From NCBI RefSeq assembly GCF_002865645.1, contig NW_020194615.1, positions 372,001 through 436,000 of the forward strand: a stretch of DNA of 64,000 nt, in the 5' to 3' direction. Below the pieces are notes generated by a model. The model ran no database searches, was not told where the DNA came from, and saw only the letters and a program-made list of their open reading frames with translations. The position numbers and the translations under genes were made by a program. Positions 1 to 64,000 of this stretch are shown piece by piece. The first letter of the stretch is position 1. Each line of letters opens with the position of its first letter. The stretch comes from Hyaloscypha bicolor E. Its lineage: Eukaryota > Ascomycota > Leotiomycetes > Helotiales > Hyaloscyphaceae.

Positions 1-1
1 A

Positions 2-1455
2 TTGGGGAATGGGCCTTCACAGATGGGCAGGAATGTTACTAGCCTATCATCATCTCCTGCTACGAGTCAAGAAGAACCTGGAAAGCCACAAACACGGAAT
101 GAGAAGGGGAAAGGTGTGGCAACTGTGCCACGGCAAGATCTTGACATATTTGCCCCCCTCCTTGGAACGACAGCTTTTACATCCATAGTGAACGACTCAT
201 TGGGTTTGGACTGGGCTTTGATCGAGATCCGACACGATGGATTTCTATCAGTCAACACATTCTCAATGGGCGACTTCGCCCAGCATGAGAATAGACAAGT
301 TCAAATTAGCGGGCTTGTTGAGACACTTCCAACTTCTAGGTCTCCTGTATTGGCGCTCCTAGAACGAGACTCTCTCACAGGAACTATATTCGGCACGGCT
401 GTTTCAGTGAGACTGCCAGGATCCTCAAAGATGTGTGAAATCTGGACTGTCCAACTTGATGGCAATATAGGTACAACCTCCCCCTGACAGTCTTCCCGTG
501 CCTATGGAATCGGGACTCTAATATTTTTTCAATAGAACAGGGGGATTGTGGCTCTTTAGTTGTCGACCCATCCAACGGGAATGTATACGGACACATTGTG
601 GCAGGGAATATTGGGACTGGCTTTGCTTATATTGTCCCTGCGTATCACACGCAACAAGACATTAACGAACGCTTCGGGAACAAATTTAAATTCGCTACCA
701 CCGAAGATTACAAACTCAGTGTCACATCCGAAACAGGATCAACGGCTAGCAAAAGGATCGTATCAACTTTTGGTGATCTCGGACCAGTCTTGAGCTTAGA
801 CCAGATCGTGGGTGATGGCTCGGCAACCTCGAGTAAGCCTGCTGTCTCCAGAGCTTCCAAGTTAGATTCAGGGTTCAAAAAGCCCTCGGCGGAGATTCCA
901 GGACAACAGCAGACCTTGAAAGATACCGATAATCTGTCAACAATCCTTCCATCCGTTCTTGATCGCCCAGCTGATGAAAGTCAATTGCATCCACTCTGGA
1001 GACCTGCGGATTTCTGGGATGATCTCGTAGATGTTGAAGATATCGATGATGACAGCGAATTCAGTCGGTACTCAATGATTGAAACACCGCCGAAACGAAG
1101 TTTCATTCGGAAGCTGAAAGCGTTCGCCATTCGACCAATCCAGGAACAAACACGGAGGGCCGCCCGAACTCTCGCTCTTCGGCGCTCTATTCGCGCCAAC
1201 CCCAATGACAATGACGAGTATGATAATCATCACGACTCACGTGTTGTGAGGAGAACATCAAGTGGAAATCTGAGAGTTGTAGACCGGAGGAGGAGCACCA
1301 GTCTCACTGGAGATCCAATCCGAGGGGCTATCTCCAAGTTTTCAGCCTCAGCCAAAAAACTGTTCAACCCCAAGCCAAAAGAAAAATTAGGCGAATTGAG
1401 GGTGCCCAGCCAGGAATTTGTGGATCTCGGTCGCGATGAAGTGCTGCCTTGGTGA
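2..1455 (+). CDS. Trypsin-fold-like protein with GDCGS motif, 5' partial
   Basis: The gene is open at the left edge, so its start lies outside the window. Exon A runs 2-470, an intron 471-535 (65 bp, ends AATAG), and exon B 536-1455 (TGA). The splice creates the sequence EQGDCGSLVVD, followed by a stretch reading GNVYGHIVAG. This resembles the active-site block GDSGG of chymotrypsin-fold peptidases, but with Cys where the nucleophile Ser normally sits. Proteins with such a block are common and poorly characterised in filamentous fungi. The C-terminal half (from about position 900) is charged, Arg/Ser-rich and probably disordered. I cannot see the catalytic His with confidence because the N-terminus is missing. 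It may be a cysteine-nucleophile peptidase or a catalytically dead fold. Function unknown. Confidence 0.72.
471..535 (+). other. Intron in the GDCGS-protein gene
   Basis: GT at 471 and AG at 534-535. Removing 65 bp joins the two open frames and rebuilds the EQGDCGS block across the junction. Without splicing the first frame stops at 487. Confidence 0.75.
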
Positions 1456-2165
1456 AGATAACCCAGAGAAGAGACCTTGGGAAGGGCGGGATGAAGAAAG
1501 AGATAGAGACAATCATCGGAAGCGAAACTCGGGAACACCAAGCTAGACTCGCAATATCTCGCCGAGGCGCTCGCCAGCATATGCTACAAACATTGGTAAG
1601 ACTGTTTGATTTGGATATTACATGGTTTTCTATTGCTCCGGCTTTACCTATTATACTACCACAAGAGCCCGAATTCAGTGTGATTTAAATTTTACAACTC
1701 TGTGACTACATTTGTTTATCTGTTTGCGTTGGGCATTTGACAGTTCCTTGAATCTCATAAGTGACATTGCCAAGTCTCATGGTTTGCTATATAAAATTGA
1801 ATTTTTTTATAAAAAGATAAAAGGACAACTTCCTCACTTAAACAAAGCATTAATGCATTATCTCGAGCTTTCATTCTCTGAAGATAGAGGTGCGATGCAA
1901 GCACATAATAATATTACAGAGCATCTGATATCTCGAACCAAAGTACAAAGCCCATTCACAACACCCTCGCTTTCCAGTTCGACAGTAATGACTCTACCAC
2001 TTTGTATCCGTATGACATATTTCCTCAAATACAATCAACCACAATGTGTCTCAGCTTTATATAACAAATTCAGTCTAAATCCGAAAACCCCCTCGAAAAC
2101 GTTGTTTCACTCCTAAGAAACTTACATCGTCAGGACCAAAACCCCCGTCAACTGGACAAACAAAC
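1456..2165. other. Intergenic region without a recognisable gene
   Basis: This stretch is AT-richer than the flanking genes. It should hold the terminator of the upstream gene and the promoter of the small CaaX-protein gene. Short open frames exist, but none has coding character or homology that I can recognise. Confidence 0.5.
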
Positions 2166-2625
2166 ATGTCGTCCACCTCGCTTGTAGATCCATTTCCAGC
2201 AGAGAAGAAGAAGAAAAACGGAAAGCGGGGTCCATTACCAGGAATCTGGAGTGCCAAAGATGGACCTGGCCCTGCGAAGTGGCGACGAGATAACAGTAAG
2301 TAGTTTCCTCTCCCACTCTCTTTAAAATGCGTAGTGGGCTTTATGTACATTCTATAACTAATCGGGAGAACAAGCTGGTATACACGGCCAGGTGCGTCGT
2401 AAAGGCGAGAGAGATCCGAAGAAGGGTGGTCTCAGAATGAGCCAAGAAATGGCGAATACTCCAAGATATAAGAACGCCCAGGGACTTCCTCCCTTGGATC
2501 CCGAAGTTGGAGAGAAAATGGAGAAGAGGAAGAAGGCTGCTAAGAAGGAGGGAGACAAAGCAGCGAAGCAAGCTCAGCATGAGAGGAAGGAGAAAAAGAG
2601 TGACAAGAAATGCGCGCTCATGTAG
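2166..2625 (+). CDS. Small Lys-rich protein with C-terminal CaaX box (CALM)
   Basis: Two-exon gene: exon 1 2166-2295, intron 2296-2374 (79 bp, donor GTAAGT, branch-like CTAAT, acceptor CAAG), exon 2 2375-2625 (TAG). The junction codon is A|CT and the product is 126 residues. The protein is strongly basic, with a KKKK cluster near residue 15 and a C-terminal tail KEKKSDKKCALM. The last four residues form a CaaX box; a terminal Met normally directs farnesylation, and a preceding polybasic stretch is the classic second membrane signal, as in K-Ras. I see no GTPase or other enzymatic motif, so this is not a Ras protein. I infer a prenylated, membrane-associated small protein of unknown role. The exact splice and the functional terminus support a real gene. 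Confidence 0.68.
2296..2374 (+). other. Intron in the CaaX-protein gene
   Basis: Donor GTAAGT at 2296, branch-like sequence CTAACTAAT near 2355, acceptor AAG at 2372-2374. Removal keeps the frame. Confidence 0.7.
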
Positions 2626-3515
2626 GCAAGGGGTATATTTGTGATACCGGATGGGCATATCGGAGGTGAAGGAAATACGATGAGTTTCTAGTTAGCAGAT
2701 AGCCAGAGATATATTCAACCCCCCCCCTTGGTTCTTGTTAAATGTCCCAGTAGTAAACTATAGACCATTAGTAAGTTGCATTTCCCTCCAATATACTACG
2801 CTCAAGAACATTGTTCCCAAAGTGACTCATGCTGCCAATAATTCCTGCCCGAACTCACATCAATTCTGAGCTTGTCCGCTCAGACCTCCATCCCAGCCTG
2901 CGTATTCCATGGCAAGGTCGATATGAGCACTTATACCCTGCCCGCTTCCTTCTTCAAAGCCTCAAAGCCTCGAATAATTGCCTTGTCTTTTTCCTTCCTA
3001 GTGTAATTTGTGTAGCCGCTACGGTGAGGTTACCATCGTGCTTTTAAGTAAGCTTCGATGGACTATGAGTAAATGTAATCTGAGGCTCATGCATTAGATT
3101 GTGGGGGCCTATCTTTGGGTACTTCATCTTCAAACGATGGACTTCTTGGGGCAGCCACACACTGACTAGAACTTGACTCAGTCTCTCCGGAAGCTTTTCT
3201 TCTCATCTCAACCGTCATTTTAGGGATACTTGATAAATGGTTTGTGGATTCCTCGGGGTCCAGGGAGATTTGGGATAAACTTGATAGCTCGAAGAGAAGC
3301 TGAGTGTTAAAGGACGACGAAGAGGGAAATGAAAAAATTATGGAGATAGGGGAGCGGCACTAGATTATGTGATTCGTGAATTCGAACTCTAACCATTCAT
3401 TCTTCCGCCGGTTCGCACAGCACTGAACGAAACTCACTTTGAGAGTCGATAAATCATATTTATTTGATTCAGGTATATATCTCTGGAGAACTACCAAGCA
3501 TCATCTCCCATCACA
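2626..3515. other. Intergenic region
   Basis: No convincing gene. It contains a C-run near 2720 and several short open frames without coding signature. Confidence 0.45.
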
Positions 3516-4590
3516 TCATGGCACAACATCCCTTTTCCCGACTGCACGAGCTGTCGCTATCACTCCCATACCCTCCACTTCTGAATCGAACACTCCTGTG
3601 CGTTCGACCTGGTCTAGGTTGTCCAAACCCCCCACCTCCGATCTCATCGGTCCTATGCCCTCGGTCTGGTCTGCGTTGTCCTTGATCACGACCATTTCCC
3701 CAATGCCAATCGTTTCCACGATTTTCTCGACTTCTTCGCTGGTGCCCGTGATGTCCGGGACCAGACCCCTAAATAAATTGCATGGGATATCCATCTCGAG
3801 GCATATTGTGCTGTAAGGACTGAAGAGTAAAACTTTCGGTTGCTTCAAGTTGCGTCCTGCCGTTGGAAAGCTTTCGGGTGCTGGTGCAAGCTTGAGTTCA
3901 CGAAAGAGCCCCAAGAGTAGGAAGGACGAACAAGTTAAATGTGAACTCCAAGTCGCCAGTGTAGTAGTAAAACAATCACCAAATTTGACATACCGTCGTA
4001 CGAATGATGTGACACACTTCGAATCCTCCCCATACAACGCCAAGCCCCAAATAATTCACAAAGTGTATGCCCTTAAAGACTCCAAATCATACAACCTCCT
4101 CTTCTCTCCCACCAGTCGTGATTCCTCAATCACATAAAAGCACAACACATCATCTGATACCTTGGCTTTGCAGTATAGGACTTCCGGTATTTTTTCTCCT
4201 GCCCACTCCCATAACTTGCATAACTGTCAGACTTGCTTCTACCGCCATAGCTCACATAACTTTGGCGACTCTGGGATGACCCTGTACTGGCCCTAGTCCT
4301 TGGACCCTTTCGTATTGTTGTACTTGTATATCGAGTACTAGCCCGTCCAGCCCCTCCCCGAAGATGTAGTTCCCCATCGGCCTCAAATTCAACTCCCTTC
4401 TTCTTATCCTTGATCTCCTCTGAGGCAAACTTGGCATCAGAGGGCCGTTCCTTTTTATCCGCACCCTGCACGGCAGCTCCGGAACCATCCGTCTCCTTCC
4501 CTTTCCCCAAAGTCATCGTGAAGATCTTTGAATGTAGCTTGAACTCCAAATAATCCCTCCAGGGGTCCTAATCGTGAAGAATAATCGCAA
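3516..4590 (-). CDS. Hypothetical protein, splicing unresolved, possibly disrupted
   Basis: Two long minus-strand open stretches look coding. One is about 4583-4150, with a possible acceptor AG next to 4585 and the first internal Met at 4516; it reads into a Ser/Tyr-rich low-complexity segment. The other is about 4043-3516, ending in a TGA/TAA-terminated acidic tail with repeated Glu/Val/Ile. Between them a third coding-like stretch (about 4136-4050) is interrupted by an in-frame TGA near 4062. A strong donor GTATGT near 4000 and an acceptor CAAG near 3890 suggest another intron. I could not build one model that closes without a stop. The gene may therefore have more introns than I can place, or it may be decayed. 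I do not recognise a family. Confidence 0.35.
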
Positions 4591-6106
4591 ATAAATCCCA
4601 ATAAAGATCCTACAGTGTGGTGTGACGGCCGAAACAAAGGTGTCAAAAGCATAGATAGTTCGGGGGCAGGTCCGAACTCCTAAATACTTTAGATAACGAA
4701 GAAGCAACTGCACAGACGCTGATTAGCCCTTCCCCAATGTCCGACCAACACTTCCTTTTCCACCAGGCAGCTTACCGGACATCCCGGCGATCTGGCTTTT
4801 TCAGCCAGCCCTCCGGCACAGTCGGACACATTGTGTCACTCCCTCATCCTTCATGACTTAACTGCTCCTTGTATTGCCCCTCCCTCCATCCCTGGCCCAG
4901 TTCAGGCTATGCTCACCTCAGCCCAGATGCACACGAATCTCCTCCACCTGGCCAACCACGAGCTAGCGCTTCGATGAAACCATCGGTAAATGCAGCAAGC
5001 ATTTATTTCTAGGTAGCCTATTATTGGTGCGCTCAGCGACCCCGCCTACCTCAAACACCACTGCCACTCATTGCTACCCCTCCCCCTTAAGCTAGCCGCC
5101 GCCGGTGTATCAACCCCACCAAGCCATCCTTTTTCGCACGTGCAATTTGACTGAACGTGACTTCTCGACTTCAGATTCTCTCGGCTGCAATAAATAACTT
5201 ACATTCTGTTTCTGACTCGAGGTCGGCAGGTGCTATTTTGGTCTCCCTCGTATGACCCCACCAATCCCCCTTGAATTTAGCGAGCGAAGAGACAGCCCTA
5301 CAGCAACTGTTATTCATGCATGTGCGATTTCGCAAACGGTAACTTGTCGACTGCAAGCCCTCACGATTGCAACATCTACGATTGGAGAAATAGGTGTCAA
5401 TATGAATTACTTCGTATTTTGACCTCCTCACATGACACTGCCGTCATTAATGTCTTATTCAGCCACAGCGCAGAGGCAGCCCCACCACAAGTTACACAAC
5501 GATCGTCACGAACGCACAATTTGGTCAATTGCCACTGGTCCACTCAAGATCCAAAGGACTGAATTAAATCCTTTTCCTTCAATCGAGGTGGATAGCTAGT
5601 ATTTTGGCTTCCTCCCGCGATACCACTCTCATGCATTCACCCTCTCCTGATAATAGCCGAGTGCAACCCCTCATCCTCTACACACGTGGCACTTCCACAC
5701 CCCATGAGTCGCCAAGTTCCATCTTGCACTCACGCCCTCCACAACACGTTCACCATCAACACTCCCTATCATGTCGCATTACAGCGTATACAATGGATTG
5801 ATATGCAGATACCATCTAAACTCCAACTCCCCCTCTCATAATCTATCGTGCTATTCTCAGAAATCCCTCCAATCCCTCCAATCCCTCCAATCCCTCCAAT
5901 CCCTCCAATCCCTCCAATCCCTCTCAATCTCCACATGGCCCCGTCCACACGAGGTACTTTCAGTAGGAAGCGATGCTCTTGCTCCGAATCAGAAATGAAG
6001 AGAGAAGTCACGATCATATTTCCCCCGCGCACTTCCTCACCTGTCACCAAAACTCTACTATTTCCCGAGTCGTCTTAAATTCAAGCTTTACGCCAATCAC
6101 TTTCCA
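4591..6106. other. Intergenic region with a 9-bp tandem repeat
   Basis: No gene is supported. Besides the tandem repeat at 5862-5924, this is moderately pyrimidine-rich spacer between the unresolved gene and the 3' end of the HET pseudogene. Confidence 0.45.
5862..5924. repeat. Tandem repeat, 9-bp unit AATCCCTCC x about 7
   Basis: Seven head-to-tail copies of AATCCCTCC with the last unit slightly changed (ends CTCT). Because the unit length is a multiple of 3, all six frames stay open and give artefactual repetitive peptides. The array lies about 180 bp past the stop of the HET pseudogene. Confidence 0.95.
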
Positions 6107-8257
6107 TCAAATAATCCGTATCACACAGGGCTGCTTATCCTCAAAGAACTCCTTTCCAAACCCTCCTCCATCGCCAAGCTGCCAATTGCAGATACTATGT
6201 CCAACCCTCTTATAAACATCTTCATCCTCTCTCCTCAACACCAACACACACAGCTCATCAGTCCAGCTCCTTCCAACTAGGAGACAATGCACACTCTGCG
6301 TCTCCAGCAGCTCATCTCCAAACGGATCATCGAGCCTGACATACTCAGTCATGCCCTCCCTGCTCACGCTAAACTCGACGTCACCACCTGCCAAATCAAC
6401 CCCCTCGCCGTCGTCAACGATTTCCAGCGTCACTTCAACGAGCAGTCCCAAGAGCACGATATGCCCGCCTGCGACTGCACCAGTGACATCAGTCCCTCCA
6501 ACCGGAAGATCACACTTCGCTTCCAGTATCCTCACGCTAGATTCCTTGATAATAGAGCGAAAATTTCTTCGCTCTTCCCACCCTTCGTCTTTGTAGCTAG
6601 GATAAGTAATCCCACCTGAAACCAGGGAAGCCCACGACCAATTCGGCGCGCGATACTGTTCAGACCTCATCGCATCTTCGTCAGCCATCCAAAGCAAGCC
6701 ATCGGGAAGATCATTCGTCCAAAGACCCGCTATATACTTGCCTAGTACATTTGCGCGAGAAAATGCCTGCGCAAGACCGGACAGAGCGGGGAGCTTGTCA
6801 CTCTCTCTCTCGTGATATCCGCCGAACAGTAATTCTCAACCAGCCAATGCCATTCCGTGCCCAGCCTCTGCGCAGTGACCTCTTTGCTCTCGAGTAACGC
6901 CACCGCAGTCGATAGTTTGATATTCGGTCGAACAACGGACATAGACCCGCACTCACACCAAATCGCACTTGAGCATTCCCACACACACTCGTTCTTCATG
7001 AAGTGGATGATTCTTGGTGCCAGTAAACGTTCCTGGAACGTCCACGCCCTCTTGAATAAAGCATGATCGTACATCCCTTCACCGTCGAAGTCCCGATGTC
7101 CTTTTTGCCGTCGAATGGAGATACCTGACTTGCCACCGCCAGAAACTCCAGGGATCTCGTAGGACTGTTGGTCCTCGGCCATTTCTACAAAACAGCCAGC
7201 TTCTCCATCTGATCCGTGAGCAGCTGATATCATCAGGAATGAAAGCTCGTATATTGAGCACATCTTTGCCGATTCGGCTTCCCAGTCCCTCGGATCATCT
7301 TATATGATACACAAACTGTCAATCCAGAGATATCGGAAGCCCAACCGGCGCGTGATGAGCAAGCATCTCGAAACGTCTGGGACAGCCCCTCTAAACTGAT
7401 CGCCAATTTCCTAGCTTCGAGTGTTGCAGTGGTGGTACGGAACATCTTGGTTTTGCCCCAGCAATGGCTGAGAGTAAGGTAATGTCCTTTCTGCCCTCTC
7501 GTCTCACGAAGTTTGCAATGGGCACCATCGCTATGTGGTCCAACGTCAACAAGCAGGCTAGGTAGTTCGTTTGGTTTTAGCTTTAAGCCGGGACACATGG
7601 GATGCTCCCTACGGCACGTATCGATCCAGTGATGAATGTTTTCAAAGGTGTGATATGAGCTCGTGGACGGAGAAACGTATCCAGCGGGTTCGAAGACACG
7701 GCATGAGTCGGACCATTCTACGCTCCTCTTGATCAGATGAAGCTTTCAAAGATCACAAGAAAGACGTAACGTACCTGAAACTTGTGGTTTAAAGAACTCC
7801 AATGGCCCGATACTCGGTCTGATCTCCCCCCTCCTCTCTTTTCCAACGTCAAAAGAAAAGCGATAGTTACTCCCCAGCGGCACCCTTAAAAATACATCCC
7901 GCTCCTCTAAGCCTCCTTCTCCTTCTTCCTCTCTCAATCCCAATATCCCCTCCACATCAAACTTCTCAACATGCTTTTGAAACCCCTCATAAAAAACACC
8001 ACACACACTACATCCCTCTCCCGTCGTCCTTGCCAATTCCTCCACAGAAATATCGAAATAGATCTGAAACCGTTCTTCCTTCCTCAAAGCATCATACGCT
8101 GGCTGGCAGAAGCGAGCTTGAGGACATGATACGGGATTGCATTGGTAGTGCAGTTCTCTGCAGATGCAGGGTGAGATGTTGGAGTAAGAAGAGGAGGGCT
8201 TCTCTAATCTACGGACTGGCTTTGGGGGGGATCCTCGTGGGCTGAATTAGCTTTCAT
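6107..8257 (-). pseudogene. HET-domain (heterokaryon incompatibility) pseudogene
   Basis: Minus-strand HET-family gene. The putative ATG is at 8257; an intron lies at 7718-7774 (57 bp, donor GTACGT, acceptor GTAG); the stop is at 6107. Recognisable parts in order are an N-terminal Cys-rich part reading CRELHYQC, the HET block YLTLSHCWG, RYLWIDSLCII, the W-x-F-Q-E-R-like WTFQERLLAPR, and the C-terminal RAPNWSWASL. The frame is broken four ways. A C7 run near 8235 puts the only upstream ATG out of frame. One base is lost before LITRRLG (near 7355). A TAA replaces the usual Gln codon after LCII (near 7300). There is a 1- or 2-nt shift in a GA dinucleotide run near 6806. HET proteins trigger non-self recognition cell death in fungi; this copy should be inactive. 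Confidence 0.85.
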
Positions 8258-8961
8258 AGTCTCCGATTTTGGGGGCAAACGAAGCTTACTTGGTTTCTTC
8301 TGTGGAGGTGACACGAGCTGGTCGCTGCCGACGAAGTTTTCAACCATCTTCAGGGGCGAGCCACAAGGGTGCCTACCCAGCTGCAGCGGGCATCTGGTCT
8401 GCCCACGAGACTCTGACAGCCTGGCTTCGAAAGTCGATGGCCTGAGCGCTCGTTTAAAGCATATTAAGCTGGTGACATGCGTTACCTAGAGGAGTTGTTC
8501 ATAGTTGCAGCCTTGCTCTTAGAGAGCATTGAAGAAGAAGTAGAGATATGTGTGTGCGGGGCTGGGCACCTGCAGCTGCTCGGTTAGTGCTCTGCCAAGA
8601 GCAGACACACCATCTCCATCTCAAGTGAATACTGAAAACTTGGCCTATTATGCCCAACGGTTGGATCAAGGCTAATTGTGATATACAATGCGTTCCCATC
8701 CTTAATAAGAAAGGCATGTAAGTGCAGAAAGATATGAAAGTATCACGTGATCATTTTGTGTCCCATATTCTGAGCCTGGAACAATGTTTTCCTTTTCACG
8801 ACTTAAGTACAGGTGACTTCTGTATTCTCATTCAATTGCTCGTTTCCCAATATTCTAACACTGGATATCTTTTCCCAAAATAACCTCAATAGATCCAGCA
8901 CCATCCTGCATCGCCGTGTACTACTTCGTAAACAATCAGCTCCCATGCCCACCCCTCAATC
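8258..8961. other. Intergenic region between HET pseudogene and PLD-like gene
   Basis: No gene recognised. It holds the former HET promoter (right of 8257) and the 3' flank of the PLD-like gene. Confidence 0.45.
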
Positions 8962-10866
8962 CTAAAAGCCCCCCTTATCCCTCATCTTCTTCAGCATCCC
9001 GCCCACCCCCTTAAAAAGCCCCTCCACTTTCCCGGGGTTTCCCATATACCCAGCCCCGGGATTTCCATCCCCATCCCTCCAAACCCCATCCTTCGCAGCA
9101 ACCCCAAACCTCTCCGTATTCTGATTCCGCTCAATGCCCTCCCTCCACTTCCGACAAATCTCCTCACTGTCAAGCATAACATTGAGTTCCTGACTATGGT
9201 ACCAACTTTGCGTATCCTGGTTCCCACTGCCCTGGATACCGACATGCTCGTCCACAATCAGCAATTTGATATGACAACTCCTTTGCTTGAAGCTCTGATG
9301 AATAGGATGATCTTGGTCTTTGCCAACGTAATAGCAGATATGAAGAAGCTCGCGTTCTTCCTCAGTGATGGACTTCACGAGCGCCTGAGCAGCCTGATCG
9401 TTGGTCCCGCCTTGCCCCGGGATGATCTCCCCTGCGTCGTTATACCCAAAGCAGATATAATACGTGACCCGTATCCCACGCTTCAGCGCCGCAGCGAGCG
9501 CAGGGATGAGTGGCGCGGCGTTGAGGTCAGGTGTTTGGATGAAGACTGTGCGTGTTGCGTTGCGGATGCAGGAGAGCCAGGCTTCGTTCTGGGGCACGTA
9601 GACGTTGTGCATGTTTGGGGGACCGTAGGGGGGCCGCGAGACAAGAGCCATTGGCACAGGTGTAGCTGTCATGGAGGAGATGTAGGGGGTCATTTCCTCG
9701 CCCTGAGGAATCTCCGGTCCGGATGGGGGGATGGGGTGCTTGCAGGCGAGGTTCAGTTGGCGGTTTGCGGCTTGGAGGTGGGATTCGTTAGGTTTTATGG
9801 AGTAGGCGGATTGCATGCGTGTGATCTCTTGGTTGATATCGGTGTCCCAGTGAGGGTCCCCGGGCATGTGCTCTGGAAGACGCACTGCTTGTCCTTCAGC
9901 CGCGATTTCGTGTTGTTCTCGTGCCGGGCCGCGGTCCAAGTATATGGGCGTTTGATCGGAAGTGGGCAGACCGCCTTCAGTTGCCGGTGTGGCATGGGAA
10001 GGAAGAGGCGGGTTGAGGTGGTTGTTCCAGGTGATGAGCGCCGTGTCGTAGATACTATCCACAATCGGCCCCTCCACATGGATCATCATCTCGACATTGT
10101 CGTTGTCCTCCATATTGTTGCTCATGATCGCCGCCACCTTGCGATCTACGACACAGAACTTGGCATGCAGCGTTCCCAACACCAATTTGTGAAGACTGAT
10201 AATCTCCAGATCGATATTTGGTATTTCTTCCGGCTTTGGGAGTTGGATCTTCTCGCCTGAGTATGCCGCTGGCTTCACAAGCTGATGCGCGTCAATGATG
10301 TTCGCAGCTGCGGCCTTATCGTACATCATCTTGACCACTACTCTCTGTCCCCTCTCTCCAGCTCTCCTTGAAAGTTCGATCAAGGCATCCTTGATGAGTC
10401 TCTGTGCGACTGACGGCGACCAAGAACACGTGATGAAAAAGATCTCACGCTCAGCGCGCACAATCATGTTCGAACAGTGTCGAATGATATCTGCCAATGG
10501 GCCAATAACGGTAAGAGGCACAGTTCCATGAGAGCCCATCAAAGGAGGAGAGACCACCCCGGCCATGGGGTCAGCGTCCAAGCAGATCAGTGCATCGGCA
10601 TAGGCCTGCAAGAAGAGAGGGCTTGGTTGCGTCGGGCCCCAGCGACCGCATTTGAGCGCCTGCTCCTGCAATCGAGCAGATGTAGCTCCTCGATCCTTCT
10701 CGGGCTCACGGTTGAAGATCTTCTTGTGGTGTCCGTAGAGCTTCTTGACGACGTCTCCGGGAGCCTTGGTTGGATCCTTCGCAAGGACAGAGCTGACTGT
10801 CTCTGTTGCTTGACAGAGCTGGAGAACATTCTCGGACACCATCGTGATCGTGAAAGCGATTGGCAA
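8962..10866 (-). CDS. Phospholipase D-like (two HxK motifs) protein
   Basis: Single open frame of 634 codons. Two PLD-superfamily half-motifs are visible. HAKFCVVD at residues 234-241 is followed by an SNNMEDND stretch. HIKLLIVD at residues 532-539 is followed by GSGNQDTQSW. Both keep the His-x-Lys pair followed by Asp and the downstream Ser/Gly-Asn, as in the bilobed active site of PLD and cardiolipin-synthase-type enzymes. A Pro-rich linker separates the lobes at about 285-420. No signal peptide or transmembrane helix is evident, so a cytosolic or peripheral enzyme acting on phosphodiester bonds is likely; the substrate is unknown. Met9 (10842) is an alternative start. The long open frame on the opposite strand (9196-10260) is a shadow of this gene. 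Confidence 0.85.
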   Translation of the reverse strand: MPIAFTITMVSENVLQLCQATETVSSVLAKDPTKAPGDVVKKLYGHHKKIFNREPEKDRGATSARLQEQALKCGRWGPTQPSPLFLQAYADALICLDADPMAGVVSPPLMGSHGTVPLTVIGPLADIIRHCSNMIVRAEREIFFITCSWSPSVAQRLIKDALIELSRRAGERGQRVVVKMMYDKAAAANIIDAHQLVKPAAYSGEKIQLPKPEEIPNIDLEIISLHKLVLGTLHAKFCVVDRKVAAIMSNNMEDNDNVEMMIHVEGPIVDSIYDTALITWNNHLNPPLPSHATPATEGGLPTSDQTPIYLDRGPAREQHEIAAEGQAVRLPEHMPGDPHWDTDINQEITRMQSAYSIKPNESHLQAANRQLNLACKHPIPPSGPEIPQGEEMTPYISSMTATPVPMALVSRPPYGPPNMHNVYVPQNEAWLSCIRNATRTVFIQTPDLNAAPLIPALAAALKRGIRVTYYICFGYNDAGEIIPGQGGTNDQAAQALVKSITEEERELLHICYYVGKDQDHPIHQSFKQRSCHIKLLIVDEHVGIQGSGNQDTQSWYHSQELNVMLDSEEICRKWREGIERNQNTERFGVAAKDGVWRDGDGNPGAGYMGNPGKVEGLFKGVGGMLKKMRDKGGF

Positions 10867-11523
10867 TATTTGGAGAAGGTAGTCGGCCTGGCGCTGTGTG
10901 AGATGTTGCAGCCAGAGGGGATGAGATACAGTAATACTGGGTTTTCAGTATGACGTCGCTTACCCCTCAGCAGGGATTGACTCGTGCGGTTCCATAAATA
11001 GCCGGGATTCGGCCAGAGACGTGGCCATCAAATTAGTTGATGCGATTTGCTGTGTTCAAGCATTTCACAGATGACGCAGGTCGACAATTGCGAGCTTCGA
11101 TGTTGCTTATCTGCCAAGAAGCAGTTCGAAATATCCTTCCCCGGAGCCAAGCCTTGCTGGAGGATGCGGGTTGGCTGTTCCCCACCTTCCAAGCCCTTGG
11201 CAAAAATAGGGGTCTTTCTTTGCCTTACCTGAACTAGGCAGTCTAAGCGAGCCTAGCCCTCCTATGTTTTTGTTTGTTTATATATACCAGCAGAACCAGT
11301 AAGCAGACGGGGATCATCAGACAAATGACTTTGTATTGGCAATCTACATGGGAACAGGAAGGCGCTCCTACAGCAACAGCTTGGCCACCTCATTCGCGTG
11401 GTTCTATAATGAATTTGGGGCGGGCGCCTTTTGTCGATCACACCGGAAAGGTCCAATTATTCAGCGATTCAGGGAACGGTGTGCGAAGCCTCGTTGGCAT
11501 TTGTCGGTAAGGCAAATCATCCC
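10867..11523. other. Intergenic region: PLD-like promoter and GH74 3' flank
   Basis: About 650 bp without a supported gene. Both neighbours are on the minus strand, so this segment should contain the promoter of the PLD-like gene and the terminator of the GH74 gene. Confidence 0.5.
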
Positions 11524-13946
11524 TTAAACTGGATCCCTACCGCCGCCCGCAATATCAGCATAGATAATGCCCCTCCCAAACATCCCCATATAAACCCGTC
11601 CGTAGACCCTTGGATCTCCTTGGATAATGGCCGCGCCCCCATACTGATGAGCATCATCATTAATCCTCGCCCACGTCACGCCAGCATCGTCACTCCGAAA
11701 TATTGCCTCTGCTCCACCCGCCGAAACTTGACCCCAGAGAAACAGGGCAGGATGCAGTCTTCCCGGAGCTGATTTTCCGATCGAGAAATATGTGGCGACG
11801 AGGCTTTTGGGTCCGATCTGTGTCCAGGAAGCGCCGAAGTTGGTTGAGTGCCAAAGGCCGGACGTACCGAGTGGCAGCCAGAGCTCGCCCGCAGTGTCAA
11901 AATTGCAGACAGGAACGGCGCCAGCGCCGGCTGGGAGACCGGTTTGGGATGCAGGAGTAGATTTGTATGATAGGCCGCCATCTTTACTGATATAGAAGAT
12001 CCCATCGTTGAAAGCATAGAAGGTCTTCGGTTGAACTCTATCTGCAGATAAATTTCCCGTCATGACAGTCAGCCCAGTCGGCGCGACCCAAGTCGCGCCA
12101 TAATCTTGCGTGGAATAAGGACCAGTCTCGTTGTATGGCGCTGCTGTGAGTTCGGAGGCCCAGACGAAGGACTGCGCCGAAGCATCAAGGGCGATGAGGC
12201 CCACGAAATTGGTTTGATTGCCAACTCCTGGCACGCATGTGGGAAACATGGTCCATGATATTCCGTTATCCTTCGAATAAAGACCAGATCCACAACCGTT
12301 AGGATACGAAACTCCACTGTCACCCACGCGAACGACGACGTTGGGATGTTGGCCTGCGTAATCGAGACTGTTGAGATTAGAGAACACTGGCTTCTCATAC
12401 ATGGGTTGTGGGAGATCGAGATCAGCATGGCGCATTCCCATGATGTCTCCTAAACCACTGAAGAGATGTGCTCCGTCGGTAGGACTCATCAGGGCTAGAA
12501 CAGCAGTCTCTTCGATTCCTTGTGCTTGGATATACCACTGCGGAGCCTTGTTCGAGTCTACTTTATAAAGTTCGTCAGTAGCCCAGATAGTCGCTCCCGT
12601 CCCATACATGACATGGTGTGAATCCCATGGATAGATGAGAACAGAAGACATCCACCAGCCGAATTTGGTTAAGCCAACAATTGGAGAGGGAGCTCCATAA
12701 CCTCCCCATTCCGAGTTCCAGTTGAAACTGAGCCACGGTACAGGAGTGCCATCCTTCAGTGCAGCTTCAGCAACCGGGTGTCCCCAATACCCACCACTTA
12801 CAGGTGGAGTCGAGAGTTGCGACACGTCCTTGTAGGTCTCCCCTCCATCATGTGAATAGTACATGCTGTCTAGTGCTGGGCCCGGATCGCGATCAAGCGT
12901 GACGACCACCAATGTATTCGGATCTTTCGAATCGACGCTTATGCCACAGAACCCTCCCGGGAGCCAAGCTTGTGGCTTGTAAGGCGCGGGGTAAGTGTTA
13001 TTCGTTCCAGGCGTGATATCCCTCCAAACAGAAGTCTTGGTGTTGAATTTCAAGAACACACCATAATTGATGCATAAGGACCTGGGAAATCCGCAAATGT
13101 TACGTACAAAATCCCATTAGAGGCTAAGATCGCTCGCATGGGCATTGGGGCCGTACTGGCTGGTGTATGGCCTGCATATAGCAATTCTGGATCCCAAGCC
13201 GTAGGTTGTCCGGGAATCGAGTGCCATGTCGCGCCATGGTCTTTCGTGTAATACAGTCCATTGGGAACATTGGCTCCAACGTAGACTGTGCCGCTATTCT
13301 TCGGATCAAAAATCACAAACACGATGCCAATTCCGTTCCCAGCTGCATCAGGGTAGTTCGTGATATTGGTCCAGGTCTTCGCCCGATCCGTACTCTTCCA
13401 CAAACCCTCAGTTCGCGTCCCCATCCACAACTCGTTCGTGTTAAAAGGATTAACAGCCAATCTCTCTCCGTTATTTCTCCCCAGATCATTACTGCCCATC
13501 GGGAATGGCGCCTCGTAGATATCGAAGGTTGTGCCTCGGTCGTCTGACACGAAGAACGCCGCTGGTAGGGTGTCCGTGACGTACTGGCCTTGTGCGAGGT
13601 ACAACCGATTGGGATCGTGTGGGTCGAGCGCAATGCTTTCGGTACCGAGCCAATTGACATTCTCGGGGGCGATGAAATCGGTCAGGGCGATCCATTGTTG
13701 GCTGGCCTCATCCCAGCGGTATGAAGATCCAATGTCGGTACGAGTGTACATCAGGTGCTTTTCCGTTGGGTGGGCGACGATGCCGGTTATATACCCTCCG
13801 CCAGTTATTGCCACAGAGCTGAATTTGTAGGAATAGTCTTGCGTGCCCTGCTGAGGGGCAGTAGCTGCCCCTGTAATGCCATTGACCCAGAGGAGGAGAG
13901 TGCAGAAGATACCGAGCTTGGAACTGCAATTGTTGTTGTCCATCAT
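11524..13946 (-). pseudogene. GH74 xyloglucanase, one frameshift (pseudogene or assembly error)
   Basis: Secreted family 74 glycoside hydrolase, expected to cut xyloglucan in plant cell walls. The start at 13946 gives a signal peptide (hydrophobic core around residues 11-29). Sequence blocks typical of the tandem seven-bladed propellers are present, with many Asp-box-like turns ([16 protein letters not shown]). Two likely catalytic Asp contexts are visible: [11 protein letters not shown] (Asp about 71) and SGLGDIMGMRH (Asp about 500). The frame from the start ends in a stop at 13050-13052, while the rest of the protein continues in another frame from about 13058. The junction shows one missing base in CATCAATTATGG; I found no GT-AG intron that repairs it. 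Total length, about 807 residues, is right for GH74 without a cellulose-binding module. Everything else is intact, so a recent mutation or an assembly error are both possible. Confidence 0.85.
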
Positions 13947-15340
13947 GGAATTGGCGAGATAACATGCCTTACCTGTTCCTTTCTGTCAAGTCTTAAAGAG
14001 GATTTGAGAAATTTCTGAAGTCAGGAACTGCGCGTCACATATGAACTCCTCCCTGGTACCTCCCTTGTTTTTTTTTTCATTCGGGCATGCAACTACTTGC
14101 AGGAAGGGTAAAATTCGGGCCGCCGCGCCGACCCTCCTCGTCATATGCCATCATAACGCACCCAAGGAAGGGTTGGGAAGGCTCTTGGGAGTCTGGAAAT
14201 GACTCGGAATAACCCAGTCTGACTTTGCGAGAGGGGAAAGCGTGATGAAAACGATCATTGATGGAAAAACGTACTTCCACCCCGCAACGGTACCTGCGTC
14301 CAGGGATTTTTTACCGAACTACCAAATCTGCTTCCATCTTACGGAAATATTACGCAAGGGTGGCTCACAGTGCTGGAGACAAAGCTCAGATGAACTGGAA
14401 GTTTGCTAGGTTTAATACTGGGAAGAACCTGGAATGTGCAGAAGCTAAGTGACCCTGGAATTTTCCACTGTAGATATTCCGCAGGCACAAGCGAGGAGCC
14501 TTGCTCGAAGATGCGTAGTGGGGCGCCACGGTCTACCCCCGCAATAACGCCGCATCGATGACCGATCCCGACGACCCTGGCACTTTCTACATACAACTTC
14601 GACTTCATAAGTGGCAGAGCCAAAGTCATTCTGAGTCTTACACGTGATGAGAAAGTCTCCGCCATCCTCGCCCTCCTCGCCAAGCTCGAAGGTGAGTCTC
14701 GAACCGTTATCTTGCGTCAAACCCAGCCAACGCTTGATCCACTCGCTAATCAACACTATTCTTGTTTTGGGATTATTCGTCGGTCCCTCCAATACGTGAA
14801 CGCTTCGATTCAGCGTGTTCATAGGGGCAGCCCTCTGCGCGCACCAGTCAGAAGATCTAGCCCAAACCGATATGCTTTTTTTCTTCTTCTTTTTCGCGAA
14901 TCATTTCCTGCTCTTTGGCTCGTGGGAAGGCAACCGTAGCGCCAGCGCAGAGAAGAGTATTTTCTATCAGGTCGCGCTCTATGACATGCCTCGTCAGTTT
15001 CCGGTGGTACGTAGAGCTTTACCCGAGGGATCTCATCATTGAGATACTTGGTGGAGCTCCAGAGTGGAAACATAGTAAAACAACATAACTGAGAACTCGT
15101 CCTCTTTCATCAACAGATGATCTGCCTGGTTGGATGTCCAGCAAACGTGGATGCCCAGCCCACTATCGGACTCTACTTTTACCACAACGATTCAGCAGAT
15201 CATGCAATTTGATATTAATTTGAGAAGCATATTCTATTCGTATCCACATGATGTGCTTCAAGCTTTCAATTCTCACATTCCTGATTAGTCTTAGTGGAGT
15301 ATGAATTTCACAAGGGTCGATCCTCCGGATCCTACTTTAC
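13947..15340. other. Intergenic region, possible gene remnant on minus strand
   Basis: This contains the GH74 promoter. A minus-strand open frame at 14445-14822 has an acidic, coding-like middle part (reading LTFELGEEGEDGGDF), and a second at 14819-15073 is basic. Neither starts or ends like a complete gene and I recognise no family. They could be a decayed gene or chance. Confidence 0.25.
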
Positions 15341-16130
15341 TAGATAAATAAACGACTCTGTCCTTATATATATGCTACTTATAAAGACACTAAACACGAT
15401 TTATTTGTCTTTTAGTAAGAATAGTAGTAAGAATAACTTAATTAGAGTAATATTATTTACTCTTAATATAACTCCTTATATTTCCTAAATTCGGTAATAG
15501 CAGGAACAAAGCAATGGAACAAGGCTCAAAGATCTATAATTCCAATATCCTACAGAATCTAAAGCTAAGGAGAAAAGGGGTGAGGTGTGGCAGTGGATAA
15601 GTAAGTGCGGCCAAGACCACTGAACGCCGAGCTTGGTTTAAAGCGAGCTTGATTTGAACTATAGCTTAGAACCTTAGCTAAAACCAATTATATAACACTA
15701 GCCGTTACAAAAGCTATTTGTAAAAAATTTAATTAAAGGTTTTAAGGCCAAAAATACTATTTTTCTTATTTACTTTCTAAGCTTTATATTTAATATTTGT
15801 ATTAAAAAATGTTTTATTTTACTTTTACTTCTTTACTTTATATTACTTATACTTACTTTAATAAGCAAATTACTTATTATAATCTCTTTATACCTCTTTT
15901 ATATTATTAAATATCCTACTAATCTTACTAATTCCTTTAATTCTATACTTGTATCTTAAAACTATTCTATTATTATTTTCTTTCTTATTCTGAATTTAAT
16001 ATATTAAGCGAGTTTTATATTCTTATATTCCTTAACTAGTAAACTCAGTTTTGTAAATAGTAAAAGAGAATTAATTAATAGAGGTAAGCTTAAAGCTAAA
16101 TAATTAATCAAAGCAAGATTGCTTCTTGAA
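15340..16130. repeat. AT-rich island, probably decayed repeat
   Basis: About 800 bp of very AT-rich, TA-rich sequence with no open frame of note, abruptly different from the genes on both sides. Such islands in Pezizomycotina usually are transposon remnants degraded by repeat-induced point mutation. I see no terminal repeats that define an element, so the origin is inferred. Confidence 0.55.
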
Positions 16131-16355
16131 AGCTATTTGCTTTTGAGAGTTAGCCCTAATATAGACAATATAGGGAATGCATTTTAACTTCATCTCTCTA
16201 GTAGACCGTGGCCCCGTGAAATCTAAAGCAGTATTATTCCGATTAAAACTAACATGTGATACAGAATGTAAGTGAAAATTAGAAGGCCACAGGAAGGCCA
16301 CACACATTCTTGCATCTCCAGGTTGACATTCAAGTAGATTCCAATTTGATATCTA

Positions 16356-19300
16356 CTAGCCATGTTTTTTAGTCCATCCAAGGTCTGCCAGGGCGATTTT
16401 CCGCTGTTGTTGGGAACGCATAGTCTTCAGCATCAAATTAGCTAGGTGCTTTACTCGCAACGCAGGTGACTTGCCTGTTCTACAGTGCCTCGAACAATGT
16501 AGCGTATGATCGAGACTTTCTTCTTTTGGCCAAGCCTCACGACTCGGGCTACTGCTTGCGACTCTACCATAGGATTCCATTGAGGCTCAAAGATGTGAAC
16601 TGAGCTGGCCACCGCGAGATTGAGACTAACCGCTACACCTTTAGCAAGAACCTATTGTAATTGATTGTCGGGGATTTTAGAAGTTTTGGACAGAAGCATA
16701 CCCAACTGCACCAGTTCCGGTAGTCATTATCAATACCCGAATCTTGGAATCTTTTCGGAACTCTTCGAGTGTCTTGTTTCGCGCAGGGAGAGAGGACATT
16801 CCATCAATTCTTCTGAAATTAATGTTGCCTTTCTTAAGATGCTGCTCGATCAGGTCCAGGGTTCTTGTCCAACCAGAGAAAATGATGCTACACAGTGTTA
16901 GCCTATTTATCACTCCGTCGCTCCCTGCCCAAGAGCGACAAACCTCTTATCTTGAGCGCTGGTATTCTCGATATTTGTGAGCAGAGCCTTTATCTTGGAA
17001 GAAACCCCGTCTGGTCGGAAAGATAAAGGGCACTCCTGTAGCTGGCGTCCAATCTGGCCAAGCATCGCCTCAGCTCTACTTAGCACAAGATAATCCCCTG
17101 GCAACTCTTGTCCACAGAGTGGGCAGACTCTATCTTTGGCATCCTTGGCTGTGGCAAGAGCTTGTTCGAACTGTGGAAGACATTCAGAACAAATTAGATG
17201 ACCACATGTTGTATAATGCCCGTTGCATAAACTGTCCACCAGTATTTTATCTGACAAGTCCGTTTTGCAAGAATCACACATCGTCGAGCTTACTGCGTCA
17301 AAACTGTTGTAATTTTCCGATACTTTATCTTCCAGTCGTGATCTCTCAAAAGTGCCATGATTGCACATGCGACGGAGCCGCATTTCAAGCTCCAGGATTC
17401 CAAAGTAACCGCGCTTGGACTTCTCGAGGTTTACTTGTCTCTTGATCTCATTGGACATCTCCGTATGAGCGTTGTCGTACTGCAGTCTTTCTGCATCGGA
17501 CAAATCAATCTCCTCATAAATGTCATTGACATCAGGGAGATCGAGAAGTTTGTTAAGTCGACGGAGGCAAATAGAGTCTAATAGTACCCTGAGACTGGAT
17601 GCACCGCTTCCATGTTTCCTCACCAACGGATCTATAATATGCTGCTTGAACTCGAGTCGTGTATCAAGCATGGGCACTTGCAGAAATGCCACCAAAGAGC
17701 CAAGATCTTCTAGTCCGTTTTGTACCGGGGTACCTGTCACGCACCACCTGAGTTTGGCTTCGAGTCGTCTCACCGACTCAAAGAAGAGGGTCGAGGCTGT
17801 ACGAATGATATGTGCTGAATATGACAATTAGTTAAGCGAGTATCATAATTGCCCATACATGGTGTATACCTTCGTCTAGAACAATTCTGAACCAGTGGAT
17901 CCGAAACAGCGGACTAGTCGTCTTCGTGCTTTCACCAGCGACTGTGTGGTAGGTGCTCAGCACAACATCAGCGTTCGCGATCGCCTCCACCTTTGTCTCT
18001 CGGCCTCGGCCATGATATTCGCAGACTCTGAGACCACCATAAATATGCCTATGGAGAATGAGTACAAAATATAGGTAATATAAGATGACGAGGGGGACAG
18101 ACTTGTTTATTTCTTCATTCCAGGACTTGATGAGCACTAAGATAGCAGCGAGGGTCAATGAACCTCCTTGATTTTACGGTTGCTTCCAACATACTTTGAG
18201 AAGGAACGAGAACTAATGTTGCTCTTGATCGATGAAGTATCTCTTCGTCTGTCAAATGGGCCTCACTCGTCGAAGTTGACGAATCCTGAAAGGTTGCTGC
18301 ATCCTTCAAAGTCGCAACAATGTTGGCCAACATTGTGAGAGTCTTTCCTAAGCCCATGTCGTCTGCCAAAATGCCACCCCAAGTCTCAACAGGTTTGTCG
18401 TAAGTTTTAGTTTCTGAGATTACATGGGAATAACTGGATGTTCCTCAGCGACTGCATTGAATCATCGATACCAATCCCTACTCACCAAGTCTTCCCGTCA
18501 TACTCGCCAGGCATATCTTTCCAAAGTGAGAACCGTGGTTGTACAGGACCGAACTCTCGTTGAGAAATGAAATCCAGACCTCCTTTTTGGTACCTTTCTG
18601 ACCAGTCAGACGAGTAGCTGGCAACGGGTTACGGAGTGGGCAATGAACGTACGGCGTAAGACTGGTTCTGATCCTTCTGTCGGCTGCAAATTCACTTAAG
18701 CAATGTGATCTGATCAAGGAACCAAAAACAACTGCGAACTCATTCTTCAGGTCATCTTTGTCAATCTCTTTCTGCGCGTTTGTCTCCGCAATGCTATCAA
18801 TATCAGATCGAGCTTCGGCTTTGCGTTCCTCAAGTGTTCGCGGCTCTATCCCAGGGAATTTGACATAGTGAGGATTCTGGTATATTTGACCGGGAATTTG
18901 ACAAGCTGGACGTTGGAGGTACAATCTCTTGGCCGATAGTAGCCTGCCTACGTCTATCAGCGTGGACGCGTTTGCAGAAACATTAACCCCAGCATTCAAA
19001 ATGGGATTCTTTTCGGCAGTTGTCTGTGAACGAAACACCTTGGACCACGATTGGCGTGTGACATAGAAGTCAAAATCCACTGATGGAATCTCCAGTAAGA
19101 TTTGGTTGGTGGCCTGGCTGAAAGGAGTATTCAACGAAGCAACAAGGTTGCCTGGACTGCATGCGAGGTATCCAGCTCCATCCTCTCGCTGAAGAACAAA
19201 GTGATAATTTGAGTTATCAAAAGACCTCGTTGTTGCATGGGTGATTTCAGAAAGGGAGAGAGAGGTGGTGAGAAGCCTGATCTCAACGGCGGGTAGCTGT

Positions 19301-19551
19301 AAAATTGTGAGCTTGTCAAGAGGTACGGGAGAGCCTGGTAGCATATGATAAAGAGGAGATCTGGGGCTGCCAAGAGAACCAAGACGTTCACTGACCATGC
19401 CAAGGCATATTAAAGCCGAATCAGCAATCCTGTTGGGTGGAGTAAAACGCGCGCCTGACTCTCTATGGGTCAAGTTGGGTGCAACATTCGTGAAATTATC
19501 TCTCTCGCCAGTGGAGCTTATATCCACGAAACCTCTTTTCAGCGGAAGCAT
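16356..19551 (-). CDS. RAD5/HLTF-like SNF2 ATPase with C3HC4 RING (module 1)
   Basis: Nine-exon model on the minus strand: 19551-18653, 18593-18486, 18433-18195, 18136-18103, 18048-17870, 17814-16944, 16887-16702, 16625-16475, 16424-16356; 911 residues, frame closes exactly. SNF2 ATPase motifs: QREFGPVQPRFSLW before motif I, Walker A DDMGLGKT (about 360-367), DEAH rebuilt by splicing (about 485-488), WCVTGTPVQN, and the C-lobe SGWTRTLDL, TTGTGAVGLNL and QAVARVVRLGQ (about 862-872). A complete C3HC4 RING (C666, C669, C690, H692, C696, C699, C717, C720) interrupts the helicase lobes, the RAD5/RAD16/HLTF layout. Expected role: DNA-translocating chromatin or repair factor with ubiquitin-ligase potential, nuclear. 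The last intron uses a GC donor. A start further upstream (Met at 19740) is possible, but it would invade the shared promoter with the divergent NLR gene. Confidence 0.85.
16425..16474 (-). other. GC-AG intron in the SNF2 gene (module 1)
   Basis: The exon ends CAG and the intron begins GCAAGT, runs 50 bp through a TTGATGCTGA branch-like stretch and ends GAAG. Without removal the frame stops soon after the last helicase motif. With removal the C-terminus reads on as TMRSQQQRKIALADLGW, and the position and phase match the last helicase intron of the paralogue at 58429. Confidence 0.75.
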
Positions 19552-19894
19552 GATGGCAAGCAAAGTCGTTAGAAGGTACTCATGTTTATCGTATTTCTTG
19601 ACGGAAACTTGGACCGAGGCAGGAAATTTTTTGGGAGACATGAAAGCTGGGATAGCTGCCTTGGTGACAAGAGAGCTGAGCCTCCGCCATCGGGTGCTGT
19701 TGTGGAACCGCAGCAAGCCACGGCCCAAAAACGCAACCACTGCGCCACGTCAGCCCATGCCCGACTGCTGCAAGATAGTTCTCCGAACTTTTCAACATCA
19801 TTCCTCAAAACACATAGGGTTGCGACTTCTTGTTTCAAGCATATCGTTGCATGGCGAGAGACTAGGCAAAGCCGCTGAATATCCCTCTCCAACC
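19552..19894. promoter_or_regulatory. Shared divergent promoter of SNF2 and NLR genes (module 1)
   Basis: About 340 bp lie between the two ATGs pointing away from each other (19551 minus, 19895 plus). Both promoters must fit here, which would allow joint control. No specific binding site is assigned. Both strands happen to be open through part of it, so either gene could start further out. Confidence 0.5.
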
Positions 19895-22800
19895 ATGGCT
19901 ACTCCATCATCTATGGTCCCCACCTTTCAGACAGTCGTCTCCAATTTTAGATCGCGACTCTCCAAGGCTGAGCTAGACGATTTCAAATTCTGCTCATTGA
20001 AAGATGTGCAACAAGCAATCATAGATATACAAGCACAACAAGATAAGAGGAGAGAGATGAGGAATCTCTCGCGGATTCTCGGGTTCTTGGAAGCAATGAA
20101 TCAATTTGGCGCAGTTGTTGAGGTCTTCTTGAACACGTCTGAAATCCTCGCTTTCGTTTGGGGGCCTTTGAAATTCCTTCTTTTGGTACGAATTCTCTGT
20201 CTTACCTTATTCGTCGTCATATTTGGATAAAAACAATCTAACATTTCTTCTGTAAGGTTGCGAATAATTGGGCTGTGTCTTTCGATGCTCTCCTCGACGC
20301 TTATCAACAGATTGCGGAGCAGATCCCTCTCCTATTACAATACCAGAATGTGTTTACCGAGAGCTCAGACATGCGTGGAGTTCTGGGAATGATGTACAAA
20401 GATATTCTCGAATTCCATCAACAAGCTCTTCGTGTGTTTGGGAAACCAAGTGAGTAACCCCGGCAGACACTTAATCAATACACATTCTTATCAAGAACAG
20501 CATGGCAGCAGATATTTCGCGCTGTTTGGAAAGACTTTGATACGAGGTTCCAGCATCTACTGTTGAATTTGCAACGACACAAAACCCTGATCGAAAGCCA
20601 CGGAAACGTACTCCAGATCAAAGCCTCCCAAGTAGCCCGAGAACTGGCCGAGAAGGCCTTCAAAGAAGCTGATATAGCAAGGAAAGATAATCAGCGAATT
20701 GCAGTACGAACATGGTTATCAGCTAGGAATGTTCAACTAGATCATGAAGTGTATACTGGAGTGAGAAAATTATACCCAAGTACCGGACTTTGGGTGCTCC
20801 AAAAAACCGCTATTGTTGCGTGGCATGACAGCCAGCACACCTCAGGATCCCTTGTTTGGATTCACGGCATTCCAGGAGCAGGTAAAGCACGAACTTCAAC
20901 ATAATAGGACAGGACTAATCGTGGTTGTAGGCAAAACGGTACTAGCGTCTGTGATTGTTGAGAAATCGAAGTCACTATCATCCACTATCGTCGCTTATTT
21001 TTATTGCAAATATAAGGATCAAGAGCGAAACACTTTCGTTGCGGTCTTTCGAGCTATCATATCGCAATTGCTCGCACAGAGTAAAGACTCAGATCTCTTA
21101 CAGGCACTTTATGAAAGATCTGTGGAGAGCGGAGAGCGATACCTGGAGTCGCAATCATTGTGCACGGAGCTTCTAGCCATAGCGGTAGGAAGCATTCCAA
21201 CAAATGTTGGCATACATTTGATAATAGATGGGCTCGATGAGTGCGAGAATAAGGAACGAAAGGTAATCATTTCAGAAATTGCGAAAATCTTGAGGAAGGA
21301 TCCTCAGCCTGGTAGAATTCGGGCCATGTTCGTCAGTCAACCAGAACCCAGCATTCGCAGTTTACTTCGCACGGCCACGATAGTACGGCTGTCAGAAACG
21401 GACAATATGAGTGACATTGCCGAATATACAAGGCACTGTTGTTTGGAAATTCAAAGCAAGTTTGATCTCGCTGATGAGAAGCGCGACTTGATCCGAACAC
21501 TTGTATGTGGGAGTGCGGGAGGTGAGAATAGCTAATTAAGGCATATAAGATTTTAGCTGACATTATTAGGCATGTTTCTGTTTGCGAAATTGGTTCTTCA
21601 GAATCTCTACTCTCAGGTCTCGCGTGCACAACTCTATGAATCACTCCTGCCTCGACGGTTTCCTCTGGGACTGAACCAAGCGTCTGTTTAAACCTTTCAT
21701 TTCTTGTTAACTTGGCTTCCACTGGATTATACTGATTCAGATGTCCGTCTAGCTATGGAAGAATAGTGGAACGCATTGAACGAAATGAAAACGTCGCTGA
21801 GAGAGATCAAGCACTCACGTTGCTGGGCTGGGTGGTTACTGCCAAACGTCCCTTGACATGGCCGGAAATCCAGGGCGCCGTATCTATCGATATCGAAGAT
21901 CAGATTGTGGATTTCAAAGAACGATCGCTTGTCGTAGATATCGGAGCGCTTTGCGGATCGTTAGTCGAAAGACTCCCTGGCGATCGCATAGAGCTCGTCC
22001 ATACCTCAGCTAGAATGTGAGTTCAAATTTCCCAGCCACTTTGATTATTGAAACACTCTAATTCGATTCCCAGATATCTTATGCAAGATAATCATGTCAG
22101 AGTATCGCGGGCCGAAGGGCAGCTTGCATCTTTATGTTTACATTATCTCATGTTTCCTGGTTTCATGGCAGATGACGAGGAAATTTGCCAACTTCTCAAG
22201 ACTGGATTCTACGTCTTTCAAAACTATGCAATGTTACACTGGGTCGACCACTTGCAGTCCTACTTGGAGCATCTTCAAACTGACGATCTGGATGATCTTG
22301 ATAAGCTGGCGCCAATTTGCGAAGAGTTCTCATCGGAATACGGCCCATCAGATGCTGACACGTCCGTTGGGGTATCCCTCCAAAGTTTGCGCGAACGCTG
22401 CAAAAAAGCTGGCCACCAAGCAAGCTTCGAGACGTTTGTAGCGCTCATTGCTTATGCACGAGACTTAAGAGGGAAAAAGAATTCTTTAGACGGATTGGGA
22501 AATCTGGGAAGCATTCTGACCTCTGTCAGAGAGAACCAAGAACGACTAATCAAAACCGAGGATTCGGCTTCCATACTGGCACTCTCAAAATTTTACGGCG
22601 ATCTGCTGTTCAAATGCCCACGACATATGTGTTACTACTTTCACGAAGGTTTTGCGGACTCAAGGTTAAGACATCAACATATCCAACTTCACAACCGAGC
22701 CTTTTGCTGCAAAATAGACGGTTGCAGCAGAATTCAGACCGGTTTCTCCTCAGATGCAGATCTGCAAAGACATATAAAAAAGAATCACTTCTTGCCAGAA

Positions 22801-23184
22801 GCTTCTGCAAAGTTATTTCCAGAGCCAATGACTCAAGCCAAGGTTAAACCTCCGAAGGGAGTGCATAAGTGTGAAGAATGCTCCAAGAAATTCACCAGAG
22901 GGAGTACCCTCAAGGAACACACCAGGAGGGTCCACACAGGAGAGCGGCCGCACTCTTGCGGGAAATGCAGTCAAGCATTCGCAAGTGAAAAGGACTGTCG
23001 AAGACACGAAGATTCGCACTACGAAGGAAATTTTGTTTGCAGTGGAGAATTGGCCCCTGGGGTCAGATGGGGATGTGGGCGGGTATTCACTCGAGCTGAT
23101 GCCCTGACACGTCACTTCAGCTCAGCATTGGGTCACAAATGTCGTCAGTCGGACCCACGAGCAACTGAGCACGTTCATCAGTGA
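19895..23184 (+). CDS. NLR-type STAND protein: DUF7708-like, NACHT, C2H2 fingers (module 1)
   Basis: Seven-exon model: 19895-20185, 20257-20449, 20501-20881, 20931-21521, 21570-21681, 21753-22016, 22074-23184; 980 residues, frame exact. The N-terminal part (about 50-190) carries the conserved helical block with FVWGPLKFLLL and LLDAYQQIAEQIP, matching the DUF7708 domain found in front of fungal NACHT proteins. Walker A GIPGAGKT is at 284-291 and Walker B LIIDGLDE at 385-392, followed by the GMFLFAKLVL block and a winged-helix-like stretch (LTLLGWVVTAKRPLTW). The C-terminus (about 820-970) has several C2H2 zinc fingers, one with the classical linker HTGERP. There are no WD40, ankyrin or TPR repeats, so the fingers take the place of the usual sensor domain. 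Predicted role: signal-transducing NTPase in non-self recognition or cell-death control. It is divergent to the SNF2 gene. Confidence 0.85.
20882..20930 (+). other. Intron inside the Walker A codons of NLR 1
   Basis: Phase-1 intron (49 bp) splitting the second Gly of GIPGAGKT as G|GC. The second NLR has an intron at the same codon and phase (51228-51283, G|GA). Confidence 0.8.
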
Positions 23185-23840
23185 CATTTCTGGGTATTTG
23201 GATATTTGATTGTGTCAATTTTGCCAAGGATCACTAATAACTAGGCTTTGCCAAATTGGTTTCTTCATTAACGCTGGATAATTGAATGGACTTCATTGGC
23301 GATGAGAGCTAGCTAAAAGTCTTCCCTCAACTGCTGCATGGATTTATGAGGCCGGCACAAGAAGCGGGTTGGACAAGATGCTTGGGAGTTTATGCCCCAA
23401 ACAGTTACCACCATGATGACATCCAAAGCCTCCCGTTTATTCCCTTGAAGTTCCAACTCTCATATCGAGTTTTGGCTCCTCGGTTGACCTCTGTGTCCCT
23501 CATACCTCCAGGCTAAAAAGCGCTCCCGCCCCAACCTAGCAACCACATGCCTACTTACCCCATATCAGATCCAGAATACTCACTCGAGTCTCTCATTATC
23601 CAGCCTTCATCATCCAGTTTCCCTTACAAATAGTCACACAGTGACGCAGCCAATCAACCCCTGCGGTGGCTCAGGGAGCAAGATGAATCTGCAAAACTGA
23701 GGGGAGGTGATGTGCCGTTTCAGGGCCACACACGCCCTATTGGTTGCGCGACCCTCCCCTCCTACACTGTTCACCGCTTCTCCTTCGGATCTATCCATTC
23801 CCTACATCTCCAAATCCACTACAATCACCGTAGTGCCACT

Positions 23841-23876
23841 TCCTCCTCCTCCTCCTCCTCCTCCTCCTCCTCCTCC
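23841..23876. repeat. Microsatellite (TCC)12
   Basis: Uninterrupted TCC triplets, inside the repeat-rich intergenic region. Confidence 0.95.
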
Positions 23877-24504
23877 ACAGGTGTAGTTAGGCCAATGAGC
23901 CCCTCTAACGAGGTTTGAGAGTCTGGCAGCCAATCAACTTCTTCTCCGATTGAGCTGCGAGGGAAACATTGCTGAAAGCCTCCTAGATGCACGTCCACAA
24001 TGAGACTGAACGCATCTCCTCCTCACTGCTCACAACCAAGCTTTCCCTCTTTTCCATCTTTCCACAACATCTCCAAATGTGCCATGATCACTCTTTTACC
24101 ACATCCCCCTTCCCCCCACGCATAGGGTTGGCTGGTGTAGGCTCCGAATGAGGATTGACTGCCACGCACCAATCAAATGCTTCCGCGGTTGAACTTCCAC
24201 AGGAAACCACGAAATTCACGTATCTGAACAGGGCCACCGCCACTGACTCACTGAGCCCCCTCACCACTCACAATCAAGTGTTCGTCCTTCCGCCCCACGT
24301 CCCCGCGCCACCATCGTGCTCTACTTTCTCGTAGAAACAAAGGTTAATCTGATTTTGGCAGGTTCTGCGCTAGAAGGGATAATCAACCAATTGTTCTTTC
24401 AGATTCGGTGACATATTACCTGATTTAGTTTGGTCCAGCCGTGGAGACTTAACCTTTGAGGTCAGGGTACGAAGTACCACGCGAGGACGCCCTCTATCCA
24501 TCCT

Positions 24505-24540
24505 TTCCCTACCCTTCCCTACCCTTCCCTACCCTTCCCA
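24505..24540. repeat. Tandem repeat, 10-bp unit CCCTACCCTT-like, about 3.5 copies
   Basis: Head-to-tail copies of a pyrimidine-rich decamer between two CCAAT/CAGGGCCACA units. Confidence 0.85.
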
Positions 24541-24920
24541 AACTAACAGCCAATCGACTGCTTCTCCGGTTGAGCTGTCAGAGGAGACCTGGCCATGGAG
24601 CCGCATTTTCAGGGCCACACTGCCTTGGGGCTAACAACTCCGTTTGCCCACCCAGCCCTCACATTATTATATCCCCCCTCCACACTTCCATATCTCCAAA
24701 TCCAAGACAATCACCATTTTGCCACTTCCTTTAAACCCTTTGCTTGTGTGCTTAGCTAGGGAACGCTTGCTTCCGATCCTAACTGATAAACAAACAGCTC
24801 CGTTCTCAAGTTGGGCTGTTAAATAAATCTGCTTGATTTCTTGAGAGCCACAATTGGGCCGCAACGCATGAACGCTCACCACTCACAACCAAGTACTTCT
24901 TCCCCCATATGCCTTCCCTC

Positions 24921-25022
24921 CCTCCCCAATGAATTGGTTTCCTAGGCAGCAGCCTGAGGAAAACCCAGCCAAGGTTTGGCAGCCAATCAAGATCCATCAT
25001 TGTTCAGTGTCCAAAGAAATCC
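24921..25022 (+). repeat. Direct duplication, copy 1 of about 100 bp
   Basis: About 100 bp starting CCTCCCCAATGAATTGG and running through GGCAGCCAATCAAGATCC. It matches 25802-25904 at roughly 90 percent by eye. Confidence 0.9.
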
Positions 25023-25609
25023 AGCGCATTCAAACTGGAATAGACAGGGCCACACTCGCGTTGTTGCAAATATACAGGAAACCGCTCTCCCCTCACCTCC
25101 CCTGCTATTCCTTATCATTCTCATTCACACCCGCATCGCACCGGTTTTTGTCCCACCGTCGTTCCCCTCTATACCTACACATAATCAGAACCCGATCTTA
25201 CCCTCTTGTTTGCCCACCACCCCCCCCCCCTCTTACTACTATAATGCAGCACAGCACCCTAAAAAAGAAATCATGAATATGTCCGTTGGGCAAAGCAGGG
25301 CCACAATGGCTGGAGAGCCTTGTCAGCCCACTTGCAAGTTTTGAGAGCCAATGAGTATCAACAATTATTCAGCACCCAGGAAAGTCAGCATGACCGAAGT
25401 CTCGACAGGGCCGCAATTTGTGAGCCAATGTGTGTCTACCATTGTTCGGCTCCCAGGAAATTCAACCTTGAGTCTGCCTGGAACAAGGTTCACAATGCCC
25501 GGAGAGCCTCGTCAATCCACCAGCAGGTTCGCGAGCCAATGAATGCCAACAGTTGTTCACCACGCACCAAAATCAACAATTTATCTCGGAAGTCTCAGGG
25601 CCACACTAA

Positions 25610-25745
25610 CACACACACCAATAATCCAGGCTAGACGATTTTTCATTGACCCATGCCAAGTCGGAAGCCAAGCAGCAATACCCATTCATAGTTCTGCACC
25701 TAGGGAATCCAGCTTCCACATAATCCCCTTGCAGAGCAACCCCTC
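25610..25745 (+). repeat. Second direct duplication, copy 1
   Basis: Begins ACACACACCAATAATCC and runs through CGGAAGCCAAGCAG and AGGGAATCCAGCTT. It matches 26019-26155. Confidence 0.85.
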
Positions 25746-25801
25746 CGAACCCCCACAGAGCCCAACCCAACACTCCCCAATCGCTTGCTAGCTGCCGCCC
25801 C

Positions 25802-25904
25802 CCTCCCCAAAGAATTGGTTTCCTAGGCAGCAGCCGAAGGGGAAAACCAGGCAAGGTTTGGCAGCCAATCAAGATCCACCATTGTTCAATGTCCAAAGAA
25901 ATCC
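25802..25904 (+). repeat. Direct duplication, copy 2 of about 100 bp
   Basis: Second copy of 24921-25022 with a few substitutions and one indel near the GAAGGGG stretch. Confidence 0.9.
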
Positions 25905-26018
25905 GAGAAATGGATACTTGTACCAGCAGGGCCACACTACCCGCAGGCATTTCCGTATCCGGTTCGGGCCAGCGCAGGCAAGTCGGCCCCAACAAAGCGA
26001 GGAATGCCGACGGGTATC

Positions 26019-26155
26019 ACACACACCAATAATCCGGACCAGACGATTCTCCCATCGACCCATGCCATCTCGGAAGCCAAGCAGTAATAGCCAACCATTC
26101 ATTATTCAGCACCCAGGGAATCCAGCTTTCCACACGATCCCCATTTCAAAGCAAT
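26019..26155 (+). repeat. Second direct duplication, copy 2
   Basis: Copy of 25610-25745; the shared blocks CGGAAGCCAAGCAG and GGGAATCCAGCTT lie in the same order and spacing. Confidence 0.85.
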
Positions 26156-27143
26156 CCATCCATCCACAACAGACACCACCAACCAGCCTCTCTCTATCTT
26201 AAATCCAAGCCAAACCAGCACCGCGTAGACAACAAACACCTCGTTATAGCAACTCTTCTCAACTTCCCACCTACGACGAAAAGTAGCTAGAATCCCATCC
26301 TCCCCCTCCTTCTTAAGCAGAGATCAAAAGCTCAAGGTGGCTCCGCAGCATAACCCCGAGCTCGACCGGAGACGACAAGTCGACGTTCCCTACTCACTCA
26401 CTCACTCACCTGCCCTCCTCACTCGAGATATGGGAAAGAGGCAAGGTATAACACTTCCTTACTTACTTACTCACTTACTCAGTAAGTAAGTAGAAGTGCA
26501 CCTTCGCACCTACATATCCCAAGCCCCCTCCCTCCCCCCCTACCCACAAGCCCCAAGTTGACAAGTTGACAAGTTCCCAAGTTGAAAAGGAAAAGAAAAG
26601 GACTAATAATTAGCAAGTGATTGCATTTTTGCATCTTGCATAGTCTAATCTACCCACCCCCGCTATTCTAAGTCATATACCATGCCACCCAATTTTCCAC
26701 GTCTTCCCTCCCCCCATTTTCGACTCCCCCATCCATCCATCCCAAGCAAAATGTACAGTACAACCCAGCAAAGCTCCCAAAAAAAAAAACCTCCCCCTAA
26801 AAAAAAAAAGCCACCAAGGTTTTCCTCCGTTATAATCTATCGCAATCGCCAATGCCATTATAAACGGAAGTAAAAGTAAAAGAAAAGGAGGCAAGGCAAA
26901 AACAAAGGTAAGTATGTTGTCATATTCGACATAAACCATAGCCCCGTAAAGTAAACCGTGAAACGTGAGCGCTAATGCGAGTTGATTGAATGAGGAAAAA
27001 CATGTATGCTGAATCGATGCTCGCTCGCTCGCTTGCGTTGAAAGAAGTGAAGAAGAGCGGTGTTGAAATTTTAGTGTTTGTTGTGTCGGTCAGAAGTCGG
27101 TTGCGGGAAAAAGAAGCTGGAAGCGGTCAGGGAGATGAGTGCT

Positions 27144-29940
27144 CTATGACTCTCCACCCCTCTCCCTCTTGGTCCGCTCATTCCAGCGTCTCTTGCCGAC
27201 GCGGGTCTCGAAGTGCGGCGCCGTGGCCTCGAGGTCTTTGCCTACCATGTCCATGGTACTGCGGACTTTGTTGCGGTATGCGTCCACTATAAACCATCAA
27301 TACCAAAACAAGGGTAGGGGATTGGGAGCGGAAATCTTCACCAGCTAGGGACAACTCACAAGCCCTCTGCAGAAACACCGTCTTGTCCGCGAAAACCCGA
27401 CTCTGATGCCAGGTCATTCTGTAACCCAGATCATTCAACCGAACCTCCTTACTCCTCACACTCTTCCTCATCCGCGGGACGCCAACCTCCGCCTCGCCTC
27501 CATCAGCAAGCGGAACAGCAACCATCATCTTGCCACTGGCCCTCGGTCCTCTTCCAGCATCGACCTCAACAGTATCATCCTCATCATCGCCCTCGAAAAA
27601 TCTCGAGCCATGAGCGGATGGTGGAGGGGACTGCATCTGCAACGGGAACCAGGAGCGCGGGTACACGGAATTGCTCTTGCGAAAGGAATCCGGGATCTCT
27701 TTAATATCGACCGTATCAAGCGTGACCCGGACTCTGACGCGCCCACCCTTGCCTGGATCGTCGACGAGGATGAACTTGCGCTTCTTCGCATCGGGGATAT
27801 CGCCAAAGAGGCTAGCACGGTCCTCATCGTTGAGCGAGCTAGTGTCCCTGCTATGAGAGTGGGAGTGTGAGCGTGCGGTGATGGGGTGCGAGGAGTGAGA
27901 AGCGTTGTGAGAAGGGTGCATGTTGGGGGCCATGGACGCGCCGCCTACGGAGGGATTGGGTGGGTAGGAGCCCGAGTATCCGGGGAAGACGTGCGACTGT
28001 CTGACATCATCTTCGGGGTTCTGTGATGGAGCGCCGGGAGCTGCGTGGTGGTGGTGATGTTGTTCGTCGATGTACTCGTCGTCGCCTAAGAAAAGGGAAG
28101 GATCAGTTAGCCTCACGTTTAAACCGGCAAGCGAAGCGTGAAAAAAGAAAAAAGGTGTAGTAAGCAGAGAGTAAGCCAAAGTAATGCCATGCCATGCGAG
28201 ACGAGTTTGAGGAGGATGGGAAGTGCAACAGTACAGCAGTGTGTAGACATGATTGTGTTTGGGGTTTTGGTGCAGATCTGGTACCGTGCCCAGCCACAAG
28301 CCAAGCAAGAAGCCAAAAGTGCCAATGATGTATTATACAGAAAGATTGCGCCCTTTAAGGACGACCCAAAACAAAATGGTTCTTTGCTCCCAATAATTGT
28401 GCCCTCCCTCTCAACAGGTATATAGCAAAAGGTATCATAGCACAGATAATAGTAACAGACAATATCAATCACGGCAGGCATCACATCTGGTGAAACATAC
28501 CGACATCATCCCCTCCTTGAGTACTTCCATCAGGGTGGTTGTGATGGTGATGGAGTTGAGGACCACCCATCCCACCCAAGCTAGGTTTACCCATGCTTCC
28601 CGCTCCGCCTGGGCCCATATTTCCAGATGGTGGCATCCCTGTTGGACCACTGGGGCCAGCCATGTGAGGGGTGTGTGTCGCCGCTTGAACAGCTTTGCGG
28701 TTGTTGATCTTGGCCATTCTTCGAACACGTCGGCTCCGCAATCTTGGGTCTTGGTTGCTATTGCGCCAACTATCAACAGCTCTCTGAATCAGACCTCTCT
28801 TTCCACGCAGGCATGGATTCAGCTCCGCTAGAGCCCAACCAACAGTGTTGCACTCAGTCTCGTAGACCAATCGATTTCCACGGTATTGATCCTTGCTGCA
28901 GCAAGCTCTGGGGTAGACGCAGTTCTCAGTCTTGAATTCCGGACTCAAAGTATCAACATTGACTGATTCAACATCGCATCTGATAGTGTATTCCATCTTG
29001 ACACGGTCGCGTGAATATTCGAATGCGATCCATTGAACACCGTTGTTATCTTGTCGAACCACCAATGGGGTTGTTGCTGGAATAGGACCTGGAGCAGCAT
29101 TTGGGTTGACCCCGCCGTTAGCCCCTGGAACGTTGTTTTGATTCATCTGCGGACCATTGGCTGGATGTTGTGGAGGTCCCAATGGTGCTGATGGTCTGGA
29201 GATTTGCGGAACATGCGGTTCCATCTTCGTCCTGGGGCTACCCGTCATACCTTGCTGCTGACCCGGATGTTGCTGCATCTGGTGTTGACCAGAGGGATGT
29301 GACATGAGCAGGTTCGGTTGCGAAGTCATAGATTGGTGGTGTTGCTGCTGTTGCGGGTGGGGAGCATATGACGGAGCACCCTGGGGTGGCATTGGGGGGT
29401 ATTGTTGCTGGGGGCCAGGGTAGTACATCTGAGTGTTCTGCTGTAATTGGGAGGCCGGCGCGCCATACATTCTGTGCTGGTCGTGTGCGGAAGGAGATGC
29501 AACGGAGGCTGGAGAGTTCGACTGTGGAGTATGGTAGATAGGGGGATACGGGCGCGTCATCTGCGCGGCCGCCATGATGTCTGGAGTTTCTGGTGCTGTA
29601 AATTAGTTAATGGTCTGTTTCATCAAGAAAACGCGTCTAGAACAGGCGGTTACTTACCTGCAGATGAGTATGTGCCTGATGCGCTTGGTGTGCTGTATGG
29701 ACTCGGGTGGGAAGCGTAGTAGGTTGGAAGCTCCTGGGTGTGCTGTCCTCCAGCGCCTGGCGCACTCTGGGTGTACTGGGGCAGACCGTGGGATGGGGGG
29801 TATGGGTTGGAGTGTTGTGGTTGAGGAGGAGGTGCTTGGTGCTGTTGGTGCTGTTGATGTACGATGCTCGAGGGTCGCGGTTGTTGGAGATGATGCGGAG
29901 GTGGAGGACCCTGCTGCGCGTGGTGGGGGTGATGCTGCAT
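27144..29940 (-). CDS. MedA/Acr1/Ren1-like (Medusa) developmental regulator
   Basis: Four exons: 29940-29658, 29595-28501, 28085-27360, 27286-27144; 748 residues, frame exact. The N-terminal 280 residues are Gln/Pro/His-rich and presumably disordered. The conserved core (about 279-396) contains WIAFEYSRDRVKMEY, NCVYPRACC and RRVRRMAKINNRK. The C-terminal part contains ASLFGDIPDAKKRKFI and NSVYPRSWFPLQMQSP, and ends with PHFETRVGKRRWNER. I recognise this as the fungal family of Aspergillus MedA, Magnaporthe Acr1 and Fusarium Ren1, which shape conidiophore development; a nuclear regulator is expected. The intron at 28086-28500 (415 bp) is unusually long for this window. An AG directly before the second codon of the first exon leaves open an additional upstream exon. 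The assignment rests on memory of the family. Confidence 0.75.
28086..28500 (-). other. Long (415 bp) intron of the MedA-like gene
   Basis: Donor GTATGT at 28500 and acceptor TTAG at 28086. Splicing joins GGDDV to GDDEYIDEQ in frame. The other introns in this window are mostly 45-80 bp, so this one could hold regulatory sequence. Confidence 0.7.
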
Positions 29941-32900
29941 AGAGACCAGTTGTCAGTGAAATTCCTCAACCGTCTTGGTAAATGCAGTGGCAAAATCTAA
30001 CAACCATTGAGAACAGAAGCAAAACGCGTCGTGATGTTTATTATGACACTTCGGGTGTAAGAAAGACGTCGATCCTTGACTACGAGGGTGGCTGCCGCAC
30101 TCGGGTCCCTGAGTCCGATCTTCTGCCTTTTGACAGGAGCGGCCGAGCAACAATGGAGTCAAAGAAATTGTTGGGGCGTAGGACTGGGCATGGGAAGAGT
30201 ACGAAGGTGGTACCTCAGTATAACAGATGCCTTGCGTCTATTACCAAATCTTGAGACGAATGACCGGGAGGGACAAGCGACGCGCCAATGTCCGAGATTT
30301 GCGTGATTCTCCCAGGGCTCACTTTTTAAACAGAGTGGAGCGACGAGGGTACAAGAAGCTTATGAGATGAGGAAGGACGATGCGTTGCGGAGCCGGAGAA
30401 TAGGAGCCAAATAGGGCAGATAGAGATTGATCGGAGCGAGGATAAATGTGTGCGGGAAGGGCAGGTTGAATTGAGGAATGAGATGAAGAGCGACCGGGGG
30501 GGGAGGGGCGTGAGAACGGAAGGAGGGTCGAGTCTTTGGGACTGGGCGCTGGTATGGGGCCTGCCTGGGTATGGGTATGGTGGGCATGAAAGAGGTAGGG
30601 GTCGACGTGATATGGCAGTTGAAGGTCAAGCAAGAGAGTCGAGGGGGGAGGGGGCCAACGCATGGAAGACGCGTGACAAGGTTGATATCGCATTGCGATG
30701 AGGTGGACGGGGGGTCTTGGGGGTCGGCCGGGATGGTTGCCCAATGAAATACATGGCCATGCCGGCCGCTGGGCAGCAGAACAAGGATTTCCCGGGGGCT
30801 GCTGGGGATGCTGGCCTCCGCTGCCGTCAGTGGTCAGGCTACGGCGGTGAGGGCAGGCAGCCGGACAGGGGGCGCCGTGGGAGCAGGAGAACAGGAAGAT
30901 GACGCGGTGACTAGCGCTGTGTCAAATTGCTGGGGGGCCCAGGAGGGCCAGGAGGGCGAGGGTGTGGTGTGCCAGCCATGCCCGCCACCAAAGCAGTCCG
31001 TTGTTGCGGCGCTAATCTTGGCGAGCAGCGGGAAATGGGACTGCAGCAGAAGAGCAGCGCCAGTGCCCAGGACGGCCTAGCGTCGCAGCACCGAACAAAT
31101 ATAGCTGCAAATGGCTGCACCGTGCAGGCCCCTTGATCTCGTTTACGCCTTTGGGGAAAGCCCCTGCCGGCCAGGGCTCTTGGATGTTGTTTTCATGCGC
31201 TGCAAAAATAGAACTGGACAGAATAGAACAAAGCAGCAAAACCAGTAAAACCAGCAGAAGATCGGCCGCCGCTGGGCGCCTTTCCTCGGAAGACGAGACG
31301 ATCGCCGCACGCTTGCGCGAGAACTTGCGAGCAAAGGGGCGCGAACGAGCGGTGGAAGGGCATCTGTCTGGTACTCGGCAGCAGCTGTGCGCCGCACCCA
31401 GCGACCCAGCACTCTCGCGGCACTCAAAAGGCGCTCGCAAGCCCTTACGCCAACTGGAAGCAGGTTCTGCAGAGCTTAGAGCTTATCCGCCAAGCGAGTA
31501 CGGATGCGAGATGTCTGTGCGGTCCCCCGGCTTGCTCGCCCGCGTGGGATTGGGCAGCACTTGAGGGCCTTGCCCCATGCATGCACCCTGGCCAGCTTTG
31601 AAACGCGCCCACGACTTGTGCACATTCGCGGTCGAGTCCGCACGGCTTGCTCGTGATCTTCTGGAAAGCATCGAAGCCACACCCTTCGCCGTCGAATTGC
31701 CGTCATCCCTGCAGCCCAGAGCTCAATGGGAACAATTTGCGAGCTCTCGCGTGTAACCGGTCAGGCAAAGGAATCATGTCCTGTGGAGCAGCTCCGAGTA
31801 CGAGTGCGGCAATGCAAAGTCCAACAATGGGCCACAGCGTAAAATGCAGAGAGCGGTGTGCTTACGTGATCGTTGGCCACAGCGACGCCGGGCTCCTCTT
31901 TGTACCCGCCACTCTGTCGATGAGCCATCTCGGTAGTTGGGAGCTGTCCTTGTCTGTTGATCGGTTAGCCATGGGTTCCATCAAGCCACATGTTCGCCGT
32001 TGGAATGCGAGGCCGGCATTCGACCACCAAACAAGGAGCGTTCATGCTGCCATGCATGCCTGCAACATCTGTGCGTTGCAAATCGGAGTGCAGGGAGTGC
32101 TTGGTCCGTCTCAACTTACTTCGGGAACGGTTTAAGGTACCTGAGTGCCGCAGGTGCTCTCACAACGGTGATTCGATGGCCCTGAAGCGTGGGGCAGCGG
32201 ATGGAATATGAAACGGCTGCCGAGTGTGCTGCACTTTAAAATCCGACCTATCTGCTTCAGTACAAGTCAGCGCCTGCCCATGACACAGCAATTTGAAAGG
32301 TCGTCGCGATGCGATCGTCGAAACGCATGAAAAGCACATCGTGGTACTAAAATAGAACGAGCATTTCAGACTAAAAGCAGTCCCCGTGCAGATCACGGAA
32401 CGGAAACACGGGGGCAAAAACTGAGGAGGAGGATCGTAATGCGATCGATGCAGCGGAACACACAACATGATTTCTTTTCTTAGAAAACTTACTGGCTCTT
32501 GAATCCTCCCAAGTGGGCACCGCCACTGGCGGGTACTGGCTTCGGAGAATCCGGGTATCAAATGGGATTGCAGGTTGTGTTGGGGGGGGGACAGTATGGA
32601 AGATTGTGGGGTAAGCGACGGGAGCCAGATGGCACAGAAATGGGACGATCCGAAGTCCGCCAGAGCTACCCTCGATGCTCATCGAGAGGGGTGGTGTAGG
32701 GCGGACAAGGTGCAAGGTTGTGGCGCACAACGTTGAACATCGGTGTTCATGGGAGGACTGGAGGTGGGGCAGCCGCGTGCGCCTCCAAGGGAAACCCACG
32801 TTTTCGACACCGTGAGCCGGCCACTAGACCAGACCTTTCGCGTGTCGGGCCATGGCCCAGGAACTCTGTCGCGCTCTGTACCACAAAATTCGAGATGATG

Positions 32901-34161
32901 GAATATCTGAACTTACTTCTGGAAAACTTCTCAGTCCCAAGAAAATGACTCGCAAAGACCGTGAGCCCGTTGGGTGTGGCCGCGCCTGTGAATCTCGGGT
33001 TAGCTTTGTGTCCAAAAGCCAGGGTTTGATGATAGGTAGAGAATTTGCAGCAGAGCCAGACTAGCTCATGCGCGGAATGGGCAGTTGCATACAGAAAGGT
33101 CTGGCACGTCCAGTGCGATGTGCAGCAGCAGTAAGTGCAGAATGACGCAACAAGAAGACGAACGAGGCTGAAGAGTGAGGGCTCAACGAAGACCGTTGTC
33201 TGGAAGACCAGGTAGGTCAGCTGGAGTCGCTGGGCTTTGGAGTTATAATATACAGGCATGGGTGGATGGTAAACATCGGGCAAGGGACGCCACCCAAGTC
33301 GGACCGCCAAGCAGCACAGGCGTTCGGCACATTAATTAAGGAGATGATGGGGTTGCAGCCCACAGCAGGGGCCAAAGACGGTCATGCAGCAGGGCCATGA
33401 TCGTGGATGGCACCTCGCTTACACACAACGCCAACTGTGGTGGGGAGAAAACAAGGATGTGGAACGCCATCGCGCGACCTGTCGAAAAACGAAATCGTGC
33501 ACATAGATGAAATAGCCAGGGCCCAGAACGTACCTCGATGATGTAGCGTTGCAATCGCGTCGTTGACCGAGTTCTGGTGGGCTGCCAAATCGGATCTCGA
33601 GGCCTTGTCGTGCGCGAGGGCTAAAGGCGGATTTCTGCCAAAATGTCAGTAAAACATGTGATCCTTGCGCGACCAGGATTCGGCTCTCGCTGGGCGGCGC
33701 CTGCAAGGCTTACGGAGGATCTGTAGGTGATTCTTGTACCACCTGAACTTCGCGCTCCAGATCTCGTCTTTTGTGCTCCCAACTGTGACGTCTCAAAATG
33801 GTTGCAGGAAGTGCCTCTCCGTGAGTAACTGCGTGCTCCGACCGTCCAAGGTCGCGAGAGAAAATCTTGTAAGCGTGACCAAGCACGGCAGTGTTGTTCT
33901 TGCGTTGAAGTGATTGGGTTTGGTTGGTATGAGGTGTGCCGAGTCTCCTTCAGATAGATTGGTATGCTGTAATTCACTCTCGAAGCCTGCACAGAAGCTG
34001 GTGTGCCTTCTATCCGTCGCTCAGAGCCCTTCTGGAAGGCTTCCTTCCCTGTCGACTCGAAGTTCGTCGGATCTCAGGTCCAGCTATTTGGAAGAGGGAT
34101 GATCCTCCCAACTGCTTCTCGAGGATGCACTTGGGATATGCTTGTGGGATACGCAGAGGAT

Positions 34162-34184
34162 AGCTGCTGCTGCTGCTGCTGCTG
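34162..34184. repeat. Microsatellite (GCT)n
   Basis: About seven CTG/GCT triplets. Confidence 0.9.
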
Positions 34185-35378
34185 GGGAATGGTTGACGGA
34201 TATGTAGGCTAGGATAGAGGCAGGACTCGGGATACACGATTATCGGATCTGGTGGGACAAATGTTAGCATCGTGCATTCAAAGATCAACAGCCTGGGGAT
34301 CCGGCACCAAGAGGCGGCACCAAGAGGCGAAGAGACTCTGGATGCTGCAGGTCGGCGCTTTGCAGTCGCGAGGACGCGATCATTCCCTGTGCGCAGATGA
34401 TCAAGGACAGGTCGCCGATGTCCTGATCGTTGCTCACCACGTTGTTGCTGGCGTTGTAGGGAGGTTGCGCAACGAGGTTTTCGCGAGGAGGCCCACCGTT
34501 TCGCACGAGGGATCGCTAAGCAGTAGGGCGCCGAGACGCGTCCCGCAACGAGACTCGAAGGCGTCGAGGATGATCCAAACACATCGCCAGCAACCGCAAC
34601 TCGCCAGGGAAATAGGAAATTATTGGGATCTCACCTCTGCTCTGCTCTGATCTATTTGAAGGCCAGCCACTGTGGTTGCAACAATCTGTGGGTGTAGCTC
34701 CCACGCGGTGGGGGGGGGGCCAAGTTGTGCCTGTCGCGTTGCGGCAGATTCGGTATGCCGCAGCAGAGCAATTCGGACTCGAGGTTCTCGTTGCGACTGA
34801 GTTGCTGCAGGCTGCAGGCTGCAGGCTGCGATAATTGCTGGAGGCGCGCAAAGGATCGCACGTGTACTGGCTGTACTGTAATATCGTCTCTGTGTCACGG
34901 CGGGTTGCGGGCGGCAATGCGACGACGGTGTCACGTCAATTGCGTTGTCGAGAGGGAAGGTGGATGTCGCGGAGGTCGAAACGATGTTGTGAATAGCTTC
35001 AGCTGGCAGATGTCAAATGTCGTAGCCTCAACGGTATCGCATGTGCTTGGAGCTGTCGGCGGTGCTGTGGGTGCGGGTAGCAAGGATATGGGTTGCGCGC
35101 CCGTTGCTGGAGATCCTGGTGAAAGAAGGCAGATGGAAGCTGTCGAAAGCTTGATTGGGGATGGCGGAGGGGACTGGGCGGGGGGTTTGGTTTGGGGCCT
35201 GGCAGCAGTGGGCAGGTGGCTGGAGCAGCAAGGGGTCACGGAGGGAGGCACGAGAGTGGTGGTGTTTCCTGCTGGCTGGGCTGGCGGGTGCTGGGAGCTG
35301 GGTCTGGGAGCTGCTTGCTGGGTGCAGTGCTGCACACACGATTTGAAGTGAACACTCAGCCAGCGGCGACAGGTGGCA

Positions 35379-35410
35379 AGGGAGCGAGGGAGCGAGGGAG
35401 CGAGGGAGGA
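35379..35410. repeat. Tandem repeat GAGGGAGC x about 4
   Basis: Head-to-tail 8-bp purine-rich unit in the gene-free region. Confidence 0.9.
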
Positions 35411-35647
35411 AGAGAGGATGAAAAAGAGTTCGAGTTTGGCAGAGCACCGCACAGCACAGTAGTGCACGATCGCCGCTGAAGAAAGAGGTGGAGCACGAGA
35501 CAAGGCAAGACAGACAAGACGAGCCGAGGGAGAGATTGAGTCCAGTCGTCTAATTACTCAGTAAGACCAGCACTCGGCACGCACCAGGCCAGCAGCAAGT
35601 TAGCAACTACTGAGCAAGACCGACGGAACGGTCTTTGACTTTTCACG

Positions 35648-35674
35648 GGCGCAGGCGCAGGCGCAGGCGCAGGC
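35648..35674. repeat. Tandem repeat GGCGCA x 4.5
   Basis: Hexanucleotide array in the gene-free region upstream of the MedA-like gene. Confidence 0.9.
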
Positions 35675-35933
35675 ACCGCAGGGGGGCGGCACTCCAACTG
35701 ACTGCGGCGTGCAGAAACTTACTTAGAGCGAAAAGGAGCAAAAGGGAGCAAAAAGGAGCGATACTTCCTCCTCGAGTCAGATGCCGGCCAATCAGCGCGG
35801 CGCCTCTGCATCTCCATCCTGCACCTGCACACCTCCCTCCCCTTTACTACTCCGTATGATATCCTCCCTCTTGCTCCTCGTGCTCCTCGCGCTCCTCTCG
35901 CCCCTCTCGCCCTCTCACTCCACCCCCTCTTCT

Positions 35934-35934
<1 letters not shown>

Positions 35935-35968
<34 letters not shown>
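35935..35968. repeat. Microsatellite (GCT)11
   Basis: Uninterrupted GCT/CTG triplets. They generate poly-Ala, poly-Cys or poly-Ser artefacts in the different frames. Confidence 0.95.
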
Positions 35969-35971
<3 letters not shown>

Positions 35972-38900
35972 CATCTGCATTCATGGCCAATGGTCCATCC
36001 TCCCAGAAAACCGCATTCGCACTCGCACTAGGCACCACCCACCACTCATCACTCACCACCCACTACCCACTTCCCTCACATCCACCCCCCCACCCACTCC
36101 CTCCAGATCGCAGCCTCTCTGCGCACCCGTACCGTAAATGTACGTACCGCTCGCGTTGGTATTATTAACCCGCTCTTCTGAGTCACCCCCCTCTCGCGCC
36201 CCGCCTCTGCTGCCGCCTCCACGAATCATAGCACGCCCAGATATTGCATTACCGTACTTATCGTGCTGGTGGATGAGGCTTTCCGCCCAGCGCCGGAGCC
36301 ACCGCTGTCTCCCGACACAATCTGGCCGCCAGGACCCAATGCTTCGGCTGCCACCCTGCCCCAACCCGCGAATCAGATGGCTGCGCTATTGCATGAATAG
36401 CTCCGGAGATGACTTGCCCAAAGGGGCTTCAGAGGGGGAGCCGTCGATCGTCACGCATCACGCTTCCAACACCCACACCTGCATCGAACATTTCTCGGGC
36501 GGCAAAGCACCATATGATGGGAATCGTTTCCCATCCCGTGTCTGATCCGATGCGAGATGTGCGTTCCTGCTCATGTGTCCCATGTATTATTACGCTCTTA
36601 CCAAGCTCGAGCCAAGTCGGGAGAGTTTGCAAAGTTGGCCTTTCTAACGGCAATCTTTGCGCTGCTGCGGCGCACTCTTCCAGTTGAAGGCATCATGCAA
36701 AAACATGCAAAGAGAGCACAGCTCTTCGCTCCTCATGCTTTGACGTCTCACAGCAGGGCCGTGGCGCCGGCACACCCCTTCCGCTCGCTGTAATGATAGA
36801 TTGTGATGCCGGACTGCAGTTGTGCTCATCAGCAAAGGCCGTCCTTCGACTGCCGAAATGTCAAACATAATTGGATATCCCATCCGGTCTCCGCGAGTTT
36901 GAGAGAAACGCCTTCGCCGCCACCGCTGATACTTTTCGGCCTTTCATTTGAACAGAATCTCGCCGCCTGGCTGAGAGCCCTGTGTCATGCTCGGGTAGAG
37001 CTGTGTGTTTCTCACGATTATTCTCAGCTTAATTCTTCCTTCCAGTCTCCAACTTGTTCCTTTTCTCGGATGTCCCTTCACAAGTCACTCTGCGGGCCAA
37101 TCACTCCCCCGGTCTGTCGCCCGTTTTACCCGGAATGAGAGACTTTGCCTCGAGGAGTGCCAGACTCCGAGATTATGAGCGTGCTGCGCGACTTGCTCGC
37201 CTTCGGACGGTCACTTAGCCACGGCTCGTGTGTGCGGCCTCACCAAGTGACGTTCAATAAGTGCGGATGGATCTTGAACGGTCAAGATGTTTAGTTTGCT
37301 GCTACTGACCCATGGCCGGCAGATCGCAGTTGCCAGGCTGGAGAGGCTCCGGCATCGTGAACCATTCGTAAGGCTGGCGGTGCTCAAGGCCAGGCCCCCA
37401 GACTCCAAGAGACTCCCTTGAGGGTTGATCGGAGAATTTCTACCGCTCTTAATCTGTTGCTCCCTTGAGGGTTGGCAACAGGCGTCGACATGCCATGTCC
37501 AAGCGGTGGAGAGTGGGAGGCCATGAACATGGTGCCCGGTCGGGCGATCTCGAGGCTCACCAAACCCTACCGCAGCCTCGCCAGGGACGGAGGGGGGGGA
37601 CAGCGCCCTGCAAGACAGGCTGGCTTCAAAGTTTTCAACATCAACCCGCGACATCCAGAATCTCACTCTTGCAACACAACTGTTTCCCCACCTGCCCGAC
37701 CAGAGGAAGAATCCGCAGCACCGCGGCAGATTAGAACACGAACACGATCTGCCGCATAGTATATTCAGAGGCGGCAGGACCAATCATAAACCTAACTCGG
37801 GGACTGGAAAAGTCGCGCCCGAGTCCTCTCTCGCTGCACGGCAAAAGTTTCTCTCTGACATCTCCGTGCACTTCTTTAGGCCCATGTCGGCGAACGAGGG
37901 TGTGCGGAACGGCTTGGTGTGTGCCATGCCGGCCTGGTGTGCCTCTTGCAAGGTTCACTCGAACGGCGCAGACCAGGAGGGGACGCCATCATCCTGGTCT
38001 CACCCGCTTTCACCCACTTCCACCGTTGAACGCCTTCTTGCACTCCCCCCTGCCTGACAGCTGCTGAGGCCTGGCAGTGTGGCACGCGCGAGCAATGCTT
38101 GCTCACATGCAAACGCCAATATCAACCTCACCACAGCAGCAGCACGACACGATCCGTACCTGACATGAAGCATCTCCCTGCTCCAGATCACAAGCAGAGC
38201 TGGCCCGCGCTGAGAACGGACGGCGGACGCACTAACCTGCAAGCGCGCCAAAAGAATAAAAATACATCGGGCGAAATAATACCTCGGGAGTCGGTACCTG
38301 GATCGCGGCGGGCTCGCTGGATGTCGCTACCCGAGCGCGGTCTTTTGGTTCGCAATCAAATGCCTCTTCAGCCCAGTGAAAATTCTCATGAAAACTCTGA
38401 AATTGACAGTCCCGAAGAATGGCAACTCCGGTGGGGGCGGCGAAGATCGCAACTCTATTCAGTTAAGATTCAATAATTCACGATGCATACGATGCGCGTC
38501 TTGGAAATATTGAAATTGAAGTGAGATGACGACGTGACGTCTTCACATCTAAGCGACGCGACCCCTAAAATAGCCGTTTGAAGATGTTTTAGCTTCACCT
38601 GACCACACCGATCACTGATCAACAAACACCTCCTCATAACAAGAAACGCGTTAGAGTCATGTGCGGGCGTTATTCCTTATTTAGACATTTGCAGCTCTGC
38701 AGCTGCATCTCTGAAGCTGCCCAAGAAAATCTCTTCAGCATCAGTATCATCTCATCAAACGGCACCGCAAGCGTGCTAGCGCTGACTGTCCACTTGCAGC
38801 AGCGACCTCAATTGCTCCACCGGGCTTGATTCCTCGTCCTGATCCAGCAGATATCAGAACTCCCACTCTCACCACGTTTCACAAACAGCCTTCCACGCTC

Positions 38901-40599
38901 CGCGGTGCCCAAAGCGCACGCCTCGTCCGTCCCGCGACAAAGCATCACGGCCTCGCTTCTACAATTCCCCGAGTTTCGAGATCAATGAATCTCCGGATCC
39001 CCAAGCCCCAAACATGCTGGCAGAGATTTGGGAGCCGGCTTCGTCTCCACAGTTGCGTCTGCTCGCGACGTGCTCTCGAAATAAATCCCCCGAAACCTTC
39101 TCAAAAGTCAAAACCCATATCCCAGGCCAATATTCCGCAGGGAGGAACAATAATGGATACGGGTCTCTATGCAAACCGCCTGATTTCGACAGCAGGAGAT
39201 GAGGCTGCAGCTCTTGGTCCTGGTCCTTGCCCATGCAGCCGCAGAGGCAGAGAGGCTGCTCCACTTGCATCCCCGTCTAGACCGCTTCGCCATCCGTGCC
39301 CAGCCTACCCTAACGTCCATCTCACATATACCCGATCTGAGAAGTCTTAACACCTCCACAAATCACGCCTCATCACTCGCCCCCGACAGCAAACAGAGTT
39401 TACGCACGCAGCTCAACGCAGAACTTCCACCTCTCAAAACTCCAGATCTAAAGTACCTGTTCTTTTTCAGCAAATGCCACGTCGAAACTGCAGCCGAGAC
39501 ATCCGGGTTTCGAACCCCACATGTGGTGCATCACCGCTCCTCTCTCTGCCCGTGATCTGCTCTGGACCAAGCAAACGGAGCTCGCTCTCCCTCCCCTCTG
39601 ACTGGTCGGGTCCCATCTTCATTCCGAAAAGCAGCGACCAGAAAACACATGACATTCTCCGCCTTCCCACATATCGCTCGCGCCAATAAGACGCAACGCA
39701 GCCCTATATGTGGAGGTATTATACCTCCCCTCGCCCACCGCCAACACCTGCCTCACCACTCGAAACGACGGTTAGGGCCGATGTTACCAGCCACACCGCG
39801 TTTGATTTTGCGAGCCGTTCTTCTTCCTTCCCAGCCACTTTCCACATGATCATTCAGGAGAAGAGGTCCGCAAGCCACGCAGCTGTGCCTCTGCCCTGCA
39901 CCACATCATCGAATCCTTCCCCTTCCCGATATCGTCTGCCGTGCATGATATCTGGGTACCGCAAATTGTATTCAACGCAAGTTGTGGATGTGAAGACGAC
40001 CTGCAGCAACCCTGCATGATGAGAAAGCCACAATATCTCTCGATAGACTCAACGATCGGTACTCTTTCTCCCCAACCCTCCTCCACAGCTGAGCGCACAT
40101 GCAAAACGACATCTGCTTTTCGCCGCCCTGCTCCCCGCTTCTGGGCGTGACTTCAGGGGGCAGTAAATGTGAGTGGTGCCAGTAGACGCAATCCTTCGCT
40201 TTTCCATCCAATATCCACCAACTCCTTTCCCAACAAAAATCCTTTCCTTCTAATCATCACTGTCATGTTTGACGTCAAACCTCCCATCGGGGCGTTCGGC
40301 GTAATACAACACGTCATGCACGCCTCCAAGCCTCTTCATCTCGGAGGGGAGGGCCATCCATCTCACAACTGAGTAGTTGCAACGAGGAAAGACCCCTTAA
40401 GGAAGAAAAAATTACCAATTCATACAGTACGTAAATAAACGTGTATGTATGGGGGGGTGCGGATGCAAGTCTCCCCGTTTCAATTTCTGGTTCTGCAAAT
40501 TGGGGGATTCGGGGCCTGCTTGCCTGCTTGCCTGCCTGGGAAGAAAGGACAAGACAAGATAGGCAAGGTAAGGTAGCGTAGCGTAAGCGCAGGTCGCGG

Positions 40600-40627
40600 G
40601 GAAGCAAGCAAGCAAGCAAGCAAGCAC
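40600..40627. repeat. Microsatellite (AAGC)n
   Basis: About six AAGC/GCAA tetranucleotides in a purine-rich stretch. Confidence 0.9.
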
Positions 40628-41752
40628 GGGGGAGCGAGTGGAGGGCTGAGCTGAGCGCGATCTCAACAGTAAGTAAGGGCCTTCGCGAGGTGCCCATGCC
40701 CTCGCCCCCTCCCTGCTTGTATGTGCGTGTGCGTGTGTGTGATCGGGGTGTTTTCCGCGACGCCCAGGGGAGGGTGATGGCTTTTTCAGGGAGGTGGTCC
40801 GGGGTGATGACGAGCGTCTCTCGAGGTTGCGCAAGTGACGAGGCTGACTGAGGTGGAAGGCAAGGCAAGGCAAGGCGACAAACAAACAAACAAACAGTTC
40901 GGTTCACGGGAGTCAAGGCTTTCGCTGTATAGGCAGATCAGGAATCAAGACATAGATAGCTTCCGGGTACCTTCAACTCGTGCTACTTACGTCGCTATTG
41001 CTATACCTCGGAGACTTGCACTGTTTTTTTTCTTCGAATCAAATCGATTTGTTTAAGGCGAGGAAGGGAAAGGGGGCTAGCACGTGATCAGCTCGACCTC
41101 AAAGTCCTTCCAGCACCGCAATCCTCTCACGTCGAGAGAGAGCCTCATCCCACTCTCTGCATCATACTCTATCGCATTTCCACGGCTATCCTTATTATTT
41201 CTCACACGCGTGCATGCAGCATGCAGAATTACTGCAAAAGACAAGACAAAAAGATAAATCTTACAAGGCAATAAACACTTTCCTCCATTTCTCGATCCTC
41301 TTTTTTTGTATGCGTCGCAAATTAAGAAGAAGGAGAAAACGCGGATCCGGTTCTTTTTTTGAGTCTTTGTCTTTCCAGACGTGGGGAGAGGGAGCGAGGG
41401 GAGAGAGGGGGGTCTGGCTAGGTATTACTACGTGAGGCCTATGAGCCGGAGTTGAAGATGTTGGTTGCTTTTTCTTCCGATGATTGAATGAATGATCTTA
41501 GAGAAAAAAAAAGGAGAAGAAGGTGAATTACGAATATGAAGCAAGGAGATATTTTTTGTGCATCAAAGAAATTAGACAAGTAAAGTATGTCTGTGGTGTT
41601 GGAGCATAGAAGTTCGTTCCTTGAACCAGCATTCAAAGCACCTAGTCATCCGTACCAAAGGAGCAAAGTCCAAACCCTCAGAACGCGAACCAAGATTGCA
41701 AACATTCGGCATTGAAGGTTGTAACGGATCTAGATCTATTGTGAACTTCCCT

Positions 41753-43660
41753 TTATAGAATATATCGGAATCCCTTGTTGTCGATTTCCGTCATATCGAG
41801 CATGCCGCGTTCAATCGCCTCCTTCTCCTCCTCTTCAGATAGCTCGCCACGAGCAGCCTGCTCGGCATCCCGCTTCTTGTTGCTCCTGTTCATGTACACG
41901 TACAGGATCACAACCATCAGTAACTTGACGCTGTACCCGACAAGCATCGCTATATACGCACTGTGATACCGAGCTATTTCTCATCAACATCAACAACATG
42001 CCATGGTCAAAGAGAAGAAAATAACGGGGAAGAAAAGAAAAGAAAGAGGGAGATGGGATACATACGCGCTTCTTTCGCAATGAACGTCTGCGGGCCCACA
42101 ATATTCCCAACACAGTACCCCGTAAACAGCACCGCGCCAGTCAACTGTTTCTTCGTGTACCCGGCCACATTACTACTCACCATCGTCAAGCTCATGCTAA
42201 ACCCCAGACCCTGGAAATAGCACAACCACAACGCTACAAGCCGTCCCCATTTATTCTCATCCGACAGTCCAACAAGCAACCCAGCCCCGAGAATACATAC
42301 ACTGTTCGCAAAAATCATCACGATGCAACGTGTATTGTCCGGCCACCTCGTACACACGAACCCCCCGGCAAGCAGTGCAAGGAACTGCACCGCACCGCCA
42401 GGGATCTGCAAGTACTGGGTCCCGAGCGTGTCGAAGCCAAAACTGGCCACGATGATCGAAGTGAAGGACGTGAGCGCGGCGTTCGGCACCTGCGCGCCGA
42501 CCGCCATGACGAACAGGATCCATGTCTTGGGATCGCGGACCGTTTGCAGCGCTTGGTAGGCCTGGAAGTGGTGGTTCTTGACGCCTTGGCGGTTCGCGGC
42601 TACGCGCTGGATGGCGAGCATGCGTTCGTGCGGGGCGAGGAAGGCTGCTGTGGAGGGGAGGTCGGGGAGGATGAGGAGGGAGATGATGCCCCAGGTTATC
42701 GAGAGGGCGCCGAAGATCAGGAAGACGTACATCCATTGCGGAAGGCCCGTGGTGATGTGGCCGACTGCATAGCCGATTAGGCCGCCGAACATGGTTGCTA
42801 TGCCGTTTGTGCAGCTGGTGAAGAGGGTGAGCATTGAGTTTTGTCTTGGAAGTTGAACAAAGAGGGCGAAGTTCCATAATTGGCTGGAGCATTCTGGTTG
42901 CAGAGAAAGGAAAGGGGAGGTTCAAACGAGGTGATCCAGAAGAAGAGTGATAGGCAGGGTGGCAATGACAGAGGGAAAGTCACGTACTAATAGATCTCCA
43001 GCCTCAACGGCTGCTCAGCAGAGGTATACCACATGCTCATCAACAACACGAACCCAGGATTTACCGTCGCCTCCAGCGCCCCGAGAAAGAATCTGTTTGT
43101 CGCGATGCCTCCAAAAGAAACACATGCCGGCGTTGTAATGAGTATAATGCCCCACGCAATCGTTGCCAGAGAAAGAAATTTGCTGATTGGCAAACGCTGA
43201 AGCAGATATCCGGAGGGGAACTGGAAGAGCAAGTAGCCAAAGTAGAAGATGGAACCTGTTCACCACCACCACCACCACCACCATTAGAAACTTGATAACG
43301 CGAAAGATAGAGTTGGGAGGTAGGTGAAATACCAAGCCACGAATAATCCTGCGCTTTCAAATGCGTGCCTTTCTGCAATCCATACACACTTGAGAAATTA
43401 ATCGAGTTCTTGTCCAGGTACTGCAACATATACGTCACAAACAATATTGGGATGATTCTGAAATCTATCTTCCTGAGCACGCGCTTTTGTTCGGCTGGGG
43501 AGACCTCGATCTCTCTCCCTGACTTATAGAGCGCATAATTATCATCGACGTGGATCGAGGGGAGGTTGGGTGAGATCTCATCTGCATTTTGAGCTTCCCG
43601 GGAAGCTTCCGGATGAGTTGGAGCTCCTGTAATATCTTTCTCTGGATCTGCTGACGCCAT
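41753..43660 (-). CDS. MFS transporter, Dal5/Tna1-type anion:cation symporter family
   Basis: Four exons: 43660-43333, 43255-42988, 42814-42066, 41973-41753; 521 residues, frame exact. About 12 hydrophobic helices are expected. Typical blocks of the fungal allantoate-permease-like branch are visible: a hydrophilic N-terminus, then RIIPILFVTYMLQYLDKNSI (helix 1), SIFYFGYLLFQFPSGYLL, RFFLGALEATVNPGF, GIATMFGGLIGYAVGHI, and a charged C-terminal tail. The family imports small organic anions such as allantoate, nicotinate, pantothenate or related compounds with protons. The substrate cannot be read from sequence. Plasma-membrane location is inferred. The first intron contains a (CCA)n microsatellite. 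The intron at 42815-42987 is long (173 bp). Confidence 0.9.
43261..43284. repeat. Microsatellite (CCA)8 inside an MFS intron
   Basis: Lies just upstream of the acceptor of the first MFS intron (43256-43332), read as GGT triplets on the coding strand. Confidence 0.9.
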
Positions 43661-45411
43661 GGCCGAAGATTGAAGAACGAAGAAGATGGTGATGAAGTGT
43701 GCTTTGGGTTGAGGATCTTCAAGAGCAATGACTTCATCCACTCGGCAGATCCTCAGGAGCAACTTTCCTTTCGCATTGGAGAAGAACGAAGGTCTCTTTA
43801 TGAATATAAGCAGAAAACTCTAGAGATAAGAAAAGGGAGGATCCATCCTCCCTCCCTCCCTACCTTCTGCAGGCTTCGCAAAACCTTACATTTCATGCCC
43901 CGCTCCGTGCTTCAGGAACCTGGCCGCCAACCACAGCCACATATCAGAAGAGGAGACTTCCCGAGCAGGGCAGTGCGCCGCGCCGCGTGCCATTTGTGCG
44001 TCTAGAAGACACGAAGAAGGTAGAATTGTCGACGAAAGATCGGCGCGAGGTGGGGAAGACGGTGATGCGATGGCGGGGTCTGACTGCTTTAGCCGATGTC
44101 GTGATTTCAGAGGAGGTTGTCGTGCTGGGAGATTGCGCGTGAGACATGGAAGAGATTGTAAAGATATAGGACTAGCCCACGGAACGTAGCGAAGATTGAG
44201 GGGTCATTGTTTGAGTTGATAGTTTCGTAGTTGTTTGAGGAACTTGAAGCACAGTTCGAGCTTTAAGTCAGGCTGTGAGGGGGGAAATTCGCTTGAGCCT
44301 TAGGCATACATTTCGCTTAATTATGGCGCTAAGGAGTATTTAGCCTCGCTCCCAAGCTTCTACGAGCTCCAGGCTTCTCTTCTGGAATTGAACGTAATTC
44401 TAGAAATCTCTTGTGTTCATACGTAACGTGACTTTCACCTGGTAATTCAGTAACCTGGTACTTGGTTCACTTCTGCCTATCTTACCTGAGGATCTTCAAG
44501 GCTCTGGTCATGTGATCACCCCCCTTTCACCCAATGAATTGCTCATGATTCTAAGATCCTATCAAACCACACATCCACAAAAGCATCTCTATCAAACAGC
44601 GACTTGTAACAACCCTTTAAGTAGGGAGACTCTAAACGAAGTTTCATTCGGATTCTTGTTCCCGAATCCCTCCCAACGGCCACTTCTGACGTGTCAAAGT
44701 TGACAGGTTCGGCCACTCATTCATTCACACCTGGCACTGGGAGATTCGCAGCGTAATGTTTACAAATTTCATGGTTATGAGAGCCTTCTCTGTTTTGAGC
44801 AGAGACCGCAGCAAGCTCTCAGAAAAAGGAAACATTGGAAGTGTCTGCTATTGGCGGAGCGCTGACCGAGCGGCTGCAAGTGTTCAGCCCCGCAGAATGC
44901 CTTGCCTTCCGCACCACATGTTTAAGGTTGGGCTTTCCATTGCAACATTCTTCAAGAGCATCTCTCTAACCCTTCACGACTACTCTGGAACGACGCTGGT
45001 TTACGATCTCTGCGAGCGCTCAGCACTTCAACTTCGTGGGCAGGTTCAGCTTGTCTCAAAGAACAATCGAGCTGAATTTGAGCTTGCGGGTACGAGACTC
45101 CCGTGTCTTCTCTTCACTCCTGCTGCTCCATATCGAGGTGGACTCTTGTGATCTATGATCGGTGCATCTGACAGACCTGGAAATTGTTCGGAACCTGGGC
45201 CACCGCTTCCAATATCGACCTCGTCAAGCGATTTCAAGACATCCACTTCCTGCGACACCAAGAGAGCGAGAATCTCTACTCAATCAAGACTCTGCGGAAG
45301 CCTTCAACTTTATAGTTTGTCAGTCCAAACTCCACCTATTAGTCTGGGAACCGCGGCGGCAGCCCCTGCACGTCAGAAGAAGCTCTTTTCGATTCTTGAT
45401 TCTCGGTCACA
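43661..45411. other. Intergenic region, divergent promoters
   Basis: About 1.75 kb between the start of the MFS gene (minus) and the start of the 918-codon gene (plus). No gene is supported; short frames at 44756-45151 and 45155-45596 lack coding character. Confidence 0.5.
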
Positions 45412-48168
45412 ATGTGCTTCCTCATCGTGGAAAGATACAGCGTCTGCAGGTGTTTGTACTACAAACACTCTGTAGACATGTGCGAAAAGTACGGGAAACG
45501 AGGCCACACTGTTCAGGAACGGACAGTCCTTGTCGGATACGCGTGCGGAAAGCACAGCCAAAACGTCGACGGACGCGCGCCTCCACCAGCAGATGAGAGA
45601 TACTCCGACAGTAAAGCACTTTCCTCGACTAAAGGCTCTCAACTTGGCGAATTCCGCGCAAGCAAGCGGACGAATTCGCCACCGGAAACTGTTGAGACAG
45701 CGGTAGAGAATGTCGCGGACGATGTGATGGAAAATTTGAACAGTCTGCTGGGTGATCAGCTCGACGAAGTTATTCTACCTCCTCCATTAGTTGAAGACCC
45801 TCGGGCAGCTGATCGTTTGACCTATCTGGAACCACTGCGAGCTCGGCTACTTGATTCCGAAGCGTACTTCACCTCCTTGTCGGAGCTCGAACAGAACATA
45901 TGGTTGAACTCGTCACTCTGTGCAGCCAATTCTCGGATACGCCATGACTTGGAAACGTCAATACAATTGGGATCGCCAATTCAATTGGGGTATGGTAGGT
46001 TTGCAACGTGTGTGACCTACCCCGAGATTTCTCCCCACCTCCTTGAGAAATCAATGAACTTTCTAAAACCGCTACTTGATGATGATCTCACTTCTCTGCG
46101 AGAGGGTAGCCGGTGTCCCAAAGTTCTCTGCCGACACGCCGAATGTCGAAATATCATCACGAGGACGTATCTCAACCTACGGCGGTTACAACTTGCTGGT
46201 TTTTGCGGTCCCCATTTCAGCATAATCATTGCAGACGAAAATCGGCAGAATGTCGTAAGGCTTCTGACAGTTGAAGTTTCTGAAATTGTTGAAATTCTAA
46301 AAGCTCTTGAGACATGGCTGCAGGACATAGTGCTGAAATATCGCAACGGGAACTTCGGTAAGGAAGACTATAACATAAAGACGAACTCTAATTTCGAGCA
46401 TGCGCTCTCAAAGTCTCCATCTTTCACATGGATTTCTGCAGCACAGCCCGGATCCGATCAACTACGACTAGAGCTGGTCTGGCGGTATGTTTGCATGTTA
46501 GATGTTGGGGTAGTGATCTACGCCGGCGCTCATTTGAACGACATCCGTTCTGAAAAGTATCGCTGGGAGAGCCGGGGCATCCTTATCGAATCTCCCCCAT
46601 TTCCATTTTTGGAAAACGAACCTCCCGTGTCTATCACAACCGTCAGTCGTTTCTTTCTACGATGTTTGAACAGATTCCACGATGGCAAACCTGTATTGGT
46701 CTTTCATCATGACCGATTTGTGAATAAAGGGCTCTATCTGTCTACTACTATGACTGCGTTTGCGGACATTTGGGGACCGTTATGGAAGGGTGTAGACCAG
46801 AAAGATCCAAGCAAACACGCTGCTTATATTGTCGGCAACGGATCCATTCATCCTTGGAAGCACGATCCAAAAAGAGATCCTCCCTTAGAAAAGGAAGTTC
46901 TGTGCCACTGGGTTTCTGATGATGTGTGGGATGAAGGTTTCGGTCTTGATTTGTCTTCAAACATAGACCAAAGATCCTTCGACGGTTCAGAACAACTCCT
47001 CATCGGAGCGCCCACGCTAGCGGAGTTAGAAATCAACAGCAAATGCCGACTTTCTATCAGCCAAGCAAGGCAAAATTTGAGAGATATGGGACGGCTTTGT
47101 ATTCTTGGTGCTGCAAGACCGTATCTCTACAGTGACGGAAGCCAATATCAACTTCAGGTTGGGTATAGCGGGGTTAACGCATCTGCAACGAAGCAGTACA
47201 AACGAAATTCTGGACAAACACTCAAGAAAGTTCTAGTAGAGCTTTGGTCAATGGAGCCTGACCTCCGAGACCCAAAAATGTTATCAGACCTACACGGAGT
47301 TGAGGTATCTCCGTGTACTCATAACACCCAGCGAGTTTCCTTAGCATACCTCCTTGGTTTGGATTGTATGGCCTCGTTGTTGTCCGGCTTCAGTTGGAAA
47401 TCCGAACAGTACAAGAACGAACATTTTGAAACACTCAAAGATCATTCTCGAGAACTGCGGCAATTAAATTCCGAATTCCGTGAACAGTTCGAGCAAGCAG
47501 TTATGCTTTGCCTCAAAATGTTAAGCAAGACCGGGGTAGACCGGAAAGACAACAATGCTTTCACGGTTTTCCTATCGTCGGCATGTACACCGAAGCCAGA
47601 GCTCGCCACTCTGGTAGCGACCGAGCACAACTGGATTGGACTTTTGAAAGACACCGCTACCGATTGTGCTATGGCGGCTTTCGGAGACCAGTGCTTGGAG
47701 TTCAAGCACAATGGCGGAGCTACGTGTGGTGGGGTTGGCAAGTCAGCTTTTCTGACGGCTCTTGTACCCAACGGACTTTCAGAATCCCCTCTCAAGGCAA
47801 AAATCGGGTCAACAGACGCCCCGGATTCCGCCACGTGGGCTTGGAGCTGGGATCTGGAGAAGTTGCAGGTCGGAGAGGGCTTTTGGCTTGGTGAGCGGGG
47901 AACATTGCGAGTGAAGGGTCGATTGGCGAGTGGTGTTCTGGTCACGGAATGGCAGCCTTCACGGCTGAAAAGCGCTGTGAAGTTGTTTGTCGGGAAGGAG
48001 TATCCACATCGAGAATATGCTGAAATTGATCAGAGTGGAGAGGGAGGTGTAAAGCCCATTCCTGTGGTTGTTATTTCGGACCGCGCGAGGGTAGGGAGGA
48101 AAGGTGGGTCGGCTTTTATTCGTGTGGTAGGGTGGGGAAAGGGGGTCGCGAAGGAGGAAGAGAAGTGA
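45412..48168 (+). CDS. Uncharacterised 918-residue protein with Cys/His-rich N-terminus
   Basis: Single uninterrupted frame of 918 codons from an ATG, unlike the intron-rich NLR and SNF2 genes around it. The first 48 residues hold a regular metal-ligand-like set: C12-x-C14, H19, C24, H32, C45-x2-H48. A small zinc-binding module is plausible. The acidic linker (about 95-125) is followed by a long mixed alpha/beta region without a motif I recognise (for example YIVGNGSIHPW near residue 470). The C-terminus is basic. No signal peptide or membrane helix is evident. The N-terminus resembles hypothetical proteins I associate with Pezizomycotina, but I cannot assign a function. It is the last gene before the MITE nest and the second NLR gene. 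Confidence 0.8.
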   Translation: MCFLIVERYSVCRCLYYKHSVDMCEKYGKRGHTVQERTVLVGYACGKHSQNVDGRAPPPADERYSDSKALSSTKGSQLGEFRASKRTNSPPETVETAVENVADDVMENLNSLLGDQLDEVILPPPLVEDPRAADRLTYLEPLRARLLDSEAYFTSLSELEQNIWLNSSLCAANSRIRHDLETSIQLGSPIQLGYGRFATCVTYPEISPHLLEKSMNFLKPLLDDDLTSLREGSRCPKVLCRHAECRNIITRTYLNLRRLQLAGFCGPHFSIIIADENRQNVVRLLTVEVSEIVEILKALETWLQDIVLKYRNGNFGKEDYNIKTNSNFEHALSKSPSFTWISAAQPGSDQLRLELVWRYVCMLDVGVVIYAGAHLNDIRSEKYRWESRGILIESPPFPFLENEPPVSITTVSRFFLRCLNRFHDGKPVLVFHHDRFVNKGLYLSTTMTAFADIWGPLWKGVDQKDPSKHAAYIVGNGSIHPWKHDPKRDPPLEKEVLCHWVSDDVWDEGFGLDLSSNIDQRSFDGSEQLLIGAPTLAELEINSKCRLSISQARQNLRDMGRLCILGAARPYLYSDGSQYQLQVGYSGVNASATKQYKRNSGQTLKKVLVELWSMEPDLRDPKMLSDLHGVEVSPCTHNTQRVSLAYLLGLDCMASLLSGFSWKSEQYKNEHFETLKDHSRELRQLNSEFREQFEQAVMLCLKMLSKTGVDRKDNNAFTVFLSSACTPKPELATLVATEHNWIGLLKDTATDCAMAAFGDQCLEFKHNGGATCGGVGKSAFLTALVPNGLSESPLKAKIGSTDAPDSATWAWSWDLEKLQVGEGFWLGERGTLRVKGRLASGVLVTEWQPSRLKSAVKLFVGKEYPHREYAEIDQSGEGGVKPIPVVVISDRARVGRKGGSAFIRVVGWGKGVAKEEEK

Positions 48169-48707
48169 ATCGATTTCCAGAAGGGGAGGGAGGCGAAATG
48201 CACTCCTTCTTGTGGACCACAGTACTATGTTCGTGATGTGGTATGATAATGGGAGTATTGGCTCAGAGAGTGGTTCACGAAGGTGAAGGGAATGATGATG
48301 ACTGGAAAATCTTGGATGAAGACGGATTCACAAATAACTGATTTGAATTTTTCCCTTTCATTATATCATTTAGTCATTTAAACGAAGATTCCTCATGGTT
48401 CGGAAAAGGGTCTAATTCAGAGATCAAATTATAACCATCGAAAACATCTTCTGATATTGAATAGCTTATTCACCATATAATTGCTCTATATAGCTTGGTT
48501 TAGACTAAGAGGCTGTATATATATAACATGAAAGCACCTCCGCTCAGTATACACAGTCTTCTGCAAGCATTTCAACCCAAAGTAATCAAATATAGCAACG
48601 CCAATACACATCACTCACAAACCAAAAGAATTGCGCGTACATGTCACCCCGTACACCTTCACAAGTCTATCTCTTCGCACATCCTCCAACCTCCTAAGCA
48701 AAACCCT
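48169..48707. other. 3' flank of the 918-codon gene
   Basis: AT-rich spacer without a supported gene, leading into the MITE nest. Confidence 0.5.
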
Positions 48708-49155
48708 CCAGGCTCGGCAGTGGTACCTAATTCCGGGTATTGATCCGTATTAATACCAGAATTGTAAGGTACCAATCCTATCGATTCCAAGCGAGAATCG
48801 CGGACCCCCCTATCTAACCCCTTTAACTATAATTCTTATTATACTTATTACCTTTAATTAAAAAAGTAAGTATAACGTTATAATTAGGAACATCGCTTTA
48901 ATAGTTTTAGATATTTTTATATTAAGGACTTTAAAAAAGTCCACTTTTTTGATGTTCCTTACCCCTCATTAGCTATCTGACCCCTCTCGCAAAGGAAAGT
49001 ACAGTACCTCTATATATAAATTTACTGTTTAAGGTACTTAGCAAATTTCTCGCTTAGAATCAATCCTGGATTAATACGGATCGATCCTACCAATACTAAG
49101 TACCAGGGGGTATTGATACCGGTATTGATACCTCAGGTATTATTGCCGAGCCTGG
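48708..49155. mobile_element. Putative MITE with CCAGGCTCGGCA terminal inverted repeats
   Basis: The left end reads CCAGGCTCGGCAGTGGTACCT. The right end is the inverse, reading as CCAGGCTCGGCAATAATACCT on the other strand. Further inverted similarity (TATTGATCCGTATTAAT against ATTAATACGGATCGAT) lies inside. The interior is AT-rich and non-coding. Length is 448 bp. I cannot identify a clear target-site duplication. Confidence 0.65.
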
Positions 49156-49213
49156 GCTGGGGCTGTGTTGCGTGCAGCACCCTCGAGTCTAGCAGCCGAG
49201 GGACAGGGGGCCA

Positions 49214-49490
49214 TACGAAGGCGCACAGTTTTGAAGATTGTCCATTTTTAGCGGGGTGAGGAATACCAAATCTCACACTTTTAAAAATTGCGCATCGCAA
49301 TGCTACTCCGTCCAAACACTTTAAACTAAGCTCTAGGCAAAAGAGAAGAATCTCAAGTATCTTTCCTTTGTGTTTCAGTGATTCTAAAACTCTAGGGAGT
49401 TTTATTGCGACTTTCAAAGAAGTGGGGGAGATTTTTGAGGATCTCGCTTAGCGAAATGGACGATTTTCAAAACTGTGCGCCTTCTTCGTA
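49214..49490. mobile_element. TA-flanked MITE, family A, copy 1
   Basis: Long imperfect terminal inverted repeats of about 35 bp: left CGAAGGCGCACAGTTTTGAA, right (reverse complement) CGAAGAAGGCGCACAGTTTT with a 3-bp insertion. A TA dinucleotide flanks both ends (49214-49215 and 49489-49490), as expected for Tc1/mariner-type insertion. There is no transposase; the open frame inside is incidental. It shares terminal and subterminal sequence with 60935-61206. Confidence 0.8.
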
Positions 49491-49499
49491 CAGTCACGA

Positions 49500-49815
49500 A
49501 TTGAGTTGACTCCTAAAAGATTCTAATAGTAAAAATAATCATTATTATAAAATAATAATAAGTTCAAAACTAATTATATTTTAAATTAATAAATAGCAAT
49601 AAAGTTTACATTTAAATAATATAAAAACTATAATAATTTTTTAAAGAATTAATAAAATATTTCTCTAAATATAATTTTATTAAACTTATTAATATACTTA
49701 AAGCTTAAAGCTTAATAAGCTGGGTAAAGAAATAAGTTACTGTTAAATATCTTAAGCTTATTCTTTAAAATAATTAGCGATTTAAAAGTTCTCTTAGCTC
49801 TTGATAAGCCCTTAT
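49500..49815. repeat. AT-rich island
   Basis: About 300 bp of nearly pure AT sequence directly downstream of the MITE and upstream of the second NLR. Resembles RIP-degraded repeat DNA; no element ends are visible. Confidence 0.5.
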
Positions 49816-50195
49816 CTCCCTAGCGAGAGTCTTCACGTGACATGAACTGCAAGCTGTCACCTCATCCGCCGTCCTGACACGCATACCATCATGAGAAAGC
49901 TCTGCCGCCTCCAACTAGGGTATGTCGGCGCAGATAGCACTGAGCCCGCCGACGCGTCACATCGTCAATCCAGTGGAAGACCACTTGCAACTTTGTCTCG
50001 GCACTGAGTCCTCATAACAAGGCAGACTGAACAGGCTAAGAGCCTGACCCTTCAGCCTTGGGCTGTGGCATAGTAGCACTGGCAGACTGATAGAGGCTGG
50101 ACTGCAACTTCCCACTGATCTTTCGGCAGGGCTTGCATCCTCTTTGATAGCCTCTGTTGATGAAAATACTCGACCCTGCGCTCAACTTGAAAACA

Positions 50196-53100
50196 ATGGC
50201 TTGCGAAGCAGCGAGTCCTTCGGATCTGATTCTCGACCGGAATGCTCGAGTGTTTCAGATAGCCATCGAGAAACTTAAGCAGACAATAAGTTCCCCGGAT
50301 GCGGCAGCTTTTCAATCAACACTTATCGAAGATGTCTGGGTGGCCGTGGAGGAGATACAAGAGTCCCAAAGAAAGCGAAAATCTCTCCGGAACATGCGAC
50401 GTGTCGAACCGTTTTTAAGGACCCTTGAACAGTACTCAAAAGTTATCGAAGTCGCTTGCAATGGGACTTCCTATCTACCTTGGGTTTGGGTAAGTGATCT
50501 TTGACACACTAAAACGCAGTTGGCTAATGTCATTGAGGCTCCGATCAAGATGATGCTCCAGGTAAGTCTACTGGCGTGGTATTATTATTACCACTGTTAA
50601 TTATTAGCTCGCCGACGAATACACCAATGTCTTTGATAAGCTAGTTGATGCGTATGGTCAAATTGCAGAAGCGATGCCTCAATTTGAGAGGTTGCAACGC
50701 GGATTTGGTGACCAAACCAATTTCCAAGCCATCCTGGCGATGGTATATGAGGATATCCTAGAATTTCATCGTCGTGCCTATAAGTTCTTCCGGAGAAGAG
50801 GTTAGTAATCTGTTACGCTAAGTCTCTGCATTGTTTGATTTTGTGACAGCATGGCATTTGTTCTTCGACTCTCTCTGGAAGTCATTTGAGTTTCGATTTA
50901 ATGGCATTCTCAAGCGACTTTCCCATCACAAGGAACTTCTGATTAAAGAAGCCGTTACAATCGATATTATAGCAGCACGACAATGGAGGATTGAGGCTAA
51001 AGAGCTGATCGTACAACAAGAAAAGAGGATTCATGATTACTACCTTCAGGACTGTATTTCATGGTTCAAAGTGGCGGATGAGCAACAAGATGACGAACTG
51101 GAGAGGTTAGCGGACAAACGGCAAGAAGGTACATGCGAGTGGGTGTTTAAAAACAATCGATTCCAAAGCTGGAAAGATGATGTACATGGCGAGCCAATTC
51201 TCTGGGTCAAAGGAATTCCAGGAGCAGGTTAGTCGACATTTCATTAATGGAACCCTGTGCATGGCGCTCGCTCATCTTGACAGGAAAAACGATATTAAGT
51301 ACCTATATAATCAAGCGCATACAAGAGGAGGAGGCTTTCACGACTGCTTATCACATATGCCACAGCTATACAGCAGGCAAAAACCTCGTTGGAGAAATCC
51401 TGAGAAGTATCACTGTCCAGTTCTTGCGCTCCAATCTTGAGCTTGCCCCATTTATTTTTGAGAACTACGCGAACAAAGGTTTAGCTCCATCCATCGTTCG
51501 AATGCGAAAGTTATTACCGGAGCTCATTGCCACGCTACCCTCAACCCGCATAATTGTCGATGGTTTGGATGAATATCCCGAGACTGACCAAAGAATAATC
51601 TTGACCGATCTGCTTGCACTTTCGAAGCTACCTGGGAGTCAATGCAAGATACTCTTTAGCAACAGAGAAGGGAAACAATTCAATAAGAGCTTGAGTAGCA
51701 AGCCTACAATATCTCTTCGAGACCAGAATGCTCTCAATAAGGATATTGAAACCTATGTTCATGCTAATCTAGAACTTCTGCGTGAAGGGCCGTTAGACAA
51801 CGCATATCTGATTGATTGGATCGAACGTGCTATCGTTCAGAGGGCAAATGGGAAGTACCCAGACAATCATTTTCTCAATTCTGCTAACTCTGTGTCAGGC
51901 ATGTTTTTATGGGTGCGTCTAGTTCTGCGGGGTCTGGATGATTGTGGTAGTGAACAGGACTTGATAAACACAGTCAACAATTTGCCCGATGGGCTCGAGC
52001 AAGCGTGGGTCTATCTGAGCACTATTTTAGTACCTGTCTGAACTCAACTCAGGTACGGCCGAATCCTTGAGCGCGTGGTGGAAGGTGTTACAGAGCAAAG
52101 CAGAGACAAAGCCCTTAGAATACTGGGATGGATCGCTTGCTCATTCCGGATTATGAAGACACACGAGATTCGAGACGGCATACAATTCCATACTAAGGGC
52201 ATGGAACTAAACGATACGACAAAAGTCAAACTAATTGACGGATTCTTTGACTTATGTAAACCGCTTATCGAGGAAGGGCCACAGAATACGATTCAATTCG
52301 TACATTATTCTGCAAAGCAGTGAGTCCCATGCATTTCCCCCACGCTCAATGCGTCTAACAGACGATTCTCCAAGATATATTCTCGATCAGAAAAGCGGGC
52401 CGTTCCTACAATACTACCAATGTCACTACGATCTGTCCTTTGCCTGTATAAATTACATGAACACGAGTCATTGCCTCATCGATCCTGGATATACCGAGAG
52501 CGCCCTGCGGGTTAGAGTCGTCAAAGGCTTTCATAACCTGCATCATTACGCAAATGAGTTCTGGTTCCAACATCTTTTACAGTATGCCAAAAGTGGCATT
52601 GTAGTTGAAGACGAAGACCTCGATGACCCTCTGGAAGAACTTCGGGAGTTCTGGAAAGACGAACCAGGCAAGGGCGCGAAGACCCTAAAGCTGGACGATA
52701 CGACGTCTGCAGAAAGCATCATATCTCAGTTGGAGGCATTGAAATCGATAGAGCGGGCTCAGAAAATGGGGATCGATATCTTAACGTTCCACAAATTCTT
52801 ATCGCAAGAAAATAACAGCCATCAAGATATTAAAGGTAAGTTGGGAAACTTCGTGCTTTGAGACATTGTCCTGATTGCATGCTTGTATCCTAGATCTAAA
52901 GAGCGATGAAATCAAACGCGACCCAACTCACTTCAGCGCAATCAGTCAGCGTTACCAAGACATAGTCCAGTTGCTCACGGAATACATTGCTAAGGACCTG
53001 CCGGAGGGCATCGGGGCCGAGGAACTCGAGAAATTCAAGGAAATTTACCTCGACTCCGCCTTCATTTGCCGCTACCGCGAATGTTACCGCTACTCTAGAG

Positions 53101-53785
53101 GCTTTAAGTCGTCAATAGAGCGCGACTACCACGAGAAACTCCACAACAAACCCCTCCGCTGTGCCGATCCATCATGCGATTTCTTCGCCAGAGGTTTCAC
53201 AAGTAAGAGCGGATTGAATAAGCATAACCGCAAATACCATCCCACACTAGAGGAGAAAGAACTTCCTGTTTTCGAACCTGAGAAGGAGCCAGAACCAGAG
53301 GACACCGCGCCTTCGGCGCCGCAGGCACCACCGCCGCCACTCCAACCTCGACTTGATCCAAGTCCACTCTTGCAGTTTTCCACTCCGGAACCGCAGAAAC
53401 CTATGAGGCAGACCCCGAAGCCGAGAGAGGAGAGAATGAGCAAGGCCAAAAAAGGGTTGCCAGTTCATCATTGTGATCTTTGTCCGAAGGTATTCCTCTC
53501 CTTGCAACATAACCGATATCAGGCTAACGCAAGCAGGTCTTCACACGCAATGAAGGCCTCGAGTATGTCTTCTGTGCCTCCACAATCGAACAGCGCTGAC
53601 AAAAGCAGACGACACAAGCTCAGCCATCAACCCCCAAAGTTCTGGTGCTCATGGCCCGGCTGTAGTCGAGCATTCTATCGTTCTGATTTGCTTGCGCGAC
53701 ACAATATTCAGCAGTGGGCTGCCCTTCTTTTAATTTGATCTACTGTGCTGACTATTGCAGCAAAAATATAATGGATGAATCTTAG
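50196..53785 (+). CDS. NLR-type STAND protein: DUF7708-like, NACHT, C2H2 fingers (module 2)
   Basis: Eleven-exon model: 50196-50489, 50538-50561 (24-nt microexon), 50608-50800, 50850-51227, 51284-52004, 52053-52319, 52375-52835, 52894-53489, 53537-53562, 53609-53713, 53761-53785; 1029 residues, frame exact (an upstream ATG at 50160 adds 12). Same plan as the NLR at 19895: N-terminal block with WVW plus APIKMMLQ and LVDAYGQIAEAMP, Walker A GIPGAGKT (292-299), Walker B IIVDGLDE (386-393), GMFLWVRLVL, then a Pro-rich linker (about 900-950) and C2H2 fingers. The last two introns rebuild two canonical fingers (CDLCPKVFTRNEGLERHKLSH, and one ending HNIQH), which supports these splices. One ancestral intron (51851-51898) appears to be read through. 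The SNF2 gene follows on the same strand 1.4 kb downstream. Confidence 0.83.
50538..50561 (+). other. 24-nt microexon of NLR 2
   Basis: Codes for APIKMMLQ between two introns (50490-50537 and 50562-50607). The paralogue carries the equivalent GPLKFLLL without a break in its first exon, which confirms that these eight residues belong in the protein. Confidence 0.75.
51851..51898 (+). other. In-frame retained intron (48 nt) in NLR 2
   Basis: The segment ends in a typical CTAAC branch and TGTCAG acceptor, and begins GGAAGT where a GTAAGT-like donor is expected. It is exactly 48 nt, the length of the functional intron at the same position and phase in NLR 1 (21522-21569). With the donor lost it is open and adds 16 residues (about 486-501) before GMFLWV. 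Confidence 0.75.
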
Positions 53786-55200
53786 CTTTCGAATACTTAA
53801 AGTTCTGGCAATGAGAGCGGGATATCCGTCTGTCCTGAACCTGCTTTGGCGGGTGGTTCGTACCAACAAGATCCTTCAATGCCAGCAGTTTCGGAGGGGA
53901 CCCTATTCATTGAACCTCCCTTGATATAATTTTCAGACGATCTCCGCAATGACCAACCCTTATCAAAGCATAGTTTGAGGGTGATGTCACTTGAAAAGTG
54001 ATTGATCTATACTCCGTCTTCGCACTTCTCATCTTTTTGAAACAAAGGTGTTGAGGGGGTCTCCCGCCGGAGAAGCATTGATCCTTTGACCTTTACACGA
54101 AGACTGATCCAACATCCCTACTATATCTACGCCTTTTAGCCCTGAATGTGACTTGCTACGTACTTGGGCGACGAGGTGTAACTTGGAAGTTGGAGTGCAT
54201 ACTTCTTCGGATGAGCCTTCCGGATATGGAAAAGTTCAGAAAAATGGTGTTCATGCGCCATTGAGAACGGTGTTGAGGCCTGGCAGAAGAGCCCCCATGA
54301 TTAATCCTTATATTAACCCCTATGTACTTTAGAGCCTCGAAATAGTGTGGAATTATCTGTTGGAGTTAACAGGACATAAATTTTATTGCGAAGGCCAGTA
54401 TCGTCGCTGAGAACACAGCCCATAAGAAGATCTCGTGGCGGAGGCAACGTGATAAGACATAGTGGCGGAGCTATGGAGGGCAAGAATTCAAGTAGTTGCG
54501 CACGAATGCATGAGAACTGCAACAGATCTGTGAATTTTCACTAGATTTTCTGCTTTGGTCTACCGTGAAAGAATGCTGTCGACAGCTTATTGCCGGGAAG
54601 GGACTGAGAGTCGAAGGCCCGGGGGCTGGCGGGCCGGCTTTGGAAACGACCAAGGAATGCCAATACCCTGCCTGGCCCATGGCCTCCTTCTTGCGCGACA
54701 AGTACATGGGCATAGGGTTACAGTACAGTATTCAGTGGGGCTGACGCCGTCCAGCCACGAAGCACAGGTACCGCAACTTTCAAGCGCATGTGAACCGAAA
54801 GGCTTTCGGAATGTTTCACTAACACCGCAGCCATGCTGCTACGAGATAAACGAGCGGTGTCGAAATTTCCCCGGGAAAGTACAGGGCCTTGTTTCGGTTA
54901 CGGATTTGGTGTCTCTTCCATAGCAGGCAGTTGGGGCCGTGGCGGAGCTTGCCGACAGCTTGCAAACGTGGCGAGGGGCCGCCCAGTTGTTGGCTGCTCC
55001 TGGCCTTTTCACATCTCCGCAAAGCCTCCTCAAGACGCAAACGGCGATGGATCACCTCCAAACTCCTTTCGTCTACCGGGTAGGCGTCAATGTTTTCGGG
55101 TGTCTGTGAATCTCTGCGATCTCTAGAACGTCTTGGCATTGCTCGTGATTAGTGCTCCTGTCTGATCGAAGTGGAGGCACCTCGCCGCTGCAGTTCAGCC
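53786..55200. other. Intergenic region between NLR 2 and SNF2 2
   Basis: About 1.4 kb without a supported gene. It holds the NLR terminator and the promoter of the downstream SNF2 gene; short frames near 54555-55139 occur on both strands and look like chance. Confidence 0.5.
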
Positions 55201-58200
55201 ATGGACATTCAAGCTGCGGCTCCCTACGGGAGTCGTAACTTCCAAGAGCCGACTCAAAAACGACGACGACTAGATCACCATTCATTCCCTTCAGCGGGTT
55301 TAAGATTTCAAGCGTCGGCCATCGCACGGCTAGATTCGAAGGATCAGGCTTTCAAGGAGAGAGAGCAGCTTTTATCGGAGAGAGTATGGGATCCCGGACC
55401 CCACAATTCACAGAAAGAGCCTGCGACATGGTCAAGTCCAACCTCGGAAACTACATCTTACTCGAAGGGACATAGTGACTTAACAGGACCATTGTACCAT
55501 CCTTCGGATCTACCAAGGGAAAAGAACCCCCTATTGAGCGGAACTCGGCAAACTTGCCATTCTCTTGTCGTAGAGGGAAATCCTGGCGTGCACATTGCGG
55601 AAGGAAGCGCCTGTCTGTCAGTCACAAGGGACAAAAGCTTGCTCTGCTTTGGCATGGTGAACCTTCAATGGATTTCTTTTCCAAATAAAACATACTAATC
55701 CTCTCAGATATCCGATGTGCCCTTGACAACAACACATTCAAGTATTTTAACCACCGACACTTCAAATATTGCACTATTGTTTGTGGAACCCAACCTTCTT
55801 GTTCAACCCGGCCAGCCTGGCCACTTCGGAAAATTGGATGACCGAATGTCCAAGATTCTAGTTAATCTCGGTTCCGGAGAAGAAATCAAGTTCCAAATTT
55901 ATTGTCGAAATATCAAGTGCCGAGCTGCCCAAAGCAAGAAAGTGGCGCGTAAAGTTGGAGCTAATGAGTTGCAATACTTGTTGAATGCGATTATATATGG
56001 TCCTCAACAACTCTGTGACGCAGTAGGGTTATATTTGACGAAATGCGGCGTCTATCTTCAGGATCCATTGCATTGTGATGGGGACTACAAGTATTCGAAT
56101 CCTCACATCATATCACGGTCAGAAGGGACAGCTATGACTTCTTCTCTCATGAATCTCAAAGCAAAATCAGATGTAGAGGTGATACGGACTAAAGATCTTT
56201 TCGCGGAGCTAAGTGAGGACGACCATCTCCTCTTGACTGAAGCACCTGATGCCATCAATACACCTCTCTATATGTAAGTCTTAACCAGAGTAGCCAGACT
56301 CTCGACTATCTAACGACCTTATATAGTCATCAGAAGAGAGCACTTACTTTCATGACAAGGAGGGAAGAAGGGTGGCAATACAATGACTCAATGGAAGATT
56401 TTTGGGTTAAAGAAGTCGATGAGACCGGCCAGATGACGTGAGTTTGGTCCGAGATGTTTTATCGTTGTCTCTAACCTTAGCAGATACACGAACATGATCA
56501 CAGAGATCTCTCAGAATGCTCCTCCCCCAGCCTGCCCAGGTGGTCTGCTCGCTGATCAGATGGGGTTGGGAAAGTCTTTAACTGTGATTTCCCTCATTGC
56601 TTCGAACACTTGCAAAACGCGGGAACCAATTACTTTTACATCAGAAGGCTATCTCAAACGCTTAAAGTCAACAATGGTGGTGGTGCCATATTCTCGTGAG
56701 CGGAAAGGCTACATCAATTTACTAGCATTGGCTAATGAAATTTAGTTCTTGAAGTTTGGAATACGCAGTTGAAAAGGTACAGCACCATTTCTGGTCGTAA
56801 AAGAATTGAACTGATCGTTCAGACATCTTAAACCTAACACGTTGACTTGGATGAAGTTCCATGGCAATACAAAAAAGAGAACCCTTGACCTGGCCAGACA
56901 CGATATAGTGATCACCACTTTCGAGACTCTTGTTAGTGAGCAGAGCAGGCATCTCAATCCTGAGTACCAAAACGATACACTTTTCTCGTTTTCGTGGCAT
57001 AGGATTGTATTAGATGAGGGTAAGCCTACTCAACAGCTTCCACGAGAACCCTCTGCTAATTGTTAACGCAGCTCACATAATCCGGAATCGAACAACATCG
57101 ATGGCCAGAGCCGCATGCGCAATTCATGCCACAAACCGCTGGGCAATCACTGGCACACCTATACAAAATTGCGTGACTGATTTTGCCAGTCTGCTTCAGT
57201 TCCTCCAGCTATATCCTTTTTCCATCCCCAGAGTTTTCGATGAGCATATTGCTAGGCCATGGCTTAAGTCTGGTGGTGATCGAGATATCTCTTCGATGAA
57301 GAAATTAGTAAACTGCATCTCTTTGAGTCGAACGAAATCGATAATTGATCTTCCTAAACGAGAAGATTTAATTCATCATCTTGACTTCAGCGCAGAAGAA
57401 CACGAGTTTTATAACACGGTGAAAGAAGGGGTTTTGAGGAAGCTCAACGAAGCTGTGGGATCAACTCCAGTACGGCCAGGCCAATACCTGAATGCTTTGC
57501 AATGGCTTAACGAATTGCGACTCCTCTGCAACCACGGCCTCGCACACGCGAAGATAAATGTCAACAAGCCTCTTAGTATCACCCCCCAAGATATTCAGAA
57601 TTGGAACAAATCTACGGCCAATAGAGCCTTCGAGACCATTGTCTGTCACGATGAGGCCATCTGCTCGATGTGTGGAAATTCAATTACAGATGGGGGCGGA
57701 GGAGGGTCCTCTTCCGAGTTTCCCAAACCGATCCTCTCCAAGTGCCTTATATTGACTTGTGGATCGTGTGTCAAGCATTCTATCGGTGGTGAGCTTGCAC
57801 ACAGATGCCCACACGACTCCTTTTGTAAAAGTATCGAGGTTTCATGGGCGTCAGAAAATGAAGGGCAAGCTCGGATAGAAAGGGTCCTTCCTTCGATACA
57901 GCCAGAACGGGTCTCTACGAAACTCAAAACCCTTCTGAAGAGCCTACAAACTTGCTATCTAGGAGAGAAGAGGTATGACTGTATTTCTTTTGAAATTACG
58001 AATACTAATGTGCTGCTCAGTGTTGTGTTCTCCTATTGGACAACTACTCTTGACATTATCGAGTCGTTGCTCCGACAATCCGATATATCTTACACACGTA
58101 TAGACGGCAAACACTCAGGTGAGAGACGAGAGGAAGCGATTGAAAAGTTTCAGACCGATGAAAAAGTTCAAGTCATACTTGTCTCTATCACTTGTGGAGG

Positions 58201-58679
58201 CGCTGGGTAGGTCACCGTCCTCTTCGCATCCGGTCTTTTCACCTTCCTTCCAGAAGATTTGCTGAAACTTGACCAAGACTTGATCTCACCGCGGCTTCTG
58301 TCGCCTATCTTTTAGAGCCACAGTGGAATCCTATGTTGGAAGAACAAGCACTGTGCCGGATCCACCGACTGGGCCAAGCGAAAGAAGTCAAAACAATCCG
58401 ATATCGAATCAGAGGGTCTTTCGAAGAAGTATGAATTGAACCACTAAGAGATGTTTTCCCGTGGATTTTGATGAGAGCCATGCTGACGGTTCCGCCAGAA
58501 AGTGGCAGCAATTCAAGATCTCAAGAGGCAAATTGCTGCGGATGCATTCTCGATTGATGGGCGCAAAAGTCCGCTGGACAGTACAAATCATCTAGAAGTA
58601 GGTCTCCACTCAATCGTGATTTTCTATATTGAACCAGCATTAACCTGTATCACAGCAATTGAGGGCACAGTTGATCTGA
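55201..58679 (+). CDS. RAD5/HLTF-like SNF2 ATPase with degenerate RING (module 2)
   Basis: Eleven exons: 55201-55656, 55708-56273, 56327-56437, 56484-56695, 56746-56776, 56823-57019, 57072-57972, 58021-58206, 58278-58428, 58499-58597, 58656-58679; 977 residues, frame exact. Motifs: KRRRLD nuclear-localisation-like stretch near the N-terminus, Walker A DQMGLGKS (about 401-408), LLEVWNTQLKR, DEAH rebuilt by splicing (about 523-526), WAITGTPIQN, a RING-like insertion (C722, C725, C749, C754, C757, C770), SVVFSYWTTTLDI, GLDLTAASVAYLLEPQWNP and QALCRIHRLGQ. Six intron positions and phases match the SNF2 gene at 16356-19551, and exons of 186 and 151 nt have the same length there. The RING lacks the central His (Ile instead) and the final Cys spacing, so ubiquitin-ligase activity is doubtful. 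Expected nuclear DNA translocase. Confidence 0.85.
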
Positions 58680-59206
58680 CGTGTGAAGTAAAAGCATTGC
58701 AATTGCCAATGCTACTTCAAGGTGTAGGCGCTTTAACTCTACTATAATTGGAGGTTTGTGTGGGTAACAATGCTCCCAGGGAGTCGGCTCCTGAATGTCT
58801 CGTGGGGTGTAATAACAAATTTGGCGATATTTCTGGCGTACAACCTCCCTACTCAGGCTTTGCAGGCGCTTTTCTGACCTCGGTACAGCGCATAGAGCCT
58901 GTAGTGCGGCAGTAAGTGGGCAGCGACGTAACGAGCGTACTGGCCAAAGCCGGTGTTAAGGGATTTTACAAAATAAATTTCAAAACGCGAATGCTTCTTA
59001 AAACTTGCCTAATGAAAAACTTCCTTACCTTTGATTATTCTCAATTACAAACCCACAAGATCCAAAAACCATTAAGTGATCCCAATAATTTAGGTAGTTC
59101 TAAATTCAAAAACGCAGCCCAGGAGCCTAGCAACCACTAAAGAGTTTGGCTTGGAAACACGACTAAATTCGTAAACTTGTATCAATTACCCGAACCTAGG
59201 TAGGTA
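58680..59206. other. 3' flank of SNF2 2
   Basis: Spacer without a supported gene; an open frame at 58916-59140 is probably chance. Confidence 0.45.
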
Positions 59207-59728
59207 CGAAGGCCACGGTTAGAAGTCAGGGTAACATACGGAGGGACAGCCCATAAGTATGTCGACGCGCTACAAGGGCCTGAACACCACACGCGATTCA
59301 ACACTCATAAATTTCCCTATATACTATCGAAAGCCTCTATTTAAACACTAAAATAATTCCTAGGAGGAGGCCTATATCCACGTCTGTTTTTTGTGCTTTA
59401 GTAGTGTGTTGTGGTTGTAACATAAGGCGGTAAAGTTGAGATCCCTGCAAGTGGCGTTGTAATACTTATAGGCTGAAGCTCCGTAGTGGTTAGGCGCTAT
59501 AATGCCCTGTAAAATTCTTGCTTCAGCGCTAGAAGTCCCTATGATTGTAGTCTGAGAGCCTATAAAGTCTCAAAAACTTAACCTCGCTTATCCACACGGA
59601 CTACACCACGGCGTAAAATTCGCTAGTGTTGCCTATAAAGCCCTATAGTTTTAGCGATTACTCCCTATTCTTTTGGGGCCAAAAGCGCCAATCCCCTGTA
59701 TTACCCAGACCTTTGACCGCGGCCTTCG
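59207..59728. mobile_element. TA-flanked MITE with CGAAGGCC terminal repeats
   Basis: The left end reads CGAAGGCCACGGT. The right end, reverse complemented, reads CGAAGGCCGCGGT, one mismatch in 13. TA lies directly outside both ends (59205-59206 and 59729-59730). The 522-bp interior is non-coding. Its terminal CGAAGGC is shared with family A, so the elements may have used related transposases. Confidence 0.75.
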
Positions 59729-59730
59729 TA

Positions 59731-60597
59731 TCTCGAGGAGAAAACTATAGAATGTAGTTAAATATTATGGAATTTCTAATTAATGTTTCCATTTTCGATA
59801 TCATCTACTTATACGAGCTTCGAGACAAAAGAGAGATGTTAATCAAATAATCTGCGAATTCCCATCAACCGTAGAGACACTTAATGGTAATTCTCAGCAG
59901 TCTTGCTTGATATCTTAGGCTCCTGATCAGAACACCTCGTGATTTGAGGCTCTTTCCGTGATGACCTAGTGCTGGGCAGCCCCCTTCTTCCAAAAAGCAA
60001 CACTTCTGATCAACGAATCAAAGTCGCCAAAATCACGACTTGGTAGAAGCAGATGTGAAGATTTCATGTCCACACTGCGCTCGCCGACGGACTGTTTTTC
60101 CTCCGAGTTTTGGCCTCCAAACATGCGCCTCTGGCGTCATCCAACTTTGGGAAAGACTCACCGAAGAGCCACCCACTGTGCAAAGCCGTGAACACCATTA
60201 ATCTTCTGGGATGACGATTGCAGATTTGGGGCGAAACCCCCTTCATCCGCATCGAAGCGTGAAGGATTTTTTTTAGAAAACCCCGAATGGAATCTTCCGT
60301 GTCGTGGGAAAAGATTGCAGTCTTTTGATTTGGGGACGGTCTGGCCAGCATCCAAACCCATGCCTCGCTGGGCCGTGCGATACGTGTTGCCAATGACCAT
60401 CACCGACGGGCCGACTCGAAATCGAAGGAGGGGGAGAGTGTGGCCAGGACAGCACTGGGCGATACAAAACGAAGCAGTCTCACGCGGTGAAGACCCGCAT
60501 CTCCTCGCCTCGAAAGGTTGCATGAGCCGCTTTGCAAGCCCAGAAGCGCCAAGGATACGCTGCATCCTTCATCCAAGTTCCATCCACCACCAGCACA
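59731..60597. other. Spacer between MITEs, no supported gene
   Basis: Minus-strand frames at 60064-60565 are open for up to 135 codons but overlap in different frames and match no family I know. Could be a gene remnant. Confidence 0.4.
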
Positions 60598-60865
60598 GGG
60601 ATGCGTAAAAAAGGGGGTTTTTTATATAAAAAACAGGTTTGTATTATATTTTATTAGCTATATATAAAACAGGAATTTTATATTTTCACGCAATAGTAGA
60701 GCGTGACTTGCTAGCTTAATTTGGTGTTTTCATTATCTTCTTCCCAATTAATTATATACACGTGATTGCTATACAAAATAAAAAACTATCGGAAATTATG
60801 AAAAACAGGCTTTTTATTACGAGAAAAATATAAAACAGCCATGTTTTTTATTTTCCCGCATCCCT
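60598..60865. mobile_element. Putative AT-rich MITE with AGGGATGCG terminal repeats
   Basis: Left end AGGGATGCGTAAAAAA, right end TTTTCCCGCATCCCT, inverse of each other over at least 9 bp. The 268-bp interior is AT-rich and repeats AAAACAGG/AAAACAGC motifs. No clear target-site duplication was seen. Confidence 0.6.
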
Positions 60866-60934
60866 AACTAGCACCATCTGATACCGCGGGACGTCGATGA
60901 TCGGTCGCTTACGGAGTATTGGTGATCGCCGATA

Positions 60935-61206
60935 CAAAAGCGCGCGGCGTTGAAAACCGTCCATTTGCCAAAATGCGAGGAACACCAAAATCGCTACGTT
61001 CAGAAAAACACACCAAATCTCAATGGAATGCCCGAAACTCTTCAAAGGTGCTTTATGTAATAGAAAAGAAGCAGATCTAACTTTGGCGAAATTTTTATAA
61101 TAATAGAATATAATGCGGAATTATGAGAATTTTTGTAATGCGAGCATTAAAATTACGCCGGTCCTCGCTTATCGAGTTGGACGGATTTCAACGCCGCGCG
61201 CTTTCG
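60935..61206. mobile_element. TA-flanked MITE, family A, copy 2
   Basis: Terminal inverted repeats of about 30 bp: left CAAAAGCGCGCGGCGTTGAA, right (reverse complement) CGAAAGCGCGCGGCGTTGAA. TA flanks both ends (60933-60934 and 61207-61208). Length is 272 bp against 277 bp for the copy at 49214, with shared GTCCATTT and GAGGAA-ACCAAA blocks in the same order. Confidence 0.8.
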
Positions 61207-61208
61207 TA

Positions 61209-63374
61209 TTGTCCGTGACACCAGCAACGGTCCACCGGGCACGTGCCGGCATCTGGTAGCCCCCCAGGCAGGGATAACCTTATTGTGGTTTCCTCGTTCA
61301 TGTGGGGAACGGAAAGACTAAGGCACTCCGGACTGCAATGGATCACTACAGAAAGAGCACTAGGAGTGTGGGCTTCTCTTCTTACCGTTAGAAATCGCGG
61401 TTCCTTCGCTTGCCTCAGCGACGTGTACCATCGCACTCGACCGAAACGCACAGGGAGGCTTTGGATAAAAACGAAGCCCACAGTAGCAACTCAGCTGAAA
61501 AAGTGCCATAAACACCGTGCACACCCTGCCCTGCTGAGCTTGCTGCACAGAGAATGCACGGTATTTTCGATCGTTACACGGGGCTTTTCCGAAAACGGAA
61601 GTTGCGGAACTGACCAACTATTTAGTTACTACACTTGAAACGTCCAAATTGGCACGCACGCAATCCCGCCCTCTCACCGCGCTCTGCCGCTCTGCCGCTC
61701 TCCCATATGCGGGTATCATTGGGGCGCGGTGACGGATCCCACCACTCCACTAAGGAGACTCACGCGTGCATACAAGGTACGTGCCGCCGCCGTGAGTTTT
61801 CCCGAAACGGTTCGGCAAAATAGTGTCAGGTACGATTCTGGGGAATGTGTGTGATAACGCGAAGTTCAATTTGTCCCGTTCTAGTCAAACTTTGAACACC
61901 ACCGCGGCGAGTCCATAATCTCCACTTTTCGTCTTACGCCTTATTGTGGTTCCCCAAAAATGCTCGTCATACTGTACCGTCTGCCCTTTATTGGTTTCAT
62001 CCCTTCACCCTAGAATGCTATGTTCAATGTGCTGAACATCGGTGGCATCTGGCAGTCTCCACTTGGCATAAAGCGGCCGTGCGCACTTCAGAGAATTGGC
62101 TGTTCCGCCGTAGATGAGTGTGCAAGGCCTGAGGGCTTGCTTACTTTACTCTCTTGATGTGTTGGCGTTACAAACAATATGTACTATAGCTTTGCAGCCT
62201 CGCAGCCTTGTGATGTTCCAACCCCAACCCCCGGCCCTGCCGCGAATGGCAACCGTTCCGCACATATTCTTCTCTCACTGAGTCACTGAAGAGCTCCAAG
62301 AAGCCAATTCCCTGCTAGAAACGCAATTGCCGCACTGTCTCATCAACGCCCCGCTTGTTAGGGCTGAACTCTCCCTTCTCTCCCTGCAGTAGCCCATACG
62401 TAAGCCTGACTTCCCGTACTCCAAACCCCCACACCTCTCCTCTAGCGGCTTCTTAGTTCCCATCATTATCCCGCGTTTTGCCCAAAGATGGCTGGCCCGC
62501 CAACACGAGCAAGCTTTGAATCCCAGCCCCTCACTGTCCTTCTTCGCTTCATTCCGTGCTGCAACACCCCAAACCATGTGATGTATAGTTTGCCGTCTAA
62601 ACTCAACAATTTCAATGCCAAGACTTCTCGACATGGTGCTCTTTCTTGGCACGGCCCTGCAGCAGGGACCGACCCTGGGACGGATTACTGGATATCTGTG
62701 ATGGTGTCGAGTCGCCATGGAGCGAGATCTCGCCGTCGTCTAGGATTTCCGCATAGCTTTCCTTCTCCATCCAACGAGGTACAGTTCTTCTGCAGAATCT
62801 ACCCCTGACAAACGATATCCTAATTCACCGCTCATCCAACCAGAGGTTGGGAAAATGGGATGTCAAACGCAGCTTGCAATAAACGCGCTGCTGTGCTGGC
62901 AAACACCTCGACTTATGCTTAGGGACCCACTCTTCCTTATTTTCGGTGTCTCTATGTGTATCAAGAATAACGTCTCGATTCACGCCAAGAGGCGGCAGGA
63001 GACGAGCAGGCGGTGAGGAAACTGTACTGCAACGGACTTGTAATTTGATTGCCCTCTTTTGCGTTGGGATGTGAAGAGTATATATATATTGATGTCCACC
63101 GCGGGAGGAGAAGTGTCAGTGGTGGGTAACAAGTCGCCAACATCGAATCACAAATTGGAACCAAGCTTGCTGGTTAACATTATTACTCCTCGAACCCAAA
63201 CCCGAACTCAGTTCCAGCATCTATCTTCAAATCGGCAATCAGGGATTTGCATCCTCGTGAGTTACCGTACCTTGTCGGGATCCACAGTTCTCAGGGATTT
63301 CTACCTGGGTGTAAACTTCTGGACCAGCATAGAACTGATGCTAACTTGTTCTGTAGTCTATCTCGTGAATCACG
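61209..63374. other. Intergenic region upstream of the right-edge gene
   Basis: About 2.1 kb without a supported protein gene. Several CT-rich stretches occur near 62400-62800 and just upstream of 63375, as often seen in fungal promoters. Confidence 0.45.
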
Positions 63375-64000
63375 ATGCCACAACTCCCTGGCGACGGCGC
63401 ACCTTCTATTCTCCACGATGGCACGCTTGAGAATTTCGCTACTGATGGTCGGTACGCCTTTGACAGCACCGGTTACGTTCTACTGGACAACGGTGGGATC
63501 CTGGCAAGCACTTTTGATGTTAGCCCGCCAGGTTCCTCTGATACCGAAAGTCTACACAAAGGTGCCTCATACGCCTCACATGGCAACGAAAGTACACCTT
63601 CTCGTATGGCGGCAAGCAATGCGCCCACCAATATGTCCGATTCTTGGGAGATGGATATCGATTCAAATAATTCCATCCAAGGAACGTCCTCTAAGGAGAC
63701 GATTCCCCAAATCGACCGATCCATGACAGATTCCTCAGTCACCTCGAGAGACTATGTGATTGTCACCGACAGAGCACAACTAGCCGCTGCCATGTCACAG
63801 CTTGATGATACTACCATGGCAGGATCTGATCCAGCAATTCGTCAGAATTCGGCTGAGTGCTCATGGGTCCAGCTTTCGAACCGTCACCAGGATGGCTTCA
63901 CTGGCTTATCAAGCTCGACAGCATCCGGATGCCCAAATAGACAGTCCTTCGAAGCTCCTGGGGCATTCTGGACTCCGGACCATCTGTTTTCCGTAGTCCA
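63375..64000 (+). CDS. Unknown acidic Ser/Asp-rich protein, 3' partial
   Basis: From the ATG at 63375 (ATGCCACAACTCCCTGG) the frame stays open to the window edge, at least 208 codons, so the gene continues outside. The N-terminal 45 residues look folded (reading DGRYAFDSTGYVLLDNGG). The rest is rich in Ser, Asp, Thr and Met (for example SWEMDIDSNNS), suggesting a disordered regulatory segment. It contains no signal peptide and no domain I recognise. The opposite strand is also partly open (63473-63742), but has no better start. Function unknown. Confidence 0.55.
   Translation, partial: MPQLPGDGAPSILHDGTLENFATDGRYAFDSTGYVLLDNGGILASTFDVSPPGSSDTESLHKGASYASHGNESTPSRMAASNAPTNMSDSWEMDIDSNNSIQGTSSKETIPQIDRSMTDSSVTSRDYVIVTDRAQLAAAMSQLDDTTMAGSDPAIRQNSAECSWVQLSNRHQDGFTGLSSSTASGCPNRQSFEAPGAFWTPDHLFSVV

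What the first reader, a model, noticed from the sequence alone, without database searches (positions are those of the whole stretch)
16356..58679. Two copies of an NLR + RAD5-like SNF2 gene module
A DUF7708-NACHT-C2H2 NLR lies next to a RAD5/HLTF-like SNF2 ATPase at 16356-23184 (divergent, 340 bp apart) and again at 50196-58679 (tandem, 1.4 kb apart). Both partners are paralogous between the sites. I know of no described functional pair of a fungal NLR with a SNF2-RING translocase. The zinc fingers on the NLR and the DNA translocase suggest a nuclear or DNA-sensing branch of fungal non-self recognition, perhaps with the SNF2 protein as partner, guardee or executor. Paralogy and proximity are seen; joint function is inferred.
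Basis: partly seen in the sequence, partly recalled or inferred. Interest (0 to 1): 0.88.

Follow-up and report, generated by a model that had tools for sequence, protein, structure and literature searches.

The report
Fungal NLR and DNA-motor gene pair
In this fungus, and in at least six other mould species, a gene for an NLR-type (immune-receptor-like) protein sits next to a gene for a Rad5-like DNA-motor protein, and the two have been copied and inherited together, so they likely work as one unit, which is predicted to act in the nucleus.

Summary
Both window sites carry a DUF7708-NACHT-zinc-finger NLR beside a Rad5-type SNF2 ATPase; the two copies are ancient paralogues (25% and 28% identity). 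In the same 82 Mb genome (inferred: Hyaloscypha bicolor E) I assigned 16 SNF2 loci to this subfamily; 14 have an NLR nearby (13 within 6 kb), 13 of these 14 divergently transcribed. Trees of 11 paralogous pairs agree (Mantel r 0.98, P=1e-4). Elsewhere 18 of 120 listed NLR relatives share a contig length with a listed SNF2 relative, and the 7 pairs with two readable locus tags are neighbours by tag number. No third gene recurs in the flanks fetched. Behind a conserved core the NLR C-terminus is swapped between CrzA-like DNA-binding fingers, Tup1-like WD40, ankyrin and a weak UBA/CUE match; the SNF2 ATPase motifs are kept. Best reading: a two-gene NLR system whose likely executor is a nuclear DNA translocase. 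Joint function is inferred from co-evolution; nothing biochemical was tested. My paper searches listed no report of this pair.

The parts
16356..19641 (-). SNF1: Rad5-like SNF2 ATPase with RING (7 exons, about 972 aa; start codon uncertain, last intron of GC-AG type)
   Evidence: Pfam SNF2-rel_dom 4.6e-52, Helicase_C 3.5e-17, weak zf-RING_5; Walker A, DEAH, motif VI and C3HC4 pattern present
19642..19894 (.). Intergenic stretch between the divergent SNF1 and NLR1 coding sequences (candidate shared promoter; inferred)
   Evidence: divergent order in 13 of 14 linked pairs of the genome
19895..23184 (+). NLR1: DUF7708 - NACHT/NPHP3_N - winged helix - helical middle - core C2H2 pair - CrzA-like C2H2 triplet (7 exons, 985 aa)
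20084..20610 (+). DUF7708 part of NLR1 (residues 64-201, introns included)
   Evidence: 1.7e-13
20782..21337 (+). Nucleotide-binding domain of NLR1 (NPHP3_N/NACHT, residues 259-427, introns included)
   Evidence: Walker A GIPGAGKT and Walker B present
22615..22788 (+). Core tandem C2H2 pair of NLR1 (residues 797-854), found by a strict pattern in 9 of 11 paired NLRs of this genome
22870..23142 (+). CrzA-like zinc-finger DNA-binding domain of NLR1 (residues 882-972)
   Evidence: 53% identity over 93 aa to a stand-alone zinc-finger protein of the same genome (L051)
50196..53738 (+). NLR2: DUF7708 - NACHT - core C2H2 pair - further C2H2 (9 exons, about 1021 aa)
   Evidence: one intron falls at about the same place as in NLR1
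55201..58747 (+). SNF2: Rad5-like SNF2 ATPase, RING degenerate (about 1035 aa; 3' end uncertain, 58.6-58.75 kb)

Best explanation
It is a two-gene cassette, an NLR gene and a Rad5-like SNF2 gene that have been duplicated and inherited together, and it likely works as a nuclear sensor-executor pair. Shown: conserved adjacency, mostly head to head; congruent trees; ATPase motifs conserved in the SNF2 partner; an NLR core (DUF7708, NACHT, winged helix, tandem C2H2 pair) followed by a C-terminal module that is swapped between CrzA-like DNA-binding fingers, Tup1-like WD40, ankyrin repeats and a weak UBA/CUE match. Inferred: the swapped C-terminal modules serve as baits or docking surfaces for nuclear events (an invader's factor, foreign DNA, or disturbance of calcineurin-CrzA or Tup1 control); when triggered, the NLR would exchange nucleotide and oligomerise through NACHT; it would then recruit or switch on its partner, whose ATP-driven translocation on DNA (plus ubiquitin ligase activity where the RING is intact) would carry out the response, such as silencing or blocking foreign DNA or starting cell death. 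Divergent transcription from a short shared region would keep the two proteins in balance.
Against: No expression, localisation, interaction or phenotype data. DUF7708 alone does not predict pairing: 23 of 28 DUF7708 loci have no SNF2 hit within 6 kb. S12 and S14 have no detected NLR, and the NLR2 query that would test them did not complete. S4 and its NLR are about 14 kb apart. The trees differ in places: S8 is basal in the NLR tree but groups with S5, S11 and Tricladium in the SNF2 tree; the nearest external relative agrees for only 5 of 11 pairs, the external set holding no clade-2 pair. The RING pattern is absent from all four clade-2 models, so ubiquitin ligase activity cannot be the common output. 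A CDRE-like motif (GNGGCGNNG) is not enriched between the genes (3 found, 1.8 expected, 8 of 10 divergent intergenic stretches examined). 102 of 120 listed NLR relatives have no listed same-contig SNF2 (lists cut at 120 of 284 and 120 of 1628), so some may be unpaired. Tup1 ranks fifth for the S10 tail, below regular WD40 proteins. Ankyrin and WD40 C-termini are common in ordinary fungal NLRs (established knowledge). Divergent neighbours may share only a promoter.
Confidence: 0.5

Rival explanations
1. Guard model: the SNF2 protein is the guarded factor. It works in repair or in silencing mobile DNA, and the NLR watches it and kills the cell through its DUF7708 domain when it is attacked.
For: The SNF2 partner keeps its Rad5-like catalytic motifs, so it probably has a job of its own; DUF7708 overlaps weakly with the Goodbye domain of fungal NLRs (8 of 46 chosen homologues at E up to 0.1); plant NLRs guard host proteins (established knowledge).
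Against: A guarded housekeeping protein would not be expected to duplicate in step with each of 11 NLRs; the part that is swapped is the NLR C-terminus.
Confidence: 0.2
2. Restraint model: the SNF2 protein remodels chromatin at the shared promoter and keeps the dangerous NLR silent until needed (antidote-like).
For: Short divergent intergenic stretches (about 250-310 bp in S1, S7, S9, S15) and 13 of 14 divergent pairs.
Against: S2 is tandem with 1.46 kb between the genes, and S3, S6 and S4 have about 4.6, 5.8 and 14 kb, yet remain linked; a promoter-bound role does not need co-divergence of the proteins.
Confidence: 0.12
3. Transcriptional regulator model without immunity: the NLR is a ligand-switched transcription factor (CrzA-like fingers, Tup1-like WD40) and the SNF2 protein its chromatin remodeller, serving development or stress responses.
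For: C-terminal modules resemble those of transcription regulators; DNA-contact residues of one finger are conserved in the chosen homologues.
Against: Many divergent copies with a swapped C-terminus in one genome, the two-gene format and the NACHT-type switch are usual marks of fungal non-self recognition genes (established knowledge; PMC10197012 passages); S5 carries ankyrin repeats instead.
Confidence: 0.1
4. Linkage without joint function: the genes are merely neighbours that duplicate together as a segment.
For: Segmental duplication would also give congruent trees.
Against: No flanking gene recurs between the fetched loci, apart from the NLRs' own WD40 tails and one repeat shared by S2 and S9, and the linkage is seen in Leotiomycetes, Dothideomycetes, Eurotiomycetes and Xylariales (class names from established taxonomy), longer than neutral linkage should last; orientation is biased (13 of 14).
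Confidence: 0.08

Closest known systems
Fungal two-gene NLR-executor units (nwd2/het-S, PNT1/HELLP, gasdermin with protease/NLR genes)
   Same: An NLR gene beside a dedicated partner gene, found in various genomes and treated as one functional unit (PMC10197012, PMC12881547, PMC9815663: passages).
   Different: The partner here is a SNF2 DNA translocase, not a membrane-acting protein; the NLR has a long helical DUF7708 N-terminus instead of a short amyloid motif; a nuclear site of action is predicted.
Plant head-to-head NLR pairs with integrated domains (RRS1/RPS4 type; names recalled)
   Same: Divergent gene pair; the C-terminus of one partner carries a domain like that of a nuclear regulator (RRS1: WRKY, recalled; here CrzA-like fingers or Tup1-like WD40).
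   Different: The second partner is no NLR. Head-to-head NLR-NLR pairs are rare in Sordariales (13 of 225 two-NLR clusters; PMC12258605 passages).
Rad5/HLTF (fork-remodelling SNF2-RING translocases)
   Same: Best solved match by sequence and fold is K. lactis Rad5; RING inserted in the helicase in clade 1.
   Different: 22-26% identity in those alignments; no HIRAN among the Pfam matches shown; RING degenerate in clade 2; found as a multi-copy family beside NLRs.
CrzA/Crz1 calcineurin-responsive transcription factor
   Same: The C-terminal zinc fingers of NLR1 and several homologues are homologous to a stand-alone zinc-finger protein of this genome that I take for CrzA by recall; a source names an NLR homologue crzA (P0008).
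   Different: Fused to an NLR; no calcineurin docking part was looked for.
Prokaryotic defence systems with SNF2 proteins (Zorya ZorD and the like)
   Different: No sign of descent was sought; genes, hosts and partner proteins differ.

Membership tests
NLR / STAND receptors | Tripartite order: N-terminal effector/signalling domain, NACHT or NB-ARC switch, C-terminal sensor region | tested here: met
   DUF7708, NPHP3_N and winged helix matched in 46 of the 46 homologues that I chose, NACHT in 45, zinc fingers in 44
NLR / STAND receptors | Intact Walker A and B | tested here: met
   window NLR1 and NLR2 have both; over 30 pairs Walker A in 25, Walker B in 29 by strict pattern, some gene models being imperfect
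Fungal two-gene NLR-executor units | Conserved adjacency of NLR and partner | tested here: met
Fungal two-gene NLR-executor units | Partner is a known cell-death executor (HeLo, HeLo-like, gasdermin, lipase) | tested here: not met
   partner is a SNF2 ATPase
Fungal two-gene NLR-executor units | Shared amyloid signalling motif | not tested
   no motif search was made
Rad5/HLTF family | SNF2 ATPase core with motifs I, II and VI | tested here: met
Rad5/HLTF family | C3HC4 RING inserted between the helicase lobes | tested here: inconclusive
   met in SNF1, 19 of 19 external partners and 5 of 7 clade-1 models; not met in SNF2 and the other three clade-2 models
Rad5/HLTF family | N-terminal HIRAN domain | tested here: inconclusive
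   not among the Pfam matches of the window proteins nor among the 25 of 34 families shown for 34 homologues; a folded alpha/beta domain (residues about 97-245) is covered by the structural alignment to Rad5, which starts at chain residue 174
Plant-type NLR pair with integrated decoy | Divergent pair with an integrated domain like that of a host factor | tested here: met
   that the domain acts as a decoy was not tested
Plant-type NLR pair with integrated decoy | Both members are NLRs | tested here: not met

The most novel reading that the evidence does not exclude
Pezizomycotina possess a nuclear, DNA-directed branch of immunity: NLRs that carry decoys of the cell's own transcription regulators (CrzA DNA-binding domain, Tup1 propeller) each command a private Rad5-like DNA translocase that seizes or silences foreign or misbehaving DNA, a sensor-executor logic that ends on chromatin instead of at the membrane.
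Probability: 0.25. Interest if true: 0.95.

Novelty: new variant of a known kind. Interest (0 to 1): 0.85.

Why it matters
The fungal NLR partners named in the passages I saw (HET-S, HELLP, gasdermins) act on membranes. A partner that is a DNA translocase, kept beside its NLR through many duplications and across classes of fungi, would open the question of what NLRs do in the nucleus. It also offers a set of matched pairs in one genome for testing, and integrated nuclear-type domains (CrzA-like, Tup1-like) that hint at what is being watched.

Tried and rejected
Recent local duplication of the module: rejected, 25-28% identity and deep split of the two clades. Promoter autoregulation by the CrzA-like fingers: a guessed motif (GNGGCGNNG, from the recalled zinc-finger code; the published CDRE GNGGC(G/T)CA was seen in a passage of PMC2873923 afterwards) is not enriched between the genes. 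Hypervariable finger contacts, as in PRDM9-type arrays: not seen in one finger, which keeps R/D/R in nearly all chosen homologues; the finger before it varies at positions 3 and 6. A third member gene: the 922-codon ORF at 45400-48165 occurs at none of the other fetched loci, and the only flanking ORF shared between loci is the WD40 tail of two NLRs; flanks reach up to about 9 kb a side, with little or none for S3, S6, S11 and S15. TGEKP-type linkers as a mark of DNA binding: 26 of 89 strict C2H2 homologues, not decisive. An acidic FDLDTFL-like motif as a general activation domain: 2 of 120 homologues against 0.2-0.4 expected, so not general. My regular expression for CrzA-like fingers was faulty and its near-zero counts are disregarded; the strict core-finger expression hit 68 of 120 homologues and 13 of 19 paired external NLRs. 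DUF7708's own fold was not searched alone, so nothing is claimed of it.

Literature: searches, of which I saw titles and starts of abstracts. Word look-ups in PMC12258605, PMC4986451, PMC10197012, PMC9815663 and PMC12881547 found 'SNF2' and 'helicase' nowhere in their main texts; PMC8195603, the one paper holding all four terms, uses SNF2 for animal FAM124.

Rows dropped or weak: S9's NLR model failed, so its tree row is a string of aligned segments; S6's NLR is cut by the end of the fetched stretch; the SNF2 models of S8 and S11 are short. Contig identity was judged by equal length.
Full report
What is in the window. Two NLR genes each stand beside a SNF2 ATPase gene. I built spliced models by splice-site scoring. 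Site 1: SNF1 (16356-19641, minus) and NLR1 (19895-23184, plus), divergent, about 253 bp between coding sequences. Site 2: NLR2 (50196-53738) and SNF2 (55201-58747), both plus, 1462 bp apart. Pfam gives DUF7708, NPHP3_N/NACHT, a winged helix and C2H2 fingers in the NLRs, and SNF2-rel_dom with Helicase_C in the partners. A RING pattern is seen in SNF1 only. NLR1 and NLR2 are 25% identical, SNF1 and SNF2 28%, with one intron at about the same place in the NLRs, so they are old paralogues.

The organism. The window lies in an 82.04 Mb, 76-contig genome. A listed SNF2 relative, K444DRAFT_644904 of Hyaloscypha bicolor E, lies on a contig of 2,794,813 bases, the exact length of contig C45 here, and K444DRAFT_592612 of the same strain is 92% identical to my SNF1 model. 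I infer that the genome is this Leotiomycete (lineage; that it forms mycorrhiza is recalled).

The pairing is genome-wide. Domain searches with NACHT, SNF2-rel_dom and DUF7708 placed 7 of the 16 family SNF2 loci, and none of 30 other SNF2-domain loci, within 6 kb of a DUF7708 or NACHT hit. The 16 were assigned by me from hit patterns; four further loci match SNF1 comparably and have no NLR in reach, so a wider border would give 14 of 20 in what follows. The NLR1 query finds 11 loci whose match reaches the part before residue 170 (a cut chosen after seeing the list), and all 11 lie by one of these SNF2 genes, ten within 6 kb and S4 at about 14 kb. With S2, S9 and S15, 14 of 16 SNF2 loci have an NLR, 13 within 6 kb; S12 and S14 have none detected, but the NLR2 query that would test them did not complete. 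In 13 of 14 cases the genes diverge; S2 in the window is the tandem exception. S4, S13 and S16 are judged from coordinates alone. Intergenic lengths are about 250-310 bp in S1, S7, S9 and S15 and up to 5.8 kb in S6. On the other side, 23 of 28 DUF7708 loci are not near a SNF2 hit, so the rule holds for this NLR clade and not for DUF7708 as a whole.

The two genes evolve together. Maximum-likelihood trees of 30 pairs (11 here, 19 external) have the same main groups: a clade of S2, S9, S10 and S15, and a clade with the rest; S1 with Mollisiaceae and Venustampulla, S3 and S7 with Xylogone, S5 and S11 with Tricladium in both; S8 sits differently in the two trees. Path-length matrices correlate at r=0.984 for the 11 pairs of this genome (P=1e-4), 0.981 for all, 0.956 within clade 1. 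Raw distances give 0.896, the eight complete models 0.934 (P=6e-4), clade 1 0.900 (P=0.0013); the nearest external pair is the same for both partners in 5 of 11 cases, all in clade 1. Species history cannot make paralogues of one genome congruent; joint duplication can. In the flanks fetched no third gene recurs; one repeat is shared by S2 and S9.

The receptor. The NLR model (Coleophoma homologue, pLDDT 81) has a helical N-terminus, a STAND-type switch and zinc fingers. DUF7708 is matched in all 46 homologues that I chose for the alignment and overlaps weakly with the Goodbye domain in 8. After a tandem C2H2 pair found by strict pattern in 9 of 11 NLRs here, the C-terminus changes. In NLR1, S11 and several homologues there follow three fingers homologous to a stand-alone zinc-finger protein of this genome (L051): 78% over 112 residues in Coleophoma, 69% in Xylogone, 53% in NLR1. 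I call it CrzA-like from recall of the family and because a source names a homologue crzA (P0008). In one finger the contact residues R, D and R are kept in 43, 42 and 43 of 44 chosen homologues. In S10 and S8 the open frame runs from the core fingers into WD40 repeats. The S10 piece matches Tup1 (1erj) in one stretch over residues 2-273 (fifth by score, below very regular WD40 proteins and a chain labelled dynein tail) and over its pre-propeller segment; S8 matches Tup1 over 9-238. S5 continues into ankyrin repeats and S15 into a weak UBA/CUE match.

How it may work. A conserved enzyme and a receptor with a changing tail, kept as a private pair, suggests that the receptor senses and the enzyme acts. 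Some tails resemble nuclear regulators, so the pair is predicted to work in the nucleus: a disturbed bait or bound foreign DNA would switch the NLR, which would recruit or activate the translocase. Guarding of the SNF2 protein, restraint of the NLR by it, and a purely transcriptional role are rivals.

Novelty. Searches of a library of 5.39 million open papers listed no title or abstract start that reports this pair. In the main texts of PMC12258605, PMC4986451, PMC10197012, PMC9815663 and PMC12881547 the words SNF2 and helicase do not occur (word look-ups and passages only). C2H2 NLRs as such are known (34 in Sordariales). Two-gene NLR units are a known kind; this partner is, as far as these searches go, new to it.

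Noticed in passing
window 6110-8246 (-): Exons of a probable HET-domain gene (weak Pfam HET match, 0.0076, below the cut-off; TLSHCWG-type motif, recalled), so the window may hold another gene of the non-self-recognition type.
   Followed up: partly
window 45400-48165 (+): A 922-codon open frame without a clear family, upstream of NLR2 and absent from the other fetched module loci.
   Followed up: partly
G000:C3 about 1547-1576 kb (L041-L042, L047-L048): A clade-1 module (S7) and a clade-2 module (S10) lie roughly 13-15 kb apart, as clade-1 and clade-2 modules lie 27 kb apart in the window; whether two such meetings exceed chance was not tested.
   Followed up: no
P0052/P0166 and P0078/P0142: The pairs of Cladophialophora immunda and Nemania abortiva, fungi of different classes (recalled), are sisters with full support in both trees: horizontal transfer of the whole pair or an old paralogue.
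   Followed up: no
L037 about 3030-3240 (-), L045 near 5400, C-termini of P0001 and P0059: Acidic-hydrophobic motifs such as FDLDTFLQQDANLDAN downstream of or within NLR C-termini; possible activation or signalling motif.
   Followed up: partly
window about 48780-49340: Repeat fragments 86% identical to sequence beside locus S9, probably a mobile-element remnant.
   Followed up: no
window 8965-10944, 11527-13985, 42010-43819 (-): Phospholipase D-like, BNR/sortilin-repeat and MFS-type open frames beside and between the modules, i.e. ordinary genes also lie here.
   Followed up: no
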